A stretch of DNA of 64,000 bases, from the NCBI GenBank assembly GCA_027604185.1, contig JADGKB010000076.1, positions 1 to 64,000 of the forward strand, in the 5' to 3' direction. Shown one piece after another: positions 1-64,000 of the stretch. Below the pieces are notes generated by a model. The model saw nothing but the letters and a program-made list of their open reading frames with translations, did no database searches and was not told where the DNA came from. Source of the stretch: Boothiomyces macroporosus. Its lineage: Eukaryota; Chytridiomycota; Chytridiomycetes; Rhizophydiales; Terramycetaceae. A program made the translations under genes and the position numbers. Within the stretch, counting starts at the first letter, position 1. The number at the start of each line of letters is the position of its first letter.

Positions 1-48
1 CAAGTTCGAATCTCGTAAGAGGCGTGGGTTCGAATCCCACTTCGCTCA
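1..48 (+). tRNA. tRNA-Leu(CAA), 3' part
   Basis: The window opens exactly at the anticodon CAA. What remains is the 3' half of the anticodon arm, the class II variable arm, the T arm (GTGGG TTCGAAT CCCAC) and the 3' acceptor strand TTCGCTC plus discriminator A. All 48 bases are identical to the complete tRNA-Leu(CAA) on the other strand at 8210-8291. A run of T follows from position 49 and should act as the Pol III terminator. Confidence 0.93.
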
Positions 49-359
49 TTTTTTTTGGGTTTTTTAGTGTCATTCGTTGGTAGTTTCTGCAATCCAATGT
101 AGCCATAATTTTGAACTCAGCTTTTTTATCTCGCAAAAGGTACTGTCTGAATAGACACATCTTGGGTATCTCATTCCAAGCATATTCATAAATTTCAACA
201 GTCCACGATATACTCCAACACAAAAATCCAATAAATCCAGTTTAAAAAATGAAAAATCAAATCCAACCATTTAATGATAGTGAATCTCCTTTAATGGAGC
301 TGGGAACAATTTGCCATGATCTTCATCATCTCGGAAATCGTATTCATCTACATTAGCAA
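49..359. other. Intergenic, no gene seen
   Basis: This is AT-rich sequence between the tRNA and the 3' end of ATP14. A 66-codon minus-strand frame at 70-270 shows no recognisable motif and no splice extension. I see nothing supportable here. Confidence 0.5.
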
Positions 360-697
360 TCAACAACCATTGTAGTTTTCAGGGTCATCAATAGGATCAA
401 CAAGAGCTGGCCATTCTTCTTCCTTTAATTCTCCTTCTTCCTTTTGAGCAACTGCTAACTCTAATTCCGGTTTTGTTGGTGCTGCAGGTGGAGTGAATGT
501 AGAAGGTAAATCAATTGGCGCTAATTTTTCTGGTTTGTATGCACGAAGTTCTGCAAGGTAAGTGTCGGTTATAATATCAGCTATATATTAAAAATATTGT
601 ACATTTGAGTGCTGGGAAGGTAGAGAATGAGCGCTAATGGTTAGTAATCCTGTACTATTGGTTTCAATGCTTTAAAGGAGCGGATGGATCTCAACAT
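360..697 (-). CDS. ATP14: Mitochondrial ATP synthase subunit h (Atp14-like)
   Basis: Two 22-nt introns (634-655 and 581-602) join three exons into a 97-residue protein. It starts with an arginine- and serine-rich presequence (MLRSIRSFKALKPIRSFS), expected of a mitochondrial matrix import signal. The mature part contains DIITDTYLAELRAYKPEKL, matching the conserved start of fungal F1Fo ATP synthase subunit h, followed by a proline-rich stretch and an acidic tail with EEEWPALVDP. Subunit h sits in the peripheral stalk in fungi. The first intron has a perfect TACTAAC branch box. Neither intron disrupts the frame when removed. The family call rests on the short N-terminal motif, the acidic tail and the size (about 90-120 residues is usual). 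Confidence 0.75.
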
Positions 698-916
698 TTC
701 AAAAGTTTTCTGATGAAGCGAAAAAAATTTGAATTTTGAATTTCCAAATGGGTAACAGCAGTTATGAGTTGATGAATGTACTTGGTCGCGCCATTATTTC
801 AATCGCGGATATGGTAGTTAGTTAGATTACCCTGGCGGATATCGCAGGTTAAATTATCACTTGAATATTGATAAATCATCCTACATGAATTATTCTTAAA
901 AAGACTTTATTAGAAA

Positions 917-1969
917 TTACTCTGCAATGTCTCCCATGAATGCGTTTTCATGGAAGACTCTCCCTTTAATTTCTCTCTTTTCTCCACCAACATAAACGTC
1001 AACAGTGACATCTTCCAACCTACAATTAGTCACGAGTACCATTGATAGACAAATGGGGCGGTAATAAAAGTCTGGATAAACTTTCTAACCAAGTATGGTA
1101 ATTCACTAAGTACATCTACCTTGTCAATCATACCTTTCAACGACAAGTTCATGACTACTTTCAAATCCTTTCCATCCAAAGTCTTCCCTGACCATTCGTG
1201 GGTAAGAGAGGTGGGAATTTGATAGTTACTAAACTTGTCAAATTCAGTATGATGGAAAACAGTCTTGTTTTCAGTAGTGATACCAACAATTTTGGAATCC
1301 AAGACAACAAATCCTTGAGAGATTTGCTTCTTTTCGCTTCCTTTAAACATGCTGGCTTGGTACAATACAACAGCATCAGTTTCATTTTGTAAATTGGCAA
1401 AGTTCCATCTTGCTACGTTTTGAGGCAAGTGTTGAGTGACAAAATTGATACAGCCGTGTCCTTTTAAATCAATAGTCTTTCCATCTACTTTCAAAGTGCC
1501 AGTTGCGATTGCTTTAGGGATGTGTGCAGACTTGACGTATCCCTTGTCTTCAGACTTTCCAAACAAGTGCTTTCCAGAGCCGATTCTGACTGTTCCCAAA
1601 GAAACCACTTGGAAATTCATTACGATATCACCATCATCAAAGCTAACTTGATAAGTATGTTGTTTGGCTATGTTAACCAAAAGTACCTTCAATATACTTT
1701 ACGGACATTGGCTTGCAGTCAGCGCTTAGCTTATCTGAAGACATTTTAAAGTCGCTTGCTCCCTTTGATTCGGTTTTAGTTTTCTTGTATCCGTTTGGAC
1801 CATGAATTCTGCAAGCGATTTGAATAGAGTGAGACCAGGAGTTCATTGACGAGTAAATCATTTGAATAAGGATATAGTATCCAGAATCAGTAGTCAAATA
1901 AAATGTTGGTCCATCAGCGGCAGAAGGCACACTGTTGCTAAACTCCAAGTCTTTTAGTTCTGCATCCAT
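917..1969 (-). CDS. SVF1: Svf1-like survival factor, lipocalin-type
   Basis: The 337-residue protein is built from three exons with introns at 1668-1686 (19 nt) and 1020-1039 (20 nt). It matches the Svf1 family over its length: an N-terminal block with GPTFYLTTDSGYYILIQMIY, the central HLPQNVARWNF and NLQNETDAVVLYQ regions, and a C-terminal EWSGKTLDGKDLKVVMN block. Yeast Svf1 is linked to oxidative stress survival and ceramide transport. Unspliced, the frame meets a TGA at 1031-1033; removing the 20-nt intron restores FVYQWLEDVTVDVYVGG, so it is an intron boundary and not readthrough. The start codon lies only 11 bp from the start of the divergent gene at 1981. Confidence 0.85.
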
Positions 1970-1980
1970 TTTTTGGAAAA

Positions 1981-2727
1981 ATGAAAAGTAACGAGCTTCT
2001 AGGTTTATTTGTCAGAAAGCAATTTAACCAAGTGATTGATAATACAAAGGATAAAGGAGATCCGCTCTCCAGTTTACTATTTACCGAAGCATCCGTAATC
2101 CTGGATTTGCCAGTCGAAACTAACCAACAAACCATTCTAATGAAAGCAATTAAATTCTACAATAACCAAGAATATTACAAGGCACGGGAGATAATTGAAA
2201 GTAATATGGTAGATGGTTTTGAATTGCTTTCAGTATATGTAAAGACTATGGCAGAGTTAAAGGATAGCAGTGTTATTGATTACCTTGAAAGTAGTTCGTT
2301 ACAAAGAGACCAGGTAGAGCAACTAATTCGCCAATATGAATTGTATTGCAACGCTGTAATCGAAGAGTTTGACGATTTGGAAGAAGAAACTATCGATGGC
2401 CCTCAAGAACCTAAAAAAGAGTTGATAGAACAAGAAGAAACAACGAGTAAACCTACAGATCAAGAATCAAATCATATGGATGGGGAAATGTCTTCTGTCA
2501 ACAATACACCAGTCAATCAACCAGAAAAGCATCTAGATAACAAAAAAGCTCCAATTTACCCTAAAGTAATATTAGAATTCATTCGCGATTTGGGAGTCCC
2601 AATCGGAATTATTCTCTCGTTAATTTTCTACTTTTTGAATAGAAACACCAACGGTAGATTGGGTAGACTAATTTCCCAATTTGAGCAGAGGGTTAAAAAT
2701 ACTTTTAAAATGGCAATTGCGAAATAA
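1981..2727 (+). CDS. Tail-anchored membrane protein, possibly PEX26/Pex15-like
   Basis: This intronless 248-residue frame has a helical N-terminal half, an acidic low-complexity middle (about residues 125-185) and one hydrophobic segment near the C terminus (about 210-227, VPIGIILSLIFYFLN), followed by a short basic tail. There is no signal peptide, so it looks like a C-terminally tail-anchored protein. The size, helical N-terminal half and anchor resemble the peroxisomal PEX26/Pex15 receptors of the Pex1-Pex6 complex, and the window also encodes peroxisomal acyl-CoA oxidase. That assignment is inference; I see no diagnostic motif. It is divergent from SVF1 with 11 bp between start codons. 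Confidence 0.6.
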   Translation: MKSNELLGLFVRKQFNQVIDNTKDKGDPLSSLLFTEASVILDLPVETNQQTILMKAIKFYNNQEYYKAREIIESNMVDGFELLSVYVKTMAELKDSSVIDYLESSSLQRDQVEQLIRQYELYCNAVIEEFDDLEEETIDGPQEPKKELIEQEETTSKPTDQESNHMDGEMSSVNNTPVNQPEKHLDNKKAPIYPKVILEFIRDLGVPIGIILSLIFYFLNRNTNGRLGRLISQFEQRVKNTFKMAIAK

Positions 2728-4117
2728 AATGCGTTTTTTATTGTATTGTTCTTTGAAATCTCGCACTTTGGTTCATGAAAAATTTAAAGTTGGGATTATC
2801 GCCTACAATTTGTGTGAGTACTATATAGGGAGGATAGGATACCATAGATTTTATTGGGTCCAAGCGTTTGTTAATAGCGTTTATATGAGTGGTAGTAGTA
2901 ATGTCTAGACTATTCGTATTTGGTTCCAAGTACAAATAGTCCAAACATTACTGCTATCTATTCTGAACTACTTTCGCGATAAGTGACTATTCTATGTCTG
3001 CAGAATCACTATGCGAGCTGTCAATAGAGGTTTGAGCATTGTTGTGAATTCAAAGACTGTGCAAGCATAGGTGTATAACTATCACTAACGAGAAAAATTA
3101 CCATCTACTTTGCGAACCAAAGTTTTTGTTTGACATTCGATGCCAATTACAAACTCCTCTGACCAATGCGAAAGTGACCCGCTATAGGTTGGAAGAATTC
3201 ACTAACTGCTGTTGCGAATATATCTATCATAACTAATACAACTATCCACCACTATTTGCCTCCAGATAAAGTTTAGTTTGATTTTCAAGAAAAGTTACGA
3301 AAAATTCCTTATCATCAGGAACATCATTCATTTTGACAATGACAAGCAAACAATAGCAGTTGCATGTGATATTAGCTAATTGTAATATGTAAGCACAGAA
3401 CCTAATTCTTGCTGTAAAAATGCAACAATCAACACGAATATGAAATATCTCCTTGGGCTGAATGTAAATCAATCAATTCGATAAACCACTTGCAGAGTAC
3501 ACGGTGGTGGATATTAATATCAGCATTGGGATTGCAGACTGATGCGAAAGAGAATAATCTGTAATTAACACTTAAAGTCAACAATACGCTCTTCAGAAAA
3601 TATTACAGGATGAGTGGTTTTTCCAAATAGCACAAATGATAATCTCGTAGCCTTTAGAATCTAATTATTTGTCTTAAGAATCTAATTATTTGCCTTTAGA
3701 ATCTAATTATTTGCCTTTAGAATCTAATTATTTGTCTTAAGAATCTAATTACTATTAATTTATTTGCTGCAAGTGGTTTACCTGCTCAATTGATACAAGA
3801 AACTACGCTTTCCTGGTTATCGTGTCCTTCCGTGTTTTAGACAGTCAAATCAATTGTTTCATTCAAAACAAAGATAAGAATAGCTTTTATAGATGAGAAA
3901 TAGCCATTTTCTAGAGTTGTGAATTATTTACTTTACTTCCAACATAGAGGTGTCTGACGTCATAAATTTACCCATTCAGTTGATTTGAAACAGTAAAATT
4001 ATCTAAATCACCTCAAAAAGCAGATTTTTGTTAATTATAGATTTTATTACGCAAATACTGTATTTTGAAGTTGGTAAAAATTAGTTTACTTAATGCACTA
4101 GGGAAAAAAAGAAACAT
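2728..4117. other. Long intergenic region with a tandem repeat
   Basis: I find no convincing gene in these 1.39 kb. Short frames (for example 3242-3472 minus) lack recognisable motifs and cannot be extended with the usual 19-24 nt introns. It contains the 21-bp tandem repeat at 3651-3751 and ends at tRNA-Leu(AAG). It is the longest non-coding stretch in a very compact window. Confidence 0.5.
3651..3751. repeat. 21-bp tandem repeat, 4.8 copies
   Basis: Five near-identical units follow each other at 3651, 3672, 3693, 3714 and 3735, each ending in the shared core GAATCTAATTATTTG (the last is cut short). Two unit types differ at the start (CCTTTA or TCTTAA) and alternate in the order A-B-A-A-B. 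This is a minisatellite in non-coding sequence. Confidence 0.95.
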
Positions 4118-4199
4118 GGGCGGATGGCCGAGCGGTCTAAGGCGTCACGTTAAGGCCGTGATCTCTTCGGAGGCGTGGGTTCGAATCCCACTTCGCTCA
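4118..4199 (+). tRNA. tRNA-Leu(AAG)
   Basis: A full class II cloverleaf can be folded: acceptor GGGCGGA with TTCGCTC, D stem GCC/GGC, anticodon stem TCACG/CGTGA with loop TTAAGGC (anticodon AAG), variable arm TCTCTTCGGAG and T arm GTGGG/CCCAC. It is 82 nt with no intron. A T run follows at 4203-4208. The acceptor, D arm and T arm are the same as in the tRNA-Leu(CAA) genes at 1-48 and 8210-8291, so the three come from one family. Confidence 0.95.
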
Positions 4200-4383
4200 T
4201 ACTTTTTTCCCATTTCATCTTGTTGCATTATGAAATTTCGATATGGTTTGTGATTAAAATATTGTGGAATGTCTTGCGTAATTAGTTCCCCTGCTGAATG
4301 AATCACACTCACATGCAAATACGGGAGCTATCACTTGAGCAAGAACCTCATTGAATATTTCGCGAGTGACTTTTTTACCGAAA

Positions 4384-5508
4384 ATGGAGTCTGTCGCGAT
4401 TATTGGAGCAGGGTTAAGTGGTTTAACTTTGGCACACTTGCTCAAAGGAAAGTATAATGTAACTGTTTATGAAAGGGACGAATCTTACTCTGCACGAAAA
4501 CAAGGATATCGTATCGGTATCAACTCTGACGGATATCAAGTGCTGCTTTCCCTGAAGAACGAAAAATTGGTAGACTTTCTCAATCAACAAAAACTAGTGG
4601 GATTTGCTATGGTGGATGAGACGGATAAAGATTTGGTGCGGTTTGAATTTGGAGAAAGCTGGATTGTTAGCAGGTGGAAATTGCGTAACATGCTAACTGA
4701 AGGTGTTGAAATCGAGTGGAACAAGAAATTCGAATCTTACAAGCATGAAAATAATATGGTCACTATTCAATTTGCAGATGGAGGTATGGTTTCTGCCAAC
4801 TACCTAATTGGTGCAGATGGAGTAAACTCTCAAGTCAGAAAGCAATTAGCACCAGAAATCGCCATTCAGAAACTCCCTTACTTCCAAGCAGGTTTCATTG
4901 TTCCGTTCCCAACAAAAGAGCAGTGCCCAAAGTACCATGATTTGCTCCAAACTCATTTGGTTCGCGTTCTTGGGCCAAAAGGATCAACCATTTTGCTTTT
5001 GTCAATGAAAGATCAGGGGGAACTAATTGTCAGCCCATCTGTGCAAAGCAAAGAAATGGATTTTGACGAATTCAGAGGGTTCTTTAAAGAAATCTACAGT
5101 TCATCCGAATGTTTGTCCATTCTTGGATCGATTTCCCTTGAAAACAAAGGAGTAGAACTAGGGTTCTTGCAAAACTCTAATCTAGCGTCATTCAAAGCAA
5201 ATCCGTTCCCAAAACAAGGAAATGTGTTTTTAATGGGAGACGCAGCTCATGCAATGACCACACATCGCGGGCTTGGAGCGAATACTGCGTTACAAGATGC
5301 AGCAGATCTTGCCGTTGCGTTTGCGGACAAACAGTTTGAGAGGTATGTGGATATTCTATTTTCAAGAGGTGTAGCAGCCGTAAAAGAATCTCAAGCTTCA
5401 ACAGAGCAAATACACTCTTTTGACGCTTACAAACGGGCTTGGTTTTTGAAAGGACTTGGAGTAGCTCTTGCTCCATACATGTTTTTCAAAAATCTCTTGA
5501 AAAAATAG
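4384..5508 (+). CDS. FAD-dependent monooxygenase (class A flavoprotein)
   Basis: This is a 374-residue protein in one uninterrupted frame. The dinucleotide-binding motif VAIIGAGLSGLTLAHLL is at the N terminus, the DG motif YLIGADGVNSQVRK near residue 150, and the second FAD motif VFLMGDAAHAMTTHRGLGAN near residue 280. These three define PHBH-type aromatic or tetracycline hydroxylases and related epoxidases, which use NAD(P)H and oxygen; the substrate cannot be read from the sequence. An upstream in-frame ATG at 4351 would add 11 residues, but the Rossmann motif begins right after the 4384 ATG, which I prefer. It lacks introns although its neighbours have several, which fits transfer from bacteria. 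It is convergent with acyl-CoA oxidase (38 bp between stops). Confidence 0.88.
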   Translation: MESVAIIGAGLSGLTLAHLLKGKYNVTVYERDESYSARKQGYRIGINSDGYQVLLSLKNEKLVDFLNQQKLVGFAMVDETDKDLVRFEFGESWIVSRWKLRNMLTEGVEIEWNKKFESYKHENNMVTIQFADGGMVSANYLIGADGVNSQVRKQLAPEIAIQKLPYFQAGFIVPFPTKEQCPKYHDLLQTHLVRVLGPKGSTILLLSMKDQGELIVSPSVQSKEMDFDEFRGFFKEIYSSSECLSILGSISLENKGVELGFLQNSNLASFKANPFPKQGNVFLMGDAAHAMTTHRGLGANTALQDAADLAVAFADKQFERYVDILFSRGVAAVKESQASTEQIHSFDAYKRAWFLKGLGVALAPYMFFKNLLKK

Positions 5509-5546
5509 TACAGAAAATAAAATAAAAGCCTATATTCGTATTAAAA

Positions 5547-7733
5547 TTATTCTTCATCTTCAAGTTCAAGAGGTTCTTCTTCTGTTTGAACTCTGTTGAG
5601 AATTGGATAAACCTAGAATTAACACAATATTTACATGAGTTTGGAAGTATGGTGCTTTAGTGGCTGGTTTGTATGCAGCGGTAATGGTATTGAAGTAGGC
5701 TTCGTACATGTTGCCATCATATCTTCCGAGTGGTGAGTTAATAACAAAGTCTGAAAAGTTGAAAGAGTCAGTAATTGGGATTGCTTCCTTTCTAACTGCT
5801 CTGCAAAGTTCAGAAACCTTTGCCTTGACCCAGTCAAGTTGCTTTGGTGAAAAGTATTCATATTGAAGGAACGGACCGCTCAATTCAGAAATATTGTATA
5901 AACCATACAATTGACAGAGAGTGACCAAGATAGGTTTCAAGTTGGCTGGTGCCTTTGAAACACCGTCCTTAAATCTATGGTACAAATAACCGAAACTGTG
6001 AATCTTTGCAGCGAATAGTCTGGCTTGAGCTAAAGATTAATTAATAATTTACAGCATTCTTCATAAGCTTCTTCTTCCTTTAATCCCTTCTTCAAGCATG
6101 CTTGGAAATCTTCCCCAGCCTTCTTGACAACATTGGCAGCAACTACCCAATAGGCGGTTCCAATAATATCCAAGTCCAAAATTTCTTCACTAGTCTTGGC
6201 CGGGCATTTGGCAGTCAACAAAGTGGACAAAGAATTCAAATAAGCAACGCCTCCGTGTTGTTTGATTCCGTTCAATGATTCGCGATAGCATCCAATAAGG
6301 TATCTTCCGGCTTGCAAAGTAAGAATGGTGTTATCTCCTTCCCAAGTACATTGTACAGCAAAGTCATTGTATAATGAGGCTAGCCCAGCATATGCTGAAT
6401 AACCATGACCACCTAAAGCTTGTCTACATTGGTCAATAGTGTTGAGTGCATTCCAAGTACAGAATGCCTTGATACCAGCACTGGTACCGTGCAACTCCTT
6501 CAGACTGTTCAAAACATCATTAATTTCCTTGTCTCCTGGTCTGAGTCTATCCATTCTTTCCATCAATGATTCAAACATGGAAGATACTTCAATTCCGGTA
6601 AAGTGCATTGCAAATGCTTGTGCAAGCAAAGGCATCAATCTGTGTTGATGAATAACATAATCCAACAACTTGGTTTCTGGTTGGCCTGGTTTAGCTCCAA
6701 ATTGTCTTCTGATAGCAGCATATCTGATGGCAATGGTCAAAGCTTTCTTGGCGATATTTCCAGAATCAGTGACCATTGTTACACGACCGTTGATTAAAGC
6801 ACCAAAGGCTAATTGAGCAAGCGGAGGTTCAACTACAGTTCCATTTGCCAGTACTTTTGAGTGTTTCATCAACATGTGCGATCTTGGAATCCTGACATGG
6901 GTAAATTGAATCCATCCATTATCAATACCGTGTCTACCCATTTTTGGACCGCAATCGCCAATAACAACACCAGGCATCAAATCAAATGTTTTGGTGTCGC
7001 GAATCTGGACCACAAATGTTTTTACACCATAGCATTTTCCTTTAACATACAATTGAGCGTAGACAGCCGAGTGGGTACAAGTTTGAGCAGCACCACCAAT
7101 CCACCATTTGGTAGCTAGGATTAGAAATATTTTACCTGTAAGAGTAGGGGTGTGGATAATAAATTCTTGAGATGCTTCATCGTAAGTTGCGGTTGTTTCT
7201 AACCCAGCAACATTAGATCCATGTCCTAATTCAGTCATAGCGAAACATCCGATAACACCATTTAGGGTTACTGCACCCTTTTGCACCCAGTAGGATAATT
7301 GTTCGGGGGTAGCTTGCCCTTGAACAGAGTTTAAAAATAGACCCAAATGCACACCAATTCTAGTCCAAGAGGCAGGATCAAATAATGTCAATACATTCAT
7401 TCTCTTTTTAAATGCGTGCACGCTTTCGGCAGTTAAATAGTATCCCATTTTAGCAATCTAGGGTTATTGATAAAATACTTTCTCCATGGTTCTTCTACGA
7501 ATGGTAGCCAAATCTTGCTCATGAGTATCGATGGTCTTGAAGGTAGGATCTCTTTCAAATTCCATCATGATTTTTTCGAGCAACTACAGTTAGTATGCCA
7601 TTACCAAAGTATTTTGTTCTCCACCATCTAGAAAGTGGGTCATTTCCCGTATTGGGAATCCAGGGTTTTTACGTTCTTCAGCGATACTAGCAGTTGGGGA
7701 TGGTCTAAATTTAGTTCCTTCTTACGTTGCCAT
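5547..7733 (-). CDS. ACOX: Acyl-CoA oxidase (peroxisomal beta-oxidation)
   Basis: Six introns (7705-7725, 7584-7604, 7458-7478, 7115-7135, 6030-6052, 5613-5634; 21-23 nt) yield 685 residues, the usual ACOX length. Visible family motifs are CFAMTELGHGSNVAGLETTA, the TATKWWIGGAA block, a DCGPKMGRHGIDNGWIQF segment and QALGGHGYSAYAG near the flavin site. The enzyme oxidises fatty acyl-CoA to trans-2-enoyl-CoA and makes H2O2, the first step of peroxisomal beta-oxidation. The C terminus is acidic (EPLELEDEE) and has no SKL-type PTS1, so import would need PTS2 or piggybacking. The fourth intron is 21 nt with no stop and reads through as GKIFLIL; comparison with the family shows it must be removed. 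Confidence 0.93.
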
Positions 7734-8209
7734 TTTTCAGTTTCAAGAAATTTTCAAAATATTTTATATTCCACTTCATGGATATTCACGTGATAGTTCC
7801 TCTTGGATTTAAGGCCGCAATGTATCACATGTTGGAGACCGCCAGAACGATTTGAATAACCTTTGCCTCTAATTGGGTCTGGCTTTTTCGCACTTGAACT
7901 GGCTAATATATTATAATTATTCTACCGAGGACGGGTGTGAATGCATCGTCAATTTTTTAAAATTTGTTTGGTTTCAAACTATGAATCATGTTTAGCAACA
8001 GTTTTCAACTCTTCTCCAGGTCATGGGAATGCCAACGGTGCGCCCGAAAGATTTTGATGGTGTTCCATCAATGTAATTTGCATGGCACGCTAAAATCTAC
8101 TAGGGCCAATTTATGAAAAGCATAAACACGAATTCAAAAAACATGTCCTTCACAAATGGACGACAAATTCAAATTGAGCCAGATTCCAAATGAATCAGCT
8201 ACAAAAAAA
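7734..8209. other. Intergenic between ACOX and tRNA-Leu
   Basis: The first 45 bp upstream of the ACOX ATG hold a GAAAATTTCTTGAAACTGAA promoter-like stretch. In the rest I find no frame with a recognisable product and no RNA gene that I can fold with confidence. Confidence 0.4.
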
Positions 8210-8291
8210 TGAGCGAAGTGGGATTCGAACCCACGCCTCTTACGAGATTCGAACTTGAGTCGAACGCCTTAGACCGCTCGGCCATCCGCCC
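8210..8291 (-). tRNA. tRNA-Leu(CAA)
   Basis: On the minus strand the acceptor GGGCGGA pairs with TTCGCTC, the D stem is GCC/GGC, the anticodon stem TTCGA/TCGAA closes the loop CTCAAGT (anticodon CAA), the variable arm is TCTCGTAAGAG and the T arm GTGGG/CCCAC. It is 82 nt and has no intron, although tRNA-Leu(CAA) genes carry introns in many eukaryotes. A T7 tract follows. The 48 bases at the window start are a second identical copy in the opposite orientation. Confidence 0.96.
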
Positions 8292-8599
8292 ATGTTCGTG
8301 TTATATGCTATTGTGCTAAGTCACCTGACCCAACCTTATGTTATGCACCTTGGTTCAGTATATAAGAACCTCTCTTAAAAGCTTGCGGCATTGTATTATT
8401 ATCAATAAACGCGCATAACTGTATTCGCTATGACAAATCCACTTTTTGGACACATTATTTTGAAATATCTAATCCTGAACCAATTGGTTCATAGTTTTAC
8501 AGACAACCCAACATTTGAACTTGCTATTACTCAGGATATTAATTTTAGAATTATCGCAAGCAAAGAGTGAGAAAATACGCGTACATTTTCCCAACAAAC
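8292..8599. other. Upstream region of the DUF1003 gene
   Basis: I see no gene in these 308 bp. A GTG codon at 8567 opens the downstream frame earlier, but the first ATG is at 8600. No convincing upstream exon was found. Confidence 0.4.
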
Positions 8600-10393
8600 A
8601 TGAGCAAGGACAAAGGTTTTGTGGCAATAAAGCTAACAGATGACCCTATCGAAATGGATCCTATACCACCAGCACGATCCGTGGATATCGTAACAGTTGG
8701 TAGAGTTACAGAAGTTAAAACAAAAGCTGATCAGCCGGAAATTAAAGTACATAACGTTCAAGATGACGCAATTCCTGCAAACGCAGAATGCTTTTGTTGC
8801 TACAAGCAGACGGGATTAACTCTTATCTCTCAAGTAAAACCAAGGATAATGAGGCTGTTACAGCTCGAGCATGGAGGAACTAAAATAAAACCAGACTCTT
8901 ATGTATGCAGCTATCACTTGTCGCGAGTACTACAAAACAGAGTTGATCAATTGTTGGAAGAAGACAAGAATCAAATCTCGAAATTACAGGAAGAGGCAAT
9001 GAGAAATTTGGAGAAATACGAATTAGATGAGCAAACTTGGAAAGATCAGTTTCAATTTAGAGGGACGGTTGGTGAAAGAGCCGCAGATATGGTAGCTAGT
9101 GTTGGTGGTTCCTGGCCATTTTTAGGGTACTTGATGGCATTTCTAGCTTTTTGGATGATTACAAACTTGATTTTGACAAATATCGATGGAGGCTCACACG
9201 CATCATCTGCTTGGGACCCTTACCCATTTATATTGCTTAATTTGTTTTTGTCAATGCTGGCAGCAACACAAGCACCTGTGATTATGATGTCTCAAAACAG
9301 ACAAGCTGCCACTGACAGAATACAAAACGACTTTGTCAGCAAATCTATTTTAAGAAATGAGCATCAAACCCGCCATGTGGATGCTAAACTGGACTATTTG
9401 ATTTCCTATCAATGGAAGAGGCTGCTCGAAATCCAAGACATTCAAACAAACTTGATGGAGGTACACTTTAAAAATACAAAAAAGAAAAAAGGATTGATCC
9501 CTATCAACAATAACACTCCAGCACCTACTGATAATAAGGTTATAGCAGCAGAAACTATATACGACCCTCTAGCCCATGCTCTACTTGATAAATTTGTCAA
9601 CCCTTCCCAAGATTTTTCATTCATCTTTTCCCACTGGCACCAAGATGGAGATAATTTCAGTGGAAATATCGAAAATGTAGAATTGGATAAGGACGATGAT
9701 GGGCAAATACAGCAAATTCGTTTTAAAATCAAATTTGGCACTACAAAAGCAACTTTGGATGATATCTTCTCTGGTGAAGGAAATGTTACTCTAAGAAATG
9801 ATTTCAATGTTCCCGAGATGTCTCCGCATGGTAGATTTTCCTTCTTTCAGATTCCTATGAATGACCAATTCATATCGGTCACCAATGGTGAATTTCCACC
9901 AAGGTACAAGCCAGTTTTTTCTAGGATAAGAGAGGATCGAATTACGGATTTTTGGAAGACTCATTTTGGACAGATTTATCTGGCATATATCCCTCCTGCT
10001 CAATTTGCAACCATAACAGTTCCACCCGAAAAGATGTTGGGAATGGTCTTAACTTTACACCCAGATACAAATGCGCAACAGTGGAATGTTTATTTGTATA
10101 AACACCGTGAAGATATAGAGTTTGATTTGCTGAACTCTGTGGTTACTCGTCCACTGTCATCTGACTGGACAAAAGTGGTGGACTACAGTTATTCAGACTC
10201 TGAATCAAAGGCAGAAGTATCTACGCTAAACAGAAGAAGTCAAATGCGCAGAGCATCTTCGGTAATCAATTCTACCGGGCAAGATATTTTAATCCGGCAT
10301 CCTGTAAACGTTTCAATTGGTACTTTAGAGCCTGGTACTTATACATTTCTGTGTGACAATGGCAGAGTTGGGTACCATGGTACATTTGAATAA
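8600..10393 (+). CDS. DUF1003 membrane protein with a long C-terminal extension
   Basis: This is an intronless 597-residue protein. Residues about 150-300 match the bacterial DUF1003 domain very closely: FRGTVGERAADMVASVGGSW, two membrane segments (about 175-195 and 213-236), DPYPFILLNLFLSMLAATQ followed by APVIMMSQNRQAATDR, and an RHVDAKLDYLISYQWKRLLE-type coiled tail. Before it lies a short Cys-rich element (ECFCCYKQ), as in bacterial members. After it come about 300 residues (FSFIFSHWHQDGDNF onwards) that I do not recognise; they look beta-rich and end with GTYTFLCDNGRVGYHG. The function of DUF1003 is unknown. The bacterial domain, lack of introns and position beside a tRNA suggest horizontal transfer followed by fusion; this is inference. 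Confidence 0.85.
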   Translation: MSKDKGFVAIKLTDDPIEMDPIPPARSVDIVTVGRVTEVKTKADQPEIKVHNVQDDAIPANAECFCCYKQTGLTLISQVKPRIMRLLQLEHGGTKIKPDSYVCSYHLSRVLQNRVDQLLEEDKNQISKLQEEAMRNLEKYELDEQTWKDQFQFRGTVGERAADMVASVGGSWPFLGYLMAFLAFWMITNLILTNIDGGSHASSAWDPYPFILLNLFLSMLAATQAPVIMMSQNRQAATDRIQNDFVSKSILRNEHQTRHVDAKLDYLISYQWKRLLEIQDIQTNLMEVHFKNTKKKKGLIPINNNTPAPTDNKVIAAETIYDPLAHALLDKFVNPSQDFSFIFSHWHQDGDNFSGNIENVELDKDDDGQIQQIRFKIKFGTTKATLDDIFSGEGNVTLRNDFNVPEMSPHGRFSFFQIPMNDQFISVTNGEFPPRYKPVFSRIREDRITDFWKTHFGQIYLAYIPPAQFATITVPPEKMLGMVLTLHPDTNAQQWNVYLYKHREDIEFDLLNSVVTRPLSSDWTKVVDYSYSDSESKAEVSTLNRRSQMRRASSVINSTGQDILIRHPVNVSIGTLEPGTYTFLCDNGRVGYHGTFE

Positions 10394-10633
10394 GACGAAT
10401 AAACACCATTTTCTTTGAATTCCTTTTACACAGGAGGTGATTGGTCATCGGATAACTTGGAAATCACCAATTTTTTCATCACATATCGATCAAACTCACC
10501 CATCCGAGCTCAATCCTTGTAATATTTAATCTCCATGTATTTAGCCTGACTCATAATACAAATGTAGATTTTAGTTCAAATTCACGTGACTCGTATCTCG
10601 ATCATCTCTTGCACTTGGAAAAAAGTTTGAAAA

Positions 10634-11538
10634 ATGCTGAATTTAGTCCCAGCAATTAGAAATGTAAGTATCAATTAATATCAGGGGATTAGGAGTTTCT
10701 CTGGTTCAGCAATAAGATTGCAGCCAATTGTCAGAAGAAGAAAGCCAAAGCTCCCATATATTGCAACAAATATCACTCCTCAAACTGCACAAGAGGCCGT
10801 AGATAATATTCTATACAATGGGCCTCCAAAAGATACTACTCCATCCACTAGGCATACTCTGAATTGTTTGGTTGCGAATGAACCTGGTGTGTTGTCTCGA
10901 GTCTCTGGAATTTTAGCTGGAAGAGGAATCAACATTGAATCGCTTGTTGTTGCCAGAACTGAAGTCAGCGATTTATCACGAATGACCATCGTAATTAATG
11001 GGCAGGATGAACGAATTGATCAAGCAAGGAAACAATTGGAAGATATTGTCCCTGTTTGGGCAGTTTTGGACTACACTAATATTCGCTCCGTTCAAAGGGA
11101 AATGATTCTGATCAAAGTTGCTACTGTTCCACATGAATTTGAGACTGAAGACTCTATTCAAACTGATGAAGTATTCCCTCACTAATAATAGCATCACCAT
11201 CCAAATGGATTTTCTTCCTTGCTGAACGCCTCTCTACAAAGACAGGCAATTACCGAATTAGCAAAGCTCTTTAACGCCATCGTTGTGGATGTATCTCTGG
11301 ATTCAGTAGTCTTGGAACTGTAATTACTTGCTTATTTAGAACGGCAAAACCATCGCGCATTGATGCATTCGTCGAATTGCTCAAACCATATGGAGTTTTG
11401 GAAGCTGCAAGATCTGGTAATTTTATTCTAATGTCAGGAACTATGGCCATGCCAAGAAGTCACATTGAGGGAATTCAAGATAATATCGTCGAGGAAGAAG
11501 CCGCTGTTGTCGATGCTACCCTTTTGCCTCCTGGATAA
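10634..11538 (+). CDS. ILV6: Acetolactate synthase regulatory subunit
   Basis: Four introns (10664-10684, 11171-11191, 11320-11339, 11417-11437; 20-21 nt) give 273 residues. After a mitochondrial presequence (MLNLVPAIRNGIRSFSGSA) comes an ACT domain with NEPGVLSRVSGILAGRGINI and ESLVVARTEVSDLSRMTIV, then the ALS_ss C-terminal domain with AKLFNAIVVDVSLDSVV and LLKPYGVLEAARSGTMAM. It binds the catalytic Ilv2 subunit in mitochondria and confers valine feedback inhibition in the valine/isoleucine/leucine pathway. ILV5, the next enzyme of the pathway, lies 527 bp downstream on the same strand. The last intron is 21 nt without a stop and could be mistaken for coding. Confidence 0.95.
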
Positions 11539-12065
11539 GCAAATAAATAGTCTGTATCTGTTACTTCCACAAATGATTTGCAATTGTATTTGGGTAGCAA
11601 ATACTGCAGCTAATTGGCGATTTTACTGATTGCAGATATCTAATAACGCACCGATATTAACGTATTACGAATGACTATTCCAGTGATTGATAAAGTTAGA
11701 TTAATATTATATTTGGTGATATATCACGATATATCGCCAATATTTCATTCAATCAATCTTCCTTTGATGATTTTTAGTCTGGATAAGTATTTAATAAGCT
11801 GTAGAGATTAACCAGTGCCCTCCATGCTCGGGGCCGGTTAGCCAGTAAGTCTAAAATATTCAATTAAAAATTCAGCAATAAATACAACTCAACGAGGAAA
11901 TAAGAATTGCCTCACGGCTCTAGCAGAAATACATCAACCTCGTTTATATACCGGCTTGAACTAGCCTTTAGCATCAATTGTTAGTTACGGATGACAAAGA
12001 TCTCCACAAGCCACATCTCTTCTTGAAATATAAAACTTGAAAATTTTTGAGCCATAGCTATTCAA
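11539..12065. other. ILV6-ILV5 intergenic region
   Basis: No gene is visible in these 527 bp. At 11720-11743 two 8-bp palindromes GATATATC stand 2 bp apart inside an imperfect inverted arrangement, a possible regulator site. A GAAAATTTTTGAG element lies about 20-30 bp before the ILV5 ATG. Confidence 0.45.
11720..11743. promoter_or_regulatory. Double GATATATC palindrome upstream of ILV5
   Basis: Two 8-bp perfect palindromes, GATATATC, are separated by AC and flanked by GGT and GCC. The site is in the 527-bp ILV6-ILV5 gap and could bind a dimeric regulator. No known factor is implied. Confidence 0.3.
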
Positions 12066-13272
12066 ATGTCAACCAGAAGATTCTCATCACTCGCCAGACA
12101 AGTTGCCACTGCTTGCAGAAGATCCGCACCAAGAGCATTCTCTGCCAAGCCTGTATTTCAAGTAAGATTGATTATTTAATCCTAGAATACTCAAGTAAGA
12201 GGAGTCAAGACCCTCAAATTCGCTGATACTACTGAAATTGTATATGAAAGAAGCGATTACCCAAAAGAAAAGCTCGCAAAGATCTTTGCCAAAGATGTAT
12301 TCGCTGTTATCGGCTACGGTACTCAGGGAATGGCCCAATCCTTGAACATGAAGGACAATGGTCTCAAGGTTGTTATCGGTGTACGTAAAAATGGTGCTTC
12401 TTGGAAAGATGCCATTAAAGATGGCTGGGTTCCAGGAGAAACTCTCTTCTCTATCGAAGAAGCTTGTGAAAAGGGTACCGTTGTAATGAATTTGCTCTCA
12501 GATGCTGGCCAAAAAGATGCTTGGCCAACAATCAAACCATACTTGAAGAAGGGCAAGACTCTTTACTTCTCACATGGATTCGGTGTTATTTTCAGTGATC
12601 AAACCGGAATTATTCCTCCAAAAGATATTGATGTTATTCTTGCCGCTCCAAAGGGCTCTGGACAGACTGTCCGCTCTCTGTTCTTGGAAGGAAGAGGTAT
12701 CAACTCCTCAATCGCTGTATATCAAGATGTCTCTGGCGAAGCTAAAGAAAGAGCTATCGCCTTGGGTGTTGCAATCGGATCCGGATACTTGTATGAAACC
12801 ACATTGTAAGCTAATTCCTAACTCTAGTAAAAAGGAAGTATTGTCTGATTTGACTGGTGAACGTGGTGTGTTGATGGGTGGTATCCAAGGTATGTTCAAG
12901 GCACAATACGATGTCTTGCGTGCCAAAGGTCACTCTCCATCGGAAGCATTCAATGAAACCGTTGAAGAAGCAACCCAATCTCTTTACCCATTGATTGCAA
13001 AGAACGGTATGGATTGGATGTATGCTGTCTGTTCTACAACTGCTCGTCGTGGTGCTATTGACTGGGCTCCAGAATTCTATACTGCTACCAAGCCAGTGTT
13101 TGAGCGTTTGTATGAATCTGTAGAAAATGGAACCGAAACTAGAAGAACTTTGACTGAAAACGCACGTCCAGATTACCGTCAAAGACTTGAAGCTGAACTA
13201 AAAGAAATTGCAGACCAAGAAATGTGGAGAGCTGGTAAAACCGTTCGTTCATTGCGTCCCGAAAATCAATAA
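12066..13272 (+). CDS. ILV5: Ketol-acid reductoisomerase
   Basis: Two introns (12162-12185, 24 nt; 12806-12827, 22 nt) give 386 residues. The second restores GYLYETTFKKEVLSDLTGER exactly as in the family. The protein has a mitochondrial presequence (MSTRRFSSLARQVATA), the NADPH-binding FAVIGYGTQGMAQSLNM, then PKGSGQTVRSLF and the Mg-binding DLTGERGVLMGGIQGMF block and SLYPLIAKNGMDWMYAVCST. It converts acetolactate or acetohydroxybutyrate to the dihydroxy acids in mitochondria. In yeast Ilv5 also packages mtDNA; nothing here tests that. Together with ILV6 it shows a prototrophic branched-chain amino acid pathway. Confidence 0.97.
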
Positions 13273-13470
13273 ATCTTAATTATTGCATAATAAAATACAA
13301 TCGGTCCCTGGTAATAGTTTATTGATTACACCGTTGCTGCCTAGTATTTTCAATAAATCAAGTCTATCCTCAAGCACATCAGCTGGTGATATGTAGGGCT
13401 AGGGCTATTTGATGGTTTGTCCACTGTTTAACTTTTTGTCCAGACTAAACTTCTAATCTGCCTTTTTAAA

Positions 13471-16796
<3,326 letters not shown>

Positions 16797-16815
16797 TACT
16801 ATTACTATAAATATA

Positions 16816-19058
16816 TTATTCGTTATCATTGTCATAATATTCCAGAGGATATGGATCCCGGTTAAAGTCAAAATCATCGTCTATCAATGTCACATCTACA
16901 AATGTCCAAAATTCAGCAGCGACATCATTGAACAGGTTGCACATATATACAGTCATTTTATCGCTTCCTTTCAGCAATACCTTGCCAACGTTCAAGATAG
17001 GATAGAATATCCCACTATAATGAATATTTGACACGTTTAAAGTCCTAAAGTTTTCAAAAGTAATAAACTCTATCTTGTCTGGGTGTACTTCTTTAACTTT
17101 AGCTGCAAGATCAAACAAGGATGGGTGCTCTTTTTGCTTTTCCGGCAAGTGCACTAGAACTATTTTGGGTAAACTTTCTGGGAGGTGATAAGCTGTAATT
17201 GGGAACGAATCAGTTTCTTGGGTGGTCAAGTTTTGCCCAACAAAAAATCCGTTGTAGAGATGTTCGTGTATTTCTATAATATCACCTTTACTGATTTTAG
17301 CATAGGTCGAATTGCTGACATCTTTGCAGGCTTTAAATGTAATATCGACAGGGAAAAAGAAGTGTTTGATGACAGAATCAAATATATCGAGTCCGTTTTC
17401 GTTTGCAAATACGTAGATTGTTGACACTGGTTCGTTCCAAATTGATAGTTCTTTTCTAATTATAGTTGCTCTATGCATTGCTTCAAATTTTTTATCCAAG
17501 ACACTGTCTGTATATAATGAAGAAACTGCAGGTTCCAGTTTACTCAGCTGCACCTGTTTAAGTAAACTTTGAGGCTTATCTTTTGAGACATTTTTCAGGT
17601 TTGCTGGTTCTTTTGATATGGACCAGGCAACAGAAGGAAAGACACTCTTGGCTTTAGCAGTTGATGGCAATGGTACTATTGCTTCACTATTTTCTATTGA
17701 AATTGCACTTGGTCCTTCAATCATTGAATCTGATTTCATGAATACTGATTCGGTAGGAAGGGACGACTTTAACAAATTGCTTTCCGTTCCATATCCAGAG
17801 GTTGTACTATTTCTATATTGATCAGTACGTGTCAGAGTGCCGCCAGACAAGTCAATTTCCAATGATCGAGAAAGCTTGTAATCAGATAGAATCTTGTGTG
17901 CCTTTTCTGCCTTTCCCTTTCTTTTACCCAAGGTAAACATAAAGATTGCAAACAAAACTGCAAATACAATAACTGCGCCAAACAAAAGGAATGAATCGGA
18001 AGGGTTGTTTCCTTTTGGATGATCATTCTCATTATGCGGAGGTGGAGGCGGGGGATTTCCGTTTGGGATATCTGTATTGTTTGCTATGGATGGCCCATCT
18101 GTAGAAGTGGAATTAGAATTTGGAAAGGCTCGTGTAACGGGATGTAAATTTGAATCAACAATCCTAAATATAAGAACTGCACTTACAATATCCCTTTTGA
18201 TATAAGTGGAGAAAGCTCATGATCAAATCCTTGAAATTTACTTCCCCTCAAATCAATTAATTGAATATTTTTCAAATATCTTAAACTTCCGGGTATGATG
18301 CCATTTAGATTGTTGAAACTTAGAGTCCTAAAATTATCATTCAAATACAGGTTTGTAAGATTAGAAAGCGCTTGAATTTCGTCTGGTATTTCATTAGCAA
18401 GGAGAGCATTGTCAATATGCAGATTTGTGATGCTCTTCCAGTTCCTTATTTCAGGAGTCAATCCGCCAGTTATTTTGGTAAAGCTTAGAATTCTAATTTA
18501 ACGATTAGTTACAGATTCTCCAGTTTTCCCATATTATAAAACTGATTAATGTTGGCGTTGAGGTAAGCGCAGTTGGACATGTCAACTTGCTTTATCGACG
18601 GCAGCAAACTAAAACTTGGCGGTACTGAAACTATAAAGTTGCTATCCATCCGTCTAGTTTAATATATTATTACAGTTGTTCCAGAGAAGAAAGTTGGCTG
18701 ATAGAATTGGGTATCGATACTATTTGGTTGTTGGATAGAGACAGTATTTTCAGCTGAGATAAGTTGGAGATGCTTTCCGGCAGTGGACCCCCAATTTGGT
18801 TATTGTCCAGTATTCTACATTACTTGAAATTTACAATTCCGTTAGGGATTTCAACAGAGTGAATTTCTCGGGAAACTGTCCAAACAAATTCTTTCTTGAT
18901 AGGTCCCTATGGTTAATAAAAGCATACAGCTTGGTAATCATACTCCCGCTGCATTCGATATCGATCCTGTTGTCTAAGCAGCAATCCTTGGGACTGGGAA
19001 TGTGGAAGCGCAGTCCCGGTAAGATTGAATGGTATAGAATGTCGCAATCGGAAGACAT
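16816..19058 (-). CDS. LRR receptor-like protein with TM segment and SH3 domain
   Basis: Five introns (18815-18834, 18654-18673, 18493-18512, 18328-18348, 18164-18186) give at least 712 residues. Order: a cysteine-rich LRR cap (SSDCDILYHS, KDCCLDN, IDIECSG), about ten LRRs of the LxxLxLxxNxLxGxIP type, a Ser/Thr/Pro-rich juxtamembrane part, one membrane helix (about 321-342, FGAVIVFAVLFAIFMFTL), a basic stop, a disordered stretch and an SH3-like domain near residues 550-600 (AKISKGDIIEIHEHLYNG). Such LRR-TM-SH3 receptors are typical of chytrid-type fungi. The cap implies a signal peptide, but no ATG exists upstream within 200 bp; a hydrophobic frame at about 19095-19160 could be the signal exon, but I could not join it. 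The true start is therefore open. Confidence 0.82.
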
Positions 19059-19551
19059 GAAAGTATTTTGGTCAAACCTTTTGTGTCAACCTTTCCTTCA
19101 AATTGACCGCAAAGGTTGTCCAAAAAAAGAAACTGTAAAAGGCAATCAACCAGATTGAAAAATTAAATAGAATGGGAAGGGATCAGGTAAAGGAATTGAA
19201 TACAATCTCCAATCAATCTGGATCTAGCTATTGCCCTGCTGCCTGTTGTTTTATTCAAATTATTTGTACTATTTGGTGAATGTTACACAGCGACACAGAC
19301 ACAAACTTGAAGTTTTCTGTCAAAGAAAAAATATAAATTAATTGCAGTGCTTGGGACTACCAAAGCGGATCTGCCAATATTCACCGAATTAGTATCAACG
19401 GGATTCTGTATTTTGTCATTTGATCATCTTTAGCATTTCCTTGCAATCTTGCAATTGATTATAAATAAAGAGATTAAAGTTTAATTAGACTTGTTCATCA
19501 CATGATATCTAGTATTTAAGAGTTGAATTTTTTTCGGACATTTTTGAATCT
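19059..19551. other. Region between the divergent LRR receptor and SFR1-like gene
   Basis: The minus strand at about 19095-19160 encodes a hydrophobic run (FSIWLIAFYSFFFWTTFAV) that would suit a signal peptide for the LRR receptor, but it has no ATG and no normal-length intron linking it. Nothing else is recognised. Confidence 0.4.
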
Positions 19552-20109
19552 ATGGAACGAACACCAAAACGATTATATCCAAACAAGCGATTCAAAAGCA
19601 ATGTTAATACACCGTTCAAATCACCTTTAATAAGAAAAGGAAAGAGCTCACCAAATGACTCTGTTGTTCCAACTATTGGAGGTTCGCCACCAGACAACTT
19701 GGATTCAACACCAGTGAAATTCAAAATTTTCCAAAGCAAGGATGACGATAATACAATAGTTAGTAGCACACCCACTAAAAAAGTAGACACCTCACCCTTT
19801 TTCCAACAAAAAACACCAATTAAATCCCTTCATTTAAATACAGACAAGCAACAAACACCCATCAAATCAACCGCACCTCAAACACCTTCAAAAGAAAAGA
19901 GAGAATTGGAATTCAAGATTAACCAACTGAAATCAGCACTTACTTTTCTTAAAACAGACAAGGACCTGGTATCGCTAACTGAAAAGTGGAGAAGTGTCTG
20001 CAAATCAATTCTAGTGGAATATAAACCAATTAGCGAATTTTGCATGTATCATTCAATCGATTTGCAAAAGTTTCCTGATTACGATGCAGAGTCAGATGAT
20101 TTTATATAA
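19552..20109 (+). CDS. SFR1: SFR1/Mei5-like recombination mediator
   Basis: The intronless frame encodes 185 residues. The first 115 are basic, disordered and rich in TP and SP sites (KTPIKS, QTPIKS, STPTKK), as expected for a CDK-regulated nuclear protein. The C-terminal 70 residues form a predicted coiled coil (KRELEFKINQLKSALTFLK) followed by LVSLTEKWRSVCKSILVEY and an acidic end (DLQKFPDYDAESDDFI). The order coiled coil, EKWR-type helix and a terminal acidic motif is that of Sfr1/Mei5, the Swi5 partner that helps Rad51 and Dmc1. The match is by pattern only, without a diagnostic catalytic residue. SMC5, another recombination gene, is nearby, but no functional link is implied. Confidence 0.55.
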   Translation: MERTPKRLYPNKRFKSNVNTPFKSPLIRKGKSSPNDSVVPTIGGSPPDNLDSTPVKFKIFQSKDDDNTIVSSTPTKKVDTSPFFQQKTPIKSLHLNTDKQQTPIKSTAPQTPSKEKRELEFKINQLKSALTFLKTDKDLVSLTEKWRSVCKSILVEYKPISEFCMYHSIDLQKFPDYDAESDDFI

Positions 20110-20390
20110 TGAAATAGCATGTAGTTTTTACCATTTGGTCAATTATTATATCATTTTAGTAAATTGACTCCATGTATTCTTTCCTACAAAATATCTTGGT
20201 TTTGTTGTATTCATTCGGTGAAATCTCACTCTAGTGAGGCCAAGTGATTGATTTAAATAATTTGTAGTAGAGAATTTGTCATTAGTCATCTGGGCCAGAC
20301 AATGTTTTATCACACGATAAGCTCGTATCAGGCGGTCTTTCACCTGACTTTGCCCCCACTCTATCTGACCAATGAAATTCTTTACTAGAT

Positions 20391-21395
20391 ATGATTGACT
20401 ATCCAGTTGAAATTATACTATTGATTCTCGAGCATGTTTGCAGATCAAATCCAAAGCAAATCAGAAAAATATACCAGTCAAACAAGAACCTGCAAAGACT
20501 AATCGATTCATTTCCATACCTGTGGTTACTCGCATCAAACTCTACTTGCGATCCACAAAAGCCATTTATTCCTCCTATTATTCAGGCTTGTCAACGTAAC
20601 GATATTGAAGCAATTTTAATGTTTGTCAAAGCGGGGATATCTCTCGAAACGAGAGATTCACTGGGGCAAACCTGCATATATAAGGCAATTATCGGTAATC
20701 ATCAAAAGCAACTCTTGTATTTGCTAAACAAGACCAATTTAAATGTCGCGGATTATGCTGGTAGGTCACCGCTGCGACTAGCAACGGATTTAAACAGGAA
20801 AGAAATGGTCAGATTACTACTACCGCATTCAGATATAGAATCTAAAACTAATGATGGGCGCACTTGCCTCTTTGTTTGTTGCGAGCAATCAAACACTCAA
20901 TTATTTGACATGCTAAAACATGCCAACAATAATGTACAAATTAACACGGGAGAAACTCCGTTATTTATCGCTATTCAAAAACAAAATTACAAGCTAGTAC
21001 AGTACTTGTTGAAAACTAATGATATTCATCACACAATCCGCAATGGTTGGAGTATCCTACACACAGCAGTAAGCACAGGCAATGAACAAATTGTTAAAAT
21101 GGTACTAAGAAGGATTGGCCCCAACCAGGCTGATATCTGTGGCATTCATCCGATCCATTTAGCAGCTCAAAAACCAAACTATAATATATGCAAGATGCTA
21201 ATAGAGCACGGAGCAGAGATCAATTGCGTATCCAATAGCGGAATGACTCCACTGTTCAAAGCCTGTCTTTCTGGCAGTATCCTAATCGTTCGTCTGTTGC
21301 TACAAAATGGCGCGAGAATCTACCCCGAACGACTATGCGAGAGACTGCGAATTTCATTTTTACCCAAAGCTTTACATGTACTAAAGAAAGCCTAA
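20391..21395 (+). CDS. Ankyrin-repeat protein, possible F-box at N terminus
   Basis: This is an intronless 334-residue protein. From about residue 60 to 320 there are eight or so ankyrin repeats; the clearest are DSLGQTCIYKAIIGNHQKQL, DYAGRSPLRLATDLNRKEMV, NTGETPLFIAIQKQNYKLV, GIHPIHLAAQKPNYNICKML and SGMTPLFKACLSGSILIVRL. The first 45 residues (MIDYPVEIILLILEHVC) resemble a degenerate F-box helix, which would make it an SCF substrate adaptor; this is inference. No partner or process can be read from the sequence. Confidence 0.8.
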   Translation: MIDYPVEIILLILEHVCRSNPKQIRKIYQSNKNLQRLIDSFPYLWLLASNSTCDPQKPFIPPIIQACQRNDIEAILMFVKAGISLETRDSLGQTCIYKAIIGNHQKQLLYLLNKTNLNVADYAGRSPLRLATDLNRKEMVRLLLPHSDIESKTNDGRTCLFVCCEQSNTQLFDMLKHANNNVQINTGETPLFIAIQKQNYKLVQYLLKTNDIHHTIRNGWSILHTAVSTGNEQIVKMVLRRIGPNQADICGIHPIHLAAQKPNYNICKMLIEHGAEINCVSNSGMTPLFKACLSGSILIVRLLLQNGARIYPERLCERLRISFLPKALHVLKKA

Positions 21396-21421
21396 CTTTT
21401 TTTTTAATTTTTTAAATCTAA

Positions 21422-22028
<607 letters not shown>

Positions 22029-22056
22029 AGCATCTAGAATGTAATAAAGGTTTATA

Positions 22057-24010
22057 TTAATTTGATTTCGCAGTCTCTTGAATAATTTCAATTAGTTTAT
22101 CAGTCTCATCAACTTTACCGCAACGAATTAATACTGGTTTCATTTGTTCTTCATGCATCATAATGGTAGTAAATTGCTTATCTCCAACTTTGGTTAATTT
22201 CATTGCTTTGTAGAGTCTAGCATTCAACAGCACTCTTCCTGAATTCTCTGCTCTGCATAGTAATCGCGTTTCCTTGACTTTTAGAATGCCTACACCGATT
22301 GCATTCCAATCTTTTTTACCATCGTCATTAGTGATTTGGACAAATATCTTTGCTTTTTGTTCGTGTATGGACTTTTCGTTTTCTTCTCCTTCTCCTTGCA
22401 TCAGCGAATCGCCAACTTGAGCCAATTCAGGCATTGCATCACCTTCTTCAGTTGCTTCCTCTGGTTTAGAGAATTGAAAAGTAGAATTTAGTGGCTTAGG
22501 ATCTCCCATATTTGCTACTAAAGACACTGGTTTATCATCAGATTTTGGTGGTGCAAAAGAAAACGCTGGTGGATTGGATGCGGTTGCACTAGGAGTGCCA
22601 AAGGAAAATGGTGTTTTGGTAGTATCAGTTGGTGCTCCAAAAGAGAATGCGGGCTTTGCAGTTTCTGTTTTTGGTGCTGTAAAAGAAAATGCTGGGGCAG
22701 ATGTTGTTTCTTTTGCTCCAAATGTAAAAGCGGAACTAGGTGCATCACCTTTAGGAGCAGGTGTTGGTGTTGCAATATCTGATTTTGGAGTACCAAAAGA
22801 AAACCCTGGTGCTGGAGTCGTCTTGGCACCAAACGAGAACATTGGTTTATCAGCACTTTTTTCATCAGATTTTGGAGCAGTGAATGAAAATGCAGGTTTA
22901 TCTGCATTGGAATCTGTCTTTGTCGCACCAAAAGTGAACAAAGGCTTATTAGAACTTGCTACAGGCGCAATTGGAGCAAATAATGGCTTTTTTGTGCCAT
23001 CATCCTTTTCACCAACATCTCCAGATTTTTCCATGGTATTTCCAGTAAAAGAGAATGCTGGTTTATCAGCATTAGAGCTAGTCTTTTGAGCAACTGGAGA
23101 TTTGTTGGCGGCATTATCTTTTTCAGATACATCTACAGATTTTCCAAGAGTGTTTTCTGGCTTTGACGTACCAAATGAAAAAGCAGGTTTTTCTGTAGAT
23201 CCCTCTTTAGTTGGAATTTGGAAGGTTAATGGTTGAGCAGGTGCGGCATCTGACTTTGGACCACCAAATGAAAATAAAGGCTTATCTGTCGGAGCATTTG
23301 TTGATGTTGGAGGAACAAAACTCAGCTTTGGAGCATCCACTTCTTTAGCGCTATCTGGTTTAGCTCCAACTCCAAACAATGGTTTACCATTTGTCGCTGG
23401 TGTCCCAAATGCAAACTGTTTAACTGGGCTCTTTTCCTTTTCACTGCCTTCTCCAGACATGGTGCTAATTTTGAATGCAATTTCCTTTCTGAATTTGATA
23501 TATTCATTGCACAAGACTGTAAGGTCGACATTGGATGCTGAAGCTACATTTTCACTGATTTGCTTCAAGAAACTCTTGTTCAGTCCAACAATTTTATCTG
23601 CCAATGATTTGATTTCTGATGAATTGTCTTGTTTACTAGCTAGAACAGACGAATTTTGAGCAAATAGGTTTGGTGCAACCGGTGCGGAAGTGTTTGCTGA
23701 TGGAATGCCAAATAATCCAGTGCTGGTGTCTGTAGTTGGCTCAACAGATTTGAACGTGTTGGCATAAGGATTAGATCTTGCACTTGCAGCTCCGCCTTTA
23801 CGAACTCCCTATTATTAACAAGTCTATTACTCCCTATATTTAGAATCGAAATACCTTTCTTAATGGCTTAATTTGCCTCTTGCTAATTTCACGCTCAGAG
23901 GCCCGTTGAAAATCCTATAATTAATCTATATCAACCTGCGGCCCATCTTCGTTATCATCTGCTTGCCAGTTGTAAGAATCCAGCTGATGTTCTGCGTCTC
24001 TTTTTCCCAT
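22057..24010 (-). CDS. NUP50: NUP50/Nup2-like nucleoporin with FG repeats and Ran-binding domain
   Basis: The N terminus MGKRDAEHQLDSYNWQ resembles the Nup50 start that binds importin alpha. The middle holds more than fifteen FG motifs of the FSFG and FG-xP type. The last ~125 residues are a Ran-binding domain (AKIFVQITNDDGKKDWNAIG, ARLYKAMKL). The protein would act in importin recycling at the nuclear basket. Introns: 23915-23935 (21 nt) and a composite 46-bp gap at 23809-23854, which I read either as one intron or as two (21 and 22 nt) around a 3-nt exon; both keep the frame, giving 628 or 629 residues. The stop faces NUDT21. Confidence 0.9.
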
Positions 24011-24075
24011 TTCAAATCAGAGATTTTCAAAAAAAATTATTGAGCAATTAATGGAAAACTGGATTACGTTATATA

Positions 24076-24627
24076 TTAAAAGAGAATACTGGTTATATCT
24101 TGGTCGGGATTTATGAAATTCAAGTACGGATGGTGAAAATTGAAGCTGTTGGGGTTAAGTGGGGTTGGAATAGTATATACAAACGGCAAATCAATGAAGA
24201 GACTTTGGTGGTATCCATTCATCAGCTGAAACTGTGGAATCAAGTTTGGCGAGTTGAATTTTGGCAATTTTAGAGATACTGGTTCTGATAGACTTGAAGA
24301 ATGGCCCAAATCCACTGGTATACTTTCATGTAGTGGTTCAGCCTTGAGTAATAGAGGTGAACGGGCCACTGGAGGAGAATGCTTGACAGCGAGTTTATGT
24401 TGGCGAAATTGTTCTTTAGAAAGCTGACTGTATTTGTTTTTTATACTCTGCGGTTCCAATGCCCACCTTTTAGCTGCTAGAGCATTGATTTCATGCGATT
24501 TTGAAACACCATATTCAGCTTTAAGAAAGTCTCTTATCTCTCTCTTGTACAGAAAGAATCTATCGTCAGTTTTCCCTTACCCATTGAGAGGCACTTTGGT
24601 TTTGATTTCAGGCTTCTTTATTGACAT
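24076..24627 (-). CDS. HMG-box transcription factor, mating-type (MATA_HMG) style
   Basis: One 21-nt intron (24560-24580) inside the HMG box gives 176 residues. The box spans about residues 9-78: KVPLNGFFLYKREIRDFL, then SHEINALAAKRW and SIKNKYSQLSKEQFRQHKL. The core Pro-Asn, aromatic, Trp and Lys-Tyr positions of sequence-specific HMG boxes are present. The remaining 100 residues are Pro- and Ser-rich without a recognised domain. Fungal sex-determining genes (MAT HMG, SexM/SexP) look like this, but so do other fungal HMG regulators. The neighbours (NUP50, TFIIB) do not form a known sex locus. The stop lies 65 bp upstream of the NUP50 start on the same strand. Confidence 0.78.
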
Positions 24628-25079
24628 TAATTATTGATATTAAAATTTTGGTTATATAACCGCTCCTTGTCGGAAATCCCGAAATTTGCAAAGGCATCCG
24701 ATGGGATAATTGTGCGGCACGGCGTGAAAATATCCTTGAATTGGGAATTCCTTTGTGAGGACACCGAGATTCGCGCTCATAAAGAAAACTGCCGAGTCTC
24801 TTTGAGTCGTCTTTATGACCTGAATGCTGGTAATAAGAAAAATGTTGAATCCGCTAGAATACACCTTGTAGGGTTAGAAAACCTTTCAAAGAAAACCAAA
24901 TTCAAATTTGAAAACAGAAGCTTTCTTGACCTTCAATAAACTGGAATCTCTCTGTATGATGAGGTATATCAAAATATGTTTGGCCAGTAGCTCCATGAGA
25001 ACAAAGTGGTGCTATTCACTTTGAAACAAAAGTAATACAAAAGAACTTTTTATTTTCATGGACGGACACTACCAGTATC
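24628..25079. other. Intergenic between HMG-box gene and TFIIB
   Basis: A 101-codon plus-strand frame at 24634-24939 has no homologous motif, starts with a non-ATG codon in the HMG-gene promoter and is not counted as a gene. Nothing else is recognised. Confidence 0.4.
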
Positions 25080-26059
25080 TTAAGGTGGTAGCATACTAAT
25101 AGGCTTACTAGTTTTACCAAGATCTTTTCCTAATTCATAACGATCCTCATAGATCTTTCTGTAAGCATTTCTGAGAGTAGATTCAGTACACTGTGCAGTT
25201 AATGCAATATCTTTGGCAGACTTTGGATCATCAGAAAGAGCAGAAGCAAAATACAAACACGCAGCAATCAAAGTGATTGGAGATTTTCCAGCAAGAATAC
25301 CTCTATCTGATACCATCTGACAAAGCTTCAATGCGCTTCTAGTAGTTTCGTTGTTTACGTCCAATTGCGAACAGAAACGACGAACATAGGCATCCAAGGT
25401 TTTTGGCTGCGATGGTTTTGATAAAGTAGGCTGAATCAATTTGTAACATCTTCCAATTTCCTTTGTTGAAACTTTGGTCAAATTGCAGATTTCCTTGAAA
25501 GTTCTCTCAGATTTATGCTCCCTGCAAGCTATAAATAGACAAGCGGCTTTAATTGCTTCTGCTGATTTCCCTCTCAGTGTTTTTTCATCATCAACCTTAC
25601 ATTAGATGAAAATAAAACCTTTTTAAAGAGTTGCTTCGCAGTATCAGTTACTATTCTAGGCAGACCAATAGTGTCACCCATATGCTGAATAGATTTAAAT
25701 GCATCCAATACATTTTGCATTCCCCTGTCATGAGATATTTTATTGTGGGTTCTGCTCAATTCCTTGGACATTCCCGTGCCTTTATCCATTGCTGAAATAG
25801 TGGTAGAATCGAGATGATTTGATCCACCTAATAGCGGATCCGATGCTGCACCCACACGAGATGGATCTCCTGAATTATCATCCGAATTAGCAAACGTTCT
25901 CCATTCAGAACGAGTGTCAATTACCCTATTCCCCAACACCAGCCCACAGTTTCCGCAAATCAAATCTCCAGCGGCAAAGTCTTCAATTATATTAGGAATC
26001 GGGTCTCTGCAATCAGTGCAAAACAATCGCAAGTTCAAATCAATTTTTTTAGTGTCCAT
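25080..26059 (-). CDS. GTF2B: Transcription initiation factor IIB
   Basis: One 23-nt intron (25596-25618) gives 318 residues, the normal TFIIB length. The N-terminal zinc ribbon is CTDC-x(18)-CGNC, followed by the B-reader/B-linker region (SEWRTFANSDDNSGDPSRVG, then DPLLGG), and two cyclin repeats, the second starting at TLRGKSAEAIKAACLFIACR. The second core repeat contains GKSPITLIAACLYFASAL. TFIIB bridges TBP and RNA polymerase II at the promoter. Upstream of the ATG (26060-26090) is a strong GAAAAAGTTTCAACTTTTTA element. This intron ends AAG|, less common here than TAG|. Confidence 0.97.
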
Positions 26060-26240
26060 GGTTTAAAAAGTTGAAACTTTTTCAGCCCACTTTTTTCAAT
26101 TTATGAATTGCTATCTACTTTACACACTAAAGAACTAATGCAAGGCCTCCCATGCGGAAATTAACAAAAGTAAATAATCTCTGTTTTCCAAGATCTTCAA
26201 GGAAGCTGGTATTTGGTGCAGTGGATTTTCCCGCACTTTG

Positions 26241-26322
26241 GGAAGTATGGCCGAGTGGTTAAGGCGATTGACTCGAAATCAATTTCCCTCTGGGATCGCA
26301 GGTTCAAACCCTGCTGCTTCCG
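26241..26322 (+). tRNA. tRNA-Ser(CGA)
   Basis: Acceptor GGAAGTA pairs with TGCTTCC, the D stem is GCC/GGC, the anticodon stem ATTGA/TCAAT closes loop CTCGAAA (anticodon CGA), the variable arm is TTCCCTCTGGGA-like, and the T arm GCAGG/CCTGC. It is 82 nt and has no intron. The three bases after the discriminator G are CCA, so the genome happens to spell the 3' end, followed by a T7 terminator. Confidence 0.96.
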
Positions 26323-26525
26323 CCATTTTTTTCCACATCGTGTCTAACTTTTGATAGAAAGCCCGATTGAGGACTGTGTTTATCGCTACATACTCAAATG
26401 TATCTACAAGGTCGCTGTTTGACTTGGTCCGAGCTTCGGGAGTCGCCTATTTCTTGCAGATTCATCTCGTTAGTGGACACAAGTGAATATTATCTCATAA
26501 ATTCGAATGAATAAAAACAACAATT

Positions 26526-27105
26526 TTATACAACTGATGCAAATTGGATACCGTCAACATGCCCTCCTCGCATTGATGTTTTTACATTCTTTTCAAACTC
26601 TTTTCTATTACTACGCAGCACAGCAGCGGCAGTCTTGTTTAATGGATCGTCTAAATGAGCCCAATATTACCTGCGTTCGGTTCTAGGAAAAGGTATTGCA
26701 GCCCAACAAGGATTGCATTCAAATTCAATACCGGTTTCCAGTCCTCTCTCAGGATATTCAAACAAACGTTTCCTTCCAAGTCAATATTTGGGTGATATAT
26801 TTTTTGCAAGCACAAGACTTTTGGTGCCTCATGGGGATAATTGGAATTAATTTTTATAGAGAATTGGAACACTCCATGCTGATAAAAGCCTGCCATTAGC
26901 ATCAATTACCTTCATCCGGCTTTATGGTAAGCGTAAATTCAAACACATTGTTGGGGTCAACAAAGTCCAACTTCATTGACTTTGGTAAATTTGTAAGCTC
27001 AGATAAATCTTTTTGAATCCTAATTTGCGCAGCGGTAGTCTTTGGTTTTTTAGGCTGAGATGCTTCTTCCTTTTGCTTCTTCTTCAATCCCATTAAATTG
27101 ATCAT
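26526..27105 (-). CDS. UBC12: UBC12, NEDD8-conjugating E2 enzyme
   Basis: Two 20-nt introns (26890-26909, 26651-26670) give 179 residues (human 183). The N terminus [14 protein letters not shown] matches the MIKLFSLKQQKKE peptide that docks on the NEDD8 E1. The core holds [10 protein letters not shown], then [20 protein letters not shown] with the active-site Cys, and LQYLFLEPN. It transfers NEDD8 to cullins via Rbx1. The last part, after [12 protein letters not shown], is conserved too, although the end ([11 protein letters not shown]) is short. A GTG at 27148-27150 would extend the frame, but the ATG at 27105 gives the family's N terminus. It diverges from the gene at 27170 with 64 bp between starts. 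Confidence 0.97.
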
Positions 27106-27169
27106 TTCGAATTTTTGTTGAAAATTTTGTTGGAAATTTTGAGACTTCACGCCACCGAGAATCGCGTAG

Positions 27170-29940
27170 ATGAGTGAAGCAGCAATAAATAGACCGCCAG
27201 CACTTAAACAGAGGTCGAGCTCGCAATATGGAAAGTCGTCATCAGCGTCTTCAAAGATTGAAAAGGCACAACGGTTTCAATCTTTTGACACGAATATAGA
27301 TATCAATTCACCCCAACCATTACCAGAGAAACCCAAATTACAATCACTGAAAAATGTTGCGAGCACTTCATTCAAAAAGTCTCCAGTTACTAGTGCGGGC
27401 CAACTTAAAACACAAAGACCTCGATCGATTCGAAGTGCGCGTAAAAGCAGAGGAGAGATTCATGATACGTTTGAGCAAGAATTCAATTCTGATATTTTAT
27501 CAATGGGGCATGACTTGACACTCAAACTGTATCCAAAAACAAATGCAGGGTTGCCTAATGTCGACTATGACTCTTCAATTTCCGAATTCAAAGATTTTCA
27601 AAATGGTGTCGACCATCCTTCAAATGTGGTTGGAATTCATCTAACTCCTACAGTTTCGTTACCTGACAGTATTTTCACTAAGCTTACCAATGAATTATTG
27701 GAAAATACAGCCAATGTGGAATCAGCAATTGAAGATTTGATGAAATGGAAAGATGATTTTGTAAAGCAGAGTGTTCCAAGCGCGGTTAAATTAGAAGTAA
27801 CCTTGTTGTTTTCAAAATTATTTAGAAGCAAGAGTGACTTGCATCAACCACTTTTTGAGTTGATTAAGCAAGTGCGGTATTATTCACAAACCTGGTCTGC
27901 AGGAAGAGAAAAGATGCTAGTGCTCGAAAAGGATTATCATAGACACTATCATGTACTGGATGTGGCTATAAAGAAACTGGAAGTCCTCCAAGCGCAGGTA
28001 AATCAGTCATAACAAGATAAACAAAACCAGAGTTCAAAATCAAATATTGTTGTGGGAAAGGTTTGCAATTAGATTACTAGTATTTGATTTTAATGTAGCA
28101 TTATCGAAAAATCCAAGCTCAAAAGGAAATGGAACGGGAAATGAGACTAAAGTATGCAAAGCTAACATTAGACTGGCGGTAGACCCAACTGGGGAATCTG
28201 TTACACCGGGCCATGTTTCTAGACCAACAACAGAAAGAGAACTTGCAGTAAGGACACCGGTAGCAGCCAAGCTTCACACCGATTCAGAGTGGGAGGAATT
28301 GAAAGAAGCGATTAGGGATGAAGTATTGGATGAAGCACCATGGAGAAGACAAGCAAGAGGTTATTCAAACTCAAACTGTAGGTATCATCTGTGCTTTCAA
28401 GTTATTGCTAAAGAAACACCATATCCACATACAGTCCATTCTCAAAGACTATTTGAATCGACCGTTTGCTCAGTATCCCAATATCACATATCTTAGTACA
28501 AAGAGTGGAACGTTTATCCAACCAAAGAAAGAATTCCCACTAGTACGATCAATATCAGAGCCGGACTTTAGTGTATTTTATAAAAAGGAAGAGCAATATA
28601 AGGAATATAATGAATGGTTGGGCAACATAAACAAATCAGTGACCTTTGACAAGTTTGGTAGTCCGTTGGAAGATGAAAGCAAAAAGAAGCCAAACCCCCT
28701 GCGGAAGCATGTAAGAGCAAATTCCTTCCACTGCTATTACGAGTTGAATCAATCAACTACCGTTGGCAATAATGCAAACAGTGCAAATAATATCAACGCG
28801 TTCAGAATAGATGAAGATGGTTCCAGCGATGCCTCGATTGAAAGTACAGGCACTGACGTAGATTACGAAAAGAAAGACGAAATGTATTTCAAAGCGTTAC
28901 TGAATACCCCAGACTTTTCTAGCGCGGTAAACAACTTTATCAACAGACACAGTACAACTATTGAGAATCCTGTTGTGAATGAAGAAGAAATGATGCAAAA
29001 GATTGAGGAAAGTCATGAAACATTCACTCTAAAAGAAGTTATAGAGCTGACTCTTCTTCACGCACAGCAATTACACCATATCCAACAAGAATACGAGTAA
29101 ATTACGGTTAATATAGGGATAAGGAAAAGACCATGCACGATTTGATTATCCAAATGGAAACAGAAAGAGATGCAGAGTTTGAATCAATGAAACAAAAATT
29201 GATTGAACTGGAACAGCACAACGAAAATTTATCAAAGCAACTGGAAAAAACAAGGCCATATTCTGGGGGCTCAAGGTTTTCTCAACCACTATCCCCTAAA
29301 AGACCAGCTTCTGCTAGTGCAGGAGATTCAGGTTCAGTGAAAGCAAGTCTTTCCTCAAAGAGCGATAGCACCCCCAAAAGTAGAGCGCAGTCCGTAGCAT
29401 CTAAATTGTCAATTAAAGTCACCCCACGTCCAGTCATCAACGAAAATATCGAAAAGACAATCAAGTTTGTAAAGAAACAAAATGTTTTACAGCAAAAAGC
29501 AAACGAATTCCAATCAAAATCATTCCAATTAGATGTAACAAGTCACTCATTATAGTTCTTTGATCGGTTAAAGTGGTTTGCTGATAATACAAACCGAAAG
29601 CAAGTAAGGATGAGAGAAGAAATGCAAAAGAAAGAACGAGATGAAAATGAACGCAAGCTGGCGTACTTGAATTTGATTTCATATGGGGAAGACACACCTG
29701 AATCGGAACTACCGGCCGAGTTTATGCCAATGCCAGGTTCCATACCGACACCTAAAGCGATAAACAAGTTCGTATGGTCAGATCAAGGTAATTCAATCTA
29801 AATTAGGGGTTACAACTCCATGGGGCGGTCGGTTTAAAATTACAGAGAAAAGCTCTCAAAGACTTAACGTATTAAATCTCTTTGATGTTGCACTGACACT
29901 GCAGAAGGAAAAAAACCAAGACCAGGATGAAGAGGAATAA
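27170..29940 (+). CDS. Large coiled-coil protein of unknown function
   Basis: Five introns of 19-22 nt (27998-28016, 28360-28381, 29097-29116, 29535-29555, 29788-29806) give 889 residues. I do not recognise a named domain. The first 110 residues are basic and Ser-rich, residues about 140-280 are helical (DLMKWKDDFVKQSVPSAVKL), a central part is mixed, coiled coils follow (DLIIQMETERDAEFESMKQK), then a Ser/Lys-rich linker and a conserved-looking C terminus with FFDRLKWFADNTNRKQ, PMPGSIPTPKAINKFVWSDQ and TPWGGRFKIT. The second junction (28360-28381) has a less typical donor GTTATT. It is convergent with DRC11 (28 bp), a flagellar gene, but the link is only positional. Confidence 0.75.
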
Positions 29941-29968
29941 TTGTACTATAATAAAAAGCAACTTTATT
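29941..29968. terminator. Nested bidirectional poly(A) signals
   Basis: The 28 bp between the stop codons of two convergent genes contain AATAAA on the plus strand and TTTATT (AATAAA on the minus strand) about 10 bp apart. Each transcript must end inside or beyond the stop of the opposite gene. Confidence 0.6.
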
Positions 29969-32651
29969 TTACTTTTTCTTTGCGCCCTTCTTTGGTTCTG
30001 GCTCTTCCTCTTCCGGCCCATTGATTAGCAACGTTCGCTTCTTAACTAACCCAGTCTTGTCGAAAAAGTCCTAATGGTGAATTGATAATTACTCTGAACA
30101 ACTTTGCTTCATCTGGGTTTGGTGGGGGCATATCCAACAGTTGATTTACAAATTCTTCGGTTTTTAGTGGTCTTGTTCTTAATGTTCGAATTCTTCTTGG
30201 GGTTAAAACACGAAGAACGCATATTTCAATTGATCCTGTAGAGAAGCCTTCGCTCATCCTCGCTAGGAGACTGATGTTAACAGACTCATGTCCTCGCGGA
30301 ACCAATCTGTTGATGAATTCCGTCCACATAATTACTCTCCCTCCATAATCTGGTTTAGGGCAAAAGAGAATCTTGTCAAATAGGGGAAGCATTGCTTTTG
30401 CTTCACCATCCCATGGCTTATTGGTGGTAGCAATCAAAATTACTTTTTCGTTGTGATCCCTGATCAACTTGATGGCTTTTGTCAAGTCCTTTTTAATTCT
30501 TTTTGGGTCACTTGTGTCGTCTTTTGGAACCTTTTTCGCAAAAATCATCTCGACTCCATCAATATAAATTATGGAAGGTGCATTTTGCCTCGCTACCTTG
30601 AATACCATATGAACCATTCTTACCACATTAAGTTTTCCTACATATTGCCCAGCAGTATTCCTTGGGCTTAGGTTGAGGATATTTGCTCCTAATTCTGTTG
30701 CTAATGCTTGAACGAGCATTGTTTTGCCAACACCGCTTGGCCCACACAATAAAACTGACGCAATTTTTGGATATTTTGGAGGCGGTAGTTCAGGACTGTA
30801 TGGCAAGCCCAAGGGTAAACCGCAATACTCAACCAGAACCTAAAGAATCAAATAGAATTACTCTTTTCACATCCAGGATAGATGGTGCAATAAAGAAATC
30901 TTTGGTTACCGATGTTTCAGTAAGATTATATTTCCCAATAAAGTTTTCGAGTGGGCAGGGAGAATACTACATTAATTTGACTTACTTTTTGGAAGAGCCC
31001 CGCCTTTACTAATTCTTCAATCAAAGAGTCCATGGTTCGGTTCGCGGTCAAGTCTTTCTCCTTTTTGCCCTTTTTTCCTTTATCTTTCTTTCCTTTTTTA
31101 CCTCCCTTCTTTCCTCCCTTGCCTTTCTTTCCCTTCTTTCCTTTCCCTTCCTTCTCCACAGCCAATTTTAAATTTTTCAACTCATCGGCGAGGATGTCAT
31201 ACACATCCATTTTAATTTGGGTTTCAACTTCTTTTCTTTTATCCGCTTTGATGATTTCTTGATCGTGTTTTTGAGCAAAATTCTCAGATTCATCCTTGTT
31301 TTTCCAATTGGTTGCATATTCATTATGGCTGGATTAGAAATTAATTACTGAGTGCCAAGCTGGGTCAAATAAGTAGAGTCGCCGTATTTAAAGCGGAGCA
31401 ATGGATCTTCTTCCTCCTCGTCTTGCTGGCCCTTTCCCTTTTTGTCGGATTTCTTTTCCTTTTCTGCCTTCTTTTTATCGCCGCCTTTCTTCTTTCCGTC
31501 TTTTCCCCCTTGTGCTTTGTCTGCTTCTGGAATTGCTTCTGGCTCTTTATCAACAGAAAACTTGAAATCCGGCTTCTGCCATACTTCTTGAGTAGGAAAT
31601 TCCGGAAACTTGCCATTGATTCGTTTATATTCCATATACCATTGTCTAAAATCGTCTTGTATAGCTTCCTTCATATCAGGTCCTTCCATTCGCAAAATTT
31701 TATCCTTTGTAGTGATCAGTGCTTGGAGATAGTCTTCCTCGTATTGGATTTGGAGCAATTTTCTTCTACTTCTGTTTCCTTTTGCAACTACAAGCGGATC
31801 TGACTTTACTGCCACTTCAGGCTTTTCCATTCCCAAGAACACCAACTCTTTTCTCCTTTCTTCCCTAACCTTTACTCTTTCACGGTATCCGCGGTAACTA
31901 TGATGAAAGAGAATTTACTATCTTTGAATCGTTTTGACAGCTTCCAAGGACTCATCCTTTTGTTCATCATTTCCAATCAGATCCTTTTCTTTTGCAGCTT
32001 GCTCTTTAATTTCCCTCATATATTTTGCTCTTAGATTACCCTGTCTTCCTCTTTCATTTATCTGAATTATTTTGATTGCGTCCAAAACCGTTAGTTCAGG
32101 AAATAGCTGGACGTTACTCCCAAACGAGAAATCTTTGGCATTCAAGCTTTGCTGGGGTTAAACACATCTACCAACAGATTCCTTATGTTTAGCACATTGT
32201 TCATTCTTTCCTCTGCCAGAAACCTTGGCACTGGAATGGACAATTTATCTGGTGTGAGGTTCAAATCAAGCAAAAGATCATTCAAATTATTAAAATCTGT
32301 ACATTCCAAGTCGACCAGAATCTAGATTAGCAATCAAACTACGTGTTTAATTTCTACCAATCTACCCATACAGGCTACGAGCGCATTCTTTAACAATCTT
32401 CGTTTTTGTGGATGTAGCAATTGATCGTATGCATCCTACATTATAAAAGAATTACTTCCAAACGTCTATACAATTGAATGTACTTTATATACAGCACTGC
32501 CATATGCTGAAACGCGACCTGCTGGTCTTTAATCTGCAGTGCTGGATCTTCAGGATTCTCATACAGTTCCATTTCGCGTAGCGATATTAATGCATTGTCC
32601 CAGTATTTGTTGTAAGTTCTAGGATTAATTAGGATGCTACAAATTTGACAT
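29969..32651 (-). CDS. IQCA1: IQ and AAA domain protein, dynein regulatory complex subunit 11
   Basis: Nine introns of 19-22 nt (32619-32640, 32436-32455, 32322-32342, 32152-32171, 31898-31918, 31329-31348, 30967-30985, 30840-30861, 30071-30092) give 831 residues, matching IQCA1/DRC11. The N-terminal helical region has YNKYWDNALISL and YIQLYRRLEDAYDQLLHPQK. One intron sits inside the IQ motif, restored as TIQRYYRGYRERVK. Lys-rich runs follow, then an AAA module with Walker A LLCGPSGVGKTMLVQALATE, SIIYIDGVEMIFAKK (Walker B) and sensor VILIATTNKPW. The C terminus is KKGAKKK. DRC11 belongs to the nexin-dynein regulatory complex of motile axonemes, so the organism most likely makes a beating flagellum at some stage. 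Confidence 0.93.
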
Positions 32652-32678
32652 TTTTGCAATTTGGAATCGCGAAAATAA

Positions 32679-33984
32679 ATGAACAGAAAACTTGCTCTGG
32701 CAAGGTACGCAGTTGCATCCAGGATAATCACAATCGCAATTACAATCCTTTCTAATATATCCGTATATGATGATTCAACTTCAATTCCTGACCAGTACAA
32801 ATGCAGCATGGATGGTCTTTTTTATCGATATATTCAACCGCTTATTCGATGGGACTCTGTATACTTTATAGAAATTGCAGAAAGATCATATTCGATTGAA
32901 CAGCAGTTTGCATTTTTCCCTGGACTTCCGTTCCTAATGAAATCATTTGAATTGATGTGTAACAGACTCTCTAATTCAGTTTCATGGACCGGGATATGTT
33001 CTACAAATTTGATTATTGCAGGAGGACTATTGATATCTAATATCGCATTTATTTTGGCAGCAATAGAGCTATACAAGTACATTGTTCTAATATGGATTAT
33101 CTAGGAATTTGCTTTTGACCGAGAGGGAAGCATTTCTCGCAGGGATACTATTTTGCATTCAGCCATCATCAATCTTCATGTCATCCATGTACATCTATTC
33201 TGACTTAGATATACAGAATCACTATTCGCATTTCTTACCTTCAAGGGAATGTATTATTATTCCAAAAGTGAAAGATTATCAGCTGCCATATGCTGGGGTC
33301 TTTCAACTGCTGTAAGATCAAATGGTATTCTGTACAGTGGATTTTTTATATGGTCGTGGCTAAATCATCAAAGAAAGGTATCTATTGGGATTAATTAGTT
33401 CTCCTTCATTGTGATTGGCAAATATATAATCTTGTCAGTTATAGTTATCTCCCCTTTCCTTGGGTTTCAATATTACGCTTACACAAAGTTTTGCCTCGAC
33501 AATTCCAGACCTTGGTGCACTGATGCTCCCCCATTTATCTATTCTTTTGTACAAAAGCACTACTGGTAACATAGATTAATGCAGGAATAACGGGCTTTTA
33601 AAGTATTTTACTTCCCAGCAAATCCCAAACTTTTTACTCGCGTCACCTGTCTTTCTCTTCAATTTCTATTCCATCTACGACTTTGCTAGAAAGGATTTCA
33701 CATCATTTGTAACGCTTGGTTTCAAACAACAGATTGACAATAGAAAGCATCGAAAAATGCTGCCATTTGTATACCTGGCCCTATTTATGCTCATTTATTG
33801 TCTATTTTTCATGCATGTACAGGTTATTCTTAGATTCTTTTCTTCATCTCCCACTACTGCCTGGTTTTTATCATCATTGGTCATCGAGAAGAGAAATGCT
33901 TTGTGGAAGACGTACATATACTATGCAATTTTGTATTCATTGGCTGGAGCTGTTCTCTTCAGCAACTTTTTACCACCAGCCTAA
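32679..33984 (+). CDS. GPI18: GPI mannosyltransferase 2 (PIG-V/Gpi18)
   Basis: Four introns (33077-33104, 28 nt; 33189-33208; 33378-33398; 33566-33584) give 405 residues with many membrane segments. The lumenal WDSVYFIEIAERSYSIEQQF with FAFFPGLPFLMK carries the catalytic aspartate region of PIG-V. Further blocks are SSIYTESLFAFLTFKGMYYY, GLSTAVRSNGILYSGF, and the signature PFIYSFVQKHYWNNGLLKYF and QIPNFLLASPVFLF. It adds the second mannose to GPI anchors at the ER. The 28-nt intron is the longest in the window; its ends are fixed by frame and homology. The start codon is 27 bp from the DRC11 start. Confidence 0.93.
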
Positions 33985-34007
33985 AAGCTACAATAAATAT
34001 TTCTTTA
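33985..34007. terminator. Nested bidirectional poly(A) signals
   Basis: The 23 bp between GPI18 and the RhoGAP gene read as AATAAA followed 6 bp later by TTTATT, so both strands have their poly(A) hexamer in the same 20 bp. Confidence 0.6.
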
Positions 34008-35365
34008 TTAATATTTTGCATGCCTCGTGTCTAGTAGATTTTTAGTATCGGATTTCGTCGTTTGCCAATTATAATGCTCCCCAACCACTGCATCAACATG
34101 TCTAAGAATTGATCCATCACCAGCCGGAGTTCCTAACTGCAACATTGGTAAAATATCATTATTGTTCATTATTTTTTCTCCCAAAGGAACAAAGGAACCG
34201 CCATTTTCAGAGTGAATTCCAACAGTAGCTGCTCTTTGTCGCTGGTTGGTAAGCTTTGAATTTCTGTTTGATTTATTTTGGGCTTCGAATGACTGCAAGT
34301 AGTATACTCCTGGATGGCTACACAGTTTCAAATAACTTAGATTTTCCAACATAAATTGTAATAGATTGCTGCATTTAAAGTAATCCTTCACTGCTTGGGT
34401 TTCATTTTGGGGCCACATCAAAGAAGGGCCGAAAATAGTTGCCAAATTAGAGATATCCATTTGATTTTCCTTTGATTTAGATGCTACCAGTGATAATAAT
34501 TCCATAGTATATAGTAATGTTGAACAGTGTGAGGTCGGTAATAATATGAGTAGCAGCTGAATCGCATGGATCTTTTCATTCTTTGAAGGGATTTCTGGTT
34601 AAATATCACGTACCCATTGCTTGCAAGAACCAACTGTATAAGCTTTTGGTGAATATTGGTTCCGGAAGGCTTCTGTAGTATTTCTTTAGGCAATCCGCAA
34701 CGTCAAACGTTATATATCCCTCAAAATTACTATCATCAAAGAATATTGTACCAATCTTTGCCGTATGTGTTTGAATCAAAAACTGACATTAGCTGATTAA
34801 TCCTCCTTCCGTTCCCGCTTACTCGAAATATTCCAGGGGTGTGTGCTGAATTAGAAAAGAGTACCATTCTGTTGCAGAAAAGAAACGCATTTATGCACTA
34901 TTATTGGAACCGTAGCCTTTTCCGCTCCAGGAATTGGCACTGATGCAAATTTCGTGACATCGATAATCGAACACTTGGTAACTGACTTTGATTGGTCTTG
35001 GTTACATTGAAAATACCTCCTTTCTTTCCGCCCCATAATAGGGACCACCAATGCTTATTTGTACTCCCAAATACTGTATTGTAATATACTTTTAAAAAAA
35101 CATGTGGGATTGTCTGGAGCGAATGGGTTTTGAATTTTGTATTTAGTATATCCACTACTTGCCTGTGAATCTCAAATGTTTCGTCATTAGTGTATTCAAA
35201 TATTGTTTTGAGTGAGAGCTCTTGCGTTTAGAATTAGGTACCTTTATCGGATGATTTTGACAGGTTTGTCAGACTGCTGGAATTTGGAATCCTGGGAGAT
35301 TTTGCTTTCGGAGAGCTGGCTGCTTTTGTAGGTTTTAATTTCACTGGTGCTGATGTGAGCTCCAT
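34008..35365 (-). CDS. RhoGAP domain protein
   Basis: Five introns (35221-35241, 34997-35016, 34846-34864, 34730-34751, 34595-34613; 19-22 nt) give 418 residues. The N-terminal 45 residues are Ser/Lys-rich; residues about 45-110 form an unrecognised domain (TIFEYTNDETFEIHRQVVDI). The RhoGAP domain follows: VPIIVHKCVSFLQQN, GIFRVSGNGRRINQLMSVFD with the arginine finger in GIFR, DVADCLKKYYRSLPEPIF, LLLILLPTSHCSTLLYTMEL and the SNLATIFGPSLMWP block with the conserved Asn. It should speed GTP hydrolysis by a Rho/Rac/Cdc42 GTPase. The C-terminal 110 residues look disordered. Frame requires an intron at 34730-34751 in a loop, less certain than the others. It is convergent with GPI18 (23 bp). Confidence 0.88.
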
Positions 35366-35661
35366 CTTTAGATTAATGGGTGGAGGTTTTTAGACGTCAT
35401 TGTTGATGTTCAAATTGTACCACCAGCGAAAAATATATGATTAATGCCCGCTTATAAAAGAATATTCCAAAGTGAGATTGATGGTGTGGGTACACCTTGA
35501 TTGTCAATTCTGGCTAATTTGAGCATCTGTGGTTTGAGCAAATATTATCCGAACATACATCCCTGCAGGAAGCGTATGCATTTAGAGTGATTTCATTGGT
35601 TATTCTGGTTCCAATATAGGTATCTCCGCTTGCATAAAATGTTGAAAATTCTTGTGAAATC

Positions 35662-36278
35662 ATGGTTTCGGCAATTGTCGTGGTTGCTCCTGGAAACGAG
35701 GAAATGGAAGCAGTAATCACAATTGATGTACTCCGAAGAGCAAAAGTACGCTTACTCTAATCTAGTTCAATGTTGTGGTAGCTGGATTGAATTCTAAAGA
35801 ACCAACAAAGTTTTCCCATGGGGTAGTCATTACTCCAGATTCAACCTTGGCAGAATTAGATACAGTAACCTACAGCTAACAAGGATTCATTTGATATTAT
35901 TGTCTTACCAGGGGGAATGCCTGGAGCGGTATCGTTTAGTGAATCTGCACGGTTGCACAAGATATTGAAACAATTTGAAAATAACCCAAAGAAATGGATC
36001 GCTGCTATATGCGCAGGTAAGAGCATGCTCATTCAGCTCCTATCGCCCTACAGGCAGCTCAGATCGCAAATGGAAGCAGTGTTACGAGTCACCCATCAGT
36101 TAAAGACAAGCTCACCCATTACAATTACAGGGAGGAAAGAGTAGTTGTATCTGGGCATTTAATCACTTCGCGTGGACCAGGTACCACTTTTGAATTTGCT
36201 TTGGAAATTATCAAGCAATTGGATTCCTCGCAGAAAGCTGACCAAGTTGCTGGACCAATGTTAGTTTTGAAAAGCTAA
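35662..36278 (+). CDS. PARK7: DJ-1/PARK7 family protein
   Basis: Three introns (35746-35765, 35865-35883, 36017-36036; 19-20 nt) give 185 residues, nearly the length of human DJ-1 (189). The conserved Glu lies in APGNEEMEAV, the nucleophilic Cys in KWIAAICAAPIAL and the following His in SVTSHPSVKD. SGHLITSRGPGTTFEFALEI is the family signature. DJ-1 proteins are redox-responsive and have glyoxalase or hydratase-like activity against methylglyoxal products. It is the canonical eukaryotic subclass, unlike the second superfamily member at 42189-42842. It is convergent with the makorin gene (56 bp). Confidence 0.96.
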
Positions 36279-36334
36279 TATAAACCTATTGTATTTCATT
36301 GCCAATTTATTTTTAACAATAATCGAATAGCCTA

Positions 36335-37314
36335 CTAGTCCAAAGACAATATGGAATCAGCATCAGTCACGTCAAAGTAACTATCTTCATCACTCTCTTC
36401 AAAGTCGAAATCACCCATAATTATTTCTTCCAAGGATAGGCCATCACTAAGAATGCCGGTTCGTGCCATTTGGTCCATAATCTCTGCTAGTGGAGCAAGA
36501 TCTCTCTCAAACATTCTTCTACGCCCAGCTGCCCCTTCATCCGTTCCGTTCAACTGAAGCATATCTCTCAAAGCTCCGTTTAGTAAGGACACGGAATGCT
36601 CATTAATTGGCAACCGCACATCGTTCATAGATTGATCAGTATGTTTGTAATAACAGTTTTCCCGAAATGGACACTGGGAGAAAGAGTACTTGCAATCAAT
36701 TGTACTTGTTAGTAAAAGAGTACCTCAGTTTTGCCTTGTATTCATTCACAATAGTCTCTCTTTCTGTATCTGTGATTGGCCACACTTTTGATGGGATCAC
36801 AAAGTGAGTAGCAGTACGGCATGAAGGGCAGGTCTAATTTAAAGAACAGGTACTTTAGCCGAGCCACTATCATTGCTTCTCCAAGTTCGAATGCAACTTA
36901 GACAGAAAGGATGCACACTACATTATCCCAGGCTTACCATGATAATATCGCATATCTCGGATCATTCTTTTCTTCAATAACTTCATAGCAAATTCCACAT
37001 TCTGGCTTTTTGTAATTCTCTGTTCCACATTTCAGTAAATGACTTTCTATTTGAGACTCGGGAGCTGCTGGATGTAGACAATTCTTTTCGCAATAGGGAC
37101 ATTTTAATCCGTGAACATCTCTACAGGCTTTCTTATATTTACATTTCCCATGGATATGGAATCTACAAAGTGGTTGCAATTCATGTTTCATTCTACAATC
37201 ATCTCCATAGCGACAATTTCCTTTCTGGTAATGAGGGCATACTGGTATTTTATGCTCGAACTGACAGTCTGATTTCGTACACTCTCCTTTTTGAAAATAT
37301 CGGCACTCTACCAT
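36335..37314 (-). CDS. Makorin-like RING and CCCH zinc-finger protein (copy 1)
   Basis: Three introns (36918-36937, 36834-36853, 36705-36723; 19-20 nt) give 306 residues. Order: two CCCH fingers (CRYFQKGECTKSDCQFEH; CPHYQKGNCRYGDDCRMKH), a third (CRFHIHGKCKYKKACRDVH), a makorin-type Cys-His stretch, the RING (CGICYEVIEEKNDPRYAILS, then CVHPFCLSCIRTW and CPSC) and a last CCCH finger CKYSFSQCPFRENCYYKH. Makorins are E3 ubiquitin ligases that bind RNA. An earlier in-frame ATG at 37354-37356 would add 14 residues; I prefer 37314 because the paralog begins there and a promoter-like T/A tract lies between them. The C terminus is acidic. Confidence 0.88.
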
Positions 37315-37405
37315 TTCGGAAAAGTAAAATTTAAAGTGGCTTAAATCTTCGGACACTGCTTAGACTATTATCACAAGGGACTAATAACAAGCTAGTCTAG
37401 TTACT

Positions 37406-38316
37406 TTATTGGTGTTGATTTCTTTCATGGGCGGCGAGGAAATCAAACAAACTTACTGTGTTCATTACCTTTAGCCCTTCATCATCAAAATTGCTATTAG
37501 AAAGAATCCGTATCTTGTCAGAGTCTTTTACTCCATACTCATCAACATGCCTATAGAAGCAAGAGGTGGAAAACGGGCAAGTTCCATTGCCCTTATTGTA
37601 ATGTCTACAATCAATTTGGCTGTGTTAGTGGAATACTACCTTAGCTTCTCTTTATATTTTTCAATCATATCGTGCTTTTCTTGCTCTGTATTGGGCCATT
37701 TCGTTGATGGAGTGACAAAATAAGTTGTGGATCTACAAATAGGACACATCTTTGCTGTTGAAGTGCTGTTCTCTCTCCATGTTCTAATACACTCCAAACA
37801 AACGCAATGCTGACAAGTCAATAGTCCAAATCTGGGGTCCTTCTTTTCCTGCACGGTTTCAAAACATACTGTACACTCATTTGACTCTTTTTCAGTGGTA
37901 CAACTTTTAATATGATTCGCATGTTCCTGGTCGTCATCCCTTGGATCTAAACAGTATTTTAAACAATTTGGACACTGTAATCCATGAACGTATTTGCATG
38001 CGGAACCATATTTACACTCTCCTTTAAATTGAAACGGACACAATCCTAATACGATTTTCTCTTCTTTCTTTACCGATACCGGTACAGATACAGGTTTGAT
38101 TACCGCTGCAGCTGGTATTATCTTTGCTTGCTGAACTGGTTTCTTTGGCTTTGTATGCTTCAGTTGGCAATAACTTCCAAATCGACAGTTTCCTTGTAAA
38201 TAGAATTCGCAGACTCCGGAATTAGTATCGCTACTCTTTTGATGAAGAAATGTACATGAATTGCCCTTGGTGCAGGCTCCCATTGCGTAATATCGGCATG
38301 GTTGTGTTGGTGCCAT
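37406..38316 (-). CDS. Makorin-like RING and CCCH zinc-finger protein (copy 2)
   Basis: One 20-nt intron (37620-37639) gives 296 residues. CCCH fingers: CRYYAMGACTKGNSCTFLH, CEFYLQGNCRFGSYCQLKH, and after a Pro/Val/Lys linker CPFQFKGECKYGSACKYVH. The RING is CTVCFETVQEKKDPRFGLLT with CQHCVCLECIRTW and CPICRS, and the last finger is CRHYNKGNGTCPFSTSCFYRH. The intron sits at the same place and phase (AG|) as the last intron of copy 1, so the two are tandem duplicates; copy 1 has two further introns in the RING that copy 2 lacks. Likely an E3 ligase. Confidence 0.9.
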
Positions 38317-38395
38317 AGTTTTTTTTGAAAACCAAAATTGACATTCCTCGACTTTTATTCAATCTTGCCCAACTTTTACTCAACATACTCAACTT

Positions 38396-40935
38396 TTATT
38401 CAATGATGTGGTTTACAATTACCACTCCAACGTACATGCCTGAAGTCCATTTAGGTGCGACTCGCTCAACTCTTGACAACACGCTTGCACTTTCGAAATG
38501 ATCACTCCAAATCCATTTCATTCCATGAGGAGAGGAATTTGATTCCAAGTATCTAAACCCATCCCTTTCAACACCAGATACCTCGATTTCTAATGGATCA
38601 GTACCTTCGATTGTAAATTCAATATCCCAATGAGGAGAAAAGGAATCTCCACCAACATGTCTGATTGTGTGATGGATATGATCAGGAGGGGGAACAGACA
38701 AACTCCAGCTTTTAACTTTGGCTTGAAAAGATAAAACAGTCCAGATAAAGTGTGGATAATCAACTCTAAGCTTGATTGTTCTTGTATTGTCACTATTGAT
38801 GGTAGATGATGAAACAATTGTAGGCTTAACATCCACAGAAGATGATGGGATTTTATCTGTCAAGTTAAAGTAGTAATTTTCAACAAAGTGTGAAAATGGA
38901 AATAGTGTTGACCAATCTTTGTCTATTTGCCTTCCATATCTCTGAGTAGGCGGTACTCCCAATTCCTGAGAAATTGCAGTCAATACTGGCTGTTTCCTAC
39001 CAATATCTGCAAACGATACGTGCACTCCTCTTTCTCCTGAGGTTGTATTCTCCATATAAGACGCAAATAACCGTTTTGGGGCTTGAACTGTGTACGGAGA
39101 TACTTGGGTAAAGTATATCACTGAGCCCAAAGATAGCAGGGAAGTAACAGCAAAGATTCGCTTTCTATCTGCAGAGCGGAACCTGAACGATAGAGGTAAA
39201 AGAAGATAAGCTTGACTAATAATTAGTGCAATACATGTAACAACAGGGACAAGAATGTCAACTGGAGCTTCTGGTCCAATTCTACCGGCTACGATTAATC
39301 ATTGAATACCAATTGGTACAAAAGTATAGAGGGTTGCCATTGCAATCGCACAACCAAATGCCATAATAGGGGCCTGAATGAAATAACTTGCAGTAGGCAT
39401 ACTTTTATGAATAATACCGCCAGTTGCTATTCTGTCTATAATTATTCCTGCCAATAGAAATACTGTATGGAAAAGACATAGGAATGAAGATGCTAGACCA
39501 GCTACAGTTGACACCAGTAAGAGAACAGTCCAAAACACAGTCGCTCCTACAGTTAATTGAAATTACCCAAAAATGCCTTTCTTTCTAATCTATAGTGCTC
39601 GAAATCACTGGTGTTCAAGCTCAGCCAAGTCAATCCCACCGCAAACGATAGACCCCACAGATACACTGCAAAGTATTCATTAGAGAACCACGACATTGGA
39701 TTAATTGTTGCTAAAAACAAAGATGCAATGATAGTAGTAACGATTGATGAGAAAATGCTTACAATGAACCCAAGTACCACTTTGAGAGAATCAATAAGGT
39801 TCATGTTCAGCACTCTTGATTGATTTAAACAAACCAATAAAGAAATGACAACCACGACATAGTGAACTACATTTGCAACTGATTTATCATACTGGACCAT
39901 CGAATAACCCATTAAATCATAGTACACTGTATTTGAATCGAATTCGAAATCCAGTTTATCTAAATTCACAATATGCTCCAAGATGCTGTAAATATTATCA
40001 CCAAAATGTTGAATAGATCCAGCTTGAATATTTTCAATTGTATCCATTGTAGTGTGATATTGATAGCTGTTTTGGTAGAATGCAAAATCTAACCCAACCA
40101 AGTTTCCATATTGAACAAATTGTCTAAAGTCTGTATCGCTAAGAATAAGCCCGGTTCCAAACACATCATTAGATAACGATGAAGCGTGCGGTCTTGGGAC
40201 ATGTTTGTATGCATCTACTAAAGCTTTTGAGTTTGCTTGAAACAAAATCTCTTTTCCTAAATTAAGAATCTATCAACCTTTAGCTCCCATCGCTTCCAAG
40301 TTCAACACAGCTTTAATTGTTGGTGCCAATTCATGTTGAGTCACAAAAGCATGAGTTGCATCTTGTAGGGTTTCCTCTGCGCCGTTAAACAAGAATACGA
40401 TTGAATTCTTGATTTCTTTTTTGGAAAACAATCGAATCAATTCCAACATGATTGCTACACCAGCAGCATCATCCGCTGCCCCGGGAGTTACAATGCTAGA
40501 ATCAAAATGAGAGTTCAGCAGAATAGCATCTTTACTGCAAGTGTCACAAGTCAATCTGACAATGATATTTGTAACATTGGAGTATACTTTAATCACTGGC
40601 TCTCCCATGAAATCAAATCTATGTGATCCATGAGCATTTTGGATAATCACTTCCATTTCGTTCTTTGAAGACTTTTTCAGATTATTGATGTAGTCGATAA
40701 TATACTCTTTTGCCTTGGTTTCCTGAGGAGTTCCGACAACCCGCATTCCAATATCGGATGAAAGCACTTTGATGATATCAAAGCAGTTGCCTTCTGAAAA
40801 GTAATCCAAGTCTGTTTTAGCTTGGGGCTCAGGAAGGTGATCTAATCTGTATATCCCAAAAGCGATGGATAGGAGCCATACCAGGAGGATCGCGAATGTC
40901 GACTTGTACTTGAATTCAACTGTTTTGCCAGTCAT
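38396..40935 (-). CDS. ER membrane M28 metallopeptidase (ERMP1/Fxna-like)
   Basis: Three introns (40257-40277, 39547-39566, 39289-39309) give 825 residues. A membrane anchor (about 12-28) precedes the lumenal zinc peptidase domain with LLNSHFDSS, the bridging Asp in TPGAADDAAGVAIMLE, the catalytic Glu pair in FNGAEET, NLEAMGAKGKEILF, LSDTDFRQF and the His-containing SYQYHTTMDTIENI. About eight membrane segments and a lumenal C-terminal domain follow. ERMP1-type proteins sit in the ER or vacuole membrane; the substrates are not known from the sequence. All zinc ligands expected of M28 are present. Confidence 0.92.
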
Positions 40936-41284
40936 TCAAAAGTTTGAGATTCAAGAGAAAAGGGTAAAAGTCGGCCGTATATGGGAGATTAGCCTAAACT
41001 CTAGCATTGAATAAAACTGGCCAATCATCAGACTGTCGAGTTCAATGGTTTGTGGCAGTGCAGCCAACTTAATGCAAGCGAGAAATATAGAATTTGAATA
41101 AACGAGCAAGTATATCCAGAGACAGGAATGCTTTACAACACCGCCATTTGATACTCTTTTTTAGCGGCACCATCGCCAAGTGTCAAATTCGCATTTCAAC
41201 CAAACAAGCAATATTAAATTGCATCATTTCGGAACGATTCGGAATCCAAAATAGTATTTAATATCGCAAACAAATTCCCATTCA
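40936..41284. other. Divergent promoter region, M28 peptidase and DODA
   Basis: No gene is seen in these 349 bp between two divergent start codons. Confidence 0.4.
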
Positions 41285-42070
41285 ATGGCAAAATCAATAT
41301 TTCTCCCACATGGCGGTGGGCCAATGCCACTACTAGGAGCTCCATCTCACAAGGAATTGATTGCATTCCTGAATGGAAAAGCTAAAGATTGGATTGGGAA
41401 ACCAAAAGCAATCATAGTAGTGACTGCTCACTGGGAAACCAAGAATCCAATCATATCTGGTGCTAGTAAACATGAATTGTACTATGATTACTACAACTTT
41501 CCTCCTGAAGCGTACCAAGTAAAATATGATGCGCCAGGCTCGCCAGAAATAGCTAAAAAGGTGTTTGAATTGCTATCTAATGCTGGATTTCATCCTGAAA
41601 TTGATACAAAAAGAGGCTGGGATCATGGAGTATTTATTCCATTAAAGATGGTAGTACCTGAAGCAAATATTCCGATTGTTCAAGTATCAGTATTGGAAAG
41701 CCAAGATGCTGTTGAACTACTAAACATGGGCAAAGCACTAGCACCGTTATTAAAAGAAGATGTAGCAATTATTGGATCTGGATTCTCTTTCCATCATTTT
41801 GGAGCTTTCCGTAATTCACCAGAAGCTGCTGCTGATGGGAATAAAGCGTTTGAAACCCAGCTATTACAGGTAGCAAAGCTGCCTCCAAAAGAGAGATTCG
41901 ACGCTCTTTCTAAATGGAAAGAATTTAAAGGGGCTGAACATTGCCATCCGGTAAATGCTACAGAACACTTCTCTCCACTATTGGTAACTGCTGGCGCTGG
42001 AGAATCGCTTGAAGATCACGTTAAATTAGATGCCCTTGGAGTTGAAACATCTGGTTATGTATGGAATTGA
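41285..42070 (+). CDS. Extradiol ring-cleavage dioxygenase, DODA/LigB type
   Basis: This intronless gene encodes 261 residues, the normal DODA length. Visible motifs are FLPHGGGPMPLLG (first metal His), VVTAHWETKNP, FPPEAYQVKYDAPGSPE, RGWDHGVFIPLKMVVPEA, IIGSGFSFHHFGAFRN and NATEHFSPLLVTAGAG. The family opens catechol rings such as 4,5-DOPA using Fe(II) or Zn(II). No introns and a close neighbour of the DJ-1/PfpI type suggest bacterial origin or recent retro-copying; this is inference. It is convergent with the PfpI gene (118 bp). Confidence 0.93.
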   Translation: MAKSIFLPHGGGPMPLLGAPSHKELIAFLNGKAKDWIGKPKAIIVVTAHWETKNPIISGASKHELYYDYYNFPPEAYQVKYDAPGSPEIAKKVFELLSNAGFHPEIDTKRGWDHGVFIPLKMVVPEANIPIVQVSVLESQDAVELLNMGKALAPLLKEDVAIIGSGFSFHHFGAFRNSPEAAADGNKAFETQLLQVAKLPPKERFDALSKWKEFKGAEHCHPVNATEHFSPLLVTAGAGESLEDHVKLDALGVETSGYVWN

Positions 42071-42188
42071 ATATATTCTTGCTTTTTTAATTTGATTGTG
42101 TTTCTTTCATTTGATAGGTAGCTATCGAACTATCGTGGAGGAAAAGAAAACAAGTATAGTATAGTGTATTTTGTGCTGAACTGGGTTA

Positions 42189-42842
42189 TTACATTTGTTG
42201 TTTATTTGAACTTGCAGGGAACACAGACGCGAAATGATCAATGTTTGAGTCCTGTTGGGCCTCATACTCGATCGCATTTGCAATTTCCAATGCTACCTCA
42301 TCAGAATAGTACTTTTTAATGATAAAATTTGCTGCATCCATTCCAGCAGCAACGCCGGAACTAGTGATCAAATCATTATCTTCTACCCATCTAGCTTGGT
42401 GCACCCAATCAACTTTATCGCTGATTGAAGTCACCCAATTCCAAGCTTTCTTGTTACTCGTTGCTCTTTTGTTGTTCAAGAATCCTGTTGAAGCAAGTAA
42501 CGCTGATCCGGTACAAACAGAAAACACTACTTGAGATTCTCTACAATGCTTCAAGATAAACTCTTTAGTTTCAGTATCATTAACGAGTTGTCTAGTTCCC
42601 ATTCCTCCCGGAACCATAAATAGATCCAGCTTTGGGGTATTTCCAAATGAACAATGCACTTTGATATTTTGTGTCTTGTAATCGTACTGAACAGGGTTAC
42701 CATCCTTGCTAATGAAAATAATTTCGAGAGGGTACTGCTGACTGAGGTTATGAAAGAACTGAATGGGTCCGAATACATCTAATGGAGCGAATCCATCAAA
42801 TAGCAGCACTCCGAATATTCTCGGTTTCAATAAAAAACTCAT
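42189..42842 (-). CDS. DJ-1/PfpI family protein, isonitrile-hydratase-like subclass
   Basis: This is an intronless 217-residue frame. It begins RIFGVLLFDGFAPLDVFGP, has the nucleophile elbow VVFSVCTGSALLAS with the conserved Cys, then NKKAWNWVTSISDKVDWVHQ, WVEDNDLITSSGVAAGMDAA and a helical end. The DVFGP start and SGVAAGMDAA block place it with the bacterial and fungal ThiJ/PfpI hydratase-like group and not with eukaryotic DJ-1. The reaction is not known. No nuclear or mitochondrial signal is seen. Confidence 0.9.
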   Translation of the reverse strand: MSFLLKPRIFGVLLFDGFAPLDVFGPIQFFHNLSQQYPLEIIFISKDGNPVQYDYKTQNIKVHCSFGNTPKLDLFMVPGGMGTRQLVNDTETKEFILKHCRESQVVFSVCTGSALLASTGFLNNKRATSNKKAWNWVTSISDKVDWVHQARWVEDNDLITSSGVAAGMDAANFIIKKYYSDEVALEIANAIEYEAQQDSNIDHFASVFPASSNKQQM

Positions 42843-43252
42843 ACTTTTTTAATGATCTTTGGACTGCACATACCAATCCTTTTAGTATTTGAGTCTGCAA
42901 AAGTTAAAGTTACCGAATACACTTTGCCACTTGGTCATTATAGTTGAATTTCATCTGTTTCTGGTAAAGGCACAATCTCTGATTGATTGTCAATAATTGG
43001 TTCATAATATTAGATACTTGGTACCCATTGCTGTCAACAACTTCACCTCTAAAGGAATTCAAGTTTATGGTAAATGATACAGGTGCCAAGCGGTGGAATT
43101 ACAGGTTTAATCACGTACTATTTTATTTTTACAAGTAGAAAACAACATTGCATAACAGAACTAAACGAAATAACATCTATACGACATTGCATAATAGCCC
43201 TAAACGAAATAATATACTATACAAAATTGAATAATAGAACTAAAGATATATA
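42843..43252. other. Intergenic with a 39-bp repeat
   Basis: No gene is seen here. The right third is made of the degenerate 39-bp repeat at 43146-43245. Confidence 0.45.
43146..43245. repeat. 39-bp tandem repeat, about 2.5 copies
   Basis: Units begin at 43146, 43185 and 43224 and share CATTGCATAA, CTAAACGAAATAA and a TATAC-like end; the third is cut short and more diverged. It lies just downstream of the stop codon of the gene at 43253-43987. Confidence 0.85.
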
Positions 43253-43987
43253 TTAAATAAAACACTGAAAATTAGAGTCAAATTCAACCAGTTTCTGCAA
43301 ATCATTGACAAACTGTTCACTAGGATTGCGTTTCATCAGCTTTACCAATTCCACACTCTTTTCCAATCTAAAACTATTCGCGCAATAGATTAGCAACATT
43401 GTTTGGTCAACGAATGGACAGGTATTGTATAAATCATATAGGAAATCCAAGTAAAACTCGTTTGGCTGCTGTGAAATGATCGTATCTACATACAAGTCGC
43501 TGTATAAATGATAGTGATAAACGTCCTTGTGATCTCTTACCAATTGAAACAAGAATTCTAGTTTATCATAGTAACCCAAAAAGACACTGATTTGAGTATA
43601 GAATTCCCTCTTGTCAATCCGAGCCAATAAATCAAAAGAATCTTTTAAATAGAAAGCATTCAGCTGCTTTAGCACCGGAATAAACAATTTCAGATCTATT
43701 CTGCAATTAGGTGTGAATAGCAAGTGTAATAGGTTTAATCCTGCTTGTTTGCATTCCAAATCATGATGTTCTAATAAACACATTAGAGGCGGTACTGCCA
43801 AGTTACTGTAGTAATGGCTTAGCACATGGTAGAGAGTGTAGTAGATTTTATGGTGGTTGGTATTGCTTTGAACATACGGTTTCAACCACAACAACAACTC
43901 TTCAAAACTACCCTCAACCTCTTCAACTGTACAATCTACAAACAAGATTTTCCCATCTTTTTCTGCCAACTGTTTTCCACTTTGCAT
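43253..43987 (-). CDS. Helical protein of unknown function (HEAT-like)
   Basis: This is an intronless 244-residue frame, almost all alpha-helical and rich in Leu, Tyr and Phe (YYTLYHVLSHYYSNLAVPPL, ECKQAGLNLLHLLF). The pattern resembles HEAT or ARM solenoids; a TELO2-interacting Tti2-like protein is one possibility, without a diagnostic motif. The start codon is 3 bp from the start codon of the divergent gene at 43991, and there is no other ATG within the next 65 codons. Confidence 0.65.
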   Translation of the reverse strand: MQSGKQLAEKDGKILFVDCTVEEVEGSFEELLLWLKPYVQSNTNHHKIYYTLYHVLSHYYSNLAVPPLMCLLEHHDLECKQAGLNLLHLLFTPNCRIDLKLFIPVLKQLNAFYLKDSFDLLARIDKREFYTQISVFLGYYDKLEFLFQLVRDHKDVYHYHLYSDLYVDTIISQQPNEFYLDFLYDLYNTCPFVDQTMLLIYCANSFRLEKSVELVKLMKRNPSEQFVNDLQKLVEFDSNFQCFI

Positions 43988-43990
43988 GAG

Positions 43991-44801
43991 ATGGAAAAAG
44001 AATGGTGTTCAAATTTAGGATTCGAATTAAAAACAGATACCAAATTCCCATGTAATTTGGTATCAAAAAAAGACTTGCGGTTGTTGAAAATAGATCCGAT
44101 GGAAATCACCGACCTTCAGTTAAGGAAAGAGTTGCAGGAATATCAGGAAAAGCGCTTGCAAATACAAATAAAGAAATCGGTGGATCTCAACTATTTATTC
44201 GAACTGAAGCGGAAAATTAAAGAGATGGAGATGATGGAAATCGAGCCTATCCAAGACTTGGAATACTACAAGCAAAAGCAAGTACAAATCATGCTTTTGG
44301 ATATTTACAAGAAATTACAATTCATTGACTTGAATGTGGAATATCCTGTTGATTTAATCAATGAAACTAATCTCGTCAATGCTGACAACCTGAAATACAC
44401 TGATGGTAGTTTGATTAGAATGCAGAGTTATTTGGAAAAAGTTTCTAGGAAACTGGATCATTTACCCGATAATTATTTAGAGAGAATCAATGAGATTCAA
44501 GCACTGTATCGAGAGTTTATAAATCTAAAGAAAGTAGAGAAAAAACAGGAGTGTCCGAAACCGAAACCAGAACCAAAACCAATAGTAGCAAAAACAGAGA
44601 TATCACCAATACCAGAAATTGAAAAAGTTAAATTTGAAGATTACAGTCGAATTAGGATCGAGAAACCGACGATGAGAAATAGTAATATCGAACAAGCCAT
44701 TGCAGTCAAGTAATTAGAATTAATCTAGAAAATGGTATAATGATAGAGAACAAGTACAAGATTTGTTTGATGTTTTGGAATCTGTTTTCGATGAAGAATA
44801 A
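43991..44801 (+). CDS. Coiled-coil protein of unknown function
   Basis: One 19-nt intron (44710-44728) gives 263 residues. Residues about 45-160 are strongly charged and helical, likely coiled coil (QLRKELQEYQEKRLQIQIKK), followed by a Pro/Lys repeat (KPKPEPKPIV) and a short C-terminal helix (VQDLFDVLESVFDEE) supplied by the second exon. I do not recognise the family; small kinetochore or spindle proteins can look like this. The start is 3 bp from the divergent gene on the other strand. Confidence 0.7.
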
Positions 44802-45007
44802 AGGATTTCGATTGGTTATTGTTGGTTCTGTGTTGGTTAACCTGAGATTACCTATATTGAGATCCATCTAGAAAGTGTGATGAAAGAGTATAACATTGCA
44901 GTTGGTAGAGGGCATACCATTAAATACTCTAATCTCTATAACAACTCGTGTGACATCAATGCGGCCGAGTATTTACGATTTGGAACTTTGAAAAAAGTAA
45001 ACCTCGT

Positions 45008-45961
45008 ATGTTCTTTGGCCAAGTATCCAACCCATCATCTCATGTAATCCTAGTAACCGGCTGCGGTACCTAATACTAAATCAGATTCCGGATTCGGACA
45101 TTTAACTTCTATTCAACTTGCTGAAAAAGGATTTATTGTCTATGCAGCTTGCTTATTTGCCAATTCGTTCACTCTATTTCCAAAGATTGCTAATTTACAC
45201 CCAGTTCAGATGGATGTTACCAAGCAACAAGATGTTCAAGCTTGTGTTGATTTGATCAACACCAGGCACGGTTCTCTATTCTGTTTAATCAATAATGCTG
45301 GTATCTGGTGTTAATTTAGGCTTGGTTGACGGATTCTTTTTGGAATTGATGACAATGGAACAATTTGAACGAACAGTTAATGTGAATTTCATTGGGGTCG
45401 TAAGATGCTGCAAGGCCTTTATTCCGTTACTGCGTAAAGCACAAAACTCTCGCATCGTCAATATCTCTAGTGCCGCGTCTTTTGCATCTTTACCGGGAGG
45501 CAGTCACTATAACGCTAGCAAAGCTGCAGTCAAGTCGTTTGGCGATTGCTTGAGATTAGAATTGATGCCATTTGGTATAAAGGTAGTTACAATCATGCCT
45601 GGATTTTTTGCTACTAAAATCATGGATCAAAAGAAATATATCGAAGATACATTCAACAAGGCCGACAAGAATGTTAGAGATTTGTACGGAAAGACTTTTA
45701 TTGAACGGTACATGAGCGGAGGTGAAATGTACAGACCATTTGCTCCTAAACCCCAAGTATGCGTTGATGTAATTGTAAAGTCAAGTATTGCTAAACGCCC
45801 GCCAATGGATAGGTAGCTTGTACTAACCTAGACTCGTCGGCTACGATTCTTACCTCTTGTTTTACTTTTTCTGCTGGTTGCCAACCTTTTTAAAGACTCT
45901 TATCTTTAGCATTATTTTGTACCCAATCAACAGTCAAATTCAATACAAGAAGAAGCAATAA
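45008..45961 (+). CDS. Short-chain dehydrogenase, 17beta-HSD/RDH-like (copy 1)
   Basis: Three 19-nt introns (45066-45084, 45301-45319, 45813-45831) give 298 residues. The cofactor motif VTGCDSGFGHL is split by the first intron; NNAG is split by the second; the catalytic YNASK and Ser (NISSAAS) are present. The C-terminal part has a hydrophobic segment (DSYLLFYFFCWLPTFLKTL), suggesting ER membrane association as in retinol and hydroxysteroid dehydrogenases. Substrate unknown. It ends 2 bp from the stop codon of its inverted paralog. Confidence 0.92.
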
Positions 45962-45963
45962 AT

Positions 45964-46883
45964 TCATTTCCGTTTATTCTTTCCGATTACCAAAAATAGG
46001 ATGAACCATACTACCCTGAATATGAGTACCTTTACAAAAGTAGGGAGAATATAGTAGAAATACCAGAACAAGTAGCTGTCATAGCCAATTAGTCGCTCCA
46101 TTGGCGGACGCTTAGCAGTGGATACTTTAACTATTTGCTTTACGCAGTTTTCTGGTTTGGCTGCTGCTCTAGGACCTTTGTTAAAGAACCCTCGGTAGTG
46201 TTCAATCTGATCTTCCCCAAAAGTTGCGCGTTGTTCTTGTGTAAGACTGTCAAAAATCTCTTCTGCGTGCTTTCTTCTATCCAGCAACGGAGTAGCGTAT
46301 ACACCCGGAGTGATTACAGTAACAGAAACACCCGTGTGCAACAACTCCATTCTTAAGCAATCACTAAACGTCTTCATTGCAGATTTGCTCGAACAGTAGG
46401 ATGAGCTTCCTGGCACAGGCATAAATATACCTTGAGTGGATATATTGATTATTCTCGCATTCTTTGTCTTTCTAAGCAGCGGCAGAAATGTTTTGCAGCA
46501 TCGTACAACACCGAAATAGTTGACGTTGAAGGTATTGGTATAGTGATCAATGTTTGTCAGTTCCAAGTAAAATCCATGGTTGATGCCAGCATTGTTGATT
46601 AGCCCATACAAACTTGCATGCTTCTCTTGAACATAATCAAAAACGGAATCAATATCCTGCTGGCTAGTCACATCCATCTTTATCGGAGTCAAATTCGGTA
46701 TATCTAGTGATTCCAATTCCTTTACAGAATCTGGTAACAAGCAAGTTGCGATTACAGGATACCCTTCTTTAGCTAATGAGATGGCAGTCAAGTTACCAAA
46801 ACCGGTGTCTATATCAGCAGCAACTTACCGCATCCGGTGATCAAGAATGGTTTTGAACTCTTTTCTTGTACCGTAAACAGCAT
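45964..46883 (-). CDS. Short-chain dehydrogenase, 17beta-HSD/RDH-like (copy 2)
   Basis: One 20-nt intron (46809-46828) gives 299 residues. It has LITGCDTGFGNL split at the same site as in copy 1, NNAG, the catalytic INIST and YCSSK, and a hydrophobic C terminus (SYLFWYFYYILPTFVKVLIF) ending in KNKRK. It aligns end to end with copy 1 (for example GVVRCCKTFLPLLRK against GVVRCCKAFIPLLRK) but lacks its second and third introns. The two genes point at each other with 2 bp between stop codons. Confidence 0.93.
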
Positions 46884-47504
46884 TTTTTGCAAGTCAAGTG
46901 ATCAATCGTTTGTGGTTTTGTCCAATTACTCATGATTACAAACCAGTGAAAATTCAAAATACACAACGATCAAGAAAAGAAATGGATTGCAGTCAGGTTT
47001 TCAAATCCATAAACATATTATTCATTTGATTGGTTAAATCTTTATAACTTCTCAGTTGCAGTGATATTCATCAAGTTGTGGCTGTGCACTGGCAAGCCAC
47101 CACTTTTGACCTGGTCTTGAAAATCTAGGTAATCATTCACTATTTAGCCCTTCAGAGTATTTTCGCTCTCTTGGTTATTGCACTTTAAACGAGCGACAGT
47201 AATCACAATATCGCAAGTTAAAGTAATTCAATCCTAATTCGCGTTTAAATTAAAAGGGGATCTTGCTAGCTACTAGCAACACCTGTATTTTAACAGTCTA
47301 TGGAAAAAGCTCGCGATTTACTTTCGCGAAATGGGGAGCAATTATGAGTTCTATTTAAAACATCCAAGAAAAGAAAGTTATCCTAGAAAAATGTAGAGTA
47401 GTTCAGTGAAAACGAATTAGGAATTCAAAATGTAAGATGGAACTCAAAAAGCCATCATCATTGTAAACATATTTTGCAAATTCACTTTAGGCAATTGGCT
47501 ATAT
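46884..47504. other. Intergenic, 621 bp
   Basis: I find no gene here. The catalytic part expected downstream of the S41-like gene is not present. Confidence 0.45.
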
Positions 47505-48518
47505 TTATTGCAAAGAATTACGCTTTTCGTCAAATAATCGTTTCTGAAGTCTTTCAAAAGATCCAACGTTGCATTCTGCTATCCAGTGCAAGGTAGCTTG
47601 ATAAAACGATCCGTCTCTCTTTCGCATCACAAATTCAACCTGGTTTTCATTTGGTAGAGGCAGCTTTGCACAATTTCGAACAAATAATTCCGAAATAATT
47701 GATTTGGCGTATGGTATAGATGAGGTTGAGGAAATATACTGGTTCTTTTTGATGTATTGATCGGCAGTTTGTTCATTTATGAGAATTACCTGATCTCCAA
47801 TACTGAATTTTTTATATTCTGGAGATTTCTCCAACACTTTTTCTATATCACAGAACTGGGAGACAAATAAGCTTGTTGCGTGTTCTGTTTGTTCAAGATG
47901 AAATCCAACGGGTAAATGCAATTTAAAGTACGCATGGTATCCGGGTATAATATACATGTGACGCACATCTTTGACTGCAGCAATTATGATCGAAAATTTG
48001 TAATGGAACTCTGTATCTGACAACGTGTCCAAGTCATGGATCAAATCCGTAATCATTTCAATAAAATTATGTTTAGGAAACTCTTCAGAATACGCATTAT
48101 CCTTCCTTGCCCTGATAATGCCTTGAACAATTGAAATGAACCTATGAATGACTTCTAGTTTCTGGTCTTTGGTAAATGGCAGCACTGTAATCAATTTTCT
48201 TACATTTGATAGTTTCCCATACGCAACGCTCTTTCTCAAGTGCATTGCGGTATGCGAAATAGCTGTGTATTTATGCTCTGTATTCCTCGGATTTTCACCG
48301 AGATGAAAGTATAGTTCGGATTCCTCCCGAAAAGAGACATCAAAGAAAAGTAAGGAATTCACAAAGAAAAAAGCAACAGGCAAAATCGCAAAGTAATTTT
48401 TAAAATAAAACTGTGTAGACTGCTGTGCATTGCTTTCCAATTGGCTTTGTGTATGTGTGAGCACAGAAAAAATCGGGTTCTCGGTTTTCCCTACAAATGA
48501 ATAAATCGGTCTGGTAGT
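47505..48518 (-). CDS. S41-peptidase-like protein, lacking the catalytic part
   Basis: The frame is open from about 48518 to a TAA at 47505. A hydrophobic segment near the start (YFAILPVAFFFVNSLLFFDV) could be a signal anchor. Then comes a helical part and a stretch like the N-terminal half of fungal S41-family proteins: IIAAVKDVRHMYIIPGYHAY, a PDZ-like KFSIGDQVILINEQTADQYI and FVMRKRDGSFYQATLHW. The family's Ser-Lys catalytic domain should follow, but the protein ends within 25 residues; an alternative 23-nt intron (near 47512) adds only five residues. No ATG opens the frame; a first exon may lie upstream, but I could not join it. It may be a solitary N-terminal domain or a pseudogene. Confidence 0.5.
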   Translation of the reverse strand, partial: TTRPIYSFVGKTENPIFSVLTHTQSQLESNAQQSTQFYFKNYFAILPVAFFFVNSLLFFDVSFREESELYFHLGENPRNTEHKYTAISHTAMHLRKSVAYGKLSNVRKLITVLPFTKDQKLEVIHRFISIVQGIIRARKDNAYSEEFPKHNFIEMITDLIHDLDTLSDTEFHYKFSIIIAAVKDVRHMYIIPGYHAYFKLHLPVGFHLEQTEHATSLFVSQFCDIEKVLEKSPEYKKFSIGDQVILINEQTADQYIKKNQYISSTSSIPYAKSIISELFVRNCAKLPLPNENQVEFVMRKRDGSFYQATLHWIAECNVGSFERLQKRLFDEKRNSLQ

Positions 48519-48720
48519 CTAATATGGGTAATTAAAGGTTAGTTGCAAAAACACTTCATCAATCCTTTTCAGCTTTCCGATATAAAGTCACGTTTGTTTC
48601 CTCAACTACTGTTGAAAAAGGTCAAATACCTCGGAAAAAGAATTCGGCATGTCTGTGACCAAATTACTTGTGTTTTGTACAGCGATTAACCACTGGATTT
48701 ACAGAATTTATTAACATATA

Positions 48721-51134
48721 TCAACTTGGAGGGGCAGGATCATTTGGAGGCAAGTCAATGTTGCCTAATTCAGTCGGTAAGATTTGCATTTCATTTACAG
48801 CCTTTGATTCGCCACTGACACTTTCCGGCAAAATCTTTGGTCCAACATCTCCAGATCCAACACTTATTTCGTTTAGAGCCTTTGAATTTATATCAATATG
48901 CCATTCTTGACTAGCACTTTGATTTATACTTACAGGGATATCTTCCTCAACCTCTTCTTGCTTGGTAACAGTCTTTACCTCTTCTGCTTCTGGGAATACT
49001 TCCTCTTCGAATTCTACTTCTTCTTCCTCTTGTTTTCCAACCAGTTCATTTTCAAACGAAAGCATAGCTTGGTCTTCGCTAGACATAAGTGGACGCATTC
49101 CGCTGACATTAAGATACTTGTCAATGTCTATGGTTATTAATGGGTACCTTTAAGCATCTTTTCGTGAGTAAACAAGTGAGTGTCTTTGCGCAAAGCCTCC
49201 ATTCTTTCCATAGTTTTTGGTTCCAGCTTGGGTTCAAATACTTGTTTTTGATCTTTTCTTTGGCGGTTCAGAGTTTGGAATGCCCGCAAATCAGCCTCGT
49301 ATTGTTCTTTATCCAATTGAGATCCTTCTTCTATATACTTGTTAACCTATAATTATTAGAAACTTACAGGGAACGTAGCAGTAAGCCCTGTTTGTAGGAA
49401 TTGAGTGTACATTTCTTCCACTTTTGCTTTTGGTTGAGCTGTCTCTGTCTTTTCATACGAATCCAATATAATTTGCTGCTGCAGTTTAAGTTCGTTTTCT
49501 GCAGTAGTTGGCTGAACAACTTTGGTTGGTTCTTCAACGACTTCTTTTTCTTCTTTGGTCTGAGCACTTGGGAATGCAACAAAGTGTCTCTTTGTAGTGT
49601 TTCTAATTTAGAAATTCCGTACTCATCGTCTGAGTCAGACTCTTCCTCCGAATCCACAACTTTTTCCTGTGTATCAAATGTTCTGATCTTGACATTATTT
49701 CTACGCAAGTATCTGATCTGTTCTTTTGTAAGTTCTCTATAGAAAGTATCTGGTTTGTTCTTGGTAAGTATTTAGCTACCTCCAGCAATTCAAAAAAGTT
49801 TTGTCCCATATGATCCTTGAGAGTTTTTGCAACATAATCAAATCGATCAACCAGGTAAACCAAGTTACTGGTAGCATATTTCTGTGATTCCGGATGTCCT
49901 GCATTCGCAACAACGTTCAATAGTGCTGAAACAACTTGATGTTTGATTAGTTTTTCTGCAAGTTCGTCGCTTGAAGCAATCAAGATACTTGATTAATAGT
50001 TGATTACCCCACTAGTTTTGTTGCATAAGCTTGCTGAACATAACCAGACAAGATCCTTTCCTTTTCCTTTGCATCGTCTGTTGACAGTCCTGCCCATTGA
50101 GCCATAGTTTGTTTTGTTTCTTTAACTGGTGGCTGTCCAGGTCTATGCCGTTCCGCTTCATCAGTAGAATTATCAAAAACATTTCTTAAAATTGCTACCA
50201 AAATCACAATAATCGGGTCTTGGCAATTTGGTCTGTTGACAAGTTCACTAAGTAATTCGAACCCTTCGTATTGCACTTGCATATGTTGTGAGCGCAGCAA
50301 ATTAGCAGCAGGATCAATCAGTGTTGTAGGCACTGTTGAGGTAGAAGTCTAGAATTAAAAGTAATCACCAAGAGTATTCGAAGCGCTTGTGCTGCCATTT
50401 GTTGAGAAGTTGGAGCTACAGCTGGAGAAGATAAGAGCGATTGCAATCCTTTGAACACTTGAATCTGGAACTTTGGGTTTCCGGTGCCTAGTTGAACTAG
50501 CAAATTTCTAGCATAGTCCTGCGTAATTTCAGACCTCGATTTGGATAAACATTCCGTTACTTGTCGGACTCCATAACTCTCACAAATAAACTCCTTGTAT
50601 TTTCTTCCATTCGAAGCAACTTTAATCAACAGATGTAGGGCTTCGGCTCTATCCATCTATTTTAGTGATGTTTACTTCTTTTGCCTGTGAAATTGTCAAT
50701 ATTTCCAGTACCGTCAAAATCCCTCCTACTTCGAGAAATTCTGTAAGAAACCTGTTTCCACTCGCCGCCGATATAAATACAGATATAGCCCTTAGTTGTA
50801 ACGCCAGGTCATGGCCCAACAAATAAGTTAATCTGAGCCATGCTGAGATACGTGTCAAAAACAACGACGCTCCATTATTTAAATTCTTTTCCAGCTGCGG
50901 TCCGGTGGAATTCTGATTACTTTCAACAAATTCTTTTAAAATTCTCTCCCTGACAGCTCTGTTGCCCTTGTCCCAGGTCTTTGTTAGCTGGAAGAGGTAA
51001 TTCTGAGAACACGTCGGAGAGAGCCGCTCCTTTAGAGCAGCGCGAGGCATTCTCTCTTTTATTTTATATTTTTCGGGCGGTAGTAATAAATCTGTGTTGT
51101 GTAAATCATCATCTCTATTCACGGTGGCATTCAT
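48721..51134 (-). CDS. ARM-repeat protein, ARMH1-like (ciliary)
   Basis: Seven introns of 19-21 nt (50657-50675, 50349-50368, 49988-50007, 49760-49779, 49603-49622, 49347-49367, 49128-49147) give 757 residues. Residues about 90-370 are armadillo-like helices; LLIKVASNGRKYKEFICESY, GVRQVTECLSKSRSEITQDY, GNPKFQIQVFKGLQSLLS and QHMQVQYEGFELLSELV resemble ARMH1 (C1orf228) of flagellated species. The rest is charged, with a very acidic stretch near the end. A longer upstream frame would overlap NDUFA1 on the other strand, so the ATG at 51134, which follows a TTTTTGAAAAACG element, is preferred. The function in cilia is inferred from the family, not shown here. Confidence 0.75.
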
Positions 51135-51183
51135 TTGACTGACGTTTTTCAAAAAGATTTTTCCATCTTTTCCAACATAAAAA

Positions 51184-51495
51184 ATGTCCAAGACGAGATT
51201 CATTTTTCCTTTTGATGCGCTGCTAGCACTTGGAATCATTGGCGGAGTGTATATTGGAGGTCAGTTTGGAGTCGCTGCATACCAGAGATTCGAAAACTGG
51301 GGAAAAGTAACTTTGACTAACGACAGCCTAAAAGATGGAGTGTCGACAAGTGGGACAGAAGGATGATGGACAGAGACTGCAGGTTAACCGGAAACGTCAA
51401 CTTTCAAATCGTAATAATGTTTTAAACATTAGGCTGAAGCAAGAGCACCTCCACAGTTTTCTCGCAACAGTGCATGGGAATTGGAAAAAGCTTGA
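51184..51495 (+). CDS. NDUFA1: NADH dehydrogenase subunit NDUFA1 (MWFE)
   Basis: Two introns (51307-51326, 20 nt; 51411-51432, 22 nt) give 89 residues, the usual size of the fungal MWFE subunit. A single membrane helix (about 8-30, FPFDALLALGIIGGVYIGGQ) is followed by NWGKPKRWSVDKWDRRMMDR and DCRLTGN, the family signature, and a tail PPQFSRNSAWELEKA like that of other fungi. The protein belongs to the membrane arm of respiratory complex I, so the organism keeps complex I. It is divergent from the ARMH1-like gene with 49 bp between start codons. Confidence 0.93.
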
Positions 51496-52285
51496 AATAT
51501 AAATCTTACCACATTATATTTGACTCGATTTCAGTTGAATTTTAGCAATGATCATATCATTAATATTTAAATTTTTCAGGATGCAACAATTGGATCAGCA
51601 GTAAAATCATTCAGTCTTATGTTGCTGTACCAGATTGATAAAGTCTACCAAACCATGATTCCTTCAATATCCGCTTTCACTTTATGAATTACTGGTGGAT
51701 ATGACTGGCTGCAACCATCAATTTAGTGATAAGTCTCTGTTTTCCAATTCCTCTCTAATCTGGCGAAATTGTGGGCATTTGAAATGCCGTATTTCGCCAT
51801 TAAACGAACGTCGATACCCATGCATTACTAGGTGATAATACACCCTAGCAATTCTGCACATTGAGTTATACGAATCGCAAGAAATACACATAAAGTGCTT
51901 TGATTTCCACTCCCAGACCCATACGCCGTTCTATTTTGTGTTACGCTTTGATCAGTTGAATCAACTTCAGTCGCCCAGCTCTTGTGACTTTCCGGTGCCT
52001 GTGAGAAAGAATAAGACTGGCTTGACACTGGTTAGTTCAACTGAAAAAACGCCATAGGACGAATTGAACGGTCTTATCTAAGGCTCAGCCATTCATTTTG
52101 TAATAATTCAGTGAGTTTGTGAAACAACAGGATATTAAAAATTTTTACAACCTGCCATATTGGTCGATTCTGGCCAAACTTGGTCCCAATCCGCAGGTTT
52201 TCCATGCGACACACCATGCGATGTGAAGAAAAATCCCGATCACACACATATATAAGGCAACAGGGTGTTTTGTGAAACTAGCGGA
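51496..52285. other. Intergenic, 790 bp, no supported gene
   Basis: A plus-strand stretch near 51730-51830 reads DKSLFSNSSLIWRNCGHLKC, a pattern reminiscent of an F-box end, but it has no ATG and no exon partners. The minus-strand 66-codon frame at 51828-52028 is low complexity. I call neither. Confidence 0.35.
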
Positions 52286-53940
52286 ATGTACCAGTTATTT
52301 AACGACTGGTGGCTTCTAAACTGCCAATATAAACAACGATTAGTAATTGAAAATGATTCCCCTTGTAAATTAATTTGTGATTACCTAAAATTCAACACAG
52401 AGATTACAGACCTCCAGCTGAATGACATTGAAGACGAACAACACTTTGCTGCATTCATAGAGCTGTTGAATTTTAACAAAACCATCTCCATTCTTACCTT
52501 AGAAGGTCGGCCTTATCTAACATAGACATTCTAGATGTGGATCAAATGCTTCTTCAAATTGACTGGGAAAATAGTTGTATAACCCAATTATTGCTCCATT
52601 TCTGTACCATCAAAGAAAACTTTCAATCTCTATGTCAAATGTGGGCTAAAAGTAGGCTGAAAAAGCTCTTTGTTGTAGGATGCTCAATCGACGATGAATT
52701 TGTCAAAGAATTGCAGCCGCTCTTGAACAGCCAACTTGTAGAGCTAGTCATACCATCAAACAACATAACTTCAAAAGGCTTGGAAATTATTTCAAAGAGC
52801 ATCAAAGAAAACCAAAATTTCGATTCATTAAACATCAGTAATAATCATATAGAAAAAGGTTGGAGGCTTTTCAACAGCTTGTCAAATATAACAGACCTTA
52901 AAATTGGAAACTTGAAAATCGACCAGGAATTCAGCTACTTTTTGGATTCGTTAAAATCATCTCAAGTAAAGGAACTTTCAATATATCAAACTCAATTCAC
53001 GACTCTACAGTTTCAATCACTTGCAAATGTTGTTGTATCGCTACCGCTACACAAAGTTTGCTTTGATGATTGTGATTTGGGACCAGCATATGCGAGTATG
53101 ATTGCTGACATGTGTCAAAATACTATTGCGGAGCTGGATATATCTAGAAACAATATGGGTGATGAAGGAACCAAAATCATTACAAAAAGACTATGTAAAA
53201 CGAACTTTGTCAGTTTGGATTTGTCAGATAACCAAGTGGGGATAGAAGGTATGAAATCAATTGCAGAGTTGCTAATCTATAATCGGCTGGAAAGACTCGT
53301 CCTGAATTCGAATAATATTTGCCAGGATTCTGCTGTACAGCTAATCAAAGGCTTAAAGATGAACACTTCATTGTTAGAATTGCATCTAGAGAACTGCACT
53401 TACCAATCGAACAGCTCCAAAGTTATTCTGCAAAGTTTGGAATCTCATCTTTACTTGGCCAGTCTGTTTATTTACCAAGAGGAATGCAGAACCATTCCCT
53501 TTGATCAAGTTGCAAATATGCTACAAAGTAACAAGAGCTTGCGGTATATTTCATGTGCTTTTGGTGAATCAAATCTTTTGGTCAACAACTTTTATTTGAA
53601 TTGGATTGGGGAAGCTTCTATTGAATACGATGAGGTATCTAGGAGATATGCGAATGAATTCTTGTACAGCAAGCCAATTACAACGAGAAATATCCGGTTA
53701 CAAAATGCAAGGACTGCAGAATTACTTTTGACGTGTAGAAGCATTGGGCTACTAGGGTTACCTAACGAGTTGCACCGCCAAGTTCTTGTTCTGCTGATAC
53801 ATTACGCCCTGATTCCTTTCCGTGACGTATCATTTGTTTGCAAAGCTCTAATGAACTTGGAAAACCTAGGTATTCGCAGTGACAGTAAATTTAGCCAAAT
53901 CCGATTCCTAGATATTTTAACCAATAAATCACACCAGTAG
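52286..53940 (+). CDS. RNI-type LRR protein with lineage C-terminal domain (copy 1)
   Basis: One 20-nt intron (52506-52525, unusual donor GTCGG) gives 544 residues. The N-terminal 60 residues (DYLKFNTEITDLQLNDIEDE) are shared with the paralogs. Ribonuclease-inhibitor-like LRRs fill the middle, such as IAELDISRNNMGDEGTKIIT, FVSLDLSDNQVGIEGMKSIA and LERLVLNSNNICQDSAVQLI. The last 170 residues form a common domain: YLNWIGEAS, YDEVSRRYANEF, PITTRNIRLQNARTAELLL, RSIGLLGLPNEL and an ending helix pair. No signal peptide or membrane segment is seen; it is probably a cytosolic scaffold or sensor. Tandem with copy 2. Confidence 0.85.
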
Positions 53941-54004
53941 CCTCCTAATTATTTTTGGCAGTCAAGTCTGCATAATTTTTTTGACAAAAATTCTTTTTCA
54001 AAAA

Positions 54005-55797
54005 ATGAAAAAATTACTTTGGACTGCGGAGGAGAGGGAGAATGTCCAGGAAATCCTGGCGAATGAAACTTGGATCCAAATATCTGGCCAGGACGATTCA
54101 GACTTTCTCTTGGAGTCGCTACTTTCCAATACTACGATATCAGAAATAGTATTTCTAGATATTTTCACAATGGACATTGATCAAATTACAGAGCTCTTGT
54201 CTACCAATAAATGTCTCAAATCTGTAGAATTCGTGGATTGCGAGTATTTGGATGAATTATTTTACGACCTGGACTGGGAATCGCTTTCAATTACCGATCT
54301 CTTGCTGGACCGAAGTTACGTTGATGAAAATTTCAAAGTGATTAGCAAATGTAAGTCACTAAAGAATCTTGTCATCAAAGGATCGTTTGTTCCATTTGCA
54401 GACCTAAAGTACGTGATTGCCAATTCGCAAATTGAATCATTGTCAATAGAGGCAAATGAGATGCCATTAAAGTTGCTCAAAGAAATTACAGATGAAATAT
54501 TGGTGTGTAATCGTATAGTGTCCCTCAACATTTCAGAAACTTGTAATTCCGTGGGTGTAATTGAATCAATTGGGAAGCTTTTATCTTCAAGGTAAACAAT
54601 TCTGACTCTAGGATCCAGAAGCTAAAAGCTGGGCCATTCCGTTTAGAGTCAAAAGCTGGAAAGAACTCTAATGCAAACCTTGTAAAGTTAGCAAAGAAAT
54701 TCAAGAAATCAAAGCTGAAATCTCTATCATTATACGGTGTGCCTCTAACAGATCAGTTTTTCCTGAATATTGGTCCAGGATTTGATCAACTTTCGAAATT
54801 GCGACTGGATAGTTGCGAGATTAACGATGTAACAGTTCCCTATTTGGCAGAGTTTGTTTGTAAAACAATTGTTGAGCTGGACTTTTCCCGCAACAAGATT
54901 GGAAATCACGGGTTGGAAATATTGACGAACGCAATGATCTCTAATGAACATTTTCACACTCTGGATATAACTGAAAATGAATTTGACGAAGATGGATTCA
55001 TACATATTACTAGATTATTGTCTGAAAGCAAGCTCAGAAGGCTGATACTAGATGGTAATCATATTTCCAAAAAAGCAATGGAATTCCTGGCAAAGGGAAT
55101 GAGGAAGAACAAGAGCATGTATTCGCTGTATTTGGAAGGATGTGACTATAAAATTGACGATCTGCAAGTATTATTTGAATCTCTGTATGATCACAAGTAC
55201 TTGTTTGGAGTGTACATGAACAAAGATGTTCGGGATTATCCAGAAGCTGAAAGGGCAGCTGAGCTGTCAAAATTAACACAACAAATCGGAAAACTGCTCA
55301 AGAATAACAAAAATATTAGACAGCTGGGATGTAACTTGCAGCGTATAGTTGAACTTGTTCACATTGATGATCAACTTAGAATGGTGGAAATGGAGCCTGA
55401 AGACGAAATGCAGAATATACTCTCTTGCATACAAGACAACTATTCAGTAACTTGGATTGGTGAACCGAATGAGTATTTCTATGATGACAAGAAGCGGTAC
55501 AGCGACTTGGGAGAATACAGAGGGTTTGTTCCCATAACGAATCGAAACTCGATCCTGCAAACAAAAAGAGCAAAAGAGTTTTTCCTGTCAGCAAGAAAGT
55601 ACCTCTTGCTTGACTTACCAGGCGATTTAATCTACTACATGCTCAATCGCTCTTTCCTGTGGGCTCTAATTCATCCCAGATACCAGAAGGACATTGTAAA
55701 ATGTTTAATGAACAAGGAGAATGTTGGAAAAGTGTTATCCAATGCCAGATTTTCACCCGCGGTATTACACGAGGTGTGCTGTGAATTAAATAAATGA
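54005..55797 (+). CDS. RNI-type LRR protein with lineage C-terminal domain (copy 2)
   Basis: One 20-nt intron (54592-54611) gives 590 residues. The N terminus (MKKLLWTAEERENVQEIL, LLSNTTISEIVFLDIFTMDI) is followed by LRRs such as TIVELDFSRNKIGNHGLEIL and LRRLILDGNHISKKAMEFLA. The C-terminal domain has VTWIGEPNEYFYDDKKRYSD, GFVPITNRNSILQTKRAKEF, YLLLDLPGDLIYYML and ARFSPAVLHEVCCEL. The ATG at 54005 follows TTTTTCAAAAA, as at other genes here. Tandem with copy 1 (64 bp between) and related to copy 3 on the other strand at 61581-63240. Confidence 0.85.
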
Positions 55798-56099
55798 AAA
55801 TTATTTCCATTCTATTTCTGCTGATATTCGTGTCTGACTTGGAATGACAGAACCAGAACTTGGCCCCAAAGAGCTTTCATCCCAAATCAAATAATTCAAG
55901 GCTTCTAATATCCCTTCAAGAGTTGTTCCATCTCATAACTTCAAGTCTAATCTTGCGTAATCCAACTCTAATTCTATGCCATTTCTAATCCCAGACTCGA
56001 TATAAACTTGTTGATTTCAGCCCTAACCCTCATCCCATATAATGACAGTAATTTCAACCTTGAATTATTTTGACTTTACATCTGGAAAAACTTTTTAAA
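55798..56099. other. LRR copy 2 to SCO1 intergenic region
   Basis: The 302 bp hold no gene; the last 25 bp contain the TGGAAAAACTTTTTAAA element directly before the SCO1 ATG. Confidence 0.45.
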
Positions 56100-56921
56100 A
56101 TGAATCGAATTCTCAAATCAGTTAAATTAATCAACCGCACAGCCAAATTCAATCCTCCAAAGCGATTCTATTCCCAAACGCAGCAGAAGCCAAAAGGACC
56201 AAATATTTCGGATCAGGACTTGGGAGTAATTCTATATTAATCAAGAAAATGTCCCTTAGGAGTGCCAAGTGGTTCCTTGGTGCAGGCCTGTTGTTATTGG
56301 GCACATTCTATGGAGTGAAGTACAACTTGAAAGCTAAAAGGGAGAGCGAGCGAAAAGATGACCATCATGGCAAGCCGTTAGTTGGTGGACCGTTTTCCTT
56401 GGTCGACCATACAGGAAAGCCAGTTACCGATTTGGATTTCAGAGGAAAATACATGCTCATCTATTTCGGATACACTGTAAATAGGTTTTAAAATAGTTTT
56501 GTCCAGATATCTGTCCCGAAGAGTTGGATAAAATGGCAGACATTGTGAATGGATTAGAAAAAAAGAAGCAGATAACAGAGGATACAGTAGTACCGATATT
56601 TGTATCATGCGATCCTAAGCGCGACTCTGTAGAGTCTATTGCTGAATATGTAAAGGAATTCCATCCCAAATTCATTGGACTGACAGGTAAATGTGTACTT
56701 GATTAGGTACCTTTAAACAAATCAAGGCTATGGCCAAAGCTTACCGGCTGTACTTTTCCGCCCCACCAAGAGCTGTGGATGATGATGAGACAGACTATCT
56801 GGTTGACCATTCAATCTTTTTCTACTTGATGGGGCCAAATGGTGAGTATATTGCCCACTATGGAAGAAACGACACTGCAGAACAAGTTAGAGACAAAATC
56901 ATTGAACACATAAACAAATAA
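56100..56921 (+). CDS. SCO1: SCO1/2, cytochrome c oxidase copper chaperone
   Basis: Three 20-nt introns (56226-56245, 56477-56496, 56687-56706) give 253 residues. There is a mitochondrial presequence (MNRILKSVKLINRTAKF), one membrane helix (about 52-72, KWFLGAGLLLLGTFYGVKYN), and the thioredoxin-like domain with the copper-binding CPDIC (in FCPDICPEELDKM, made by the second splice), PIFVSCDPKRDS and the third copper ligand His in YLVDHSIFFYLMGP. The protein delivers copper to the CuA site of Cox2 in the inner membrane. Confidence 0.96.
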
Positions 56922-56932
56922 AAAAGTATATT

Positions 56933-57065
56933 TCAAATGAATGGCAAAGGCAATTCCTTGGATGCTCTAAATTGCCCGATATTATTTGAATGTTCATTTT
57001 CCATTCTCAGTACTCCACAAACCACCATCAACACAGAAAAAAGGGCAAAGAGCGGATACACTCAC
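56933..57065 (-). pseudogene. Relic of a third SPX-EXS gene (3' end only)
   Basis: The minus strand here reads VLRMENEHSNNIGQFRASKE then LPLPFI and a TGA, which is nearly the C terminus of the two intact exporters (VLRMENEHSNNVGQFRVTKE, LPLPF). Upstream of this it loses the frame and similarity fades over about 50 bp, and no other exon is present. It is a decayed tail of a third tandem copy, positioned directly downstream of the intact gene at 57100-59064. Confidence 0.82.
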
Positions 57066-57099
57066 TTTATAAGGCATAGTATTCCAGATATAAACTTTA

Positions 57100-59064
57100 T
57101 TAAAAAGGAAGTGGAAGCTCTTTAGTGACTCTAAACTGTCCCACATTGTTGGAATGTTCATTTTCCATTCGCAAGACGGCCCAGAAGCTTCGCCGGAACA
57201 CCTCCAATATTGCACAAATATATACAATAAGCGGAGTCAGAGAAAACGAGTTCCAGTAGTATGGAGCAAGTAGAATTGCCCATGTAAATCTCAAAGGAAA
57301 ATCTAAAACTATTCCTAGGTAGTATATCCATTGAGGAAATGCCAATTCGTTTCTGAGCCATCCTTGTCGCAAGAGACCCCTACAATTAAATCATTTTACC
57401 AATCAAATAGAATATCCCAGCAATAAGCCATAACAGATGCCAACACAGAGACGCAAACCCACGCGATTTGATAGCTAGAGTTTTCCGTAAATTTGCTAAC
57501 TAAAGAAAGTATTATAGTTGAAATTGATAAGATGTACTTGAATCCATTTACCAAGTGAGGATGGGCGTTCTTTGTGTCATGGTATCTTCTCAAGCACTGT
57601 ACCAATCTAAAATATGCTGGGAGGCATGTAATAATTGAGGCTGCAGGTGATTGATTCAACTGGCAAACAGAATTGATATCTTGATAAGGAAAAGTGAATG
57701 CGAGGCATACCACAGATTCTAGGGAGATGAAAGAGTATGTGAGCGAAACCAGCAAATCACTAACAAAAAAGTCCCTGAAATGTACGGGTCTGAGGCCACT
57801 TGAGAGTATGCGTCCCTATAATTAGATCTAGTATACAAATAAGCATATTATCCATTTTCTTCTTCCAAAATTCAACACTTTGAATGGCAAGAAGAGCACA
57901 ATCAATCCCGCTCCAACAAGAGTGATAGGATAAATTTGTGAGGGAATGTTGAAAGAGTTTGCTTGTGCCAAGTAAAAAGATATAGTATAACCAAAAAGCA
58001 GGATCGAAGCCAACTTGGTAAATTCAATTGGTGTCATGGCAGCTAAATTAGCAAAGATTACCCTTTGGATCCAATTCAAAGATTAGAATCCAATTGATTT
58101 TCTTGATTTGAAATACCAATAGACATAATCCAAACAAGTACAGAAACAGAATTGGGATAGAAAGCCCAGCGTATATAAAAGCTGTAAAGGAATATTTCAT
58201 AGTAGATACTATATACGCGAGAATTGGAACTGATAGGCCCGTGAGCAACCCAGATATGTATATGTCTACTGGTTGAAGCGTGAATTCTCTCGGTTTGAGT
58301 ATCTCTGTTGCTTTTCGTCTGTCTGGTTCGAAATACTGCACATACAAGTTCAAGGTTTGCTCAATCAAATCTTTGATTTCGTCTTTTCGGAGTACATTGA
58401 AGGCTTGCTCCTTTAGCTCTTGGGTATTTAAATTCCGTCGCTTTGAAAACTTTTTTAGAATTTTTTGGGCTGCCATTTCATTTAGCACTCTGTAGTTTGA
58501 CAGCAATTCAAGAAACCTGTAAAATTCACAAATTGCCAGGTGGATTTTTTTGGCCACTTTTTTAGCACTTGAATTGTATCTGGCAGTAGGAGGTTTGTTT
58601 TCCGGTACTTCTATTATCTGATCTCCTGTTAGAGTTTGTGCCGAATTTTCTCTTGGTTTCAACTCTATGATTCTGTTTCGATCCATCGGGCAGAATAATT
58701 CGTTTGTTTCGAAATTTGATTCTCCATCGATTTCAGTATTTTCACATCCTTCTACCTCCTTTGCAGTCTTTGCCATTTCCATACAGGAGCCTGCAATGTT
58801 TCGGAATCTTTCTATCGCACCGGAAACCTTTTCCTGGAGGAACTGCTCAACTTTATGTACCTCTTGGTGAAATTTGACTATGAACAAGTTGTCTTTGAGG
58901 GTAGTACGGTCGACAAGACATGTCCAATCGTCGTGGTCATCGACAATTTGAGGAATACACGTAATCTCCATGAACTTTATGTCATTTTTGAGCTGGTTGT
59001 AGTTGATATACTTGTGTTTCCACTCTGGAACAACATTTTGGGTCAGATATTCGCCAAACTTCAT
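57100..59064 (-). CDS. SPX-EXS phosphate exporter, XPR1/SYG1-like (copy 1)
   Basis: Three introns (58043-58061, 19 nt; 57816-57836, 21 nt; 57380-57399, 20 nt) give 634 residues. The SPX domain spans about residues 1-215: MKFGEYLTQNVVPEWKHKYI at the N terminus, the FYRFLELLSNYRVLNEMAAQ helix and the basic KILKKFSKRRN that binds inositol pyrophosphates. Membrane segments and the EXS domain follow (GRILSSGLRPVHFRDFFVSD, LPAYFRLVQCLRRYHDTKNA, FRRSFWAVLRMENEH). XPR1 exports phosphate across the plasma or Golgi membrane under control of inositol pyrophosphates. It is a tandem duplicate of the gene at 59457-61444. Confidence 0.94.
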
Positions 59065-59456
59065 GTTGAAAGCTTATTTGTCAAGAACAAGCAGACGCCC
59101 CGTCAGATCTTATGAATAGCCACGCGGATACGAGATACCAGTCAGTATTAGTCTATATCACGGAAGCTGGATACTGAAAGTACTTGATCATTTATCGCTA
59201 GTTCACATTCTAACAACGTTTGGTAAATCCACCCACTAGTTGATCAAAGATGAACGCAAGTTTATTTAAATAGATCAGAGGCAAGGATTTACCGGAAATC
59301 AAGCAAATTGGGTTAGAGAAAAGGTCTTTTCGTCATTTCTGGAATCCTTCCAATGGAACCAACACGTTTTTCAAATTCAAAAACGTTTTGCTCACGACCA
59401 CCTGATCGCGCCAAAAACACGAGATGCACAAATGAAAGGAGTAAATATGAAGTTTA
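59065..59456. other. Intergenic between tandem SPX-EXS genes
   Basis: No gene is visible in these 392 bp, which must hold the promoter of the gene at 57100-59064 and the 3' end of the next one. Confidence 0.4.
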
Positions 59457-61444
59457 TTACAAAAATGGAAGTGGCAACTCTTTTGTAACTCTGAACTGCC
59501 CGACATTGTTGGAATGTTCGTTTTCCATCCGCAGGACAGCCCAGAAGCTCCTTCTAAAGATTTCCAGTATCGCAAATAGATATACTAGAAAAGGACTTAG
59601 TGAAAAAGAGTTCCAATAGTTGGGAGCAAGGAGAATCGCCCAAGTAAATCGAAGGGGAAGATTCAGCACAATTCCAGTATAGTATACCCAAGGAGGGAAT
59701 ACGATTTCTTTTCGGAGCCAACCAACCTGAAATAGTCCCCTATCATTAGAAATAGCATACCAATCAAAGAATATATCCCAACAATACGACATTATTGATG
59801 CCATAAATGAAAAGAAAACCCATGCTATTTGATAAGACGATCCACCATAGAATTTACTCACCAACGATAACACAATGGCCGAGAGAGATAGTATGTACTT
59901 GAAACTGTTTGTGAGGTGGGGGTGAGCTTGCTTTGAATCATAGTAACGCCTAAAGCACTGGACTAAGCGGCAATAAGCAGGAAAACAAGTTACAATAGAA
60001 GCTGCTAGAGATTTGTTTAACTGACAAATATTATCTGCTTCGATATTTGGGTAATTGATAGCCAAACAAAATACAGATTCGATAGCAGTGAAAGAATAGG
60101 TTAAAGACACCAACAAGTCACAGACAAAGAAATCTCTAAATTGTACATGATTGTATCCACTAGTCAAAATACGAACCTGTAATTAATAATAAATACAATT
60201 AATTCCATTATCCACTTTCTTCCAGAGTAGTTGAATATTTTAAAAGGTACAGTTAATACTAGAATCCCCAACGTAACAAGAGATATTGGGTATATCTGAT
60301 CTGGAACTTGAAAATAATTTTCCACTGCTAAATAGAATGACACGCTGAAAAAGAATAACATGATCGAAGCAACCTGAGTAAATTCAATTGGAGTCAAATA
60401 GTTTCTTGGGTCTAATTCGAATATCAATATCCAATTGATTTTCTTGTTTTGAAATATCAACAAGCAGCAACTGAACAAATACAGGAAAAAGATTGGGATT
60501 GACAAACCAGAATAGATGAAGACTATGAATGTAAATTTAACTTTGAATACTACATACAACAATATTGGAATAGAGAGGCCAGTGAATAACCCGGAGGTGT
60601 AAATTGTCCATGGTTGTACTTTGTGGTCGCGTAGTTTCAAAGTTTCCAATGCTTTCTTGCGATCCTTTTCAAAGTATTGCATGTATATCGCTACTGTTTT
60701 ATCTTGCAATTCTTTGATTTCAGTGTTCTGCAGGCAATCAAACGCAGCCTTTTGCAGTTTGCTTGTATTGAAATGAAGCCTCTTTGTTACTTTTTTGAGA
60801 ATCTTGTGAGATGCGATTTCATTCAAAACTCTATAGTTTGACAACAGTTCCAAGAATCTATAGTATTCTAGAATTGCCTTTTTTAGCAGCGATTGGGCTT
60901 TCTTTAATTTCGAGTTTACAGAAGGCAGAGCTAAACGTTTGTCCAAGTCCGCAGATATCTTTTTCTTCAAGACCATATGTCTATCAACAGGGACAACCAG
61001 TCTATCATTGCTTTCACCGACCTCTTCTGAAATTGGGCGAAGTTGAACAATTCTGGGACTTTGACTACTTTGGTTATCATCTTGATATCCATCCTCAGAA
61101 ACCCCCAGATCACTTTCGTTGTCAGTTTCATCCTCCTGTCCAGCATATTGCTCCAAAGCCAGCGTTGATTCCTGAATCTTTTCAAACCGCTCCTTGGCTT
61201 CTTCTGTCTTGTCCTTTAAAAATAATCGAACTTTATCAACTTGATGATGATACTTGGAAATGAAATTCGAGTCTTTTGGTTTGGGACTGTCAACCAACGA
61301 GAGCCAGTCGTCAGCAACTTCTTCAACAATAACGACATCAGAATTTTCAATCAGCTTGATTTCTTTCTTTAGTTTGCTGTAGTTTATGTATTTATTTTTC
61401 CACTCTGGCACAGCATGCTGTATTAAATATTTTCCAAATTTCAT
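59457..61444 (-). CDS. SPX-EXS phosphate exporter, XPR1/SYG1-like (copy 2)
   Basis: Two introns (60177-60196, 20 nt; 59740-59760, 21 nt) give 648 residues. The SPX part has MKFGKYLIQHAVPEWKNKYI, YYRFLELLSNYRVLNEIASH and KILKKVTKRLH; the EXS part has VRILTSGYNHVQFRDFFVCD, FPAYCRLVQCFRRYYDSKQA and the same C-terminal MENEHSNNVGQFRVTKELPL as copy 1. An acidic loop (about residues 105-130) replaces the shorter one in copy 1. The 59740 intron has no stop and is a multiple of three, so it is easily translated by mistake; copy 1 shows it must be spliced. It lacks the intron that copy 1 has after FELDP. Confidence 0.94.
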
Positions 61445-61580
61445 TTAGCGTTTGGATGAGTTGAAATTTTTTGTTGAAAAAGCACCACCAAATCGGCCAT
61501 CGCAGACTGACTTGAATATAGATCTTCTGGCTCGCTTCGAGGATGCGGATTCGGAGAACCTGATCTCGTAAAACTATTCT

Positions 61581-63240
61581 TTATTGATTGTATAATATTT
61601 GCACGAGGTCGCTGAAAGCCTGAGGTGAGAAGCGGACCTTGGATTTAATTTTTCCGATATATTTCCTATCAATCATGATGGTTGTCATGATAAACCTATC
61701 CTGTGGCAGTATAGCGTATGTGAATAGATGTTGAAAAATCAAGAATTGTAAATCGTAGGAAGTATCAAGGAGTATTAGGGCTCTACAAGCGGATATGAAT
61801 TCTCGCAACCTGCTTGCTTGTAATACAAGATTTCTTTGTGTATAAGGAACAAAAGCTCTGAATTCATTCAAGTCAGAATATCTGTGATAGTCGTCATAGT
61901 ATTGGGCATTTGGTTTACCAATCCACGTCAAGTTGAAATTCTTTTCCATTTTGGATACAAGAAAGTCAAAACTACTATTACCATATATCTGTGGACAACC
62001 TATTTGCCGTAAGCTTTTGTTCTTTTCCAATAGTTCACCTAGATATTGTATGTAATCCCAATTGGGCATCCTTGTAAAGTAGAACCCACACAGGTATGAA
62101 TGGTGATACAGCGATTGGAACAAGACTGGGATTGATTCAACAGGAAAATGACAGCCTTCGACACATAAAGAGTACAAACTCTTATTTTTCTCCAAGCCTG
62201 CTGCAAGATACTTTACCGATTCTAAATTGAATCGAAATCCATCCAAAATTAGAGCGCGAATGGAGCTCTTTTCCAGTATAAACTTGATTTGGGCCATCCC
62301 TTCGACCCCTATTGGATTATTAGTTATATCCAAACTATGAAATTTATAATTCTTAACGATTGCATTTGCTAGGATTTCCATTCCTACGGCAGTGATTTCG
62401 TTCCTTGACAAATCCAGAAACTGCACACCATTTTCAAGGAGGTGTGCCAGAGTGGATGCATTCTGATCGCCAATACTACATGAATCTAGACGAAGGAAAT
62501 TCAAGTTTTCCAATTTGCCTGCTATCCGTTCAAGCAGGTTACTCAAATCAACTCCATACAAAGACAATTCCAATGGTTTACAATGATCAAACAGCCTAAT
62601 AAACACTTCTTCATCATCAATTTCACAGGGCCCAAATTCAAATTTCGTCAAGTTCAGGCGTTTAAGCATTTCTTCATACAAAACAAAATCGGGACTGGAA
62701 TCAGCATCCTTTAGGGATAGTTCGGCCAATGGCGGATGGAAGGAATCTATTATATCCGAAACATCAAACATGATTGTAAATATGTTTTCCAAACGCAAAG
62801 ATTCCAAATCCAGACTTTCAATGATAGGATTTAGCACTGAAGGAGCAATTGAGCATCCCCGCAATGTCAGTTTGGTGATTTTGGATTGCGCAATAGCCAG
62901 CATTCTTTCCGATATATTGCATGATTCCAATGTCAGCGATTTGGGATGAAACTCTATCCAGTTAATGTTGTCGGCAACGTGATCAAATATGTTTGATAGG
63001 AAACAAACCGATTCAATGGTCTGATTTGAAAGAAACATCTCGTCAAGTAAAGCTTACCTCTCCAATCAATCGGGAATCTGCAACGCAGCTTATGTAAAGA
63101 TCCGAGATAGTCTGGTTAGACTTCAACGCTTCAATTAGCAGATCGGCATGGGATGAATCGTCGATATCCAGTCTGGTTTCGCCTTCCAGTATTGATAAAA
63201 TCGACTCTGGATTTTCCAAGCCCAAATTCACAGATTTCAT
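61581..63240 (-). CDS. RNI-type LRR protein with lineage C-terminal domain (copy 3)
   Basis: One 19-nt intron (63039-63057) gives 546 residues. The N-terminal MKSVNLGLENPESILSILEG, then HADLLIEALKSNQTISDLYI, aligns with copies 1 and 2. LRRs follow (NGVQFLDLSRNEITAVGMEI, FHSLDITNNPIGVEGMAQIK, IRALILDGFRFNLESVKYLA). The C-terminal domain has LTWIGKPNAQYYDDYHRYSD, LNEFRAFVPYTQRNLVLQAS and LILLDTSYDLQFLIFQHLF, ending VRFSPQAFSDLVQIL. It is closer to copy 2 than to copy 1. The two tandem exporters and SCO1 lie between copies 2 and 3. Confidence 0.85.
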
Positions 63241-63324
63241 TTCAAAAAGCTAAAAGTTGAGTCACCATGAAAATGTCTGAATTTACATGAAACGGACACG
63301 GTCTGACTAATAATAACATGGCAT

Positions 63325-64000
63325 TTATTCTTGATGAACAGTTAAATGAAAATCAACGACTCTGGTGGAAACGATACTGGCGCTGTTATCCCAAACTGCA
63401 GTGTACGCCCCATAGTTTCCTGTGATTGGGAACGTGTAATTGGACCGAAGCGGCAAGTTCTTGTTGGTTCTATTGTAGGGAACTAGAGTTTTTCTGGTTG
63501 GCGTGGAACGAGTTACTTCACCATTCATTGCGTCCTGCAATCTGTTGGCAATATTACTTTCTGACTTTTCTTCCAGTATCCCTTCGTTAATGATAATTGG
63601 ATCATAGTATAATGCGAACGGCACTGCTGCGTTCGAACATGTGAATTCACAGTTGAGTGTGGCATTTGTGGAGGAGTGGGCGATACTTGGATCATATATG
63701 AATGTCAATGAAAAGAATGATTTTCTAGGGATGGCAACTTGGGCGTGGTTTTCAGGTGCTGCGTCAGTTTCTCTAAACACTGTCTTGAACGTTATAATCT
63801 TTTGGAATTTCTTTGACAGTAATGCAGAATTGTCCCAAATAAAGACAAATTTGCCAGAAGGAAAGTCAGACACCAACAAGGAACCAAATGAAGGACATGT
63901 ATAGGACTGAACATTTGTCAGGGGGAAAATAACTCTAGTTATAGAGCTTGCAAATGGAAGCAGCTTGACTGATTCAGTAAGTTTACCATCTGGAACGAAA
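63325..64000 (-). CDS. Protein with two GOLD-like repeats, 5' end outside the window
   Basis: The frame is open from the window edge to a stop at 63325, 224 residues. Two similar modules are visible: GKFVFIWDNSALLSKKFQKI and, at the end, GNYGAYTAVWDNSASIVSTR followed by VVDFHLTV. This G-x-Y/F-x4-WDNS pattern with a following aromatic-rich strand is that of GOLD domains as found in p24 proteins and PITP/Sec14-GOLD proteins. Between them lies an unrecognised part. Without the N terminus the protein family stays open. Confidence 0.6.
   Translation of the reverse strand, partial: FVPDGKLTESVKLLPFASSITRVIFPLTNVQSYTCPSFGSLLVSDFPSGKFVFIWDNSALLSKKFQKIITFKTVFRETDAAPENHAQVAIPRKSFFSLTFIYDPSIAHSSTNATLNCEFTCSNAAVPFALYYDPIIINEGILEEKSESNIANRLQDAMNGEVTRSTPTRKTLVPYNRTNKNLPLRSNYTFPITGNYGAYTAVWDNSASIVSTRVVDFHLTVHQE

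Follow-up and report, generated by a model that had tools for sequence, protein, structure and literature searches.

Coding-sequence introns of the chytrid Boothiomyces macroporosus are predicted to fall almost entirely in one size class of 19-24 nt

Ultrashort introns as the only class have so far been described in relic nuclei, extreme parasites and ciliates. Chlorarachniophyte nucleomorph introns are 18-21 nt and mikrocytid introns 16-17 nt in length (PMC10245619). Stentor coeruleus introns are 15-16 nt long, with the branch A at nt 10-11 and a 5-nt tail, and an altered active site was proposed for them (PMC9505925); Paramecium introns have a median of 24-25 nt, with a range of 15-100 nt in P. 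bursaria (PMC12862383). Microsporidia, which are relatives of fungi, also possess short introns, but these are few per genome and occur with a reduced spliceosome (PMC10245619). No ultrashort class is named in the part consulted of a study of 644 fungal genomes, whose reconstruction includes two chytrids (PMC8476143), and the literature matches listed contain no report of ultrashort introns in chytrids. The initial annotation of the DNA analysed here had placed the precedents outside ordinary fungi, in nucleomorphs and a few ciliates, which agrees with both; mikrocytids (PMC10245619) should be added to its list.

In B. macroporosus, introns of nearly the same size occur in a chytrid whose genes are rich in introns and which has retained flagellar DRC11. 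This fungus is a free-living saprobe kept in culture collections. Like its introns, those of chlorarachniophyte nucleomorphs are many and nearly the same length within a narrow range; the nucleomorph is what remains of an endosymbiont's nucleus and its genome is reduced, whereas here the genome is that of a flagellated fungus and 15.2 Mb in size. Mikrocytid introns are likewise numerous and uniform, but mikrocytids are parasites with 17-19 identified spliceosomal proteins, whereas no reduction was seen in the parts tested here. Paramecium also has tiny introns as the rule in an intron-rich genome, although over a wider range. Stentor introns share with the present ones two fixed distances, a 5-nt tail, normal U1 and U2 pairing stretches and AU-richness. 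Different from Stentor, the lariat loop would be about 15 instead of 10 nt, and there are about two introns per predicted gene, whereas 18% of Stentor genes bear introns; Slu7, Prp18 and the glycine plug of Cwc25 are all present here, whereas the two proteins were not found and the plug is absent in Stentor, according to the part of the report consulted (PMC9505925).

The window analysed is a 64,000-nt stretch of contig JADGKB010000076.1. Twenty further stretches of 10 kb, one per contig from C1-C20, bring it to a 264-kb sample, on which we ran a codon-usage gene finder with no length preference. The codon table was trained on the window with GT..AG introns removed, and the same table was used for the decoys. 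Among 328 GT..AG candidates, 150 were 19-24 nt in length, compared to 14-32 candidates for eight decoy dinucleotide pairs. In the bins of 25-40, 41-60, 61-100 and 101-200 nt, GT..AG was below every decoy (42, 34, 29 and 58 candidates versus minima of 48, 37, 51 and 63, respectively). When lengths were allowed to 600 nt, 19-24 nt accounted for 145 of 332 GT..AG candidates, versus 13-22 for five decoys, and no bin above 24 nt exceeded the decoy range. A held-out 30 kb beyond the 264-kb sample gave 21 of 35 candidates at 19-24 nt, versus 0-5 for five decoys. In the length histogram proposed by the initial annotation, run here on 264 kb plus 30 kb, 19-24 nt was the only bin above controls; the decoy and held-out tests bear out its claim that ultrashort introns are nearly the sole class in coding sequence. 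The narrow single class, with composite inserts as the exception, holds for coding introns in these 264 and 30 kb of the genome, the finder seeing introns inside coding sequence and leaders lying outside its reach. Intron density is high, with 296 introns in 152 genes.

In the window alone, a flat prior of 12-120 nt and GT..AG ends gave 52 of 82 candidates at 19-24 nt (8, 21, 11, 6, 5 and 1 at 19, 20, 21, 22, 23 and 24 nt, respectively), each other length holding 0-2 candidates. Splice-site weights whose training had no length term raised this to 74 of 105 (12, 32, 16, 9, 4 and 1), and addition of the length term to 98 of 119 (17, 41, 24, 11, 4 and 1); the remainder of the latter consisted of one intron of 28 nt, one of 14 nt and 19 calls between 34 and 111 nt, one of them in TFIIB. 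The other 18 of these longer calls and the 14-nt call are not above decoys and were left uncounted, though single ones may be real. The window total is therefore 98 introns of 19-24 nt, one of 28 nt and the corrected TFIIB intron (Table 1). Derived from the sequence and independently of the earlier intron placements, this bears out the observation of 94 introns placed by joining conserved proteins (17, 38, 22, 12, 3 and 1 at these lengths, plus one of 28 nt).

Table 1. Predicted genes and introns in the window. Positions are those of the window; intron lengths (nt) are in parentheses.
Feature	Position	Strand	Introns	Basis
Predicted gene	271..697	-	348-367 (20), 581-602 (22), 634-655 (22)	gene finder
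Predicted gene	917..1969	-	1020-1039 (20), 1668-1686 (19)	gene finder
Acyl-CoA oxidase	5547..7733	-	5613-5634 (22), 6030-6052 (23), 7115-7135 (21), 7458-7478 (21), 7584-7604 (21), 7705-7725 (21)	homology
ILV6, acetolactate synthase small subunit	10634..11538	+	10664-10684 (21), 11171-11191 (21), 11320-11339 (20), 11417-11437 (21)	PDB alignment
ILV5	12066..13272	+	12162-12185 (24, or 33 from 12153), 12806-12827 (22)	homology
SMC5	13471..16796	+	13488-13508 (21), 13826-13845 (20), 13916-13935 (20), 15542-15563 (22), 15913-15932 (20), 16393-16412 (20), 16623-16642 (20)	PDB alignment
Predicted gene	16816..18941	-	18164-18186 (23), 18328-18348 (21), 18493-18512 (20), 18654-18673 (20), 18815-18834 (20), 18907-18927 (21)	gene finder
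Three predicted genes	19135..21815 (introns)	+	19135-19153 (19), 19994-20014 (21), 21797-21815 (19)	gene finder
NUP50-like gene (name from the initial annotation)	22057..24010	-	23915-23935 (21), 23834-23854 (21), 23809-23830 (22)	gene finder
Predicted gene	24076-24627	-	24560..24580 (21)	gene finder
TFIIB		-	25596..25618 (23), outside the 98	homology
UBC12	26526..27093	-	26651-26670 (20), 26890-26909 (20)	PDB alignment
Predicted gene	27170..29940	+	27998-28016 (19), 28080-28098 (19), 28152-28171 (20), 28360-28381 (22), 29097-29116 (20), 29535-29555 (21), 29788-29806 (19)	gene finder
DRC11 (flagellar)	29969..32572	-	30071-30092 (22), 30840-30861 (22), 30967-30985 (19), 31329-31348 (20), 31898-31918 (21), 32152-32171 (20), 32322-32342 (21), 32436-32455 (20)	homology
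PIG-V-like gene (name from the initial annotation)	32679..33398	+	32959-32979 (21), 33077-33104 (28), 33189-33208 (20)	gene finder
Predicted gene	34595..35241 (introns)	-	34595-34613 (19), 34846-34864 (19), 34986-35005 (20), 35221-35241 (21); 108- and 40-nt calls doubtful	gene finder
DJ-1 (true start seems to lie upstream of 35704, in the same exon)	35704..36278	+	35746-35765 (20), 35865-35883 (19), 36017-36036 (20)	PDB alignment
Two zf-CCCH genes	36335..38316	-	36705-36723 (19), 36834-36853 (20), 36918-36937 (20), 37620-37639 (20)	gene finder and zf-CCCH search
Predicted gene	38396..40935	-	39289-39309 (21), 39547-39566 (20), 40257-40277 (21)	gene finder
Introns in region	44052..46828		44052-44072 (21,+), 44710-44728 (19,+), 45066-45084 (19,+), 45301-45319 (19,+), 45813-45831 (19,+), 46016-46035 (20,-), 46809-46828 (20,-)	gene finder
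Introns in region	47499..50675	-	47499-47521 (23), 49128-49147 (20), 49347-49367 (21), 49603-49622 (20), 49760-49779 (20), 49988-50007 (20), 50349-50368 (20), 50657-50675 (19)	gene finder
Introns in region	51307..54611	+	51307-51326 (20), 51411-51432 (22), 52506-52525 (20), 54592-54611 (20)	gene finder
SCO1	56100..56921	+	56226-56245 (20), 56477-56496 (20), 56687-56706 (20)	PDB alignment
Introns in region	57380..63986		57380-57399 (20,-), 57816-57836 (21,-), 58043-58061 (19,-), 59567-59588 (22,+), 60177-60196 (20,-), 63964-63986 (23,-; window edge)	gene finder

Comparison of 36 junctions with homologues clearly supported 26 of them; two had no support and eight were weak or not alignable. Acyl-CoA oxidase, spliced at six introns, is 100% identical over its full length to the public model of Boothiomyces sp. 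JEL0838, though public gene models may share ab initio errors. Of 40 homologues, 30-40 align without a gap at five of its junctions, and one does at the N-terminal junction. Each of the eight DRC11 junctions is crossed without a gap by 27-34 of 34 homologues, and both UBC12 junctions are gapless in the PDB UBC12 alignment. In ILV6, the last two junctions are gapless in the PDB alignment, the first lies outside it and the second in an unaligned linker. In SCO1, the second (beside CPDxC) and third junctions are gapless and the first is outside the PDB SCO1 alignment. The initial annotation had claimed that ILV5, SMC5, DJ-1 and other genes regain exact family motifs at junctions. In SMC5, the junctions at 13826, 13916 and 16393 are gapless in the PDB SMC5 alignment and an 11-residue stretch is restored at 13916 (15542 is gapless but in a weak coiled coil, 15913 is near a gap, 16623 lies past the stretch compared, and 13488 is outside the alignment). 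In DJ-1, the first and third junctions are gapless in the PDB alignment, and a one-residue gap lies beside the second. All 40 ILV5 homologues align without a gap at the second junction, and none of the 40 does at the first. The three closest ILV5 homologues lack exactly the three residues between the 33-mer and 24-mer starts, whereas the 24-mer has the better donor by eye. For TFIIB, the model had called a 56-nt intron, which was rejected, as homology shows 33 of the 56 nt to be coding; with the 23-nt intron, the homology score rises from 191.9 to 217.7 bits.

The candidates carry splice signals of rigid layout. In the set chosen without motifs (lengths to 600 nt), 83% of the 19-24-nt candidates have A at +3, and YTRAY is present within the last 12 nt of 69% of them, versus 0-28% in bins above 24 nt. 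Among the 103 introns of that set with a single motif, the branch A is located at nt 14-16 in 97, and the tail after it is 5-6 nt long in 85. A further set of 300 introns, selected with the help of a 3' matrix, gave the same distances, and 219 of these have YTRAY after nt 7. This motif is complementary to U2 and close to the AG; together with the GT..AG excess over decoys, it supports the spliceosomal nature claimed at the outset, and the 5-6-nt tail fits the TAAY-like branch site described a few nt before AG, with no space for a polypyrimidine tract. Although U1 carries the matching C, +5 is G in just 18% of introns. A GTANGT donor was tried as a signal and discarded, as its 56 sites have no length peak and G is rare at +5 of the donors here. 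Lengths divisible by three (21 or 24 nt) occur in 70 of the 300 introns, 56 of which would bring an in-frame stop if retained; the frame-based finder misses stop-free introns, so that 70 of 300 is no basis for claiming a deficit. Paramecium introns show such a deficit.

The spliceosome parts looked for appear normal. U6 has ACAGAGA, U2 has GUAGUA in both gene copies, and the U1 pairing stretch is ACUUACCUG, the pairing stretches being normal in all three; the U1 match scores 68.8 bits, 0.7 under the Rfam cut-off of 69.5. All six protein factors sought by their own profiles (SF1, U2AF65, Slu7, Prp18, Yju2 and Cwc25) were found. Slu7 and Prp18 are both above the family cut-off; the exon-by-exon reading of U2AF65 reaches 230.7 bits, whereas the cut-off of its family is 310.3. 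The N-terminal glycine plug is kept as MGGGDLNLKKSWHP in L036 and L037, at loci that we take to encode Cwc25 by the Cir_N domain and a sequence motif. For U2AF35, a DNA pattern from a zinc-finger motif gave no match with one mismatch or fewer; the zf-CCCH profile gave 17 places, and among the ten small stretches read none was clearly U2AF35, one being without CCCH by pattern. U2AF35 may be split by introns and hence missed. The suggested search for U2AF, branch factors and U1/U2/U6 changes thus returned SF1, U2AF65 and normal snRNA pairing, and not U2AF35; of the suspected changes in snRNAs and branch factors, none was seen in the parts tested. A reduced spliceosome is recognised by few introns and/or few spliceosomal proteins; the intron density and the six of six factors here are not of that kind.

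Judged from the DNA, these are very probably real U2-type introns, with 19-24 nt as effectively the sole size class within coding sequence, recognised by intron definition on a rigid layout. Recognition would use a G-U-A-A-N-U 5' end, a branch A at nt 14-16 and 5-6 nt to the final G, so that U1 and U2 would sit nearly edge to edge. With just one or two bases separating the branch motif from NAG, the branch site itself would fix the AG. Since no tract can fit downstream of the branch site, U2AF65 probably works either by contacting SF1 and U2AF35 or on the U-rich spacer that precedes the branch site. We infer that splicing in the cell proceeds as drawn, by an otherwise ordinary spliceosome. Tiny introns may then not require stripped-down splicing machinery. 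If RNA confirms this, no changed active site would be required for introns as short as 19 nt at least, and the role of the tract-binding domains of U2AF65 without a tract would become a testable question.

A small number of longer inserts resemble strings of units of about 20 nt each, which may be excised one after another. In MCM7, the 43 nt lost as a whole in models equal units of 21 and 22 nt abutting at AG|GT (L012 89-131); in a gene that we take to be METTL2-like from a sequence motif, the 57 nt lost equal three abutting units of 19 nt (L010 8632-8688). A gene in L019 has short units spaced by 3 nt, and the 46-nt NUP50 gap, left earlier as possibly a single intron, is read by the window model as two putative short introns of 21 and 22 nt spaced by GGA. 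Thirteen longer candidates are well signalled at either end, and by eye 12 of them contain at least one unit of about 20 nt; a 52-nt candidate (L013 2644-2695) has signals at both ends and no decomposition into short units. Zero-gap pairs seem to include chance cases, probably one of three at the strict score and apparently two of five at a looser one; in a helicase-like pair in L019 the second unit reads as exon, and in the L003 pair the first unit lies within kinase coding sequence. It is a speculative and rather unlikely extension that the spliceosome has a hard upper as well as lower size limit, longer inserts surviving only as head-to-tail chains of 19-22-nt units in which each splicing event rebuilds the next 5' site (AG|GT), as in MCM7, the METTL2-like gene, NUP50 and L019; under such a limit, tandem duplication of whole units would be the source of new introns. 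Fungal stwintrons are complex inserts removed by consecutive splicing (PMC7138796), as the inserts here may be, but they are nested, whereas the putative 19-22-nt units here abut end to end.

Could the segments be something other than introns, namely eliminated DNA, translational bypass or many assembly frameshift errors? The evidence is DNA only, which leaves room for such readings, but we regard them as highly improbable: GT/AG ends and a U2-complementary branch motif lie at fixed distances, conserved genes are in frame only after removal, and spliceosome parts are present. Assembly errors would not be expected to share a consensus, and DNA elimination is not known in this lineage. With the introns taken as real, longer ones might also exist in non-coding leaders or poorly conserved genes, for the codon-based finder sees coding-sequence introns only, and the 52-nt candidate, the possible 33-mer of ILV5, the 28-mer of PIG-V and the losses in MCM7 and the METTL2-like gene could be read that way. 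We consider this unlikely, as bins above 24 nt never exceed the decoy range and mostly lack the branch motif, and nearly all well-signalled longer candidates contain the 20-nt units described above.

It is conceivable, though we lean against it, that such introns are ordinary for Rhizophydiales at large and known to annotators, being new only to this window. The JEL0838 model splices its six introns exactly, and the Terramyces model omits the DRC11 exon that the B. macroporosus model omits too, as it might if Terramyces had equally tiny introns; on the other hand, the literature matches listed do not report the class for chytrids. On the reading that we prefer, a near-sole class of 19-24-nt introns, public gene models already recognise some of these introns but get others wrong, with the practical effect that exons are lost from the public models of these chytrids: in DRC11, the models of B. 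macroporosus and Terramyces are both without a 35-residue exon flanked by a 19- and a 22-nt intron.

The window, positions 1–64,000 of contig C76, belongs to a 15.2-Mb assembly of 216 contigs. Introns were called with a semi-Markov gene finder, which learned codon usage first from long open frames and accepted GT..AG introns of 12–120 nt at equal cost per length. The initial annotation had described the window introns as almost all 19–24 nt long; this held both in the length-blind run, where 52 of the 82 selected introns were of this size, and in the model with an added length term (98 of 119, the others being one of 28 nt, one of 14 nt and 19 of 34–111 nt). With splice-site weights learned from the first-pass window introns and no length term, the short class comprised 74 of 105 introns (12, 32, 16, 9, 4 and 1 at 19, 20, 21, 22, 23 and 24 nt, respectively).

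The same class was found beyond the window. In a 264-kb sample (the window together with a 10-kb stretch of each contig from C1 to C20; codon table from the window run), 150 of the 328 GT..AG candidates were 19–24 nt long, whereas eight decoy pairs (GC-AG, AT-AC, TG-GA, CT-AC, GA-TG, GT-TG, GT-AC and CT-AG) gave 14–32 candidates of this size; in none of the four bins above 24 nt did GT..AG reach even the lowest decoy. When the length limit was raised to 600 nt and five decoys were run, the short class was 145 of 332 for GT..AG versus 13–22, and the longer GT..AG bins were within or below the decoy range. Three further stretches (30 kb), excluded from all training, gave 21 of 35 at 19–24 nt versus 0–5 for five decoys; with trained splice-site weights, 34 of 42 belonged to the short class, these 34 being 19–22 nt long. 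In 152 predicted genes of 300 nt or more (214.6 kb of coding sequence), 296 introns of 19–24 nt were counted, a density of about 1.4 per kb. Extrapolation to the assembly, in which some segments are duplicated, gives an inferred total of ~17,000 such introns.

Boothiomyces belongs to the Terramycetaceae (Rhizophydiales, Chytridiomycota), and the ILV5 protein of the window is 99%, 95% and 82% identical to those of Boothiomyces macroporosus, Terramyces sp. JEL0728 and Globomyces pollinis-pini, respectively. Among the window junctions, those of nine genes were aligned with homologues: 26 of 36 were clearly supported, 8 were weak, adjacent to a gap or not alignable, and 2, the first of ILV5 (gapless in 0/40 homologues) and the first of acyl-CoA oxidase (at residue 2; 1/40), were unsupported by homologues. 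The second ILV5 junction was gapless in 40/40, and the other five of the six acyl-CoA oxidase junctions in 30–40 of 40; the translated six-intron model is identical, letter for letter, to the protein of Boothiomyces sp. JEL0838. In the flagellar protein DRC11, whose identity with B. macroporosus is 94% over 96%, all eight junctions were gapless, each in 27–34 of 34 homologues. For the other six genes, PDB alignments were compared by eye with the junction positions. UBC12 (2/2) and the corrected TFIIB model (1/1) were gapless at every junction; DJ-1 was gapless at 2/3, the remaining junction lying beside a one-residue gap, SCO1 at 2/3, with one outside the alignment, and ILV6 at 2/4, with one outside and one within an unaligned linker. 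SMC5 had 3/7 junctions clearly supported and one more gapless within weak coiled coil; the other three lay near a gap, past the printed alignment and outside it.

Stretches present in our DRC11 model and in other homologues are absent from three public models, one each from B. macroporosus (749 aa), Terramyces (785 aa) and Boothiomyces sp. JEL0866 (591 aa). The first two both omit 35 residues bounded by 19-nt and 22-nt introns.

Anatomy was analyzed in 300 introns of 19–24 nt, out of 441 picked by the length-free run. Their G+C content is 29%, and the donor consensus is exon AAG / GTA (91% A), A (59%), T (44%), T (60%). At +5, T accounts for 44%, A for 22%, G for 18% and C for 16%, despite a U1 with a canonical 5′ end (AUACUUACCUG); the low share of G means weak U1 pairing at +5. 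The branch motif is YTAAY, with its A at nt 14–16 in most introns (mean 14.7, s.d. 0.85) and 5–6 nt, AG included, from there to the intron end (mean 5.6). Because a 3′ weight matrix had been used to pick these introns, the layout was re-measured in a set picked without any motif. Among its 103 introns with a single motif, the branch A lay at 14–16 in 97 and the tail was 5–6 nt in 85, which agrees with the earlier proposal of a branch-like motif a few nt before AG. The spacer from donor to branch motif is moderately U-rich (41% T).

Of the U2AF, branch-point and snRNA components to which the initial annotation had pointed, U2AF65, SF1, U1, U2 and U6 were found; U2AF35 was not identified with a zinc-finger motif and the general zf-CCCH profile. 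U6 contains ACAGAGA, and GUAGUA is present in both U2 genes. Profiles matched Slu7, Prp18, SF1 (helix-hairpin, KH and zinc knuckle all present), U2AF65, Yju2 and, via its Cir_N domain, Cwc25. Read unspliced, U2AF65 scored 230.7 bits, below the family cut-off; once spliced, the gene aligned with solved U2AF65 both over RRM1-RRM2 (212 bits) and over the C-terminal domain, and also with the short chain of U2AF59 in 4yh8, which we take to be the part binding the small subunit. In the models with a length term, the Slu7, Prp18, SF1 and U2AF65 genes themselves contain 19–24-nt introns, the Yju2 gene is intronless, and the Cwc25 gene has one 21-nt intron and one called at 17 nt. Cwc25 includes MGGGDLNLKKSWHP, and its gene model begins upstream of the methionine in this stretch. 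For Stentor, neither Slu7 nor Prp18, both matched by profile here, is listed as found, and its Cwc25 is listed as being without the glycine plug (PMC9505925).

The two U2 snRNA genes, on separate stretches (L026 and L027), are diverged, scoring 142 and 135 bits. Cwc25 loci on two contigs (L036 on C49 and L037 on C100) have identical gene models, and kinase matches also recur inside C10 and inside C65; these repeats would reflect either a recent duplication or haplotypes left uncollapsed.

Size, layout, frame logic, homology and parts were observed. With such a layout, U1 and U2 would have to bind almost edge to edge, and AG would be set by its distance from the branch point. As there is no downstream tract, U2AF65 may work through contacts with other proteins, or it may use the U-rich spacer that precedes the branch motif.

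Of 13 candidates above 24 nt whose two ends both carry good signals, 12 hold ~20-nt units by eye. In MCM7, alignment to MCM7 structures without a gap at this site requires the loss of 43 nt, in which two units are joined at AG/GT, both scoring under the lower quartile of 2.5. Removal of all three units from a METTL2-like gene yields HNAWDNVEF, presumably a METTL2/METTL8 motif; the PDB alignment begins downstream of it. At a stricter score, the 264-kb sample held three zero-gap pairs (two from one array, the third the doubtful helicase-like pair of stretch L019) and two three-base-gap pairs, versus 0.08–0.46 per spacing. In 85 kb more, at a looser score, one doubtful zero-gap and two three-base-gap pairs were found versus 0.29, with one and two pairs at spacings 4 and 5. 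These counts are small, and a claim of tandem units cannot rest on the statistics by themselves. A single 43–57-nt intron and stepwise removal would fit equally well. The composite inserts are the most novel of the leads, and the least firmly established.

Features with coordinates (L010, L012, L019 and L051 are other stretches of the same genome)
Feature	Stretch	Positions	Strand	Detail
MCM7 insert	L012	89-131	+	21+22
METTL2-like insert	L010	8632-8688	-	57 nt, 19+19+19, abutting
NUP50 insert, three-base spacer	window	23809-23854	-	21+GGA+22
Insert, three-base spacer	L051	6371-6412	-	20+CAA+19
Insert, three-base spacers (ATG)	L019	9063-9155	+	20, 21, 21, 22 nt by eye; model takes 3/4 units
DRC11 model	window	29969-32572	-	
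SPX-EXS-like genes	window	57100-61444	-	
Leucine-rich-repeat-like genes	window	52286-55797	+	
Leucine-rich-repeat-like genes	window	61581-63240	-	
zf-CCCH genes	window	36335-38316	-	
tRNA-Leu(AAG)	window	4117-4200	+	
tRNA-Leu(CAA)	window	8209-8292	-	
tRNA-Ser(CGA)	window	26241-26325	+	

Judged from DNA and homology, the ultrashort introns are real. No report of chytrid introns this short was found among the literature matches listed for intron-term queries, and mention in subscription papers is possible; the finding is a new lineage and setting for an already known extreme.

By appearance, the window also carries two adjacent related genes resembling SPX-EXS phosphate exporters, and three related leucine-rich-repeat-like genes at two sites. 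Its two zf-CCCH genes are adjacent and related, and by appearance they have a RING finger as well.
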